Source: Meandrina meandrites
Taxonomy: Eukaryota > Cnidaria > Anthozoa > Scleractinia > Meandrinidae
DNA length: 64,000 bases
Direction of reading: 5' to 3'
NCBI GenBank assembly: GCA_963693305.1
Contig: OY855911.1
Location: forward strand, 30,892,939 to 30,956,938
Each line of letters opens with the position of its first letter. Within the stretch, counting starts at the first letter, position 1. Of the stretch, positions 1 through 64,000 are shown one piece after another. A program made the position numbers and the translations under genes. Under the pieces are notes generated by a model. It ran no database searches. It saw nothing but the letters and a program-made list of their open reading frames with translations, and was not told the DNA's origin.

Positions 1-242
1 TAATAATAATAACAACAACAACAACAATAATAATATTAATAATGTAATAATAAATGACAAACAATGCTGCAAGGCCGATCATACTACGTAAAAAAAGTTT
101 GTGAGACACCAACACGACTAGAAGCGATATAGCAGGATTGTAACCTTGGACAGCTGTTTGGTCCTTATTGGGACTCTTCACCACGGTGTAGTGAATCTAA
201 TTGAACCATAGATCGTTAAGTAATAGTTATGAATGGCCTTCT

Positions 243-600
243 AAGGGACGGACCATCAGAAAAGTGATGAGGGGTGGGTAGGTGGGAAAAAATTAAAAAC
301 AAAAAACAAAAAAAGAAATTCATGCAAGGGAAAATGTCCGAAAGAAAATTCATGCGAGGAAAAACGCAAGGAAAAAAATTAATGCACAAGATGGGCCGCA
401 TTTTGATATTAAACCAGAATAATAATTCTTCTCGATAAGTGTTCCAAAATGCACCAAATGGCATTAGAGCGTGTGTAGATTTTCAAAATTTTCCCAGGAG
501 AGGATGCCTCCGTACTCCCTACTGAGGCCCATTTGAATACATCCCAATCAATGCTAACTTTCGGGCCTACGGGCCTGACAGGTATATAAGTTACACAATT
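243..600. mobile_element. Partial copy of the AAGGGACGGACC repeat
   Basis: The left end AAGGGACGGACCATCAGAAA and the following 300 bp match the element at 12724-13586, down to the GGGCCTGACAGGTATATAAG block. Parts of its right side may continue at 2160-2290 (GTAACGTTAA, TTTTTAATTAATT blocks). The right end itself is not found. Confidence 0.6.
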
Positions 601-2470
601 TTCACAATAAACAGCTATTTTCTTTTGAAACCTCCCTCAATAAATTAAGTGTATTTAAGTGAACGTTATTCAAAAAAGAAAAACATTATGTCTAGACATA
701 ATGTTATTCTTTATGTCGACGCATGTTCATTTGATAACCCGTTCGGGAGGATTCGTACCAGGTATAAAGTTAAACCAATAAGATTTTAAGGCGGAGTTTG
801 CTATGTAAAAGCAGGAACAATCGCTTAATTCGTTCTTCTATAAGTGTGCTGTAAACCATCGAATATTTGGTTGGTGCAGGTTTTATTGGGTAGATTTGCC
901 GTTTTATATGGTTTAGCTACAAACATATAATTGTAATGTGGCTCCACATTTTCCACACATAAAAGTATATTCTGACAATAGATTTTAAATTTTGCAAATT
1001 TAAAGCCTCATTCATACTTTCTATAAAATAAATTCTTTAAAGCAACATAGAGTGTATTCGATTTCACTACCAGAGCACGCAATTCAGGTCATACGTTGTG
1101 ACTCGTATCGCTATCTAGTATTACACCCCAAATGCCATTTCACATTTTGCTGGAACAGGCCATCCTCGGAGATTGGGCAAAATAATGCAAAGGATTTTTT
1201 TTGCTCAATCGGGAGCCAGCATTCGCAGAGCCGCTTGAAAATGGTCTGGAGAGACTCGTTTCCCAGAGGTTTTTATACTTTTATATAATTTTATTTTCGC
1301 CGCTACAATTTCTGCCCGGTTTACTTCGTTTTGCCCCGACTAACTGCCCCTGGGTCTCCGAGGACAGCAATAACACTTTCCTATTAAAAAAGTGTTTTCT
1401 TTTTGGCGCCACTTCGCGCTGCCGAAAACATTTTCCTTGATGCCAGAATACGTGCTCTTGATCGCTGGATATTGGATGTGTTTATATTGTTCATTTACGT
1501 TTTACCATTTAGCCTTCTCTTGCATGTCATCCGGTGTCTTGTAGCTCGGACAATTGGCTGCTAGCTAGATGCATTAGGCCATTACCAAGTGCTTAATCTA
1601 TTCTCACCTGTTTTTGTTAGATAGCAGTTTCTTTATCTAAAGTCAATCTGAAGGCTGCTCAAGGACAGCGTTAGGATTGCCAAAAGGTTTTGACATGAGG
1701 CAGTTTTTTGGCAAGCACTTTCTGCTTGTTCACTTTGTTACCTCGGTAACCCGGGCGGTACGTGAAATGCTCACCATGATGGTTCAGACAGGTGGCTGCC
1801 ACTTTGTATGTATTTCAATTTAGACTTCTTATCATCAGCCACGGGCTGTTGTTGTTTTCAACCTTTGACGCGGGCTTTGCATTGTTCTTTTTGTTGTGGG
1901 GCGTGTGTAACAGTTGTGAGGCTCGTGGCGTTTTTTGGCGCCCCATGTTTACATTACCGTTTAATATGTTCAGATTTTCTATATTTTGTTATGACTTAGA
2001 GATAATTGATTCAATTAAAACTGCCACATGAGTGGCCAATTTTCTCCAAGTCATTTGTAGTATCGAGTCCTAGCCTTCGCAACCCTTCCTAGTATCCTAT
2101 TCAGGCAAAGCTCGCGTCAAAGGTCTTTTATTCTAGGAACTTGCATCGATATAAAGTATTTTATGTCATAAAATAAACTTTAAAATGGAACGTAACGTTA
2201 AGTGCAAGCTATGTATTCAATAAAACAAAGTAGCACAGTTTTTAATTAATTCAATATCAAATTGTACATGAAGCAGATTTTCTCATTTAGTATAAAAGCA
2301 AGGTTAGATACGAAGTAGCATCCTTTATTTAGTTTCTTACAGCCGACCGGCTTTGCTCAAAGAATAGTGGTTGCTGTTTGCTTTGCTAGGTCCAACAGAT
2401 TAGTTCTGAACGAAGGCGTATACACTTTCTACACTTTCTGATTGACGGATGTATATAAGACCATATAACT
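601..2470. other. No supported gene
   Basis: Short frames of 60-80 codons only, without homologous motifs or splice context. The segment 2160-2290 repeats the block at 13360-13450, so part of this is interspersed repeat. Confidence 0.6.
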
Positions 2471-2477
2471 AAAAAGG

Positions 2478-3650
2478 GGGTCTCAATGGGGTTAACCGCC
2501 AGCCATCGAACGGCCTAAAATTTAACCGTCAACTGTCAAAAATTGTAATTTTTACCGTTAACCGTCAAAAAGCTGTTTTTAGTAACCGCCAAAACGTTTT
2601 CGTATCTCATGATTTCAGTTGCTCATTTCGGACTTTTGGATCTCAGCGAATAGTTTTAAAACTGGTAAACCAGTCTTCATGATTCCAAAATACTCACTTT
2701 ATGGTGTTTCCTTCTGAATTAAGTATTTTAGATTTCAAAATTAATAGCGGAGGTCAAGAAGGCGCGCGAAAGCGGAGCCCCATAGGTTCATGCGTACAAA
2801 GCAGATAAATTGGAAACCCATTGAGCCGAAAAATTTTGGTAAGGTGACCTTCCGTCCGTACTTCCGTACGCCCTGATTAGCCAGTTGAAAGTTGGGCGAG
2901 GTTTGATGTTCAAAGCGTCGGTTCGAATGTTCACTAGTATAAATAAAAAGTTAAGCGAGGTTTCATGTTCAAAGCGTCGGTTCAAATGTTCACAAGTTTG
3001 AATAAAAAGTTGAGCGAGGTTTGATGTTCAAAGCGTCGGTTCGCATCTTCACAAGTTTGATTAAAAGTTAAGCGAGGTTTCATGTTCAAAGCGTCGGTTC
3101 GAATGTTCACAAAAAAGCGAGGTTCGATGTTCAAAGCATCGGTTAGAATGCTCAAAAGTTAAGCGGGGCTTCATGTTCAAAGTGTCGGTTCGAATATTCA
3201 CAACTTTGAATAAAAAGCTGAGCGAGGTTTGATGTTCAATTCAAAGTGTCGGTGAAAATATTCACACCAATGGCTATAAGGGTTTCGACAAAACACTGAC
3301 CTCCTAACTGACCACCCTAAATATCATCAGGGAAAGACTCTTTATACCTCTTTGTCACTCTCGAGTCCGTGCGCAAACTGCACACAGTGAAGGAATTAAA
3401 TTTATTTACGACACAAACGTCTTGCTCTCGCAGAACAATGAAAATGCGCATTGTTCCCAGTGTTACAAGTTCAACTTCGACAAAACAAAACCTTCCTCAA
3501 AGTAAATGGAGAAGCAAATGCAAAACCATTGCAATAAAAGTTTGTAAGCGAAAACTTAAGCGAAGTTGTGTGATTTTGCGCTTTTGATAACCGTCAGCAG
3601 TCAAAAGCTCTAAAATTTAACCGTCAAAGAACCACCCCCCATTGAGACCC
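2478..3650. mobile_element. Inverted-repeat element enclosing a minisatellite
   Basis: It begins GGGTCTCAATGGGG and ends CCCCATTGAGACCC. AACCGTCAA motifs flank both inner sides. The 59-bp tandem repeat lies inside. No protein frame is seen, so it is a non-autonomous element. Confidence 0.65.
2889..3270. repeat. 59-bp minisatellite, about 7 units
   Basis: The unit starts GTTRAGCGAGGTTTSATGTT and runs on to TTCAAAGCGTCGGTTCGAA. Units alternate between GAGCGAGGTTTGATG and AAGCGAGGTTTCATG, so the true period is about 118 bp. The fifth and last units are shortened or altered. Confidence 0.85.
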
Positions 3651-3655
3651 TAGCT

Positions 3656-4147
3656 CTTACAGGAAAAGAATATATTAAAGAATATCGAGTTAAGAACTGA
3701 ACTAAACCAGTCAGTCACCGAGGCAAAATGGCATCAGATTCTTATCCAGATATCAGGGTACGTCTTCACTAATAAGACTCTCGAAGCAAGCTTTTAACGA
3801 AAAACAACTGGCACTTAACACAAATACTTATCTTAATTGTTTGACTGGTGTTACTTAAAAAAAAAGATACAGCTTGCGTTGGAACTCTGAGAAATGTTGC
3901 TGAGAAATTCGTAGTAAAAGGTAAAATCTCCTAACTCACGTAGTCAGATTTACGTTACCGTCGGACTCAACTAACTGACTTGGGCACGGAAGGCGGATGG
4001 GAGGCCAATCTAGAAAGAAAAAGTTGCGTTTTCAAACGAAAACGGATACGCGTGGACGAGGCCTAAGTTCTAGGGAGAACATATAACTTTCCCGGCCTGC
4101 CCGCAGGGTTTCCATCAGGCTTATTTCAACGTCAGCCAGCGGATTAT
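3656..4147. other. Left part of copy A intron-like sequence
   Basis: From about 3960 to 4154 the sequence parallels copy C intron 4 (about 50770-50990), including TATAACTTTC and GGCTTATTTCAACGT. It is the remaining piece of the A gene upstream of the 2.7-kb insertion. A tiny candidate exon lies at 3728-3757 (see findings). Confidence 0.5.
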
Positions 4148-4528
4148 ATAGTGACAGGAGCCATAATGGGAGGAGACCGTAAGCGCGACATCCACGCACC
4201 CTATGATACGAGACAATTTATATATTTTTAGAACAGGTAGTTCCATCCTCTACGTCATAAACACGCGCGGATACACGGGAATTGCGTGGGTTCTCGCGTC
4301 GGTGTTGCCGGAGTTGCGTGATTAGTGTCATTTGAGTCGCAAGTAAATCTGCCGCAAAAGAGTCTGTGTTAAAAGTTGAAATTGAGAACGAAAAAGAAAT
4401 CAGTCGTTCTGTGAACCATAAATTTTGTATGGACGCTATATGCACAGTAGGCTGTGCAGCTTCTGTATCGTGCTAAATTAGCTTAAATTCATCTCTTGAA
4501 TTTTTTTGTCAGTTAAACACAAGACTAA

Positions 4529-4755
4529 AGCCTGGGCCAAACGAGGATGAGAGTTGATGACAGTTCAAACTCTCGCTCTCGTTTGGCATGGAACTCTCAT
4601 GCGCTCTCATCGACTTTGAACGTGCTTAAATTTTTCGTGAGAGTCGATGAGAGTTTTCTCTCGTTTGGCCCGAGTTGATGAGAGCGCATAAGAGTTGACG
4701 AAAACTCTCATGAGAGTCAACTCTCATCAACTCTCATCCTCGTTTGACCTGGGCT
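4529..4755. mobile_element. Foldback MITE, 227 bp, nested in the 2.7-kb element
   Basis: Ends AGCCTGGGCCAAACGAGGAT and complementary AGGATGAG..CTGGGCT; the interior repeats GAGAGTTGATGAGAGTT in both directions. TAA on both sides suggests a 3-bp PIF/Harbinger-like duplication. Confidence 0.7.
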
Positions 4756-5690
4756 TAATGTAGAGAAGTTTTCTGAGATTAAATTCATGATGGCCCGTTT
4801 ATATTTGGATGGTACTTTGGTTAATTGGCTTTATTAAATTCTCAACCTCGGATAATGCAATTCTAGCTTTCTGATTGGTTCACTAGATCTCGGTTATCAG
4901 CCATTATACCTGCGTTTGACCTTATATGGGAAACGAGTGCGGCAAGTGCCGCTCAGTTTAAAAATTTTCCTGCGGGAAGCGAAAGTTCCATCAGAAAAAT
5001 GGCAAATTTGGCGAGGTTTATAAGCTTATAAAAGAAATAATCGACAGTGCCTTCCCTAAAACCACACAAATACCACAAAATGCCATATTTGACTCAACTA
5101 GGTAAAACTGAAAGGATTGATGCGAAATGTTTAATTAATAATACTTGTAAATGTACAACAAGAGCGACTGAACGAAGAAGAAAAGCAAAAAATAATTTAC
5201 GGGAAGATCAGAAAACTTACACAATTTCATTCAGTGTTGGACGTAAATGTGGCTCAGCACTTCAGTTAAGTTTGTTACCTTGATCTTGTCCTTTTATACT
5301 TCAATAAACTTCATCGAATCTGAGTGCAATTTCGTTTCAGCATAATGTAGTAGTCTTGATGACAACCGTGGAGCCGTAAACAAGTACAATATGTAAACAC
5401 TTGCTTCGCTCGTCTTGCACAAGGCGTATAATTTCCAGAAAAGCTATTGCTTCGGATCTTCCCGTAAACCTTAATTGTTGTCAAAATTTTCCAGGATGAA
5501 AAGACGATTTACGAGGGGATTTTCCGAGGAAAATCTTCAGAAGAAACTCTCTCGCTCGCTTTCCTCGCTTGTTTCATTCAACTCAAAAAGTGAACACCGC
5601 GCCACAAATTTTCCCGCCTCCTCATACTATCACTTCGTTTACATCAAAATGAAATGTCCAGTTGATTTATACTAAAGAAGAATTTAATAA

Positions 5691-5805
5691 AACAATTATT
5701 CCATTCGCCCTTGTTGGATACGAGTGGTTATAGCCAACTCGGCGCTTCGCGCCTCGTTGGCTATTTACCACCTCGTATCCAACGCGGGCTCATGGAATAA
5801 TTGTT
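5691..5805. mobile_element. Foldback element with AACAATTATTCC ends
   Basis: Left AACAATTATTCCATTCGCCC and right GGGCTCATGGAATAATTGTT are complementary, as are the inner GGATACGAG/CTCGTATCC. Related ends occur at 18949-19016 and 45966-46074. Confidence 0.65.
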
Positions 5806-7098
5806 AAGTATTGTTAAACATATGAATGGAAGCTTTTGTGCTTGGGATTATATTTGCCTTGGTTGTTTCTGTTGTTTATCGTGTGCGTGAAAGTGGCCAT
5901 ATAATTTGGGTTTGTAAGAAATATCGAAACGCTCGTGGTTCAGTAAAAATTCAAAGCTTATCTCTGTTCTTGTCGACCAAGATTTTCATTGGTCTTGAGA
6001 TTGCATTTATTTGACGAACTGTCTCGAGAGAAGTATGTTGTAGCTCAAGCTTTCTGGCAAGTTAATAATTTCATCTACTATTGAGGTGTTGTAATTGCAT
6101 TTAATCAGATGTCAGAAGTCACAAGAGATTTTAACTTTTCGATTTTTGTTTGAACATAAATAGCAACAGTTGAATGCCCTCTGCTTTCGAAAGCAATACC
6201 AAAATAAACTGCAGCTTTTTGGCATCAGAAAAAAAGGTGCACTGAAAATTATAATACAGGATACTAAAAGGAATATTTTGGGGCAGCATTAGTCGGAAAA
6301 GTGACTTCAATGAAAATATTTTTATTATGCAGTATATGTGTAAACTTATATGATATGAAAGTCACATGTAACTTACAAGAAAGCATCAAAGAAAGGTCGA
6401 AATGGCGTATAGAATGGTATTTCAGCAAAAATATGGTTTCTCCTTTTTTGCTGTCATTCTTTATTCCTTGTACACCCATATCACTGCACTGTGAAACGTT
6501 TCGTAAATTGTCTTGACCACTGTGTGATTCCTCGTACGGCATGTCTAACGAGTCTTCGCGACTGGATTTGTCTGAAAAAATACTACTTCAGACATCCGAA
6601 TCACTTGAATCATACTCACTTTTATGGTTACATTCAAAGAAGTGCTCAAAGAGACCTTGACGTAAATTAGGAATAGAAACTGATGAAAGAAAGCCAGTGT
6701 TTACTTCACTTGCAGAGGTTATTTTTATTCATATTTCTCCGCGCGACGTCCTCGCGAAAATCCTCGTGGCAGTACGTGCGCGCGCCAAGCGGGATGACAC
6801 GATTTGTTCTAAAAATAGAAGTTTTGTCCCATATCATAGGGACAAGGCCAGATCTCGCGCTTACGGTCTCCTCCCATTATGGCTCCTGATAGTGATTATG
6901 TTATTCTGAGAAAGAGGCTTATTGCATCAGCCCACATCCAGACACTGCTATGAAGACAACAAAACATGCTATCCTCCACCCCCCTCTCCGAGTTCAGCCG
7001 TTAAACTGTTTAGTGCCACAAATTCAAGTTGATTTAAGGTTCTATTTTATTGATCAAAATGTGCAAACATTTTAAACCACGTCACCCTTGATTTACAG

Positions 7099-10000
7099 CT
7101 TGAAAAGTTGCTGGAAGAAGTAAGAAAGACGACCCTTAAGGGACAAGAAGATTCAGTCTCATCCCAGTGCGCTTTGTTCGTGTGCAACAAATGGGACCAA
7201 GTTCCGGAGAAAGAAAATAAAGATGTCAAAAACCATGTGATCAACAAACTGAAAAAGTGCTGGCCTGGACTTGATCCCGAATTGCAGATCATCTACATGT
7301 CAACAAAGAAAGCGAGTGTCGCTCAGGACCACGGAATAATCACAGAAGAATTTTCCACTCTGATGAATGGTTTGAAGTCCATGGTTTTGAAAAGCATTAA
7401 GGCTAGGTTGGAAATGCATTGGAAGTAAGTGTTTAAGGGTGTCAGTTTTCTCTTCTTTTTTGACTTCAGAACCAAATATGAGAAATAATAATTCCTTAAA
7501 ATGAAACGCCACTGCCCCGGGGGGGTTACTTGGGCCAATCTTTGTTGGGTATGTGCCGCTAGCCTCTCAGAACCCCTGCCCCATTATAGTCATATTCTAT
7601 GGCCAATTATAGACCCCATCTTAGTCACTTTTGGGTAAATGTAATTTTCACGACCCCAACTTAGTCACTTAATGGGAGCCATTTGTAAAATATTAAACAA
7701 CAGCAATGAATACGGTAACTTTTTCTTTTTGGCGAATCTTTCCGTTTATAAATCACAACTTGCCAGAATTTTCTTACTCTCAAAATCCCGGAAAAGTGTG
7801 ACCCCATTCTAGTCACCCTATAAAAAATGCTTGAAAAAGCGACCCCATTATAGTCAGTCCAGTCGTGAAAATGCGACCCCATCCAGCGGCACATCCCCAT
7901 TAGCCCATTTATAGGAAGTGCCCCCCCCCCCCCCCGGGGCCACTGCACTTAATTTGAGGGCGAGGAAGAACCGATGAAAGAACTCCAAATAAAGTACATA
8001 AGTTATCAATTGTAGAAATGAAAAATGTATTTTCAGGATTTAAGTTATAGATGTAAAAGATGAAAGTGTTATGTAACTGTTTCTTATAGCTAGATATATT
8101 AAGCTCTTGGGATAAAGTCGATTCTGTCTCCCTTGTGATATCTCTCTTGATGTTTCCTCTCAGACGTTTCCAGACTGTTTTCTCTTTGTCAGCGAAACAG
8201 CCTGAAGAGGAAACAGCAGTCTCGAAATGTCTGAGAAAATTGTATAAGCATTTCGCTTTCAACCCGGCCTACAAATTATATTGGCTAATTTACGACATTG
8301 TGGACAAATAATACATTGACGATCGCCGATTCTCTGGTACAACAATCGTGCTAAAAATGGCTAATCCTATAATGATCCTAGCTTACAAGAAAACAGTATT
8401 CGCTTTGGTAGTGATTTATATATAACAAATCGGCGAAACTATTTCATGAGCACTCTATCTTGGCGGTTTTGCAAATATCGGTGTGCTCTAGGAAACAATC
8501 AAAATACTCTGTTCAAACATGGGCAGTTATACTGCAAGCTTATGCTAAAGAGTTGCCTTACATCTATATGTTAAGTGGGTAAAGCATGCATGTACATCTA
8601 AATACACGTTTCATTTCATTTCTTTCAGATGGCTAGATTCCTTGCTCTCAAGGATAATTTATCAAGCAAAAGCTTTCGTGATGAATGCTTCCAGAGACCA
8701 CCACAAAGTCGCTCGCAAAATGACTGCGATTCTTTTCCGTTTGGGTCAGATTGACAAACAACAAACACAAGTTGTGGAAAAGCTTCATAACTATTTGAAG
8801 GCCCGTGTCGATGGTGCTGTTCAGAAGTTGTCAGAGTATCTTAAGTCAGATGATGTCAAAACCCGCTTTACAACATGGGCCTTAGATGAAGTTCCAAAGG
8901 CGGGGAGCTCCTGGGAAGAGACAAAAAGCAATATCGCAAAAGTGTTAAAAAGCCGGCTGCGAGAAACCATAGAGCATTGGGAAGAAGATAACCAAGTATT
9001 CTCAGATGCACGTGAGTCCCTTTTACAACACTTTCAGCAGCGGTACAATTTTGTTGAAGGGCAATTACGGAGTCTCCAAGATGCTGTCACAAATGATGAC
9101 CTCGATGTTCCAGAAGGTAATCCACCCGATAGTAGCTTAACTACGGCAGAAAAGGTTGCCATAGGCGTCACAAGTCCAATCTGGGTTCCACTTTCCCTAT
9201 ATGTGCTGGTCATCGGTGCCCCTGTGGTCGGTATACTGGTGATTAAAAACATGCTGGAAGATAAGAGTGAATTCAAGAGATACGAAAACGACAAGCGTGC
9301 TTTCATGGTTGAAACGTCGGCAGGCTATCTCGATGGCGCTACAGAAGAGAAGGTTCTCAAGTCTTTCGTGGAGGACCAATTGAAAGAGGCGTGGGTGTGC
9401 CTAAAGCAAATTGAAGCCCGTATTCCAGAGCTGATCCAGGCTGATAAAATGTTGTGTAAACAACTTGATGATGAAACCGTCTCTCAGTCAGAAATACAAG
9501 AGCTGTACGCACCAATAATGGATAATGCTTCTGCCATCAGGGGAAATTTGGCAGCCTTTGGATTAGAAGAAATCCGTGTCGCTGATATCAGCAGTGAAGA
9601 GTTAGACTGGAAAGAAGACGAGTCAAGCCGTCTTCGTTGTGGTGCGTTTAGTACTGTGTACCAAGGGAAGATGCGAAAGCATAAAGTCGAGCAAATTGTG
9701 GAATTAAAGGTTTGCAGAGAAACGCTCGACGCCAAAAATGCAAACCTTCTCATGGCGGAGGTGGACCTTCTGAGGTACGCTATTTTCAATGAGTTTCTGT
9801 TAAGGCTTCTGATTATCCCCATTCCTCCAACCTTTACGCCTTACATATAACAGCTAAACTATGAAGGAAGCACGTACAGAATGTGCCAGTCTGGATGTCC
9901 TTAATACCACCGTTAGTAAAGACAAACCGGACGCTCAACCTTATTGAATGTGTTCCAACTTCCTGCATTTTTCGTAACTCGTTTTTCTCTCAAAACCTCC

Positions 10001-12561
10001 CAGTTAGTATAGGCTATTATACCATTTGTAACAATGGTAGAGCAGGTCTCGTCTTTGCGGGAGACCCAAGAGTACATAAATGTCGGAGAAGGGTAAACTA
10101 CAAAAGGCCTTGCTTTGCAAAATGCAATAGCCATATTGAATCAATTTGAATCCAAGTCAACCTTTTTCTATTTCTATACACTTCGACTTTGTTATTTCAT
10201 GTACCGGCATCGGACGATGGGCGAATTAATAAATTAATTTATCAGTAATTTCTTCTGCAGTTAATATGTTGTGTGAGGCAAGGATGATTATGGAATGTTC
10301 TCATATTTTTCGCTCGTTTAGACCCTGTTCGGCGATTTCTAAAACTGGCGATACAATAAATGCCAAATGAAGTTAAGAAAATCGGAAAAGTAACACGATT
10401 TTGAATCGCCTGTATATTGTGTATAATTATCATTCATTTCACTAGAAAATTGGAACATCCTCACATCGTAAAGTTTTATGGCACATCACTTCTCAAGAAA
10501 GGGGATAGCACAAGAGTAATCCTGGTAATGGAAATGTGCAAACAAAAATTGAAGAGTCACATATTTGGTCACCCAGAGGCAGCTCCTGCAACATCCACGG
10601 ATCCTGCGGTTGTTAGAGAAGTATGTCGTTGGGCGACAGAGATCACCGATGCTCTTGCGTTTATGCACAATCAAGGAGTTGTCCACAGAGACCTGACGCT
10701 CGAGAACATCTTGGTATGAAACTAACTAGCATTTAAAATCTACAAGAGATCTTCATAGAACACTGTTCAAAAAATCTATAGCGTGCATAGCAAGCGTTCC
10801 AGTAGAGCGCGAACGATACTATCCCTTTTTCGCTTCTTGCCGCGCGTTATTTGGGTGAGACCAAAGAAAATAGGAGGAGGAAGAGAAGTGGAGAGGAGGG
10901 AACGCTTGCCAGAAAACTCCATGATTCTGAAAAACCCGTTCGTCCACAAACGGTGCTTCCGATTGGTGTGGTGTGGAAATGTATCAAATTCACGTGAATG
11001 ATTTGAACGCTTGCTACGCAGGCTAAAATCTCTCTGAAAGTTTTCTTTCGTTTCTTTTTGTAAATTTTGACCGGAGAGAAAAAAGAAACAAAACATTTAT
11101 TCCACGCTCGTGACTTGATGAATATTTCGAGCGTAAAATTTGTCATCTTTCTCCAATGAATCACCATATATTACGTTTGCCTATCGACATTGTTGATCCT
11201 AGCAGTACAGGGGCGTATCTACCTGTGCGCACCTGAAAAAGTCGAAAATTAAAAAAAGTATAACAAACTTAAGGTTACTGATAACCTTTTCGGGTGCCTT
11301 TCGGAAGAAGTTTCGTACGCACGTCATTTTTGGTGAAACCATGGCTAACTATATATCTGTGGAAAGGTTATGAAATGTAAAATATAATTATATAAAAATC
11401 GTGGAAATTTATAGCTTCGGTTAGCGCGCGCGAGCCTTTAAACTTTGCAGCCGGCGTTCACGTTGAGTAGATGAATATACGATACGTTTGGAATTCATTG
11501 TTTTTTTTTTTCAATGAAGCTAAACAATAAAGGGATCGTTCGACGAAACTAAAACAAGATTTACACAATAGATTGCAACTCTGCGTGAGCTAAATATTCA
11601 TAAAAACGTTACAATTTTCAATCGATAATACCACAGACGAAATAATAATCAACGAAAAAAACGCAAAACCTAAACGAATTATCAACGTAGAATCATACCT
11701 CTTATCCCCTTTTGTGCAAAAACAGAACCTTTGTCGTTGTGATAGTTTGGAGGCACACGTTAGACTACTCTACGCAATAAACTTATGGTGAACGCCCCCA
11801 AAGCTACTGCGCATGTCCGTTTCCGTTACGCAACAGATTGATATAACAAACGTAACAAACTTGAAACCGTCGATGTTCACTTCGCTGAACTACCCGCCTT
11901 CCCATTATCTCTTACAACAAAACAAACTGCACTTTATCAATCTGCACTTGATAGACTACCAAAGAGGGTAAATTAAATGCCTGCTCATCAGGCGTTTCTC
12001 CGTAGCTTAGTGGATAAAGCGCCTACCGGGTTTTTGTCAGGTCAAGGGTTCGAATCCTAGCTGACCAATCAACTTCACTTTTTTTTGCTACGAGCTCTCT
12101 TTCAGATTACGGAAAATCGATTGTTTAATTTTCTTAGCACTATTAAATTGCGTGATTGTGTTTCTTGTTTTCCATTTAAGCTATCAAAGGATAATTCGGT
12201 GAAGGTTACTGATGTTGGAGTATTTAAAGAAGCAGGAACCCCTGTTTACAGTGTTTACATCGCACCAGAAGTGTTCCATTCCAAGGTCTATGACAGCAAA
12301 GCAGACATATACAGCTTTGGCATAATACTCTGGGAGATATGGTATGGGCAGCAGGCCCTCGTTGAAGTTAAGGGGCCAACAACAGCTTTCTTGGGCTTGG
12401 TGGATGAAGGCTATGGTTTGCAATATGTCAAAGGTAAAAAAGAACCTCCGCGCAGCTGGAAAATATTGATGGAGAAATGCTGGAGTAAAGACCCAGATGA
12501 ACGCCCATCTCTTTGGGATTGTCGCCAACAATTCATGGAACTGAATAAGGAATGGTTGTAA
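7099..12561 (+). CDS. Copy A: 5'-truncated GTPase-kinase family member (exons 5-8 only)
   Basis: Exons 7099-7424, 8629-9774, 10446-10713 and 12181-12561 are open, with intact GT-AG sites and phases matching the paralogues. Exons 1-4, which carry the P-loop and DSPG, are not found in the 7 kb upstream, so no GTP-binding G1 or G3 remains; G4 (CNKWDQVP) does. Stalk and hydrophobic segment (PLSLYVLVIGAPVVGILVI) are kept. Kinase changes: the glycine loop reads RCGAFSTV instead of GSGAFATV, VELK for VALK, HRDLTLEN (catalytic-loop Lys to Thr), DVG, and a 5-residue deletion in the activation loop before APE. If expressed, it is probably a pseudokinase lacking a working GTPase. It may be a decaying duplicate. 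Confidence 0.8.
7515..7939. mobile_element. 425-bp inverted-repeat element in copy A intron 5
   Basis: Ends CCCCGGGGGGG and CCCCCCCGGGG; flanks CCACTG at 7509-7514 and 7940-7945. B and C have the uninterrupted site (GCTACTGCACC and GCTACTACACC). The interior repeats ACCCCATTATAGTCA and related ATAGTCA blocks. Confidence 0.75.
10778..11024. mobile_element. 247-bp MITE in copy A intron 7
   Basis: Arms TAGCGTGCATAGCAAGCGTT and complement of AGCCTGCGTAGCAAGCGTTC. AAAATCT flanks both sides (10771-10777, 11025-11031), and the C intron has the single AAAATCT site. Confidence 0.72.
11996..12070 (+). mobile_element. tRNA-derived SINE head in copy A intron 7
   Basis: The A box (TAGCTTAGTGG) and B box (GGGTTCGAATCC) of a polymerase III promoter are spaced as in a tRNA, but the stems do not pair, so it is not a working tRNA. 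A T-rich tail follows. Confidence 0.65.
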
Positions 12562-12723
12562 GACCCAAGTAACTTTAACAGCAGTCCAATGGACTAATTT
12601 ATGGTGACCGGCAAAGATTTCCAGAATTTAAGGTAGTTCTGAACCCCCCTTGCCAAATTCGTTTTAAACTTTTCAAAAAAGGTTGACTCTTTTTAAAACA
12701 ATAGGGATCATCAATCTCTTAGA

Positions 12724-13586
12724 AGGGACGGACCATTAGAAAAGTCATAGGGGGTGAGGGGAACAAACCAAAAAGTAATGCAAGGCAAAATGTCCGAAAA
12801 AAAAATATGCAAGGAAAAACTCACGGAAAAAAAATCATGTTTAAAATGGGCCGCACCAGAATTATAATTCTTCTCAAAAAGTGTCCCCAAATTGACCAAA
12901 TGGCATTAGAGCATGTCTCGATTTTCATACTTTTACCGGGGAAGGATTCCCCTGCCCCTCCCCCCCCCCCCCCCCCCCCAATTTTAGTACGGCAGGGGTA
13001 ATTTGCCGAACGCAGGACGCCGGACGCAAAACAAAACCACCGAAACAAGCGAAAGCCAACAGGAGTACCTTGCATTCAGCTTAGTCTAAAAAGCACTCCG
13101 GTTAGCCTGAATAAGGCCCAGGTTAGCCTGTTTATGGGTAGCTCTCAATAATGGTAATGGTTTTTGCTTGCTTCGGTGATTTTGTTTCGCATTCGGTGTT
13201 CGGAAAATTACCCCTGCCGATTTTAATACCGTCACAATCACTGCTAACGTTTGGGTCCCCTCGCCTCAAAATTTTTTCCTACGGGCCTGACAGGTATATC
13301 AATTACACAATTTTACACTATACACCTGTAAACTGCTACTTACTTATTATGTCATAAAATAAATGGAAAGTAACGTTAACAAGCTATGTATTTAATAAAT
13401 CAAAGTAGCACTGTTTTTAATTAATTTAATAGCAAATTGTGCATGAAGCAGATTTTGTTTAAAACAAATAATTCGTGCATAGTGCTGCAGTAAAAAAGAG
13501 TTCTTGCACAGGCAATGGGCCAAAAAAAGAATTCTTCCAAGTCAAAACTTTCCCTCCCCCCATCAGTTTTCTAATCGTCCGTCCCT
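12724..13586. mobile_element. Inverted-repeat element behind copy A
   Basis: Left AGGGACGGACCATTAGAAAA and right complement ending GTCCGTCCCT. It carries a run of about 19 C near 12960 and a nested foldback (12990-13220) whose arms read GGCAGGGGTAATTT. It splits the 3' flank of A: sequence on both sides is collinear with the flank of B. Confidence 0.7.
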
Positions 13587-13589
13587 AAT

Positions 13590-14350
13590 AATAGTAACAA
13601 TAATTAGCACTTTAATGACTATACTGTTGCTATGGTAACATGTAAGCAAATGGCCACAACGTAAACACCAATGATGGTGAATTCATTATTACCTGTCTTT
13701 TAACGAAAATGAATAAATAGTAGTAATATTATTTCATCAAAGTCTAAAACCAGCTACATCAAAGGGTCTCGAGAAAGCAGGTCAATTTAGCTATATTATA
13801 TATTGAGAAGGTGTACGTGTGAGACAGCGTACGTGAACACTTTTAGAGATACCTATGCATCAATGGTGATTTTTCGATTGCTTCAGGTTATCACGCCTCT
13901 TACATTCACGGGGAGGCGGAGGAGGAGGTATTTTCTCCCTGCTTCCTACCTTAACAATTTAGGAAAGATGGTAAGCAGGGCGGAGGTCCTTCAGTTTTTC
14001 ACTTTGGCGAGCTAACTTGCATTTGCTTGGGGTGAGGTCATCCCCACCTCTCTCCTTTTCCTACTATAGCTAGAGGGAACAATTTACGACACAGCCTGGA
14101 AACAGGGCATACGATCGCTCCGTTTGTTATATCTTTCCGGACTCCAAATTAAAGGGGCAGACATTTCCTTAGTCTTGCATGAAATTTAATTAGCACCAAT
14201 ACAACGAAATTTAGCATTAGTTTTCCTTTATCACATTAACCAAGCATAAGTTATAAGCTAAATAAAAAGAACACTTAGCCTCATGCCGGGAATATTCAGT
14301 TCTGCAAGAGCATACAGTCGAACCCCAATTAAGCTGCAATCCATTTAGGG
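13590..14350. other. 3' flank of copy A, collinear with flanks of B and C
   Basis: TAACAATAATTAGCACTTTAATG and following blocks match 41540-42120 and 55790-56480. No coding frame is supported. This marks how far the duplicated unit extends to the right of each copy. Confidence 0.6.
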
Positions 14351-14365
14351 GCCACCCACTATTAA

Positions 14366-14699
14366 GGAAGTTCACGCCCAAAATCTTCTCACGTACAGAT
14401 TTCTTTTAAACTTTGAGTGGGAGTTAGAAAATAACCAGCTTATGCCAAAAAGGTAAAAAGAATTGGGGGAACACCGAGTTCGTTTTGGAGATAAAGCATA
14501 TCACATATCATAGTTTTTTTAGAAGCTTGGATTATTTAGGGCGATTTTGCATTCATTTCCGTCAGCAAACAATGTGTTTATTTCAGCGTGAATAGGCCTG
14601 TTTACTTGGTGCGCACACTTAATGTATGACGTAGCACGCGCGTGTATAATGAATAGCGTGCGCAGTAGAGATGCGCTGTAGCAATGGTCACGAACGTCC
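14366..14699. mobile_element. Degenerate TTAA-type MITE
   Basis: It starts after TTAA with GGAAGTTCACGCCC and ends GGTCACGAACGTCC. The inner ACACCGAGTTCGTTTTGGAG block matches the element at 47087-47742. Confidence 0.6.
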
Positions 14700-14701
14700 T
14701 G

Positions 14702-15067
14702 AAGGTGGTATGGTACCCTTAAAACGACCAAAAGGGGGATAAAAAGTTTTATAGTATGCGAAAAGCTCCCTAAAGTGGATTAAATATTCCGTTTGATAGA
14801 GAAATGAAAAAGCCTGTGTTAGCGATTAAAGGACAGTTTTTTTGCCAGCCATGAAATCTATCAAGTCTACATTTTTGGTCATTTTCTGATTGTAAACAAC
14901 CGTTGCTATGGCCGTTACTATGTATAAATCTTCTACCACTGTGTATATTCCTTGAATTTCTCACTTATCATGGGGCGAATTCAGCAAAATCGTTTCGAAA
15001 TGATTTTTCATCAATGTTCAGTGGCTTTAAATCCCATATCGTCATATTTAGGGTACCATATCACCTT
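14702..15067. mobile_element. Inverted-repeat element with AAGGTGGTATGGTACCCT ends
   Basis: The right end AGGGTACCATATCACCTT complements the left with one mismatch. 366 bp with no frame. Confidence 0.6.
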
Positions 15068-15966
15068 TAAGGACGTTTTAGGCCAACGATGCTAATTGTC
15101 TCTCTCTCTCTCTCTTGTAGAACAAATGACAAAAGCCATGCAAAACCATACAAGATTTTGTTCTTATCTATGACTAAAACTTGATTATACGATTAGCTCC
15201 TACTGAACTATTACGTCATAACTGAAATTTTACAATATTTTATCTCGTATTGTTTTTAATTATAGCTATCCTCGAATTTACACACCAAAAATGAAGTTTT
15301 TATTTTTCTATTTCTACTTTATTATTTCGTGGCGTGCCTGTAAACTAGCTATTAAGTTAAGTGTGCTGACCGCGTTAAATAAATGATTCGGAATTTGTCT
15401 TTAGTTCCCCGTTATTTGTTGAAGAAGGAAATTCAACAAAATGCCGTAACCTCTCAGGAAACGGAAGATTATTTCCATTGAAAACTAGAAAACTTGCATC
15501 AGCCAGACACTTGGCGAGCTTGCGACGAAATTCGTTCATGCCGGCCAACTAACTTCTTCGTCTCACTTCGATCAAATGCGGGTTCATCATTTTATTAACT
15601 GGAGAAATTATCTATGCAAGTTTGTTTGGACTCGTGCATGTGGGTTGCTATCATCGCTGTCTGAGGATTAGCATGTCAAGCAGCTCGCAGCGGAAAGTTT
15701 TAAAACTTGCAAACAGGGGAATAAAATTACGCTTTACTTTGCTCATTGAGTTTACGCTTGTTATTTTTATTTTCACGACTTGCGTTTAGATTTAAGCTTG
15801 AGGGTTTGCTCGATCTTGCTGGGTTTTTTTTGATGTGATTTTATGAAAGTACGTTTTCGCTCGTTTTCGTTCCGCCGGATATATTTAGCTTCGCGCCTTG
15901 AAGGTCTTCCGAAAATTTTGCCCTGGCTCCATGTCATAAACAAGAAAATCACATGTTTCCTCGTAG

Positions 15967-16033
15967 ATGAGCTACTTTTCGAAATCCGTCGTTCAAGACG
16001 CGTTTCGAAAAGTAGCTCGTCTAGACGGGTAAC

Positions 16034-16064
<31 letters not shown>

Positions 16065-16198
16065 GATAACCGGACGAATTACAAAATGTTTGCCGAAGCT
16101 CGTCCAGACGGGTAACGCGTCTCTAGTATAAAAACGGCCATTGGCCATTGGCGTCTTGAACGACGGATTTCGAAAAGTAGCTCATCTGGACGGGTAAC

Positions 16199-16229
<31 letters not shown>

Positions 16230-16304
16230 GATAACCGGACGAATTACAAAATTTTTGCCGAAGCTCGTCCAGACGGGTAACGCGTCTCTAGTATAAAAAC
16301 GGCC
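15967..16304. repeat. Rearranged palindromic repeat (two right arms)
   Basis: It contains the centre and two direct copies of the right arm of the 294-bp palindrome at 17493-17786, joined by a short TTGGCCATTGGCG link. Both arms end TCTAGTATAAAAACGGCCA. Confidence 0.72.
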
Positions 16305-17492
16305 AATAACTGTTAGTAGAGTTCTGCTTAGAGAGTAAAAATTACAGTCTGCATGATTGGCTGATCGAGCTGTTGTACACTATTAGCCACTTGTGAGTAA
16401 TGACTAGAGGTGGTCTAGAAAAATGGTGATGTTTTCTCTTTTCTCCGAACTTTCGGAGAAAACTTTTTTCAACATTACCGGTCATGCAGGATAATTCAAT
16501 TCCCGAAAACAATAATAAAATAAATAATAATAAAAAAAACATATTCGTTCTCGATTTCTGTGAGCTGATAGCTGCATTGATGAGGCTGAAGGCCTTCCTG
16601 ATGGCTCTCCCATGATAAGACTACGACCCAAATAATCAACGACTGGTGAGTCCGGCCGAGTTTTCTAGCGCTCCTAGAAAACCAGGACGAGCATTCTTCT
16701 TTATCTATCGCTCATACAAAACAAGGGCGAATAGTCTAATTGTTTTAGTAAAAAATCTAAAGGATTGCATTCCAGAAGTACTCATTTAACGTACTTTTCG
16801 CCCGAAAAATCAAGGAAAATCTTACCTTCAAAAGGTAATGCACGCGCCATAGTAAAATGAATAGTAGAAACTTAGTCGCGTTCTATTGGGTATCCGCCAA
16901 TCTGATTGGTTCTTCCATTAAACAATAGAGTGTTTGTGTCGAGAAACTATCGGCTGATAGTTGCCCTGCGGCCAAGAAGGAAAGTTTCGGGGGCTGATAT
17001 GATAGTTTAAGCGTTAAGAACAACACATTTCCAAGGGACAACTATCAGACCGATAGATCCGAGACAAAAACACTTTATATTGTCTTCGTTGCTCACAACG
17101 AAGTTTTCTTCCGCGCCCCCATTCAAAAACAAGCATCTTGAATTATTTTTAACTTTTTGGTATGAAAGACTTGAAAGTCAAATTAAATGGGAACAAACGA
17201 AAGAAGACAGACGAGAAATCCACTGAATGCAACAAACGATACAAAACCAGACAAGAAACCCACTAAATGCCCGCTTTTGACAAAACGTTTTCACGGACGA
17301 GTACTATTATCCATCCGGGTATTTTCCTCGGACGGGCACTATGGACTGATCGTGTCTCTTCGCGGATGAACACTATTGCGTCACATGACCAATTTAAATT
17401 AATCAGTATCGGCGAAAATTTAGTGTTGAATTGTAATCGCTGATAGAACATGATCGCATGCGCGTTGGTCTTTAAAGGGGCAAAGATGTGAA

Positions 17493-17568
17493 TGGCCGTT
17501 TTTATACTAGAGACGCGTTACCCGTCTGGACGAGCTTCGGCAAAAATTTTGTAATTCGTCCGGTTATC

Positions 17569-17599
<31 letters not shown>

Positions 17600-17679
17600 G
17601 TTACCCGTCCAGATGAGCTACTTTTCGAAATCCGTCGTTCAAGACGCGTTTCGAAAAGTAGCTCGTCTAGACGGGTAAC

Positions 17680-17710
<31 letters not shown>

Positions 17711-17786
17711 GATAACCGGACGAATTACAAAATTTTTGCCGAAGCTCGTCCAGACGGGTAACGCGTCTCTAGTATAAAAACGGCCA
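17493..17786. repeat. 294-bp near-perfect palindrome
   Basis: Ends TGGCCGTTTTTATACTAGAG and complement; each arm includes GACGGGTAACGCGTC, AAATTTTTGCCGAAGC and GGATAACCGGACGAATTAC. The centre is TTTCGAAATCCGTCG. The near-identity of the arms indicates a young foldback element. Confidence 0.8.
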
Positions 17787-18764
17787 ATAAAAACTTAATA
17801 ATAAAACAATTAGATAACTCGCCTTCTTTTTCTATGAGAGATTGTCAACTTGGCTGCGCCTCGTTGATTATTTGGTCATTGAAAACTCAGGCTCATTGTC
17901 CAGTTAAATAGAAAGTAGGATAACCAATGAGATTCACGGATTTCCAATAGAGCACAGCTGAGTTTCTACTAATCGATCGCGTTAATCCTCTTTTTGACTC
18001 TAAATTGCCAAAATATTATCGGTTTTGGCCAGCAATCCCACAGTGTCGACGCCCTCGTGTTTTTATGAGTCATAGTCAACTCTGCTGCGCCATGTTGACT
18101 ATTCGCTCGTAAAAACCTCGGGCTTAATGATCAACTCGAAGTCTGCGAAGAAACGCTCCTGAAATATACAGCGGCGTTTTCCTTTATATGACATCAAGCA
18201 AAAAATAGCAATAATGATTCGTTTGTGTTATGATAAGTTGGTTGCCCTGTGCGTTGTTGATATCACGCGTGATCTGTAGGTTCAGAGGTCATAAAAGTAC
18301 TTGGAGAATAAGCCCTCCAAGCGTACAGACGTGTATCTCTTTACTCATAACAGTTTGGAATGTGTAAAACTATTGTCTGTAGATTTGGCTTGATGATTGT
18401 GTGCTTTCGGAGATTTTTAGTTAGTAGTACATGTAGTAGCTGACTATTGAAAATCTGTCAATAAAGTTCCCTCGGCGCACGAGTTTTCATTTATAACTGA
18501 ACGGTAAACCGGCTTTATTAACGATATTCCATGTTCTACAGATAAGCCACTGGGAAAAGCCTTAAACAATTAGAGCACTCTCGGCTGCTCTCATTTTGTA
18601 TTGCAACCTTACTTACAAATGAAAACTAAGATCAGATACACTTGAGAATTCAACTTGTAACAGTTTGGCGAGCTTACGTATATAACTTTAATAATATAAT
18701 CTGTCTTAATATTCATAATCATGAGCTGTGGCTCTTTTAGTTAAAAATATCTAATAGTGATCTT

Positions 18765-18948
18765 TAGTATATACCACACAAGTGAATAGTGCTTTCCGCG
18801 CGCGCTGATTGGTTAACTCGGAGGTGATTAGCAAAGTACTATTCACCTCCGAGCAGCGGAAGAGAAACAAAATGGCTTCGCGCGTCGCTTTGTGTACCGA
18901 AATTAATGTTTTGGTCCATTAGTTATTCAACTTGTGTGGTATATACTA
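18765..18948. mobile_element. MITE with TAGTATATACCACAC ends
   Basis: The complement GTGTGGTATATACTA lies at 18934-18948; inner arms GAATAGT and CGGAGGTG/CACCTCCG also pair. The same end family flanks 46076-46906. Confidence 0.65.
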
Positions 18949-19016
18949 AAACAATTATTCACCTCAGTGTCGGTGAAAGTGGTGGATATTTACCTCCACT
19001 TCGGTGAATAATTGTT
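18949..19016. repeat. Short foldback AACAATTATTCACC
   Basis: The complement GGTGAATAATTGTT is at 19003-19016. It abuts the TAGTATATAC element, the same pairing seen at 45966-46906. Confidence 0.55.
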
Positions 19017-19357
19017 AATTATTTGCTTAGAATAGTGAAAAATTACCAAAAAATATATGTTTACGGCCAGAATATTTTATTTACGCTAAAAAATGTTTTG
19101 AACCATAGAATGATTCTCCCATCGCAAATGCTATGTAGCCACTGCTAACAGCAGTCGCCATTACGTCAATGTAACTGCATAACCACGGAAACCCTCTGAG
19201 GGATTAGGTCGGTTTGCTGTAACTACGAGATATTAAAAACACATATGTATCTTAATGCTTACAAGTATATGCTATAAAAAATTAAACATTGTTTCACTCA
19301 GGTCTTTTAAAATCTGCTCCATAAGGAGTACTTTTAGTGTTTCAGTTTTTGCTCATA

Positions 19358-20008
19358 CTATTGTAAGTGTACATTTGCATCTTCAGTCTTGCTAGAAAAT
19401 GACACGGATGCTCGTTTTGGCGCATTTGGTTTTGGTGCTGGCCGTGGTGCTGGTTTTGGTGGCACTTGTGGCTTTGAGACTAGTCGTCGTGGTTTTGGAA
19501 CTGGGTGTGGCTTTGAAGGAGGAGGATTTGGTTCAGCAGCAGGTAATTCACGTCCAGAGGAACTGTGGAGCATTTTGTCGGATGGGGACACACTCTGCAT
19601 GTCCTTTACCTTTTGAAGCTTTTGAAACTTTTGAAGCTCCTTCCGGCTGTCTTGAGCAGATAGCCGTCGTTGTGGCTCGCTATCCCAACACGTTTGCATA
19701 ACAAGTTGCCACATCCCCCATGGTTGGCGTGTGCCACCAACGTGGCTTGGGCGAAGTCCACCTCTTATATCATCGAGAAGCTTGAAGTGAGATCGGCTGG
19801 CCAGTTCGTTTTGAAATGCTATTTTGGCATACCACATTTCCCAAAGTATCAGGCCAAAACTGTACATGTCAGCCTTGCTGTCGTAGATTCGACCATCCAG
19901 GACTTCGGGAGCAAGGTAAAGCAGGGTACCGCACATTGTACCCGTTATGTCTTTTTCATGCTTGGCCACGCCAACATCGGTTAGTTTCACTTTGTTCTCA
20001 ACTGTCAA
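19358..20008 (-). CDS. Copy D exon 8: kinase C-lobe plus proline-rich tail
   Basis: It starts LTVENKVKLTDVG (DVG for DFG), then APEV, DSKADMYSFGLILWEMWY, and a C-terminal extension of about 70 residues rich in Pro and Lys, with PQVPPK and repeated KP/RP pairs. The plus-strand copies stop right after the kinase, so the tail is specific to D. The PxxPxK motif could bind SH3 domains (inference). Confidence 0.83.
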   Translation of the reverse strand: MTVENKVKLTDVGVAKHEKDITGTMCGTLLYLAPEVLDGRIYDSKADMYSFGLILWEMWYAKIAFQNELASRSHFKLLDDIRGGLRPSHVGGTRQPWGMWQLVMQTCWDSEPQRRLSAQDSRKELQKFQKLQKVKDMQSVSPSDKMLHSSSGRELPAAEPNPPPSKPHPVPKPRRLVSKPQVPPKPAPRPAPKPNAPKRASVSFSSKTEDANVHLQ

Positions 20009-20279
20009 CTTAATAAAACAAAAAACACAAAGTGGAAGTGAGCATGATGAGCCTAGTATGCCTGTCATTTCACCCGTCGCAACTGATGTCTCGCTATCAA
20101 TTTATCTCTGCCTTTGGTGTATATATTTTTTCGGATTCTTATGTTCTTTGTTATAAGCGTTGTATTTAAGAAATAGAAAACATGTACCGTGTTTCTATCG
20201 CCGGAGTTATAGAAACATGAGTTGAAGTTTGGGAGAACGAGAAATGCTGTTCGAATTCGAGTTCGAGTTCTCCCAAACT

Positions 20280-20318
<39 letters not shown>

Positions 20319-23300
20319 CATGTTTTCTATTTCTTTTAGAAAACACCGCGACGAAAAAAACGAAAACAACTTGTTAACTCTGACTATCAAAATGTAAATT
20401 CTCTTTGCTCGCGCCATCATCACGTCAAGTGTTCGTGCTAGTTCTGTGTTTCTATCGAGTTATAGAAACACGATTTTTAACCAATCAGCGCGCGTATTTT
20501 CTTACGACTGTTTTCTAATGTATTGTATTGCTTTATCTTTTAGCTTCTAATGTATACTACTTACTACTTAATCCTTATAGCCCCCAGTGGGGCATGGGGC
20601 CGCATTAATATTACATTTTTATATATTCTCATAGAGAGCAATCCTAGTATGGGAATGAAATTCCCCAAAGTGCTTCTCCCGCCATGTAACCCCCTTTCTC
20701 TCCTTTTACAACTTACATAGATGCACTCGACAAAATATCATTAAACGTTACACCTTAAACCTAGCTTCAGATACAACGTCACAAAGTCTACAACCGGACT
20801 ATTTACTTTATGACCTTTCTGATCCCTCTTTTTAATTACAAGCTAAAACCCTTTTCTATATAAGGCTAACTCGAATCAATGGCATTTTACTTACCAATAA
20901 ATTTTCCAATTTAAGGTCTCGGTGGACAAAACCATGATCGTGAACATAGCATAACGCGTCAAGAATTTGCAAAGCCCAGGGCAGCACATTGTTTCTCACC
21001 TTTACGTCTTCTGAGTGTGCTGGAGCATTCTCTTGCTGGGACATGATGCGAGTTTTAAGGGAGCACTCGCAAAGCTCTAAGATTACCATCACTTTAGTGC
21101 CACATGAGGACTTTTGAAGATTTGTTCCAAAGAACTTTACAATGTTTGGATGACGCAATTCTCTGACAGAAAGAAATAAACACTTTTAATACACATGCTG
21201 AACTTCATTTAAATGACTATTGCAGTAAGAGAACATCAAACCTGTGACACTCTTAGACGAATTAATATCTTGATCAGCAATCGGTGAGGAAATACTTTAA
21301 TAAGTAATACTTTCTACCTTCACTTGATTAGTTAAGTGATGTCCATGGGCAACTAAAAACAAGGGTAAAATTGATTGGGGATGGGAAGGTACAAACATTA
21401 CTCCCACCCCTCCTCCTTTTGGTCATTAGCCATGGACTACTGGACCCCCATATATATTTCCTCTATTGAAATGATATTTTCATTATAAGAAAGTAATGTC
21501 CCTTTTCCTCTGTCGCATATAAAATGTACTCTGGTTCAATTTGTTCTAACAGAAGGATAATTACCTATGGAAAACAGTGTCCAAATGTAAAACATATGAT
21601 GAGTTATGAGATGTATCTGATACGTGCGTTAGACCAGGTTTTGCCCTCTGTCTGTCAGGCAATGCTACGAGAGAGAGAGTCCAGGAAACATTGCCTACGA
21701 ATGCTCGCGATAAACCGATTTCACGTGACCCTCAGAATAAAAAAGTCTAGACGAAACGGCTACTCTCTTGGTGGATGGCAATTATCCCCGCTTCTTTATC
21801 GAAAGCTGCACGAGAGACCTCTTTTTCCCATAGCATTGCCTGACAGAGAGAGAGAGCCAGAACTGTCTAATTTGGTAGCATTGGTAGCAAGGTAGATTGT
21901 TGCACAACCTGACCAGGGTTCATATTTTGTATATTTCCCTAAGGAAATGCCTCTAGTAACTGGCCGTCTATTTATGATTCCGTGCGACCGTTTTCCAAAA
22001 ATAATGACAAATATCGGCAAAATCGTTTTGTCAAAGAAAACAAACCTGAGAGCTATTTCCTCGTCAATAAAATGCCATACGTTGTTTCTTTTCAGAGGAT
22101 TACTGTAGACCTTGAGTGCCACCTTAGTTTCTGGTTCTCCTTTTCGAGAAAGAATACCGCTGTACACGGTCGAGAAGGTTCCTTTTCCAATGACAGATTT
22201 TTCTTCTTCGATCCACTGTAGCTCTCCACCTGAGAAATCTGATTTCCTTATCTCTTTGACGTTGAACACGGTAATGTCTCGTTTTAATTCGTCCAAACGC
22301 GTGCTCACGGGTGCGTAGGTCCCTTGGATCTGCAATTTGCTTCTAGACTCGGTAAGCAGCTTACGATACAGCTTCTTATCTCCTTCTCTCAGTCGTGGAA
22401 TCTTAGCCTTGATTTGAATCAGGAACTGAACCGCATCTTCCAACTGTCCGTTTATGAACGGAAGTAGCCTATCCTCACTGGCAATGATCTTAAGGCATTT
22501 CAAAGATCTCTTTTTCATGTAGGGGAATGGATCTGCTCTGTACTTCTCAAGCTTCTTTTTGTACTGGAAGCTCTGTTTGAATTTCTGCGTAAGAGCACCA
22601 ATAAATGGAGCACCCACCACGACAGATGCCAAGCCTTGACGAAACCACACTGGAGTGGCGACATCTATGGACTTTTTTGGCCGCCTTTTATGAGACGTTG
22701 ACGGTTTGGGAGGCTCATGAGTGGGACCTTCGTGATCGACTTCTCCAAAAACATCTTCTTCCACTTTTCGGATTTCTTCTTCCATGATATCATACTTTTC
22801 AGCAAAATATTTAATCAACGCAACCTGGGCCTTTGCAAAATGGTGATTTTCATCTTCCCATTCCTGCACATACTGCTGAGCTCTTTCGGAAATACACTTT
22901 AAAACTTCACTTTTAGTCTCCTCCCAAGTTCCTGCAATAACGGGCAGTTGAGCAGAAGACCACTCGCAGAACCTGTTGGAAGTTCCTTCAGATTTGAAAT
23001 ACTCAACAAGATTTGTAATAACTTCTTTTATCACTTGTGACTGATATTCACTTAGTTCGCCAAAAATACGATCCTGTGAACTTTCCAATTCCATCATTCT
23101 ATCCATAACTCTTTTCATTCTCTTTTCTGTCTCCTGGCGTGACATGTCCGTTGATTTCAACACGGTCCTGACCTGAGTGGAAGCACGAGACAGGACTTCC
23201 TCGAGCCATCTGTAATTATTAACAATTAATTAATGTCTTGACTAATTAAACTTTATATTGTTAAATGATGGCTTCAAGATGCAATAGCCTGCTTAAAAAG

Positions 23301-26300
23301 GTACAGTGGTGTAGTTTTTTCCTTTTCAGTTCTTGTGGTCTTTTTTTTTAAATGGCTTCTACTTCATTCCCCAATGTCCACACTCAATGCTGCCATTACT
23401 TCCAACTGCCAAATTGAGAACTTGTTTGTTTTTTTTGTTTTTTTTTCAGTTGAGAGCTCTTTTTTTAGCGAGAACAAGTCATAAGAATAGCATAGGTCCT
23501 ATTTTCATTCTGCTTCAGGCTCATTAACGCGTATACCTTTCACAAAAACCAGCGTTATTGTAAGCAAGTGTCAATTTTTTCTCTGTGCTTTCAGTCTACT
23601 GCATCCAAATGAGAATCGATCGTTTTCCTTATGTACTGAGCGTGGTGCATATTAGTTTCTCCTATTATTGGTATCTTCAAATAGATAAATGTCGTTTGCG
23701 TTATATTATCCTTTTTCATTGCAATGAAGATATTTGAGCCTATGTTTTTTGCTCTTTTTCTACTTGCCTGGAATAAATTTGCAGGCTGGTCTGCATGAAC
23801 GAGATCACAAGATTGTTAATACCACTTAGAAGCTGATCAAAGTCTTCAGTTATGACACCATAGTTCTGTGCGAGCTGCGCTCTTTGGCACGAAAAGTAAA
23901 TGATCTGCGACTGCTGGTCTATGTCTCCCCACTTCTTGGTGAGTGTTTCAATTTGTTTCTTCTTCACATCCTCGACATCCTTAGCAGGAATATCATCCCA
24001 CTTGTTGCAAACAAACAAAGCACACGAAGTGAATAATTTAACATCCATGTTTGCTTTCTCCTTCAGGTTTATGGCTTGGTTGAGTAACACACAGAGCTGT
24101 TTAGGGGAACAAATTATGCAAATAGTTAGCAATTATGCACATGTTTTAATTTTTTAAAAAAACTGAACAAAGTTCTATGGAGTTAGGATAGTCAGAGGAC
24201 CATTCAAACTGCTTATCGGCTTGTCAAATTGAGAGACAAACAATTTACAAAATTAATAAGACAGTGAAAAAGGGCTTGAGTTATAGCTCTTAAAGAATGA
24301 TATAACTATTCAGGATTTATTATAAGGCCTTATTGTAGGGCTTACTTTTATTTATTTGACGTTGTTTTAGAAAGTTTGTATCAGCTGCGTGCCAATCATG
24401 TGTCAACATGACACACAGGAAGGGTTCCAACAACAGCCTCCACTTGTACCCCCTTGTGGTGGCATGAATTTGCTTGTACGTCCAACGATAAAGTTTTTAA
24501 GGTACCGGTGTATAGTAATAGCCTTTTCGCAAAGGGCAAAAGGGGGCGCCTTACCCTGTCTTCCTGAATTCCTCCAGCGTTGGAACTATTAATCACATAG
24601 ATGAAGCAAAAGGCATGTGGCAGGTAGCTAAGGGCAAATTCATTCATCGCGTTGCTTTCTCCTACGCCAGGACTATCAACAATCATGACACCTTCCTACA
24701 GCAAGAAAGAAACATTTCTTCTGTCATTCATAACTGTTATTGTCACTGAGAATGTTTCACTTTAACACCGGACAAAAATCAAATCAACATTCGAGCTTTC
24801 AGTCAAATCTCCGTTTATTTAAGAATGGAATATGAAGCAAAGATTGTAATGCCATTAGTTAATTCATTAAAACTCACTTCAGGAGTGCTTGAGTGATTTA
24901 CTTTGAAAACAGTGAAAAAATGCAATTGATAAGTCCTGAAGCTATATTCCAATTTTTGATTACCATAACTATTACCATTACATGGTTTTGAAGCTTATCA
25001 TGGTCTCTTTCCACGATAACTTGTCTCGTGATATTTCCTCCGAGTTTTAGTGTCATTTAAACCGAGCGACCACACACACGAAAAGTAAAATAACTGAATG
25101 TAGAGAAGTAAAAACATTTTTCGGAATAAATAGACTATTGATTCGAATTTTTGTTTTGAGATTTCACCATTTCACCATGGGCATGTCACCTTGTCGTAGT
25201 GGTGACGCTTCCATGTTTTAGTGATCTCAAGAGCTATGTTAGCTAGGGCCTTACCATAAAGTGGGTTCAATCATGCTATGCCAGTGGGAGAAGCCAGGCA
25301 ATGCATGGGGGTTGGATGTGGGCCAATCAATCCCCTTGAGGCGAGTTATGCGCCACTTCGTGCAAGAAGGCCTGAGTGAATATTCTGCTTGGAACAGAAT
25401 GAACAGAATATTGTTTTTGGACATTTTTTAAATTCCTTTGCCAAAAACTTTCTTGAAACAGGGTCTGACTGGGGCTCAAAAACAAGGAAGAGACAAATTG
25501 CGTCTCAACATAATTTCTGTACAACTACACAACTAACAGTCAAAATTTCACTGACGACTAATCCAAATTGGTTCAAACACTTGAAAAATAGAGGATCTCT
25601 CAGGGGGATTCTCTTAATCCCTTTAAACAATTCGCATTTCCCCCCTTAGTAAAGTTAAGTCTACATGAGAGCCTAGTGGCCCATCAGGCCGGAGCTTATC
25701 CCGGTTTCCGTAGCATGAAGCGACTAGTAGTATTTCTACATGCGTCTGGATGGGATGCTAGTCCATCGCAGCGTTACCCCCAGCAGTAAATTCGTGGGTA
25801 CTCCATTTATACACCTGGGTGGAGAGAGCCATTATGAGAGTAAAGTACCTAGTCCAAGAACACAACGCACTGCCCCAGCCAGTGCTCGAACGCGAACCGC
25901 CCGATTCCGGAGTCCAGCGCACTAACCACCCCGCCTCTCACAATTTTTCCATTGATTACCATCAATAAATTAAGGCGTTTCATGAACGTTCTCGCAAAAT
26001 TCCCGTTGAAAGAAACTCAAACAAATCTAAAATACCCCTTATTCCACTCATAATTAATTCATCGCGTTCCCTTATTCCCATAACCACTGGGAAAACCTCA
26101 ATACATGTAGATCGCAATTCACACTCTCAGAAATTTAACACTTATGTCCAGGATTGAACGCAGGTATCGTTTGGCAAGTACTTCATGTATGACTGGATTT
26201 TTGACCATTTTCATTCTACTTCATATTTGACAGAATTATGTGTGTTTAGGTGAACTTTTAACAGGGAGAACATTTTGTGATGCTTATTATAAAGAGCATG

Positions 26301-29300
26301 CATCTCATTAGCGTTCAATCCTGGACATATCTGAAATTTAATGCTACCTTGAACAAAGGATGTGGCCAAAACAGCTCTATCTTCTTGTATGGAGATCCCT
26401 TTTCTCGTTCATCCTTTAAGTGAACGAATTCTTCTATCTCCTCTTTATAAGTCACCGAAGAATGGCCGAGTTCCTGGTAAATGGGTTCACGAGTCTCTCC
26501 GCTGCCGTCTTTAAAGTGTACCCTAATAGCAGGTTTCTCACCATATTTCAATTCGCATATCGTCGATGTTGTGCTGAGAATGGAGTATGGCAAAAGATCC
26601 TCTCCAAGAATCAGGTTGATGATGCTACTTTTACCAGCACTGGTTTCACCTATGTAGTTAAAAATTATATGTCATGATTTATTGCGCATAAAGTTTCACC
26701 TTCAACTATTTAAATAGCAGATAAGTAAGACAGCCAGTCAGTCACCAAGAAATTAAGAAAGGAAGGACAACCGTTAATTAATTAACTAGTTTAACTTGAA
26801 AGGATCTTATTGGAGACACTTCCTCCAAAAAAATTAAAAATTAAGATTAAAACGTTTAAATACAAAATTCACAAGCAGGAGCCTGTCATAAGAAGATAGA
26901 CAGTATATAGTCAGATGGAGATGCTGCTAGCGATGGCGTTTTCCTGAGGTGGGAGTTAGTTTCGTTGTCAAGTTTTATTTTCCTATAAGCAATTGACTAG
27001 GCACGCTGATCAATTTCTACGATTGTCATAAAGGCTATCATAGATGTCCACTCTTTAAGGGTTGCTGTGGCATTATGTGACTGTCCAATCCGTCATGAAA
27101 ATAAATCATGCAACTGTCTCCAATACAAAACTTGAATGCCCGAATTGTACTAAAACTAATTCCTGAAAATGTCGCAAATTACGGCGCACTGAGTTCTTAT
27201 CGAAAGCAAATTTACATTTCAGGTCTATGCAATTGACTTTTTTAGCAAATAATTACATCTACTAAACTTCCCTTATAATATAAATCTGTTGTACAGTGGA
27301 AGACGAAATTCATGCTTTCAAATCTATCTATCATATCCGCCGCGTTGCAAAGCTAGCGAAGCCGTTCGACAATTTTTTTTTCATAAACTGTCATACAACG
27401 TCTTACCAGAAACCGGTTGGCATCTCCGGAAAAGGTGGATTAAAAAATGTTTCGGAGTGAGGGATTGTTTTGTCTGTCCCATTTATATACAGGAACAAAA
27501 AAAAAATCAATAAGCAGCTTCGAGGTAACGACAGTTGCATCAATAAAGTATTGAATGCTTACCTGCAACAAGAACTACATATTGATCCCTGGGCTTGAGT
27601 TTGTTGAGATATTCTTCTAAAGTTATCTTAAAGTCTCCCAAGCTTTCCTGGAGGTTTTGTATGATGAAGTCCTCGTCCAACTGCTGGAAGAACTCCGCTG
27701 CCTCCTCATAAAGTTTAAACAACGTGCCACGTTTGTATGCATCTGTTTTGCAAGCTTCGGATAAAACTTCAAAGGTCTAATATATTGAGAAATGAAATAA
27801 ATTATTGAGAGTTTAAAAGTGGATAACGCCTAATCCATGCACCGAACACATCTCTATCCAGTGAATGAGTGTTGAAAAAAAAAACTACTCTTCACTGTAT
27901 AGTGTTTATCTGGCCCAAGTTGTTCAAAGGGTAGATATAAAACACAACCCACGAGATAAATCGCTATCTAGTGGATATGTGTTCACAAAACATATACTAA
28001 ACTATTTCCACTGGATAGTGATTTATCCGGTGATAGTGCTAGATAAACCATCGTTTAAACAGCCGGTGCTGATCGATGGATAGTGTTATCCATCCTCAGT
28101 TGAACAACCGAGGCCAGATCAGATTAATGAGATCGATACGAAAAAGATGATGAAATTCAGGGTTCCAGACAGTTCAGGTAACAAGACCTCGGTGTAAAAC
28201 ATTTAACTTATCTAATAAATATTGTAGATGGCGAGTTCTAAGCTTGGTAAATAAATGATAAAGATAAAATGTTTATTCGTCACGAGCATGGGACAAAAAA
28301 TATCTCAGTTTTTTGGGGGAATCGAACTCATGGCCTCTCCGATACCGGCTGGGCGCTCTTACCACTGAGCTACGAGAGACTTCGTGAGCTAGGAAATTTT
28401 AAACAAGGTTCACATGTGACGCTATTTTGATGATAGTTTAAGTATGGTGACACGCGTTCTGCATACTGCTAGGATCAGCAATGTCTTTTTAAAGCATTAT
28501 ATTGTTCTCAATCTTAATGTTGACTTGATAATTTATAGCAGTGTTTAACTAATCGTTTAATTTCGAGGTCAAAAACGTTTGTAATAATTGTGTTTAAGTC
28601 TGTAACATTAACAGGGCCGAAGTGACTTTTGCGACTCTGTTTCCAAAGTAGTGTAGTGTTTACCTGAATGAATAAAACTAAGCTTGGCCTGCAGAAGCAT
28701 TTTTGCTTCTCCAGTTTCTTATCTTTGATATATCGTTATGATGATCATCCCAAGCACAGCCGAATGGGATCAATATTAATAGCTTGTCTTAAAAACTTGC
28801 AACTTCGTTCTGCTTCACTAACGCTCACCGCCTAGCCGGCGCGTGACACCCGGCGCGTGACACTGCACACCCGGAAGCTATTCTCGGAAAATCCATAAAG
28901 CAAACTAAAATCAGAGTCAATAAGTGAATGTACGTATAGCTACTGAACCCATCATATCAACTGAACTAGATTCTTTTTAGTAATTCATTTTTTCAAACAT
29001 TGGCTTACCACTCGTGACACGAATTCGTGCGAACTGGACGATTCCATCCGTGTTGGTGTAACACGATATCATAAGTTAAATAATGAAAATAAAGAAAAGT
29101 GTTTTGTAAAACCTGAATACATCTTAAACATTTCACAGAATACGATATCGGTCTATCGCAATGAAAATGATTTCGACACGCACAAAACCAAGTTCATTTG
29201 TATGTGAACTTTATACAACGTTCAAACCGGCAGTTATAAATAAGGCAGGGACAAAAGTCGGACCGGATCAACTCGGATCGCTGATTTGAATAAGAATAGC

Positions 29301-30307
29301 ACTATTGTGCATTTCCTCGTTCTTGAATAGGTGCTATTCTTATTCAAATCAGCGATCCGAGTTGATCCGGTCCGACTTTTGTCCCTGCCTGTTATAAATA
29401 TTCTTCAAGTGCTAAGGTTTCCGACGCTGTTCGGCGATTATTCGTGGACAAGTTACAGACTAAGTCTAATTAATCGTGTGCTACATAATGAATGTTTTCC
29501 AAAGGGTACATATATAACAATTGCGGAATATAGCAGTCCAGAAAGGCAGATTTTCGTTATTCGTCCTAAATGTGCCGTGCGTGACATTACGGTATGATAA
29601 TTATAAACATTGGAGTTTTAACCGAGTCCCAGCGGCCCTGGATCGCTCATTTTAGATGGTACTTGTGGGATGAGTTTGAAGCAATGACATCGTCATTGAC
29701 AACAGACATTTATTCAGTATCAGTCTAATGTTTATAGCTAAACAAACGATTGAAAAGCTACGAAAATTCACTTGATCTGGTCCGACTTTCACAGCACTAT
29801 GTGTTGGTGAACTGAAAAATATTATGGCTCTAAAATCGTACTCCAATTAATGCCATCTCATACAACATTGCAGCCAATTTGCATCATTTTCATTTACGAT
29901 TTGGCTCACATATATAGGCCTTTTGATTCGACTTTATTCATTTGATTCGATTCGCTTTTGACTAGACTTTGCTCGTTCGTTTTTTATGCAAATATTTCAT
30001 TCGAGCTGAATTAGCATAAAAAAGTATGCTCAACATGTATGTTGCTTTGTATTCATCCTTATTTCCACGTTAAGCGTTAAACGACTTACCGAATTGATTT
30101 CAGAAAACAAGAAATCAGACGCACTGGCAAATTCATACTTACCTCTCCAACCTTACGTTTGGATGATCCCTCCAGATCTTCCAAATATTCACGAAGTTTA
30201 GCCTTCAAGCCATCCACTCCTTTTATTCCCTTTGTGCTTAGGCCAAATGCTGTCATTATTTCGAAGAGATCTCCCATCTCCTCGATTTCATCTATCGTGG
30301 TCGGCAT
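19358..30307 (-). CDS. Copy D: dynamin-like GTPase - membrane segment - protein kinase, complete 8-exon gene
   Basis: Exons (minus strand): 30307-30143, 27776-27563, 26649-26348, 24695-24555, 24096-23768, 23209-22046, 21162-20895, 20008-19358. Phases join without a stop to give 1077 codons. GTPase motifs: P-loop GETSAGKSS near residue 127, DSPGVGE near 234, NKWD near 305. A helical stalk follows, with a weakly hydrophobic stretch (PVWFRQGLASVVVGAPFIGA). Kinase: glycine loop GKGTFSTV near 722, VALK lysine, HRDLKLEN, DVG for DFG, APE. The tail after about residue 1000 is proline-rich with a PQVPPK (PxxPxK) motif. All catalytic residues needed for both enzymes are present except the Phe of DFG, which is Val. 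It is divergent from copy B across a short shared spacer. The fold order recalls DSTYK/RIPK-like kinases and dynamin-family GTPases; substrate and membrane are unknown. It is the only unbroken copy in the window. Confidence 0.85.
20168..20335. repeat. Foldback element in copy D intron 7
   Basis: AAGAAATAGAAAACATG at the left pairs with CATGTTTTCTATTTCTTTT at the right; inner GTGTTTCTAT/ATAGAAACAC and GTTTGGGAGAAC/TCTCCCAAAC pairs. A small related hairpin lies at 20447-20472. Confidence 0.65.
20895..21162 (-). CDS. Copy D exon 7: kinase hinge and catalytic loop
   Basis: 268 bp, the same length as exon 7 of A, B and C. It encodes RHPNIVKFFGTNL through HRDLKLENLL, the catalytic loop with Asp, Lys and Asn all present. 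Confidence 0.85.
22046..23209 (-). CDS. Copy D exon 6: stalk, hydrophobic segment, kinase N-lobe
   Basis: A long exon (1164 bp) with coiled-coil-like charged helices, then a basic patch (HKRRPKKS), a short hydrophobic stretch (ASVVVGAPFIGAL), a second helical block, and the kinase N-lobe with GKGTFSTVYSG and VALKVY. It ends CTCAG|GTTTGT in phase 2. Confidence 0.83.
23768..24096 (-). CDS. Copy D exon 5: GTPase G4 motif, GC splice donor
   Basis: It contains ALFVCNKWDDIPAKD; NKWD is the G4 base-specificity motif. The exon ends CAG|GCAAGT, a GC donor in an otherwise ideal consensus. The next exon continues the frame (R-W-L-E-E, matching W-L-D in the other copies), so the GC-AG intron is well supported. 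Confidence 0.82.
24555..24695 (-). CDS. Copy D exon 4: GTPase G3 motif
   Basis: 47 codons containing MIVDSPGVGES, the G3 DxPG motif, then an FIYVINSSNAGG beta strand. The length is identical to exon 4 of B and C (141 bp). Confidence 0.85.
25670..25945 (-). mobile_element. Second tRNA-like SINE family, copy D intron 3
   Basis: Minus strand head GAGGCGGGGTGGTTAGTGCG with B-box-like GGTTCGCGTTCGAGCAC, then a non-tRNA body (TTGTGTTCTTGGAC, ATAAATGGAGTACCC, GATGGACTAGCATCCC). Confidence 0.6.
26348..26649 (-). CDS. Copy D exon 3: GTPase G1 (P-loop) and switch region
   Basis: It starts with GETSAGKSSIINLILGEDLL, the G1 motif of dynamin-type GTPases, followed by STTSTICELKYGE where the switch I threonine lies. 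It is 18 bp shorter than exon 3 of B and C, and the total with exon 2 stays in frame. Confidence 0.85.
27563..27776 (-). CDS. Copy D exon 2: helical segment leading to the P-loop
   Basis: It encodes TFEVLSEACKTDAYKRGTLF and then a charged helical stretch ending in VVLVAG, the beta strand before the P-loop. It ends phase 1 at GCAG|GTAAGC. Glutamate- and glutamine-rich helices suggest a dynamin-like N-terminal helix bundle (inference). Confidence 0.8.
27840..28105. repeat. Repeat of CTATCCAGTGGATA-type blocks
   Basis: Repeated palindromic motifs (CACTGTATAGTG, TATCTAGTGGATA, CACTGGATAGTG, GGATAGTGTTATCC) over 250 bp in copy D intron 1; probably a degenerate foldback transposon. Confidence 0.5.
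28262..28383 (-). mobile_element. tRNA-derived SINE in copy D intron 1
   Basis: Read on the minus strand: GTCTCTCGTAGCTCAGTGGT with a TTCGATTCC B box and a tail TTTTTTGTCCCATGCTCGTG. Same family as the SINEs in A, C and at 62.6 kb. Confidence 0.75.
29243..29391. mobile_element. 149-bp hairpin MITE with 9-bp target duplication
   Basis: The arms (GGCAGGGACAAAAGTCGGAC and complement) are perfectly complementary for about 59 bp around a short loop. TTATAAATA flanks both sides (29234-29242, 29392-29400). A 9-bp duplication fits Mutator-like elements. Confidence 0.8.
30143..30307 (-). CDS. Copy D exon 1: start and N-terminal helical region
   Basis: The start ATG opens MPTTIDEIEEMGDLFEIM; 55 codons, ending phase 0 at GAG|GTAAGT. 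It aligns with exon 1 of B and C (IEEIDDLSDMF there), which fixes this start. The segment is short, acidic and helix-prone, with no recognised domain. Confidence 0.8.
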
Positions 30308-31162
30308 ATTTCCTCTTCCTGCAACAGGCAGGCCTCAGAAAACTAAGGCCAACAATAGCAGTTTAGTCTGCGTACATTAGCGCAGGGCGTCAACATGGAA
30401 CGGAGGGACAACCTGACCTTTCAAGAAACATAGGGGAGAGGGCCTAGTGTACTTTAGGGTCATGTTTACATAAAAACGTAGAACATCTTGTAGTGCAACA
30501 CTCTGGAGACAATGTTTATTACCTTTGTTAAAACACCTTAACCGATAAGGTGTAGTTATTGTCTCATTCCCGAATTGATCATGCGATAAATTTACGGCAA
30601 TATCACTGATGAGTAAAAGAAGAATACGTAGGCCCCATGCCCCAGACATCCCCTTCCCTCTCCCTCTGTATCTCTTTCTCAGAATTACTGATCTATATCT
30701 GCAGTCCGCCTGTCAGAAGGTTACTGAATTCAATTGAGTTTATGCTTGAAATACTTTTATTCTTAATTCATGAGGACCGGGGGACAGATGTTGAAGTGTC
30801 TATAAAAACACTCGCAATTTTCTTGTTAATTCCCCCGTTGACACCTCGAAGCCGAGAAATGAAGCCTGCCGATCATCGAATCTGAAGAAAAATATGTGTA
30901 ATTAATACGAGACAATGAATCAACGACCCCAGTACCCTAAAACAACAAATACAAATTATGTGCCCCCGTATCATTTTTCTCAGAACAACTTCGTCATGCT
31001 CTTTGCACACAAAAACGACACTGCAATTATATGTAGCTTCATGGACGATGAAACAGTTTACGTCGCTTGAAAGAGCTTCCCTCTTAGTTGCAATGTAGCT
31101 ATTCACTATTCGCTCCACTACGTATGTTATGATCTCAGTCTAAACTCGTGTACACAAGTGAA
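30308..31162. promoter_or_regulatory. Head-to-head spacer between copies D and B (likely shared promoter)
   Basis: 855 bp separate the start codons of the divergent genes D and B. The same layout recurs before copy C (43100-44306), where it is lengthened by inserted repeats. I see no clear TATA box near either start. A shared bidirectional promoter is inferred from the spacing and its co-duplication. Confidence 0.55.
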
Positions 31163-34100
31163 ATGGCTTCTGGTAGAACAAAAACTATCGAGGAAATCGA
31201 CGATCTATCGGATATGTTTCATGCGATGGCGGCGCTTGGTATTCCGAGTAAAGGATTACAAACATTGGATCAGATGAAAGATCGAGTAAGAACCGAATTA
31301 AACCAGTCACTAGATAAGCCCAACTGGACGGCAGGTCAGGTAAGACTATAAAAACAATTGCTAAACAGGAAGTGTTTCTCCGCGGTCCGGGGAACCGTGT
31401 TTCGCAATATCCTGAACACAAGTCTAAATAAATAATGATTCAGTAAGAACCGTAGCAAAGCCGTTGATCAACGCACACAATAATGTCGAAAGTATAATAT
31501 ATTTCAAATAGTTTTCGCTTTTACACAAATTTTAATTTGTTTAACGCATTGTGCTATACACTCTTCGCGATAATTTTTTGAACCACTACATTGGATTACT
31601 TAACTCGATCAGCATGTTTCCCGGAAGCAGGTCAGTGGTTTTCCACGAATTTTGTGCACCAAGTTCACGAATCTGTAACGTGTTGTTAAATATTGAATAT
31701 TGCACCAGGGTTTGGAAAACGACTTTGCCCATTGGATCTATTTTTAAGTAGCATCACTATCAAATACGGTAAGCAAGGATATTTTGAAACAAAAGTAGCC
31801 CAAAGATATTTGGTAAGCTACAGTCACACAGCCAAGTTGGGACACTTCACTGTAGCTCACTGTGACACACATTCATGTTTTTGTAACTCTCCCTTCCGTT
31901 GAGTAAAACATGTTTTAGTGTCTCGAGTAAGAAGAGATGCGAGAAGTATCCCAAAAGTTGTGACAGTGACTGTTGCGTTTGAATGCAGTATTTTGCAGTA
32001 CACGTGTTTCTTGGTCAGGCAATTAAGTGTTGGTAAGCGTGTGCTAAGCTGCCATCTTCGACTTTTAAAACCTCACGGAGAACGAATGCGATGGCCTAAA
32101 TCCCACGAACAAATATTCAACAGCTGGCTATACGTGAGTAGGAGAATGTCGCCAAGTCTCTAATCTTCGATTATTCCCATCAAGCTAAGCCACTCACACC
32201 ACTGGAGTAAAAAATATACTTTCAGGGACTGCCAACGGATTCATCAAAAGTAAAAAGAAAATAAAAAAAATTATAGCTGTTCCGCACTCCCAGCAGGACT
32301 CATGCAAGAAGTTCCATTTCCCAGCAAGGTCTCAGAAAATCTCACAGCCAGGAAGCGAAATATACTGTAACAAAATGCCACGCAAGGTGTAGCACTAGGT
32401 CGAAATTTAGGCCTAAGAGGGGAGGGGGGGGGGGGGGGGGTAGGGCAGTGGGTTAAAGGATAATTATTAGCATGCACCAAAGGTAACTTATTATAAATAT
32501 GAAACTGTTTCCGTCACTTCGATGCCCTCCCAACCCGGGCCAAAAGAGAACGCTTTCCTAGCAGACCATCACTTCACATTGTTACGTCGGCCTATGTCAC
32601 CCTTTTGTTTCCTCGTTTTACTCTCTTGTATTTTGTTTTCTTTTATTCAAAGGGCATATCACTAGTTTCACTGTAACTAGCCCTTCTTCATTTCTTCCTT
32701 AATTGCATAAGTCATAGACTGTTGTAATGTATTTTAAAGTGTGAAGTGGCGTTAGACGATACAGTTGTGGTTATCAGAAGCAGTAACATCAACAAACATG
32801 AATCTTTAAAGACTAAATATATAGTCAAAGCGACAGACCGGAAAGTAGCCAATAAATCCTGCTAAAACACAATTCAAGAGCAAGTTTGATTTGTCTTTCA
32901 TTTCATGTTTTAGGCCTTTTCCATTTTATCAGAAGCAAAAGATGAAGATGCCTGGAAAAAACAAGTTTTACTTGACCTTTACACTAACGGCGAGAATTGT
33001 CTGAAAAAAATGGATGAGAAAATCATGACTTTGCTGCAAAAGAATGTGGGTAACATTAAAGAGAAAATGAAATATCATCAAGATCAACTGAAGCGGAATG
33101 AATACTTCCTGTTAGTGGCAGGTAAATTAATGAAAAAATCAGTGGCTTTAATAATTTAAACATAATAATTTAAAAAAAAAAACTTCAGTGAAGGACTGAG
33201 GCGGCACCGGCTATAAATGCAACTAACTGAGAGAGAGTTTTTAAAAACTTGGGATGACTCGATTGCTACCCTCCGGGCAAACAAAAATACAAACAACAAG
33301 AATAATTCCCTGGCCCCCTAAGCAAAAGCAGCTTAACTGCGAAACTAGAGGGCCAGAAGAATAACCAGCTTATGAGAGCTGCAAAGCTACAGAAAATGTG
33401 CACTACTGAAAAAACGAAAGGTATTTTATTTGTGACATCAATTTTTCAGAAGCTCATTTCCATAGCAACAACTAGAACTAAAAGTCTTTTGGTAATGATT
33501 ATCTACTCAGAAAGTATACTTACTAAAAAACGATAAACTCCTGCTCTTTAGGGATGTTGTGTGATTTTAACTTAAAACTGATGACATAGATAATTGCCTT
33601 GAATTCAATTGAGGTCAGTACCGCAACAGAAATAACATTAGGAAATGCGCAATGCAAGGAAACATGTTTGGCTTTTTAAGTGCACACTTTTCTCCCTATC
33701 AAGGGCTCGTCTCAAGTTACAAATGGAAAAGGTATAAAGTATTAAAAGAATCTCAATAAACACCACATCTTTTCGTAAATTTCACAGCAGAAATTTATGA
33801 TAAGGGTTTTTCGGGAATTCGAAATTAAGCAAAATAATCTGACTTATCAACACCAACATCAGGAAGCTAATCTAAGTAGACAAATAGACGACAACGTAAT
33901 AATTGAGGGCTTATTATATTTAAAGGTGAGACCGGCTCCGGAAAAAGCAGCTTGGTGAATCTCATTCTAGGAGAGGAACTTCTTCCATATTCAGTACTTA
34001 GCACAACGTCTACCATATGCGAACTGAAATACGGAAAACAGTGCAGAATTGTGGCCCACTTTAAAGACAAAGATTCTAAAACAGGGCAGTCAACAAAGAC

Positions 34101-35164
34101 CTTTCATCTTTTCAAGCCTCCAGAGGGATCATCGGAACAAAGTTACCTTCAGCAGATCTCTCCTTTTGTTCACGTGAAGAGTGATCGAGAAAAAGGTTCA
34201 ATTTATAAGAAGATTGAGATATTTTGGCCCCACCAACTTTTGGAGGTAGTTATAATTTATCTCTATGATTATTATAATGCAATGAAAATGAAAAAAAAGT
34301 CAAGTCCAACGACTAAATCGATACATCATGTACACAACAGCTATGACATACTTATGAATCAAAAAATCCTAGAACCCGTTTTTTCTAACTATAAGTACTG
34401 CTTAGGCCATGGTCCATCGACAAACGTTGAACCTCACATGGGTCGAACCTGATACAAATGGCCAAAAGCAATAGCTTTTGCTCGTTGGCATTAGGTTCGA
34501 CTTATGCCAGGTTGGATGTTTGACTATGGCCTAACTAAGACCTTGCTTGCAAATTTAGACAACTTTCCGTCGATAGAGAATGTTACATAAATTTACGTTG
34601 GCTTCGAATCTTATCGACAGACTTTTATAAAAGAAAATTTTGGCCGATGGAAAAAACAATAACAGAACGAGAGCTTTCACTGGGGAGATTTAAAGTTATT
34701 ACCTCTTTTCACGTTGCCATGGCGACAAATCTTGACGTGTTTTGAGTCAAACTCTGTCAATCGATAAAAGATTTCCGTAAACGGTTTTCAGCTGAAACCA
34801 ATTGCCTATCTGTAATAGATTGCTAAAGACGGGAAGACCTAAAGTACTACGAGCCACCTTAACAACATTCAGTTGAATATTGCATAACTAATCGATAAAC
34901 ATAAAAGAAATAAGGTTATAAGGTTTTACTATTCTATACGAGTTGATTATAACTGAGTGTGATCTTCTGTACCAACGTCCACAATTCTCTATCTTTCAGA
35001 AAGGCGTGGTTATCATTGACAGTCCTGGTATTGGTGAGTCTGAAATCATGGACGAGATAGTCACGCAATATTTGCCTCAAGCCTTTGCATTCATTTATGT
35101 CATTAACAGTGCAAATGCTGGAGGAGTTCAGAAAGACAGAGTGAGTATTAAGCAGCAATAGCGT

Positions 35165-36055
35165 AGTGAAATTTTTCTTAAAATCTTTTCGTGGAGCAAT
35201 GCTACGTCAACAATGCTACGCCAGCGGACTGTGCAGTTTTCCAGCTGATCGATGTTTGCTTTCTCCAGCTCTTCTTCACGATCAAATGGCCTTCTCCAGG
35301 TTTTTGCTGTTCTTTCCACCTTCCTTTTACGCTGCAGTTTCTTTTTCGAAGCCTGCTTGGTAATGGCAGTAGTTGGTAGTTTTCGTAGAGCATGCCCGAT
35401 TCAAGCCCATTTCCGTCTTTCTGTCCTTCTCCAAAGCTCTTTGTTACTAATCTTTTCTGGCCAGGGAATCCTGAGGATCTTTCCGAGATATTTATTAACA
35501 AAGCTTTATAGCTTATTCGATGCAGCTTGTTTCACTTTCCAGGTTTCTGAGCCATAGAGGAGCGTAGCTATTACATTAGTAGCAAGGATGCGTAGCTTGG
35601 TTTTGGTTGAAATCGATGAAGCATTCCAGTCCGGTCTAAGCGTGTTAATTGCCAGTCTGGTTTTCCCTGTTCTGCACTTTACATCCTCTTCAGTTCCTCC
35701 AGTGACTGTAATGATACTACCCAGGTTAAGGTGAAACTTTTGAAATTTTCCAGATCTTCGCCTTTAACCTAATTATATCCTGCTACTTGTTATTAGCTTG
35801 CATCAATTTGGTTTTATCCTTGCTTACCCTAAGGCCAGTCTTCTCTGCAATCAGTTGAATGCTGACATTTAGAAGAGGTCCTTCCGTATAAGAAGGGGTG
35901 GTCTTTAAGATGTTATGGAAATGCTCTGCCCATCTAGCTCCTTACTCTGGCTCTGTGGAGATAGCCCTGCCTTCCTCGTTTTTGACTCGCCTTGTCAGTT
36001 TGCTTCTCTTTCCTGAGATTGTCCTGGTTATCTCACATAACCTTTTCATGTTTTT
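35165..36055 (-). mobile_element. Degenerate LINE reverse-transcriptase fragment in copy B intron 4
   Basis: On the minus strand the broken frames read LYGSETW near 35550 and ILRIPWPEKISN, hallmarks of the C-terminal part of non-LTR retrotransposon polymerases, and ARWAEHFHNIL near 35930. Stops and an internal deletion make it dead. The LYGSETW line is typical of RTE/CR1-like elements in animals; the clade is not settled. Confidence 0.65.
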
Positions 36056-36160
36056 TACAATACAATACAATACAATACAATACAATACAATACAATACAA
36101 TACAATACAATACAATACAATACAATACAATACAATACAATACAATACAATACAATACAA
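36056..36160. repeat. (TACAA)21 microsatellite
   Basis: 21 uninterrupted TACAA units directly beside the LINE fragment. On the minus strand they would be TTGTA at the 5' side of the fragment. Confidence 0.95.
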
Positions 36161-39100
36161 TTTTAATGTCCATACGTGGGACGAGGTTTCTCTCAATGTC
36201 CGAGCCAGAGGCTCATGTATAAAATTACAATTACTCACCCTAACCCGTATTACTCAATTACTCACCCTTCTACCTAAGACTTCATCGCGTGACTCTTACC
36301 ATATCTCTTTAAGTCCCTGCCAATGATTGTTGAGAGCGTCATCCACAAGTTCAAGGGTGGAGAACTGTTCCTAACTGTGCAATTGAACTCTTTGCTAATT
36401 CGTTGCATTACTTATTAAAAATATGCTGTTGAATAAAATTTAATTTAGACTAAAAAATAGCTAAAATAGCCATGAATGGCCTTTCTAAGAGTAGTTACTG
36501 ATATACCCTCTTTCTTCACGCTACTGGGCAATGCGTTACAGAATCTAGACTCAGACACGCCATACTCGTAAAAATGCAACATATATAAAGTTGTTGACTA
36601 TTTGGTTTCGTTTCATCGTTAAAGGGACTGTTTCACGGCTCGGCGCATGTACAGGCTATAACGTTCGCCCATTCGATTACATTGTTTAAGAAACAATCGG
36701 AAGCGTGCAGATGACTCTTGCGGGAAACTTGCCTTTGAAAATTTCGCGGTGATTCGCGAAAACGTGTAATAGAGGTGTTATTTCTCATTAGAATTCCTTT
36801 TGTTTGTTCCGACTCTGATGCTCTAAGTACCTAGTTCACTTTGCTTCAACTACATGTATCACAGAAAACTCGAGCTGAATTAAATTTTATGCACTTGTGT
36901 AAGTATGTACAGGCTATCATGATAATACCTGAAACAGTGAAGCACAAATTTCACGAAAAGTGTCCACGGACTCACACAAAAAATGTCAAACTTAGTGTTG
37001 GACATCGAAGTTATTGTCGGCCCGTACAATTTATTCTGGACACAAGCACGAGCTATTTCCTCGCATTCAATTGGTTCATTGACAATGGAATTGAGTAGGC
37101 CATGTAATAGCTTGCACATGCGCAGAACAGTGAAGCTGATATGTAGACACCTCTATGAGCACAAAGCAACATGCAAGACTGCTCCTCCTCCCCTACCTCC
37201 GAGGTCAGTTGTCAAACTGTTCAGTACAACAAAGTGGATTTAAGTTTCGATTTTACCGTTCCTAAATGGGCAACCATTTTAAATCATGTTACCCTTGATC
37301 TACAGCTTGAAAAGTTGCTAGAAGAAGTAAGGAAAGTGACACTTGAGGGACAAGAAGAATCAGTTTCATCCCAATGCGCTTTGTTCGTGTGAAACAAATG
37401 GGACCAAGTACCGGAGAAAGAAAATAAAGAGGTCAAAAATCATGTGATCAAGAAACTGAAAAAGTGCTGGCCTGGTCTTAATCCCGAATTGCAGATCATC
37501 TATATGTCAACAAAGAACGCGAGTGTCGCTCAGGACCACGGAATAATCACAGAAGAATTTTCCACTCTGATGAATGGTATGAGGACTATGGTTTTGAAGA
37601 GCATTCAAGCTAGGCTGGAAATGCATTGGAAGTAAGTGTGTTTAAGTGCGTCGGTTTTTTATTGATTTACTTTAGAAACAAAATATGCGTATTAATCAAA
37701 ACCGACCTGAAATAATAAACCCTCAAAATGAAATGCTACTGCACCAAACTTGAGGGCAAACTAAAACCAACGAAAAACTCCAAAGTAGGCATACCGGCAC
37801 GTTATCAAGTGTAGAAATGAAAATGGTACTGCCAGGGTTTAAGTTTAAAATGTCCATCGACATTGCACTCAGGTAAGATACCAGAATTTAAGGACATCTG
37901 AAAGCACCTTATATAACTATTACGTTATACTGACCGGAATTCAATTACCACTTATTTACGTTTGATGATCATGATGACCAAAACCCAAGTCAGTATTGAG
38001 AGTTCCATTCATTTCGCAATTGCGTTTACTGACTGTTCCAAGTTTTAACTCGTTTAGACCTTTTACAACATTGCTGACAAATAATACAATCAATTGATCC
38101 TCGGTTATTCTCTGTTACAACAATCGTGCTCCGAAATTGTTGGCTAGGCAGGACTAAAAATGGATAATTTTTAAAAGAAAAAAGTTTCCGATCCGATGGT
38201 GTTTATAGCATATATATCGGGGACACTATTTCGTGAGCGATCCATTTTGGCGCTTTTGAAAATATCTGTTTTCTCTAGGAACCAATCACTGAAATATTGT
38301 AAATACTCTATTTAAACACGGATTAGTGTTGCTATTATAATTCAAGCTTGCGCTAAAGCCTTACCTTACGTCCATGTGTTCAGACTGTAAAGCACTGATG
38401 TGCATTTAAATACACGTTTTATATCATTTCTTTCAGATGGCTAGATTACTTGCTCTCACGGATAATTTATCAAGCAAAAGCTTTCGTGATGAATGCATCC
38501 AGAGACCACCACAAAGTCTTTGAAAAAATGGCTTTGATTCTTCTCCGTCTGTTTCTGATTGAAAAACAACAAAAAGAAGTTATGGAAGAGCTTCATAACT
38601 ATTTGAAGGCTCGTGTTACTGGTGCTGTTGTAAAGTTGTCAGAATTTCTTATGTCAGATGGTGTCCGCGCGCGCTTTACAACATGGACCTTAGACGAGGT
38701 ACCAAAGGCGGAGATCTCCTGGGAAGTGACAAAGAGCAACATCGCAAAAGTGTTAGTAAGCCGGCTGCGAGAAACCATAGAGCACTGGGAAGAAGATAAC
38801 CAAGTATTCTCAAATGCACGTGAGTCCCTTCTACAACACTTCCAGCAGCGGTACAATTTTGTTGAAGGGCAATTACGGAATCTCCAAGGTGCTGTAACAA
38901 ATGACGACCTCGATGTTCAGGAAAGTGGTCCACCCGATGAAAGCTTAAGTACGACAGCAAAGGTTATCATAGGCGTCACTAGTCCAATCTGGGTTCCACT
39001 TACCCTAGTTGCGTTGGTCATCGGTGCCCCTGTGGTCGGCATACTGGCGATTAAAAACAAGCTGGAAGACAAGAGCAAAATCCGGAAGTACGAAAAAGAC

Positions 39101-42100
39101 AAGTGTGCTTTCATGGCTGAAATTTCCGCAGGCTATCTCGATGACGCTACAAACGGAACGGTGCTCAAACAGTTCGTGAAGGACCAACTGAAAGAGGCGA
39201 AGCTGTGTCTGAAGCAAATTGAAGCCCGTATTCCTGAGCTGATCCAGGCTGATAAAATGTTGTGTAAACAACTCGGTGACGAAACCCGCTCACAGGCAGA
39301 GATACAGAAGCTGTACCAACCAATAATGGATGAAGCTTCGGACATCAGGGGACATTTGTCATTATTTGGATTAAAAGAAATCCGTGCCGTTGATATCAGC
39401 AGTGAGGAGTTAGAATGGAAAGAAGGCATGTCGCCCCCTCTTGGCTCTGGTGCGTTTGCCACTGTGTACCAAGGGAAGATGAGAAAGCGTGAAGTCGAGC
39501 AAATTGTGGCGTTAAAGGTTTGCAGCGAAATACTTGACGCCAAAAATGCAAGCCTTATTATGGCGGAGGTGAACCTTCTGAGGAACGTCAGTTTAATTGA
39601 ATTTCCGTTAAGGTTTCTGATTTTTCCCAATCTTTACGCCTTACATATAAGAGCTAAAGTATGAAGGAGGAAAGTACAGAATGTGACAATCAGAGCGTCC
39701 TGAATACCTGTGTTAGTAAAGACAAGCCGAACGCTTCACCTTTTTCAATGTGCTCAACTTTCCGCATTTAAGGCAATATGCAAGAAGTTGAACACATTGA
39801 GTTGAAACTCGTTTTTCCAGTACCTCCCAGTAACTTTTTTTTAATCTCTGACGATATGTAGGCTCTCATACCATTTAAGACAATGGTATGGAAGATGCCT
39901 TTGGAAACCCAAGAGTATGTAATTACAAGGGCTAGCGGCATGTGGTTTAGAAGGGCGAAACACCCGAGGTCTTGCCTTGTAAACTATTAACAAAAGGCCT
40001 TGCTTTGCAAAATACAATTGAGTCAACGGTTTTGTACTTCTGTATACGTATCGGACCACGGGCGCATTCATCTTACCATAATTTCATCTGCAGTTTATAT
40101 GCTGTGCGACGTGTGGCTGACGATGATTATAAAATTTGCTCCAATTTCTCGCATTTGGTGAAAGCAAAACTGGTGACACAACAAAGAAGAAAGAAATACA
40201 GAAAATCGGAAAAGTAATGTATATGGTTAACAAATGTTTATTCTTTTCATTAGAAAATTGGAACATCCTCACATCGTAAAGTTTTATGGCACATCACTTC
40301 TCAAGAAAGGAGGTACCACAAGAGTAATCCTGGTCATGGAAAAGTGCAAAGCAAACTTGAAGAGTCTCATCTTTGATCACCCAGAATCAGTTCCTGCAAA
40401 AGACAGAAATCCTGCTGTTGTTAGAGAAGTATATCGTTGGGCAAAAGAGATCACCGATGCCCTTTCGTTTATGCACAACCAGGGAGTGGTCCACAGAGAC
40501 CTGAAGTTAGAGAACATTTTGGTATGAAACTAACCAACATTTAAAATCTAAGAGGGGCCAACTTAGAAGATTGTTCAAAATCTCTCTGAAAGTTTTCTTT
40601 CAATTTCCACTAGAGGGAAAGAAAAAAATAAATTAATTATTTCACACTTGGGACATGATGAATATTACATTTTTCTCATTACGCGACCGAGAATATAACC
40701 ATACTTTAGACTCTCGACACTGCTGGTATGCAGGATGCATGTCACAACTTTAACAAATAGATTCCATTTTGCTATGCGTCTGTTCAGTTATATATTACTG
40801 ATCAAAATGTGGTAAGAACAAAAAAGTGGCCCACGAGTCGCTAGGTAAATATTTTTTGCACTTATCGCTCGAACTTTCAGCGGGAACCGTCTAAATTTTC
40901 TCAGCAATATTAAATTGGATGTGTTTATTGTTTTTTTTTATTAAAGCTTTCAGAGGAGAACTCAGTGAAGATTACTGATATCGGCGTTTCTAAAGAAGCC
41001 AAGGACATCACAGGTACTTTGGCGGGAACTCCTCTTTACATTGCACCAGAAGTGTTTCATTCCAAGGTCTATGACAGCAAAGCAGACATATACAGCTTTG
41101 GCATAATACTGTGGGAGATGTGGTATGGGCAGCAGGCCTTCGCTGAAGCTGCAGTGCCGGTGACAGCTTTCTTCAGCTTGGTGGATGACGGCTACCGTCC
41201 GAAAGATGTCAAAGGTAAAAAGGAACCGCCGCGCCGCTGGAAAATATTGATGGAGAAATGTTGGAATAAAGACCCAGATGAACGCCCATCTGCTTGGATA
41301 TGTAACCAAGAAATTACGAAACTCTCTGAAGCAGTTATAAGACCCTAGTAACATTAACAGCGGTCCAATAAAATAATTTAAGATGGCCAGCAAAAATTTT
41401 CAGCACTTTTACGGGGCATTTGAGGTGGCTTTGAGCCCCCGTTGGCAAAATTCGTTTTAAACTTTTCAAACAAAAGTTGTCTGTTGACACGCTAGTAAAA
41501 ATGGGGATCACCTAGCATGCCTAACTCTAATAACAATAGTTGTAACAATAATTAGCACTTTAATGACCTCGGAGAAGCTGGACCATTTAGCTGTATTATA
41601 TATTAGGCAGGCACAAGTGCTTACTTACAAAAGAGGAGTGAAACACCCTATGTAAAAACTTTTCGCGATTCCTCTCGCTCAGATTATCATTCTGCTTAAC
41701 TCTAAAACTTTGGCGCAGCGGGAAGGGGAGGAAGGGGGGGGGGGGGGGGGGGACGTAGCATTTTTTCCCCTGCTTCCCACCTTCCCTTTTTTAGGAAAGA
41801 TAGGTGGCTGCCCAACTTGCACTTGTTTAAGATAAGGTGCTTCTCCTTTCACTACTCCAACCAAGATAGTACTCCCCTGCACGAGCTAGAGGTAACAATT
41901 TACGATATCGAGGCTGGAAATAGCATGCAATCGCTCCGCTTTGTTCTCCTTATGATATCTGTGCGAAATCCAAAGGGGCAGATATTTATAATTTAGTACC
42001 AATATAATAAAATTTAGCATAAATTTTCCTTTATCACACTGACTAAGCATAATTAGTAAGCTTAATGAAGAGAACACTGAGCTGTATGCCGGGAATAGTG

Positions 42101-42939
42101 TTGCAACAGCATATTACCTAATTTACATTTATAATCCTTTTATACCCCCAATAGATAGGATATCTATTTAACACCAGAGTTGATTCGTTAAGGTAACCTT
42201 TCTTTCTCAAGTGCCAAGATTTCCGACGCTGTTCGGTGAATATTCGTGTGCAAGTTATAGAGAATTCAAATGTAATTGAATTAATTGTTTGCCACATAAT
42301 GAATGTTTTCCAAAGGGAGCATATATAAAGGTTACGGAACAAGCCCGTAAGCAGGATTTTTCAAAAATCAAGTTGTTAAAGTCCACTTTTCGTGCATTCT
42401 GAGAGTCATTTTAACCCTTCCTCTCGGATTAAGCGGACCTCTGAGGCGCGTGAGGGTGTGCGGACGCACCCATCGCACCCCCCCCCCCCCCCCACCCTGC
42501 CTACAGCCCTCTGCAATATAACAGTCTAGAAAGCAGATTTTAGATTTTCCTCCTAAATGTACCGTGCGTGACACTACAGTATGATAAATATAAACAATCT
42601 GAACAATGTACGTTTTTTCCGTGTCCCAATGGCCCAAGGGTCGATATTTTCCGGTGGTACTGGTAGGATAAGTTTGAAGCAATGACATTGGTCATTAAAA
42701 ACAGACATTTCAGTATTCACGATTTGGCTCATGATTAAACTTAACTCAAATGCAAATATTTTATGCATATATTTATGCAAATATTTTACAAGCTTTCTGT
42801 TCGCATAATATAGCATATAAAAACATGTTCAACATGTATGTTACTTTGTATTCATCCCTATTTCCTCCTTACGCATTAAACAACTTACTGAATTGATTCC
42901 TGAAAACAAGAAATCAGACGCACTGGCAAATTTATACTT

Positions 42940-43099
42940 TCTTCTCTAAATTTGCATTTGGATGAAGCAAAATATTCACCAAGTTTAGCCTTCATGCCAT
43001 TCACTCCTTTTATTACCTTCGCACTAAGACCAAATTAGACGATTTCATTATTTCGAAGAGATCTTCCATCTCCTCGATTTTATCTATCCTAGTCGGCAT
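42940..43099 (-). pseudogene. Relic of copy D exon 1 upstream of copy C
   Basis: On the minus strand the ATG at 43099 opens MPTRIDKIEEMEDLFEIM, nearly the same as D exon 1, then loses frame and reaches a stop. The flanking bases also match those around D exon 1 (the leader ending in the CAT-complement at 30305-30307 and the intron start near 30100). No further D exons follow on this side, so only exon 1 was carried with the duplication. Confidence 0.8.
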
Positions 43100-44306
43100 A
43101 TTTCCTTTCCTTGCAACAGGCAGGCCTCAGAGAACTAAAAGCAACAATGACAGTGTAGTCTGTGTACACATATTAATAACGCAGGCCGTTAACATGGAAC
43201 GGAGGGACAACCTAACCTACCAAACAAACATAGGGGAGAGGGCTTAGTATACTTTAGGGTCATGTTTACACAAAAACGCAAAATATCTTGTAGTGCAACA
43301 CTCTGGAGACTTCAATGTTTACTATCTTCGTTAAAACACCTAAACCGATAAGATGTAGTTATTGTCTCACTTCCGAATTGATCATGCGATAAATTAATGG
43401 CAATATCACTGATGAGTAAAAGAAGAAAATACGTAGCCCCCACATCGGGCCGACCACTACCTCTCGGAACTACAATCTTGGACAGAATAAAAAGAGAAAT
43501 TAGACCCCCCCTCCCCCCGAATCAATGATGAATCGCCGCAAAAACCAAAACGCGCCCATTTTCCCATCATTGAAATGGGGGGGGGGGGGGGGGGGGGAGG
43601 GGTGGTCCTAATTTTTCATTTGAATTGTCCAAGATTGTAGATACTTCATTGGTTCTTTAAACAATAGATAACAGCTCATAACAATGCCCCTATCCCTGAA
43701 TAACAATAGAGGTAGTGTTTACAGCGGGCGAATGAAAATAGAGGTTCCAGAGAGGTGTCTTACTGCCCACATCCCTCTCCACTCCCCCCTCTCCCTCTCT
43801 CGTTCTCAGAATTACTGATCTTTAACACCATGCAAAGTTTGTCTGTCAGAAGGTTGCTGCATTTACTTAAGTTTATGTTTGAAATGCTTTTATTTTCAAT
43901 TCCTGAGCACTGGCCGGCAAATGTTGAAGTATCTATAAACACTCACAATTGTCTTGCTATTCACTCAGTTGGCACTTCGAAGCTGAGAAATGAAAGTCTG
44001 ATGATCATAGAATCTCAAGAAAAAAATATGTATAATTATTACGACGGCGATACATTAGAATAATGACCCCAGTACGCTTAACTGAGTAACAAATACAAAT
44101 TACGTACCCCCGTATCGTTCTTCTTAGAATAACTTTGTCATGCCCTTTGCACACAAAAACAACGCTGCAATTATCTGCAGCTTTATGGACGATGAATTAG
44201 TTTACGTTATTCGAAAGAGCTTCTCTCCGAGCTGCAGCGTAGCTATTGACTATTCTTTCCACTACGTATGTTATGATATCAGTCTAAATTCGTATACACC
44301 AGCAAA
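43100..44306. promoter_or_regulatory. Duplicated spacer upstream of copy C
   Basis: It is collinear with 30308-31162 but carries an extra insertion that includes an inverted-repeat element at 43470-43640 and a run of about 20 G. The conserved parts flank the relic D exon 1 on the left and the C start codon on the right. Confidence 0.55.
43470..43640. mobile_element. MITE with CTACAATCTTGGACA ends in the spacer before copy C
   Basis: The right end TGTCCAAGATTGTAG complements the left; the interior has C and G runs (poly-G near 43577). The equivalent spacer before B lacks it. Confidence 0.7.
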
Positions 44307-45965
44307 ATGGCTTCTGGTAGAACGAAAAACATCGAGGAAATCGACGATCTTGGGGACATGTTGGAAACAATGGCGGCGCTCCGTATTTCTGCTTTAGGAT
44401 TACAAACATTGGATCAGATGAAAGATCGAGTTAGAACGGAATTAAACCAGTCTTTAGAAAAGCCCAGCTGGACGGCAGGTCAGGTAAGACTATCAAGACA
44501 ACTGCTTAACAGGAAGTGTTTCTCCGGGGAAACGTGTTTCGTAATATCATAATGATTTAATTAAGAACCGTAGCAGAAAATAGTTTATCGAAAGTACATT
44601 GTATTCGCATTTGCGTTTTTACACAAATTTTAATGCATTAAACTCATTTTACTATACACTCGTCGAACTGTTGCTTCGACTGAACTTCATCATGAGGCTT
44701 TCCAAGTTGGCAAGGGTATATAATAATTACCGATGAATAATGCCAGGTCACGTTAATAACAGAGACAAGCATGCAATTTCTCTATCCGATTCTCTATACT
44801 CTACTATAAATGTATATTTGCTGATTTCTAGTACTGAATGAATTATCACTTTGTGTTAATAACACCTGATCGAACAACTGCATTTATTAGGCTATTTATA
44901 ACTCATTATGTTTCCCCGAAACAACTCAATAGATTTCCACGAAATTTGTGAAAGTTCACAAATCTGTAAAGAAGTAGCTAGAACGGGTTATAAAAATTGA
45001 ATATTGCACCGGGTTTTGGAAAAAGACGTCTCTTCCCAGTGCATCTTCATAACTATCAAATTGGCAAGGATATGTCAAGTTTCAAGTTGTTTAGATCAAC
45101 ATTATAGAGGAGGTGAGGAAAAAGTGTCCCAACAGCTGTGACAGTGATTATATATTGCGTGCAGTGCAGGTGTTTTCTTGGTTAGGCGAGTATTGGAAAA
45201 ATTCGTTCGTGTGTTAAGCCGCCAACTTCGATTATTAAAACCTCATGATGGGTGATTGCGATGGCCTAAAAGCCACTCCGGTCCTTTGACTATTTTTCCC
45301 ATTCTCGGACACGATGGAATATTAAACTGTGAGCCATGTGTGAATAGCAAAATGTCGCCAATTCTCTAATTCTCGACAATTCCTATCAAAGTAAGCCCCT
45401 CACACCACTGGAGGGAAAAACACTCGGTGCAATTATTGGATGGCACAACTGGAATCATGATATTCCTGTATCTATACGTAAAAAGCCAAAAATGCAAAAG
45501 AACTATTTTAAAGATCACGTTACCAATATTATTTCGCTCAGTATTAATTATTGCCATTAAAACCTTTGTAACATCTAAACCTTTTTGTTTCCTCGTTTTA
45601 CTCTCTTGAATTATGTTTTTTTTCTGGACCATACCTAACATTTTCAATGAATTGGCGGCTTAGTAAACTTTCCGGACTCGGATTTATGTTTAATTTACAC
45701 CAGGTATTTGGAACTGGATTGAAGTTTGATATAATATATTTTTTAAGGAAATCAATATTTCCATGGCAACGATAGACAGAGAAATACGAAATCAGTTCAA
45801 TTTGATGTTCTACGCGAATCAGATTTGACGTAAAAAAAATAAACACTAGTATCTGAAACTATGGAGTACTATGCATCAAATATACATGAGTAAAACAATT
45901 CTGTATGTTTGATTTCGAATAAATCGCAAATATATTTCAAACAGCGCTTTTTGTATGATAATTAA

Positions 45966-46074
45966 CAATTATTCTTTGAAATCGAGGTGAATAGTGGCAG
46001 AATATTTACCGAGCCGCGTAGCGGCGAGGTAAATATTCTGCCGCTATTCACCGAGATTGAAAAGAATAATTGTT
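45966..46074. repeat. Foldback AACAATTATTCTTT
   Basis: Arms ACAATTATTCTTTGAAATCG and CGAGATTGAAAAGAATAATTGT, inner GGTAAATATTC pairs. It lies next to the element at 46076-46906. Confidence 0.6.
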
Positions 46075-46075
46075 T

Positions 46076-46906
46076 TAGTATATACACACGAAGTGATCTC
46101 AAAACAGACAATTTAGACATTTTCAAAAGGAAACCTATGAAAGGCAATTTTATTGACGTCTAGTTTGACGTCTCAATTCATGCGTGAAACACGTACAAAA
46201 CTATTTGCAGATTCTTTTAACATGGCAAATACACAATCTTCGATAAAATCCTCGTCAAAGTGGTCCTTTTACACAGTTCAAATCGGCAACTTTAATCGAA
46301 AGTCTGCTTGGAAATCGATAACTGATCAAACAAAGTTTTCGAAGTTATCGAGAAAGGCTTGTTGGGTGCCTGTCAATGGCGGCTCGAATTGAGGTGAGTG
46401 TTGCCTTGTTGTAATATGACCTGTCTTGTTTTCTCGCGGAGATATAAAACTTCAATTCTTCTTTTTCTATTTCCTCGATTTCGGTGAGAAATTCGTTCTG
46501 TCAGGCAAACCAGTCTACAAAAATACTCGTAATGAGACAAATTGTAGTCGTGAAGATTAATTGCTGCCTATTTAGCGATAGGTCGAATTGATCACAGTAA
46601 TTATCTCGATAAACAAACTGAAAAACACTTGTTTGCAAAACATGACTTCTTCACTTATCTTTAAAAACTTTTAGGCCAGAGTTCGTTGCCTTCTTGGTGT
46701 TTTCTGGCTCGCTGTCGTCTTTTAATTTCACTTTTTTTGATTCTGAAACGCTAGCGAAACGCGAGTTTACGCCGGCCATTTTGTTTTATGTTTTATGGGA
46801 TAATGCATTATCCACTCGGTAGCGAGTGAATAATGCGGCATTAGCCCGAGATAGCGAACCAATCAGATTGCTGGAATAGCCAAGATCACTGAGTGTGTAT
46901 ATACTA
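46076..46906. mobile_element. 831-bp element with TAGTATATACACAC ends
   Basis: Left TAGTATATACACACGAAGTG with GATCT, right complement TAGTATATACACACTCAGTG with GATCT. No long frame, non-autonomous. In copy C intron 1. Confidence 0.68.
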
Positions 46907-47086
46907 ATGATAAATGGACCGTGAAGCAGACACTGCGTTAATTAAATTGCTTCGAAATGACGCCAAAATGTGTATTTAACCTAGCTTTCGTCGCCGTGAA
47001 GGCTTTGTTGATTTTGGGCCATCCCGAGAGCTTGATTTTTTCAAACGGTCAGTACTACTGTAATGTTTGGTAAATTGTCCATTTAA

Positions 47087-47742
47087 GGACGTTCGCGCGA
47101 AAATTTTCTAGTTGATAGATTTTTCTAAAATTTTTACTGAGGACGGATAATGAGTTACTTGTGTCAGAAATACAAAAAAAGTGGGGGTCACCGAGTTCGT
47201 TTCAGAGATAAAGTCTGTAGAAAACTACCCTGATTTTGAAAAATTGGCGCACGTAATTTCGCACGGCTTTCAAGGTTTGTAGTTTAAATTATCGATGATG
47301 AGAAAACGGAGGCAAACGATCTTGGTGATATTTTGAAGAAGTGCGTCTGTTGCGTAAATAATTTTAAGTGTTGCCATCTTTTATGCAAAACTTAGCTCTG
47401 CAAGAGGCATTTGAACCCGTCGTACGGCAAAACGAAAAGAACAAAAAGTGGAATTCGAACGTGCGTGGAGCAAAAAAAATCGACCTTTTAATCGATAGAT
47501 TTTTTTCATTTTCTCACAAAACGCAGATAATCGTTAACAAAAGTGATCTGCTAAGAAAAAAATAGGGGTCACCGACCATTTAAGCCAGCAAACTGCAAGC
47601 GAAGTTAACGCAACGGCTACTCACTCTATATGTGGTTGGAAAGTTTCCTCAGCGCGCGCGCTCGATGCATGACGTGGCGTAGCGTTGCGACAGGAATTAC
47701 GTGCGCAGTAAGGATGCGCATAAACAATTAGCGCAAACGTCC
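47087..47742. mobile_element. 656-bp TTAA-flanked MITE in copy C intron 1
   Basis: Ends GGACGTTCGCGC and complement GCGCAAACGTCC; TTAA directly on both sides (47083-47086, 47743-47746). TTAA duplications fit Kolobok or piggyBac-type elements. Confidence 0.75.
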
Positions 47743-47791
47743 TTAAAGCGATTTTTCTTTTATTGTAGAAGTTATAAACAACTGTCATGTA

Positions 47792-47851
47792 ATGCAATCT
47801 AATGCAGTGCAATGCAATGCAATGTAATGTAATGCAATGCAATGCAATGTG
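47792..47851. repeat. Degenerate (AATGC/AATGT) pentanucleotide tract
   Basis: About a dozen 5-bp units of GCAAT and GTAAT follow the TTAA element in copy C intron 1. Confidence 0.8.
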
Positions 47852-50348
47852 AAGAAAATAATTTCAAAATGCACAATGTGGCATTACCAGGCATGAATTG
47901 TCAAAGGACAGACTGAAAATTAGCCAGTAAATGATACTACAACACAATTCAAGGTCAAGTTTGATTTGTCTTCTTTTTCATCTTTCAGGCCTTTTCCATT
48001 TTATCAGAAGCAAAAGATGAAGATGCCTTGAAAAAACAAGTTTTACTGATGCTTTACACTGACGTCGAAAATTGTCTGAATAGAATGGATAAGAAAATTA
48101 TGACTTTGTTGGAAAAGAACGTGGGTAACGTTAGAGAAAAGATAAAACACCATCAAGACCAACTGAAGCGGAATGAATACTTCCTTTTAGTGGCAGGTAA
48201 ATCAATGGCAAAATCAGTGGTTTTGATAATTAAAACTAAATAACTTCAGTGAAGAATTGAAATACACCGTCTAATGCAACTAACTGAGAGGGATTTAAAA
48301 GAAAAAATGGGGTCAGGTTGCAGCTCTCGCAAGGTCTCTCATGAATGGCTCGCTACCAATAGGGTTACTTCTGATCTTTTAAGTGCACATTTTGCACCAT
48401 ATCAAGGAAGCGTTTCAAGATACAAATCAAAAGAAAAGGTTCTCAAGTATTGAAAAAATCTTACAAACACGACATGTTTCCGCAAATTTCACAGCAAATT
48501 TCCTAGGGGCCTCAGTTTTAGGATTGCGAAGTGAAGAAAATTTGACTTATCGACACACCGAGAAGTTAATCTAATAAGTCAGAATAAGAAGGCAACCTAA
48601 CAATTGACGGCTTATTAAATTTAAAGGTGAGACCGGCTCCGGAAAAAGCAGCTTGGTGAATCTTATTCTAGGAGAGGAACTTCTTCCATATTCAGTACTC
48701 AGCACAACGTCTACCATATGCGAACTGAAATACGGAGAACAGCGCAGAATTGTGGCTCACTTTAAAGACAAGGATCCTGAAACAGGGCTTCCTACAAAGT
48801 CCTTTGATCTAGTGGAGCCTCCAGAGGGATCATCTGAACAAAGTTACCTTCAGCAAATCTCTCCTTATGTTCACGTGAAGAGTGATCGAGAAAAAGGTTC
48901 AATTTACAAGAAGATTGAAATATTCTGGTCTCACCAACTTTTGCAGGTAACTAATTTGGCACATCAAACAACACTTATGGTCTAATTTTTAGCACTACTT
49001 ACGCAAAACTCTTTTCTCTATGGAATATATCTTGTCTAAATTTACAAGCAAGATCTAAGGCCAGGGTCAAATGTCGAACTTAATGTCGAACCTAATGCAA
49101 ATTACCGAAAACAATAGCTTGTGCTCACTGGTATTAGGTTCGAATCATGTGAAGTTCGACGTTTGACCATGGCCTTAGATCTTGCTTGTAAATTTAGACA
49201 AGATATATTCCTTAGAGAAAAGAGTTTTGTTATTGTTATGTAAATTTTAGATGGCTTTGAATCTTACCCACAGCCTTTTTCACAAAATTGTTAATTTTTT
49301 TGGCCGATCAAACAAAAATATAACAAACAAAAATCTTCACGAGGGAGCTTTTAAGTTCTTAGCCTCAAACCTGAGTTACTCTTGACCTCTTTTCACGTTG
49401 CCATGGCGACAAATCTTGACGTCTTTTGAGTCCGACTCTGTCAATTGGTAAACGATTTACTGGTTTTCAGTATACGTCTTTTAGCCCGCAACATTGGCCT
49501 GCCTGTAATGAATTGCTAAAGACGACAAGATCTCGATCTAAAGGATTGATCGATAAGCATAGCAGTAGTGAGGTTTTAAGGTTTACTATTCTATATGAGG
49601 TGATAATAACTCAGTGTGATATTCTGTACCAAATTCCACGAATTACCTTTCAATTCTCTATCTTTAAGAAAGGCGTGGTTATCATTGACAGTCCTGGTAT
49701 TGGCGAGTCTGAAATCTTGGACGAGATAGTCAAACAATACCTTCCCCAAGCCTTTGCATTTATTTATGTCATCAACAGTGTAAATGCTGGTGGAATTCAG
49801 AAAGGAAGGGTAAGCATTAAACGTTAATAGCTTAGTGAATTTTTTGTTATTTGTAGCAATACACCTGAAATAACAACAGATGCAATGTTCTTGACTATTT
49901 AGCTTCGCTTCATCGTTAAATATGGAGAGACGCTGTTGTCCTGGTCTACTCGAAAACGACCCTCATAAATTCACAGTTCCTTTCTACGCTCAGGTGTATA
50001 AATGGACTACCTAACATAAATTACTAGCATCCTATCTAGGAGTGGCACGACAATACCTTCAGGTGCTCATTTTATTTGGAAAACGGAATTTTACTTTTTC
50101 CGTGCGTACACACATATCGTTTACTTATCGTTTTCCTTCGATCTCACTTATCAGCCTCTTATCGAATATATTTTACAAGTGTGTGCTTTGAATCAATCCA
50201 AATTCTCCTTCTCTTTCTCTATTAAATATCAGCAAGTACTTTTAAATACTGGTCTCAGTTAGAACCTCTTGCTTGTGGATCTCTGTCGGCTCGTAATTAA
50301 CGCTTAATGATTTTCAAGATTTGGTAAAAGAAGACCTGATTAAGTAGT

Positions 50349-50721
50349 GGTACCTTCCAATAAGCGCCCCCATTCTAATGAGCGATCCCCATATTCCCCA
50401 TTCTTGACACTGAAGTCATCGTCGTCGCATGGAGAAACTCATGAACATTCACCGTACCATACATGTACTTTTTTAGTTACTGCTAAAATGAACAATTCTT
50501 TTAAAAGTAACTGAGCTTTCAACAATTTGTCACTGTTACAGTTTCTGTTTCGTTAGTTATTTTAATATTTATTAAAGTTTTGTTTTGAACATTTGGTTGT
50601 TTCTCAAAAAATAAAATAAGCGCCCTGTCCCGAATAAGCGCCCTGTCTCGAATAAGCGCCCTCCGTTGAGGTGCCAAAAGTAAGTAAGCGCCCCGGGCGC
50701 TAAATCGAATCATTACGGTAC
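50349..50721. mobile_element. Repeat rich in AATAAGCGCC, copy C intron 4
   Basis: Bounded by GGTACCTTCCAATAAGCGCC and complement-like GCGCTAAATC..ACGGTAC. It contains three tandem units of about 18 bp, CGAATAAGCGCCCTGTC. Confidence 0.55.
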
Positions 50722-53700
50722 TCTGAAGTGTAGCAGTGAAACATTCTTATCTGGCGCGATCGAGATCAAATGCTGTGACCTCATCGCTTTCAAAAAGTTC
50801 CGTTTTCACCATCCACACGAAAATGGAGAGCGTTTTCGAAAAGTTGCGTTTTCGGTCACCGTTTTCGCCGAATACCTTTGGACGGAAGACTAATCAGAAA
50901 GAAAAAGGGAACATGTAGGCGAGTCTTATATAACTTTCTTTTGTCCTGGGCGTTTCCAGGCTTATTCCAACGTTAGCGCGCAAATTATATAGTGATTATG
51001 TGATTCTAAGCAACAGGTTTATTTACAACAGTTCTTATCCAGACACCGCTGTAAAGGAGAAAGAACTGTTTGCCTGCTTCCCCACCCCAAACTGTTCAGT
51101 GCGAAAAAGTCGATGTGAGTCTCTATTTAAATGATCTTACCTTTGACTTACAGCTTGAAAAGTTGTTGGAAGAAGTAAGGAAAGTGACACTTGAGGGACA
51201 AGGAGAATCAGTTTCATCCCAGTGCGCTTTGTTCGTGTGCAACAAATGGGACCTAGTTCCGGAAAAGGAGAATAAAGAGGTCAAAAATAATGTGATGAAG
51301 AAACTGAAAAAGTGCTGGCCTGGTCTTAATCCCGAATTACAGATCATCTACATGTCAACAAAGAACGAGAGTGTCGCTCAGGACCACGGAAAAATCACAG
51401 ACGAATTTTCCACTCTGATGAATGGTATGAGGAATATGGTTTTGAAGAGCATTCAAGCTAGGCTAGAAATGCATTGGAAGTAAGTATTTAAGTGAAACGA
51501 TTTTTTTTTTCATTGATTGACTTTAGAACCAAAATAACAATATAAATCAAAAAATACAAAATCAAACGCTACTACACCTAATTCGAGAGGAAACTAGAAC
51601 TGAAATTAGTCAAACCGGCAAGTCATCAATTATAGCAATAAAAAAGATACAGCCAAGGTTTAAGTTGTAAGACGTGTAAATGTTTCTTACAGATTTATGA
51701 GTATAAAGCTCTGGAGAAAGACGATACTATCTCCCATGTAAACACATCACTATTGACTATGCCAAGTTGCGTAGACCTAGTATTTGACTTGTGTGCTTGA
51801 AAGGGTAATGTTAATACAATTCAATTTCCTCAAACGTTTCCAGACTGATGTCTCGTCATCACAATGTTTAACTTGTGACTGTGAGATACAGCAGTCTGGA
51901 AACGTCTGAGAAAATTGTGTAAACCTTTCTCCTCAAGCCGGCAGAGAAATAGTAGTGCTCAGCTAGTCCCATACACATCGTACTTCGCCCTCAGGTACGA
52001 TGCCAGAATTTATGGATTTCTAATGGCACCTTATTTTACTATTATGTAATATTGACACAAATGTTTTCAAAAACGAGATTATTCCATTAGTTATTTTTTT
52101 TATTTTTTAATGACCAAAACATAAGTCAGTACAGTTTGTGAGCTCCATTCATTTCGCAACTAATTTTACTGACGGTTCTGAGGTGCATATGTATTTCGCG
52201 CTCAAAACCGAGCAGGTTTTAATTACAATGGCTCAAATATTACATTAAATTGTTGTCTAGACAGAACTAAAAATGGCTAAATGGCTAAATGGCTAATGGC
52301 TTTAATGGTGATATACCGAAAGAACAAATCGGCGAAACTATTTCGTGAGCGATTCATCTTGCTGGCTATGTAAATCTCGGTTTGCTCTAGAAACCAATCA
52401 AATACTGAAAATATTCTTCATGCTCATCTATGTGCATCTAAATACACGTTTTATTTCATTTCTTTCAGATGGCTAGATTACTTGCTCTCACGGATAATTT
52501 ATCAAGCAAAAGCTTTTGTGATAAATGCTTCCAGAGACCACGACGAAGTCACTCAAAAAATGGCCTTGATTCGTCAACGTTTGTCTCTGATCGGACAACA
52601 ACAAACACAAGTTATGGAAGAGCTTCATAACTATTTGAAGGCCCGTGTCGATGGTGCTGTTCAGAAGCTATCAGAGTATCTTAAGTCAGATGATGTCAGA
52701 GTCCGCTTTACAACATGGAGCTTAGACGAAGTTCCAAAGGCGGGGAGCTCCTGAGAAGAGACAAAAAACAATATCGCAAAAGTGTTAAAAAGCCGGCTGA
52801 GAGAAACCATACAGCATTGGGAAGAAGATAACAAAGTATTCTCAGATGCACGTGAATCCCTTTTACAACACTTTCAGCAGCGGTACAATTTTGTTGAAGG
52901 GCAATTACGGAATCTCCAAGATGCTGTCACAAATGATGACCTCGATGTCCCAGAAAGTAATCCACCCGATAGAAGCTTAACTACGGCAGAAAAGGTTGCC
53001 ATAGGCGTCACTAGTCCAATCTGGATTCCACTTTCCCTATATGTGCTGGTCATCGGTGCCCCAGTGGTCGGCATACTGGTAATTAAAAACATGCTGGAAG
53101 ATAAGAGTAAAATCAAGAAATACGAAAAAGAAAAGTGTGCTTTCATGGCTAAATCGTCTGCGGGCTATCTCGATGATGCAACAAACGAAAAGGTGCTCAA
53201 GTGTTTCGTGGAGGACCAACTGAAAGAGGCGAAGTTCTGCCTAAAGCAAATTGAAGCCCGTATTCCAGAGCTCATCCAGGCTGACAAGCTGTTGTGTAAA
53301 CAACTCAGTGATGAAACCCGCTCACAGGAAGAGATACAAAAGCTGTACCAACCAATAATGGATGAAGCATCTGACATCAGGGTACATTTGTCATTATTTG
53401 GTTTAAAAGAAATCCGTGCCGTTGATATCAGCAGTGAGGAGTTAGACTGGAAAGAAATGTCGCCCCCTCTTGGCTCTGGTGCGTTTGCCACTGTGTACCA
53501 AGGGAAGATGAGAAAGCATGAAGTCGAGCAAATCGTGGCATTAAAGGTTTGCAACGAAGTACTCGACGCCACAAATGCACGTCTTATCACGGCGAAGGTG
53601 GACCTTCTGAGGTACGTGATTTTCCCCCAAACGTTACCGCCTTACATATAAGAGCTAAAATATGAAGTAGTAGGAACAAAATATGCCGATCAGAGCGTCC

Positions 53701-54587
53701 TGAATACCAGCGTTAATAAAGAAATTAGCCGAACGCTCAACCTTATTTAGACTGTATTTTTTCTTAACTCTTTTTTCACAAACTTCCCAAGTTATTTCTC
53801 AGTTGCATTCAAGGCATGTGTTATCTTTTTAAAGCAAAATGGCGTGACAATTTGTGACACTGGTATACCCCCGAGGTATACCAGATGTCTTTGGAGACCC
53901 AAGAGTACACAATTAATTAATTAATTGCACCCTGTGCCAATCGGAAGAGTAACGCGATTTTGGAATCGTCTGTATATGGTGTGTAATTTTCATTCCTTTC
54001 TTTAGAAAATTGGAGCATCCTCACATCGTAAAGTTTTATGGCACCTCACTTCTCAAGAAAGGGGACACCACACGAGTAATCCTAGTCATGAAAAAGTGCA
54101 AAGGAAACTTAAAGAGTCGCATCTTTGATCACCCAGAATCAGTTCCTGCAAAAGACAGAAATCCTGCTGTTGTTAGAGAAGTATATCGTTGGGCAAAAGA
54201 GATCACCGATGCTCTTGCGTTTATGCACAAACATGGAGTGGTCCACAGAGACCTGAAGCTAGAGAACATCTTGGTATGAAGCTAACAAGTGTTGAAAATC
54301 TAAGAGGGACCAACTTAGAACATTGTTCAAAATCTCTCAGAAAGTTTTTTTTTGTTTCTTTTATAAATTTCCACGGGAGAGAAAAAAGGAAAAAAAATCA
54401 TTCCACTCTCGTGACAAGATGATTATTACGTCTTTCTCATTTCATAATCGAGCGTAAAATTTATCATCTTTCTTAATTTATCACCACATGTTAAGCTATC
54501 TACATTGCCGATCTTAGCAGTATGCAGGACGCATGTCCCTTACATACCTAGATAAATTAATGACTTTGCTGATCAGAACTGTAGTTT

Positions 54588-54670
54588 CTCTGTAGCTTAG
54601 TGGATATGGCGCCCGCCGGGTGTTTGGGAGGTCATGGGTTCGAATCCTGTCGAGAACTCAATTAGATTTT
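54588..54670 (+). mobile_element. tRNA-derived SINE head in copy C intron 7
   Basis: TAGCTTAGTGGATATGGCGC with B box GGGTTCGAATCC and a tail GATTTTTTTCTTTGTT. The position relative to exon 8 is close to that in copy A; B lacks it. Confidence 0.68.
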
Positions 54671-55511
54671 TTTCTTTGTTGTATAGTTTGAATGTACTGT
54701 ACTGGAAACAACTGCCGACCCATCAATCAGTTCGGGCTCTCTTTCAGATTACGAAAAAAAATTGTTTCTTTAATTTTCTTAGCATTATTTAATTGCATTA
54801 TTGCTTTTATTGTTTTCTTGTTTAAGCTCTCAGAGGAGAACTTAGTGAAGATTACTGGTGTTGACGTTTCTAAAAAAGTAAAGGACATCACAGGTACTTT
54901 GGTGGGAACCCCTGTTCACATCGCACCAGAAGTGTTTCATTCTGAGGTGTATGACAGCAAAGCAGACATATACAGCTTTGGCATAATACTCTGGGAGATG
55001 TGGTATGGTCAGCAGGCCTTTGCTGAAGCTAGAGTGCCGGTGAAAGCTCTCTTCAGCTTGGTGGATGACGGCTATCGTCTGAAAGATGTCAAAGGTGAAA
55101 AGGAACCTCCGCGCCGCTGGAAAATATTGATGGAGAAATGCTGGAATAAAGACCCAGATGAACGCCCATCTGCTTGGACATGTCACCAAGAAATTACGAA
55201 ACTCTCTGAAGCAGTTATAAGACCCTAGTAACATTAACAGCGGTCCAATGAAATAATTTAAGATGGCCAGCAAAAATTTTCAGCACTTCTACGGGGCATT
55301 TGAGGTGGCTTTGAGCCCCCCGTTGGAAAAATTCGTTTTAAACTTTTCAAACAAAAGTTGTCTATTGACACGCTGGTAAAAATGGGGATCACCTAGCATG
55401 CCTAACTCTAATAACAATAGTTGTAACAATAATTAGCACTTTAATGACCTCGGAGAAGCTGGACCATTTAGCTGTATTACATATTAGGCAGGCACAAGTG
55501 CTTACTTATCA

Positions 55512-55860
55512 AAGATAAAAAGAACCTCCGTTCCGCTGGAAAAAATTGATGGAGAAATGTTGGAATAAATACCCAGATGAACGCCCATCTGCTTGGATAT
55601 GTCACCAAGAAATTATCAAACTGTCTGAAGCAGTTATAAGACCTTAGTGATTTCCAGCACTTCTATGAGTAACTTAAGTTGGCTCTGAACCACCCTCGGC
55701 AAAATTTGTTTTAAAGTTTTCAAAAAAATACGTTGTCCCTCGGCACGCTGGTCATCTGTTTTACGGGATCACCTTACTCTAATTATAATGGCAACAATAA
55801 TTGACACTTTAATGACTACACAGATGCTATAGTAACATGTCATGTCAAGTAAATGACCAC
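55512..55860 (+). pseudogene. Duplicated tail of exon 8 plus 3' flank, behind copy C
   Basis: A second partial copy of the final exon, from KKEPP through PDERPSAWICHQEI to LSEAVIRP and a TAG at 55645-55647, sits about 285 bp after the C stop codon. Its 3' flank (TTCCAGCACTTCTATG and onward) repeats the flank of the main copy. It has no splice acceptor or upstream kinase sequence and encodes no domain alone. Confidence 0.8.
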
Positions 55861-56149
55861 AACGTAAATGTTGCAGTTAATTTTTTTCCTCAGTTAAATT
55901 TTATTCTTCCTTTGTTTGTGGGTATGGTAATGTATGATAATGGTTTTAAACAATTAGCAAGAATAAAAATGAACTGAAGAAAAAAATTAACTGCAACATA
56001 AAAACCAATGATTGCGCAGACATCATTATCTTTTTTACCACCAATTAATAAATAGTGGTAATATTGTTTCATCAAAGTCAGTGAACTCGAAGGTGCTTGA
56101 AACCGTAAGGACCTTGAGAAAGTAGGACCATTTAGCTGGTGCTTTAGGT

Positions 56150-58070
56150 GAAAACTTTTCGCGCCTACCTGTGTGAATCAAAATGGAGATTTTTCTATTG
56201 CTTTAGATTATCCTTCCTCTTAAACATTGAAGCAGGGGAGGAGGGAGGGGGGAGGTGTCTTCTCCCTGCTTCCCTCGTTCTTTGAGAAATTCTGTTCGCC
56301 AATGCCAAGAGAGCATAACTCAATATCATAATGATAAGGAAGGGCCTCATTTGCAATTACTTTCATACATTTACATGATATTTTCAGCACAGCCTGTAGG
56401 TAATCTTAAAGTGTAAACTCTAGTTACGAAGCACTGTAAAATGCTTTTATTCGTCATTCTGTATTTTGAGTGAAAACCGGTTTTAAGTTTTAGTTGTTGG
56501 AATGTGAATTGTAGTCTCTGTTTACGTAAAGTTATATTTATTGTAAGCTTCCTTACCTTTGAGAGCGTTTACAATCCAATTTGTCGAGCTGTTCGTAGCC
56601 TTTGCTTGGGTTTCCACCAAAAGCCAGTTTCTCTCCGCTTCTGCATTTCAGTTCTTCAAACCGTTTTTTCTTTACAACAGGTGCCTCATTTTGAGACTCA
56701 TTAACGCTGTTACTTTTTCGGTGTTCAGGAATTCGAACCCAAGTTGAAACTACGGACATTCTTCAGCTACTGACCAATCGTAGCGATCGCGATAACTGAA
56801 GCATATTTTATGAAACGATTTACATGTGCAATTTACTTGTATAATCATTTTATACCCCTATTAGGTAGGATAACACCAGGCTAGAGTCCTTAAACTAACC
56901 CGGCATTTTATCTGGTGTGACCAGTAAAATTAGAAAGGTTTCTTCTGGGTCCAGTAGAGACACTGGCTGGCTGCCTTTCGATCGCTGCCGGCCGTTAAGA
57001 GGTGGTTCTGCACTGTTTGATCGTTTAGCCAGATCGTTTAGCCAGAGCTTAATAATGTACAAATGGCATTTAGTGAACCAGTAATTCAATCCGAAAAAAG
57101 AATGGGAAAGATGCACATTTCAAAAAGCTGTACAGTAGCTCGTGTTTCTGATAAAAGCAAATGTTTCTTTGTTGTTGACAGTCAGTCTGACGCAAGAAAA
57201 GAAAAACAACTCAGCCAAGCTTTATCAATGAACTTGCCACTATACTAATTGTAGCTAACTGAGGTAAACCCTCATATCACTATCCTTATAATTTTGGCCA
57301 TTTAAATTTTTTTAAAGATTTAACGCAAACATATATATATTATACACCGTTTTTCATCCTTGTATTGTTAAATAAAGAAACATTGTAATCATAAATTGCC
57401 TTCAGCCGAGACTTTCCCGCATGGAAAAACTTCCTGTTTTTCACACCAGCATGCGCGCATGACTATTATTCCAGCGCTATGAACTCCTATTTCCGGTGGT
57501 TTTCAAAGCGGAATTATCGTAGGAGACCAGAGGCAGTTATTATATATTTTAAAGTCAAATATCTTGTTTGCTTATAATGATAGCCTTTTTTGTTCCGATA
57601 CAATTATACAACTTATTTCCGTTTTGATTCCGGCTCTTTGTCTCTTTCATAGTCAACTTATAATCTCGGCAAGCGAGTTAATAATAGTTAATAAAATACT
57701 TGGTGAATAATCACATAACTGAAAGATTCCGGTCTGGCATGCGTCGTTGTTATTTTTCAGTAGAGATAGAATCTAGACCAGCTGGTGCCGGTGTATTAAT
57801 TTTCCGCTTTTACCTGTAGAATAACATCCTGTTTACTATACCGACAAGCTCTAACACACTTTCATACTCGAGTGGATTGACGTAGACCGGAGGGCGTGTA
57901 TGACCGTGTTTGGTGTTAATTGCTTGCGGGTACAATATTGGATCGCTTTTGCCCTCTGCTAATGAGTTTGAGTTGTGTTATTTCCTATGAAATAAAATAT
58001 AATTGCAGATTTACGTCAACAAGTTTGTTCCTGCTTTGAATCGGAGCGTTTAAAAGAATTTGTTTCACTT
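56150..58070. other. Intergenic stretch, no supported gene
   Basis: Only isolated short frames are visible (for example 61 codons from 57063) without domain or splice support. It separates the GTPase-kinase cluster from the secreted TLDc gene. Confidence 0.55.
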
Positions 58071-58074
58071 ATAG

Positions 58075-58146
58075 CTGGATCACCTACACGAAGTCAAGGA
58101 GCCGTTAGAGGGTGCAAAGGACCGCCAAAAGATTCACATCAGAAAG
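58075..58146 (+). other. Possible small exon upstream of the secreted gene
   Basis: A 72-bp stretch lies between an AG (ATTTATAG-like acceptor CTTATAG) and a strong donor AAAG|GTAAGT. One frame is open for its full length (starts LDHLHEVKEPLEGAKDRQ). It could be a 5' untranslated exon or a coding exon of an unseen gene; an open frame this short is not strong evidence. Confidence 0.25.
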
Positions 58147-59143
58147 GTAAGTGATTAACTTGATAGGCAAGCTATTTCAAATAAATAGTTAATGTACCAG
58201 TTTGGAAATCTTGAATCAATTTAATTTAATGAAGCCATGAATAACTAGCTATCTTCGCCTTGACAAGCTACAGACTTTGCGTTTGCTTACATTATAAAAG
58301 TTGGGTTTAGAACGGTATATATTGCATCACCCCTATTCTGTTTATGCAGACTGTTCCATTGCCCATATTTTGGTCAGCAAAGTTACAAAAACCTCTACTT
58401 TTTAAACGTTTTGAACTGTAAAATAAGGTTCGGACAGTATTCCACTTTTTGAACATTGCAACTGGTTATGAAAGCGGAACATGAGAACGACTTGAATTTG
58501 TGCGCGTCATCCCTTGCCAATCCACCGGTTTTAACGGCCGTCTCGCGCCAAAGTTGATAGTAGTGAGGATATCAATGACTGACACTTTGAAACTCGTAAT
58601 TTATCTTATGCTATTTCCCCTTAGATACAATATTATCTTCACTTGCTGTCATACATTTCCTTTAATACCGCCTGAGAAATAGTCATACTGTGATCACAGG
58701 GATAACAGGGTTTACGACATTTTTCCTTCTTGCACCTGATTGCTTGAGTGTATTGAAATTGTAAGGATAATACCTGCACTCCGCGTTGTGATGCCGAACC
58801 TGAAAAAGTATGTTTCATTGACGACGATGCTAATCGATCGGCTTAACGTGAAGTCATCAGCTCTTGAGGAAGGCCTCCTAGCAAAATTTCTTCGGGTTAA
58901 ACAAATTACTTGACAAAGAGTTGCAAGGCAGTGGTCGGGCTCAAAAGCGGTTGATTTAGCAATTTCCATTCATAGAGAATCGGCACCGAAATGGCTAGGG
59001 AAGTTATCTTCAGGAAACATTCAATCTGACTTTTACCAACCCCTTGTTTATTCATATTCATTGAACTGAGAACAGAATTTAGAACCACTTCATCATTTAG
59101 GCGTTCACGTAGCTTTTCTTTTTTGTCAACTCTTACGCAGGTT

Positions 59144-59231
59144 ATGAAAGGAGTGTTAATAATGTTTGTTTTACAAATCTGCATTTATTTTGGCCTTCTC
59201 TCTGGCATTGTGGATGGTTCGTCGCTAACAG
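59144..59231 (+). CDS. Secreted gene exon 1: signal peptide
   Basis: The ATG opens [20 protein letters not shown], a classic signal peptide with a basic start and hydrophobic core, then [10 protein letters not shown]. The donor ACAG|GTATGC is in phase 1 and joins exon 2 as Asp-Tyr-Ala-Phe. Confidence 0.7.
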
Positions 59232-62200
59232 GTATGCCATGTATCCTGCATGCTTGCATGTGATGTCTGATTACATAAAGTTATGCTTTTCGTATAATCT
59301 AGATTATTGAAACCAGTATTATCTTCATGGAAATTTTAAAAAAGGTTTGAAGTGCAAATAATGATGTTCCTTTCTTACATTTTAATGTGACACCTGAATT
59401 AATGGGCGACATATACCATACATTTTAAGTTAAGTTTAAGACATGCAAGGGAGAAATACTAAGTGAATATAATTTTCTTGCCTAATTGCAACCATCAATG
59501 TTCATTTTATCTTTTGTTTTGTTTTTCAAGTGCAATTTTAAGGAATTAATGAATTATTCTGGCATAAATGATAGCTTACAGCCAAAACAATAGGGATCTT
59601 GTGTGTTTGTTACTGAAATGTGGACTGAGTAGGCGCAACCGTTCTTGATTCCACAAGACCAACGGTCTACTTTTCCAGCGGCTATTTCACCTAGCCAACT
59701 TACTGAGCCGCCATTGACGCCATTTTGAGCTTCAGTTCAACTGTGAGAGCGAGCGAGATCACGGAAATGCGGCTGTAGAAAAAAAAAACTTTTCTTCCAT
59801 TTTTGTAGCAAAATTATCGCACTTTCCTAGCACAACCAATAAGTGTGACATCTACGTGACACGCATAATTAGTTACTTGCTTATGACAATCCCTCTTTGT
59901 ATTTTATATTCAATAATTTCAGACTACGCTTTCGAATTCCCAAACAAGAATGTGGGCGATTTCGTCCATGTATGGGGGATGCCAAGCCTTAAGCAGTTTA
60001 CTGTTTGCTTCTGGATGAAGTCGAGTGACTCCGGCAGTGGAACACCATTTAGCTACGCTGTACCGGGAGCAGATAAAGAACTGACTGTCGCCAAATATGA
60101 TAATTTTACCGTGTGGGTCGGAGACGAAAAGAGGTACGTTTCATTGCTTGAGTGGTTTCCCAGCGTCCTTTGCAATAAATCGTGTTCGATTGGGTTTACC
60201 CTCCACACTCCTAGAAGAAGAGATTGTAAGATAAATTCAGTGAAGGTCGTATAACTAAAAAGGGTTATCAGAATAGATGAAATGGGTTGAAGTAAGTGAG
60301 TCAGGTGTTTTTAAACAAACGCAATAAAAGCTGTCTCCAACACATGACGTTCTTTTCGACAGGAGGCAATTAGTACCTCTTTTGGTCAAGGCGCGTTTTT
60401 GTTTTATTTTTTTGCCCCTGTTGGTTTTATTTATTTCCGTTTCATACAACAAAAACAACAAACACTTTATTACCAGAAAAAAAAACAGATTTGAATTATC
60501 TCTTTTCAACCCTTTGGGATGAATGAATAACTGCAATAGTCACCTGTTTAATTTGACAGAGAACTGTCAATATCAGCGAATGACGGTAACTGGCATGATA
60601 TCTGTGTATCCTGGGAGAATGCTGCTGGCTCGATGAAATTCTACAAGGATGGTGTCTTGTCTGCGAGTGAAACAAACTTCAATGCAGGCCACAAGATACG
60701 ATCTGGAGGCTCACTGGTGCTGGGTAGCAAGTGTTCTCAACAGCGCCCAGTCATTTCAAGGTTTCTTGAGTAATTTCAATGTCTGGGATTACGTTCTTTG
60801 TGAAGAAATCATCTCGCGAATGTCAAAAGTATGCCTGTTAGGAGAGGGGAACGTGTACAAGTGGTCTTATTTCCTGCATGGTGTTATAGGAGATCCCAGG
60901 TTGTTTCTTCCTTCTCCGTGTTCCCCACCGGGTAAGTGAATCCTGTTAGAGCGGGTTTTCAACTGAGTGTCGTATTAAGCGAAATCCAAAGCCATTACAG
61001 TGATGACACTGTAACAATGTGACTGAAATAGGTAAGTAAGTGAACCGGCACTGAGAATGGGCAATCATGTATTACTCAGTTTTATTTCCAGCTATAAAGG
61101 CCACAGTAATCCTAAAAGTGCTTAACATGTATTTTAAAAGTGGACAGAGAATAGGATTTTCGCAGCCAAGTTTCAGTTGAACTGTAACCGCGAAAATCGT
61201 ATTTTTATTTTATGTTTTCGTCATCAGATACAACTAAATTAATGAATCATAAACACGAGTCTCGATTTTGGGACTGTTAAGGACTTTACCGTGCGCGATG
61301 AAAACGTTGCTCGTAGAATCTCTGACACCCAGAAAATTAAAAACACATTTAACAGAAAATGTTTGTAAGTATTTTGAAGGAAGCCTTTCTGATTAGTGCA
61401 GTCGACTCATGTACTCATGTCCGGATGGAGTGGTGCGGATTCGAGCCATGACCTGAGCTGTTGTGTTGTGTTCTTGGGCATGTTCTTGTGCTAGAACAAT
61501 CTGACAAATTGTGTATATGATGTGTGGGAGGGGGTGGAAGGCGATGGACTATTTCCTCCCTTCCATGAGCATTGAGTCAGTAGCAAGTCATGCTACATGA
61601 GAAACCGAAGCTAAGCGTTGACACTGATGAGCAGCTTGGATCCTTCAATCCTTAATTTGTAACTAAGCTGAACTATTATATTTAAGCTTCAGATATCGAC
61701 CACTGTGCAAGTTATCCTTGCAAGAACAACGCAACCTGCACCGATCTTGGAAATGGATATAGCTGCAGTTGTTTAGCAGGTTTTAGTGGAACACAGTGTG
61801 AAACAGGTTAGTTGACTTCTAGGTTTACATAGAGCTCCAGAATGGCAATTGGGCCTTATGGGTGTTGGTATTCAAATATTGTCAAGCTGCTAAAAGATAG
61901 TGGAGATTACTTTGCATGCACACGAAAGAGTACAGCTGCCATATAGAACTTTGATCTGTTTTTCACGTAAATAAATTCTCTTAAGAGTTAGGACTTTGCA
62001 CATGATTATGATGTCATTCAGTAGAACAAGGGCACAAATGGGTGCATCCAGTAGCTAACAATCCTGAATCTTTTCCAAAATTTTGAGAACGAGGTCATAA
62101 AGAATGAACACTGCGCGCGGTTAGGTTTAAAAAAATATGAAAGAGAATGCACAGCTTAGTGGCAGTGGCGGCAAAAGTGCATGAGCTTAATCAATGGAAT

Positions 62201-64000
62201 AACTAGTTTTTCCACACGTGTTAAGCCGGGTGCACAATCTTGGAGTCGCTCAATGATCAAGCAACGTTAATTTATTTTGATGTATAATTAAAAATGGAGT
62301 TCTTATGTGTAGACCTCTCTTGCAGATATAGACGAGTGTGAAAGCAATCCTTGTCTGAACAATGGAACATGCACTGACCAAGTGAGCGGCTATATCTGCA
62401 GCTGTCCATCAGGGTTTGCTGGGGATCGATGTGGTGCAGGTTGAAAATAATTCTCTATTATTTTTTTATATTTTTAACTGCATGGGGTTCTCACAATTTT
62501 AAATTGTTGGGACATTTAGTGCCTTGATTTTACACAAAAATATCCTGGGAGACAGAGATTTTTTATTTACGTAGCCTGTATAGCCTGTATAATCTGAGTC
62601 CCCGACGGGAATCGAACCCATGAGCTCCCAAACGACGGGCGGGCGCTCTATTCACTGGGCTACGAGTATTCATGTTGAGCAAGGCCATTTAATAGTATCA
62701 ATAATAACGATGACGTTAACGATGACAGATGATCTCAGTTCCATTTTTTCCCTCCAGGCTTTTTGAGGAACTCGACCATAATAACAGACAATGAATTTTA
62801 TCAAAGTCATCTTCACCAGTTTCTTACTCCTGCTGTTGGAGATAATCCTCAGTGGTGGCTATGCTACCGCGCCTCTACTCATGGTTGGGCTGGCAACACT
62901 TTCCACAACAACTGTGATGGAAAAAATGACACTGTTACCATCATCAAAAATGGAGAGTACGTGTTTGGAGGGTACACGGACATTGCTTGGGGTAAGCTAT
63001 ACCTTCCTCTACAGATTGCACACACACTTGCTATAGAATTATAATATTTCACCCTTTTTCAAACCTCGCATGGTGTATGGCCTCAAACAAGCCATGCCAC
63101 GGTATTTAAGTATTTTTTATCTATAAAATAACTTTCAAATTGAAGGAAACTTCAAAATATTAGATCCCTATGTAGAAAAAAACCAGTAAGAAAATAACAA
63201 GTGTGTGCGCAAACTTATTCTACGCTTGCTGCTTATCTGTTTCTCAGTTTTCTACTATTGATTAATTAGTAATTAATTAGTTAGAAAGGGTAGAGATACC
63301 GAGAGAGTTTAGTGTTGTCTGCAGGCACAGAAAAGGCGTGGGCCGATATATTCTCCCAGCACGGTCCCGAGCATTAGCTTGGTTAATAGAAGACTTGTTA
63401 AGCACAACTTCATGACTACTAGAGACCACTAGCAAAGGAGAAGCCCCAACGAGATTATTTCGAGAGATAAAAAGACTGCAAACACTGTCTAAGTTTTTGT
63501 CAAAAATTAGTCCACATCATTGTAAAGAAGGTCTTCTTTTGAACTATGTGCATATAATTTGTATATAGCCTAGTACACATAGTTCGATCGTGATTCTCTC
63601 ATACTAAATAATTTCTTAATGTCGAGTGTGGAACCAAGTTATGGCGTAACGAGAAAAAAAACGCTCTCAAGTTGGGTAGCTTAAACATTTACCACCACAA
63701 CATTAACCACCAACAAAATGTTAACATATTTTCCATATTTTGTTTGCTTTTTTTTTTCTTCAGATTCCATAACTGGCTATGGCGCAACTCCCAATGCGTT
63801 TATCTTCTCTCTCGACAATAAAGAGGGTCGAGGACCATTCAAAAGCGCGGTGTGGAGGCCATCTGTTGCAATTTACAAGTTATCTGATTTTGGACCAACA
63901 TTTGGTCAAGGGCACGACATCAAAATAGCCAATAACGCGAATAGCAACTCACAGTCGCACTCAGATTTCGGCAATTCTTACACTGTTCCAAGTGGTGTAA
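59144..64000 (+). CDS. Secreted pentraxin/LamG - EGF - EGF - TLDc protein, runs off the window
   Basis: Exons 59144-59231, 59923-60133, 60560-60931, 61693-61806, 62326-62439, 62758-62991 and 63764 to the edge. Exon 1 gives a signal peptide (hydrophobic core [16 protein letters not shown]). Exons 2-3 encode a concanavalin-fold pentraxin/LamG-like domain ([29 protein letters not shown]). Exons 4 and 5 are one EGF domain each, with six cysteines; exon 5 has the DIDEC calcium-binding start. Exons 6-7 carry a TLDc domain ([44 protein letters not shown]). Phases fit except exon 3, which holds a one-base frameshift near 60725-60733. Role unknown; extracellular recognition or adhesion is plausible. 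Confidence 0.8.
59923..60133 (+). CDS. Secreted gene exon 2: first half of pentraxin/LamG-like domain
   Basis: It encodes [18 protein letters not shown] and then [42 protein letters not shown]. The CFW and SYAVPG patterns are typical of pentraxin-fold strands. Acceptor TTTCAG, donor AAGAG|GTACGT, phase 2. Confidence 0.8.
60560..60931 (+). CDS. Secreted gene exon 3: second half of pentraxin/LamG-like domain, frameshifted
   Basis: It starts [20 protein letters not shown] with FYKDGVL and GGSLVLGS, then must change frame near 60725-60733 to continue [20 protein letters not shown]. The exon is 372 bp; 371 would keep the phases of both junctions. It ends CCG|G before GTAAGT. Confidence 0.78.
61390..61640 (+). 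mobile_element. Diverged copy of the second SINE family, intron 3 of the secreted gene
   Basis: It shares TGTGTTCTTGG, GCGATGGACTA and the ATGCTACATGAGAAACCG-type block with the element at 25670-25945, on the opposite strand. Confidence 0.5.
61693..61806 (+). CDS. Secreted gene exon 4: EGF domain 1
   Basis: 114 bp, phase 1-1, a symmetric domain exon: [16 protein letters not shown], then [16 protein letters not shown], six cysteines with EGF spacing. Confidence 0.88.
62326..62439 (+). CDS. Secreted gene exon 5: calcium-binding EGF domain 2
   Basis: 114 bp, phase 1-1: [16 protein letters not shown], then [16 protein letters not shown]. The DIDEC start and the aromatic in YICSC fit calcium-binding EGF. 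Confidence 0.88.
62593..62668 (-). mobile_element. tRNA-derived SINE in intron 5 of the secreted gene
   Basis: Minus strand: CTCGTAGCCCAGTGAATAGA, then GGGTTCGATTCCCGTCGGGG and ACTCAGATT. The A and B boxes are both clear. Confidence 0.75.
62758..62991 (+). CDS. Secreted gene exon 6: first half of TLDc domain
   Basis: It encodes [18 protein letters not shown], then [20 protein letters not shown] and [20 protein letters not shown], ending YTDIAWG. These are hallmark TLDc strands. Donor TGGG|GTAAGC, phase 1. Confidence 0.87.
63764..64000 (+). CDS. Secreted gene exon 7: second half of TLDc domain, cut by the window edge
   Basis: It continues [60 protein letters not shown]. It stays open to the last base and no stop is seen. 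Confidence 0.85.

Follow-up and report, generated by a model that had tools for sequence, protein, structure and literature searches.

Arrayed genes for dynamin-like GTPase-kinase proteins in the coral Meandrina meandrites and their apparent relation to DSTYK

The window, that is, the whole stretch of 64,000 nucleotides of the stony coral Meandrina meandrites analysed here (C9:30892939-30956938, C9 being contig OY855911.1), carries within its positions 7099-55228 four copies of a gene encoding a dynamin-like GTPase joined to a kinase, designated A (plus strand), B (minus), C (plus), and D (plus). Coordinates without a contig prefix are those of the window, and genome searches covered the 551-Mb assembly. 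Copy B (30307-19358, minus strand), with its exons read together with their splice sites, gives an unbroken eight-exon model of 1,077 amino acids: exon 0 (30143..30307) supplies the start codon and 55 residues, exon 1 (27563..27776) the N-terminal helices up to beta1, exon 2 (26348..26649) the P-loop GETSAGKS and G2, exon 3 (24555..24695) the G3 motif DSPG, exon 4 (23768..24096) the G4 motif NKWD, exon 5 (22046..23209) the stalk with an amphipathic tip and the kinase N-lobe, exon 6 (20895..21162) the kinase segment with HRDLKLEN, and exon 7 (19358..20008) the DVG motif, the kinase C-lobe, a proline-rich tail, and the stop codon. The intron 3' of exon 4 has a GC donor. The encoded order is helices, Dynamin_N GTPase, helical stalk, kinase, and proline-rich tail, and the kinase residues (beta3 Lys, HRD Asp, and DFG Asp) are present. 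The Pfam search proposed in the initial annotation, which had been made from the letters of the DNA, was run on spliced copy B and recovered both Dynamin_N (E = 4.8e-21, residues 123-267) and Pkinase (E = 1.9e-43, residues 720-981), with no death domain among the matches. The nearest relative among the matches listed is from Oculina patagonica and aligns with 100% of the query at 80% identity.

The other three copies, all on the plus strand, are altered to differing degrees. Copy C comprises exon 0 (31163..31339, start codon), exon 1 (32914..33121), exon 2 (33926..34245, P-loop GETGSGKS), exon 3 (35000..35140, DSPG), exon 4 (37306..37631, NKWD, with an in-frame TGA at 37390-37392), exon 5 (38437..39582, followed at 39583-39584 by GA where the GT donor is expected), exon 6 (40254..40521, HRDLKLEN), and exon 7 (40947..41348, DIG and stop). 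Copy D comprises exon 0 (44307..44483, start codon), exon 1 (47989..48196), exon 2 (48627..48946, P-loop), exon 3 (49669..49809, DSPG), exon 4 (51154..51479, NKWD), exon 5 (52469..53611, with an in-frame TGA at 52752-52754), exon 6 (54006..54273, HRDLKLEN), and exon 7 (54827..55228, stop), in which ITGVDV stands and the Asp of DFG is lost; a fragment behind it (55519..55644, plus strand) duplicates the last part of exon 7. Given a TGA in each, the GA donor of C, and the missing DFG Asp of D, both are probably non-functional as assembled, and their stops and the lost donor may be either true lesions or assembly errors. Copy A, which shows no stop in the exons compared, had been taken to begin at 7099; its exons 1-3 in fact lie upstream of the window (C9:30891046-30892912), and position 7099 opens exon 4 (7099..7424, G4 motif CNKWD), which is followed by exon 5 (8629..9774, stalk, hydrophobic tip, and kinase N-lobe), exon 6 (10446..10713, kinase with HRDLTLEN), and exon 7 (12181..12561, kinase C-lobe with DVG, a shortened activation segment, and the stop).

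These models bear out the central proposal of the initial annotation, namely that GTPase motifs, a hydrophobic segment, and a kinase occur in one polypeptide, as the copies present a collinear exon series; exon 5 alone covers both the stalk and the kinase N-lobe (in copy C, the kinase match falls at frame residues 347-398). Several details required revision. The P-loop exon is not the 5' end of the gene, since two further coding exons precede it in B, C, and D. The near-identity of exon lengths extends to three copies: the lengths in D are 177/208/320/141/326/1143/268/402 (exons 0-7), those in C are the same except for exon 5 (1146), and exons 4-6 of A match those of C, with a last exon 21 bases shorter than that of D, but in B (165/214/302/141/329/1164/268/651) six of the eight differ by several bases while phases stay the same. 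The pairing of HRD with an aliphatic residue at the Phe position of DFG, claimed for A, B, and D, was found in A (DVG), in B (DVG), and additionally in C (DIG), but D reads T-G-V-D-V where B has T-D-V-G-V, so that the catalytic Asp is missing.

The cluster of four is part of something larger and runs on both strands. Twelve copies lie within 250 kb (C9:30.82-31.07 Mb), the region in which exons were read, and whole-assembly searches probed with the stalk exon of copy C (32 rows) and that of copy B (31 rows), which merge to the same 29 places, place at least 29 copies in the genome in two arrays, with 21 at C9:30.83-31.33 Mb and eight at C9:27.15-27.29 Mb, all of these counts being lower bounds. 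The tandem duplication and decay noted from the window alone are thus real: the stalk exon contains a stop in two of the 29 places, and in the 250-kb region the P-loop (GKS/T) and DSPG are intact in 12/12 copies while HRD and DxG are intact in 8/12, residues having been lost in G1, D, and G12 and no kinase exon having been found in G10 within this region. Within this set of eight, A reads HRDLT and the catalytic-loop Asn is missing from G2. Nei-Gojobori dN/dS was computed for 16 pairs over three segments, 11 of which (ten among A, C, D, G8, and G9, plus B-G7) were free of saturation, dS being saturated in at least one segment of the other five. In these 11 pairs dN/dS was 0.09-0.26 for the GTPase, 0.19-0.58 for the stalk, and 0.30-0.52 for the kinase, and in every one of them the GTPase was the lowest segment. 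Selection is purifying; both halves are constrained, the GTPase most, and the values include some relaxation because lesion-bearing C and D are among the pairs. Diversifying selection over whole segments was rejected, since none of the 11 unsaturated pairs reached a dN/dS of 0.6 and amino-acid change was not in excess at that level. The immune-type role that had been suggested from duplication and decay stays conjectural.

Proteins with both domains are annotated well beyond stony corals: among the matches listed (the best 120 of 236 and the best 120 of 265 in two protein searches) they occur in scleractinians, the octocoral Dendronephthya, Branchiostoma, the hemichordates Glandiceps and Ptychodera, the nemertean Lineus, gastropods, bivalves, and an octopus, with none from vertebrates in either set. 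Relatives without a kinase, for example in Trichoplax and Lingula, also appear among the matches listed, some of them labelled 'mitofusin-like' by NCBI; in public databases, many members are named 'uncharacterized' and some 'DSTYK-like'. The design had been called uncommon, which stands insofar as no description of a dynamin-kinase fusion, or of a dynamin-like DSTYK N-terminus, was found among titles and abstract openings in the open-access literature, but the architecture is widespread in invertebrates. The kinds of domain are already known; this literature did not show a description of their combination, its breadth, the coral arrays, or the DSTYK link. Taken together, the Pfam E-values, dN/dS well below 1 between copies, and the annotation in other animals of proteins with this architecture exclude a chance origin.

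Conservation of motifs was read from an alignment of 34 rows, hereafter A1, chosen from the best 120 of 236 matches. Dynamin_N is found in 34/34 rows and Pkinase in 31/34; the G1, G2, and G3 residues checked, including the P-loop and DxxG, are invariant in 34/34, and the G4 Asn is kept in 33/34. Among the 31 kinases, the beta3 Lys is kept in all, the HRD Asp in 26, and the DFG Asp in 26, with beta3 Lys, HRD Asp, and DxG retained together in 25; the six without the full set are four from amphioxus, one from Oculina, and P0026. The Phe position of DFG is held by V in 21 kinases, A in three, P in three, I in two, L in two, and F in none. The amphioxus rows P0044, P0049, P0050, and P0055, in which HRD/DFG residues are replaced and the GTPase motifs kept, are pseudokinase members. 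Separately, HEPN_DZIP3 (PF18738) occurs on the same predicted Oculina protein (P0010) as the GTPase and kinase, reflecting either a fusion or a misjoined gene model.

Structure prediction, another of the checks initially proposed, was carried out on the Oculina relative P0001 from A1, for which AlphaFold2 returned a model (pLDDT 76.8, pTM 0.68) with a predicted BDLP-like helical stalk after the GTPase head. In a Foldseek search of the PDB with this model, the first two matches were BDLP, ahead of any kinase, the best reaching E = 7.9e-18 with 17% identity over 721 alignment columns spanning head and stalk. The superposition is loose (rmsd 10.8, TM 0.36/0.53), as would be expected for a hinged protein, yet it is no proof of a BDLP-like fold. 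In two further searches all the matches listed were kinases: a PDB sequence search with A1 (the best 60 of 2,852 matches) and VIA-align (50 matches), the latter saying nothing on the GTPase part. Dynamin_N with G1, G3, and G4, together with the predicted BDLP-like helical stalk, gives the family features of the dynamin superfamily in sequence and predicted fold. BDLP (PDB 2j69, 2j68) appears alike in head and stalk, a likeness that rests on a predicted model, but has no kinase. Given that the BDLP stalk bears a hydrophobic tip, the hydrophobic stretch found late in the stalk region may be a comparable paddle-like tip that inserts into membranes. The hydrophobic segment described in the initial annotation is evident in three copies (A, C, and D), where hydropathy peaks at 2.39-2.43, and weak in B, with a maximum of 1.26, and a hydropathy scan did not find such a tip in several mollusc members; a transmembrane segment as a general feature of the family was accordingly dropped.

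The reading that we favour, and that we consider somewhat better supported than an even chance, is that the kinases are brought together by GTP-driven assembly at membranes. An intact copy encodes a single protein of about 1,000 amino acids, in which a BDLP-type GTPase (N-terminal helices, head, and a long helical stalk whose tip is hydrophobic in many members) precedes a kinase whose DFG motif carries an aliphatic residue. GTP-loaded heads would pair, and the stalks would assemble at a membrane touched by the tip; assembly would raise the local concentration of kinase and permit activation in trans, and the kinases would then signal until GTP hydrolysis took the complex apart. A GTPase and a kinase are likewise combined in one protein in the ROCO/LRRK kinases, whose Roc is a Ras-like domain, and mitofusin and the IRG/GBP proteins are membrane-acting large GTPases without a kinase.

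A function led by the GTPase fits these data as well, since the P-loop and DSPG are kept in all 12 copies while kinase damage affects four of the 12 and six of the 31 A1 kinases. The GTPase might itself be the effector, acting in membrane remodelling or attack as do Mx, GBP, and IRG proteins, with the kinase as an accessory that regulates or reads it, so that kinase-dead copies would still be useful. The lower dN/dS of the GTPase and the invariance of G1-G3 in A1, as against 26/31 for the HRD Asp, agree with such an arrangement; on the other hand, the kinase is present in 31 of the 34 rows and is under purifying selection, and DSTYK exhibits the opposite pattern, with the kinase kept and GTPase residues lost. 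We regard a GTPase effector as a real prospect, albeit a minority one. The two activities are separable, as DSTYK has kept its kinase while losing the GTPase residues.

DSTYK, to which the initial annotation had pointed as a comparable design, was the right lead for a deeper reason: comparisons of sequence suggest that its N-terminus is a degenerate form of the GTPase of the coral family, a relation that is new here. With a profile of the DSTYK N-terminus, the family N-terminus was matched over 416 collinear columns (E = 1.5e-8) and the family GTPase part alone at E = 4.5e-7, the family stalk alone giving a non-significant E = 0.01 and the family kinase, used as a control, E = 0.076. Addition of the coral DSTYK exon brought the GTPase match to E = 2.2e-9 (score 72.5), as compared with a best E of 0.021 (score 23.5) among 100 column shuffles, of which 99 gave a hit and one gave none. 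BLASTP of N-termini linked vertebrate DSTYK to oyster P0182 (1.5e-10) and coral DSTYK to a gene near 9.68 Mb of C9 (3.5e-16), which in turn matched family members with E values down to 1.5e-18, and the match of the 9.68-Mb N-terminus to the vertebrate DSTYK profile was weak (E = 0.00096). DSTYK shares with the family the order of GTPase-like region, helical middle, and kinase, as well as an aliphatic DxG (TDLG), but in alligator and coral DSTYK the P-loop is GxxxxAK[C/V] and DSPG is absent. The one coral DSTYK locus found (C8:12.82-12.83 Mb; 33-77% identity to alligator DSTYK in five matched stretches) has GQTCFAKV at the position of GxxxxGKS. An AlphaFold2 prediction for alligator DSTYK with 27 other DSTYKs was poor (pLDDT 42.9, pTM 0.36).

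Coral genes at C9:9.58-9.76 Mb tie DSTYK to the family, as they combine an intact P-loop with a DSTYK-type kinase and share introns with both. Like the window family they have Dynamin_N (E = 1.4e-18 in the 9.68-Mb copy), but their G4 reads VSKLE rather than NKWD, and their kinases, 44-45% identical to that of DSTYK, group with it; their middle region also matches DSTYK, one gene of this type aligning (E = 6.5e-27) to residues 336-697 of DSTYK, a stretch that is largely stalk and includes some of the kinase, and another to 335-660 (E = 2.1e-10). Three introns, one within the GTPase and the other two within the kinase, agree in position and phase across the window copies, coral DSTYK, and one gene at 9.68 Mb. 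DSTYK probably arose from the same lineage through loss of P-loop and switch residues, in which case it would be a pseudo-GTPase kinase. The kinase phylogeny advised at the outset (49 rows, including 18 outgroup rows of other kinases from the protein search, in an unrooted tree with long branches) places DSTYK and the 9.68-Mb gene in one group (100/100) and the window family in another (97/98). Copy B and the family kinases thus lie outside the DSTYK clade and are not DSTYK orthologues, and their P-loop is not degenerate in any of the 12 copies. As a separate observation, two DSTYK-like kinase exons flank two Dynamin_N exons on opposite strands at C2:33306534-33324562, perhaps representing two more genes of the 9.68-Mb type.

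The separate placement of DSTYK and the 9.68-Mb gene in this unrooted, long-branched tree would also suit two independent fusions of a P-loop GTPase to a kinase, with the likeness to DSTYK confined to the kinase; so would the lack of any Pfam domain, Dynamin_N included, in the N-terminal halves of four vertebrate DSTYKs, the lack of such a match in coral DSTYK, and the non-significant comparison of the DSTYK N-terminus with the stalk of the window family alone (E = 0.01, probability 4%). Yet the N-terminal GTPase region itself matches DSTYK, and as a single sequence P0001 matches the DSTYK profile (2.8e-5) far better than do two other Dynamin_N proteins of the genome (0.0031 and 0.013), BLASTP of coral DSTYK in the same comparison giving 2.8e-8 and 0.004; with the stalk matches of the 9.7-Mb-type genes and the shared introns of GTPase and kinase also standing against them, two separate fusions are improbable.

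That the GTPase and the kinase belong to two adjacent genes, combined by an exon reading that crosses from one to the other, is scarcely credible: transcripts are not something that the window alone can show, but the same domain order is annotated in several phyla, the stalk and the kinase N-lobe share exon 5, and 11 picked proteins of 933-1061 amino acids have both domains uninterrupted on contigs no longer than 3,060 to 4,748 bases, too short to hold the introns of the coral gene, which argues for one transcript, and separate transcripts were rejected on these grounds.

More broadly, although as a whole this is less likely than not, the family may represent an ancient animal class of dynamin-kinases that assemble on membranes and that have expanded in corals and amphioxus in the manner of immune receptor arrays, with GTP-driven assembly switching the kinase on, and DSTYK may be its vertebrate pseudo-GTPase survivor, sensing or binding membranes via a dead dynamin head. 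DSTYK mutations are linked to human disease, and a zebrafish study of scoliosis reportedly concerns DSTYK. Reading the DSTYK N-terminus as a decayed dynamin head would make nucleotide binding, membrane binding, and dimerisation directly testable. The invertebrate family, for its part, offers a natural design that wires a dynamin-like GTPase to a kinase, present in about thirty copies in one coral with decayed variants that separate the two activities.

The window holds further features. An inverted repeat at 17483-17796, with 154-nt arms that are 95% complementary and 6 nt apart, is possibly a small transposable element, and a short-unit repeat at 35892-36326 reads NTIQYNTIQY within an open frame. 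A neighbouring gene has Pentaxin-domain exons (59718-60254 and 60637-60939; E = 1.1e-5 and 4.5e-6) and, after them, a TLDc exon (62733-63044; E = 1.1e-12), which together perhaps encode one pentraxin-TLDc protein.
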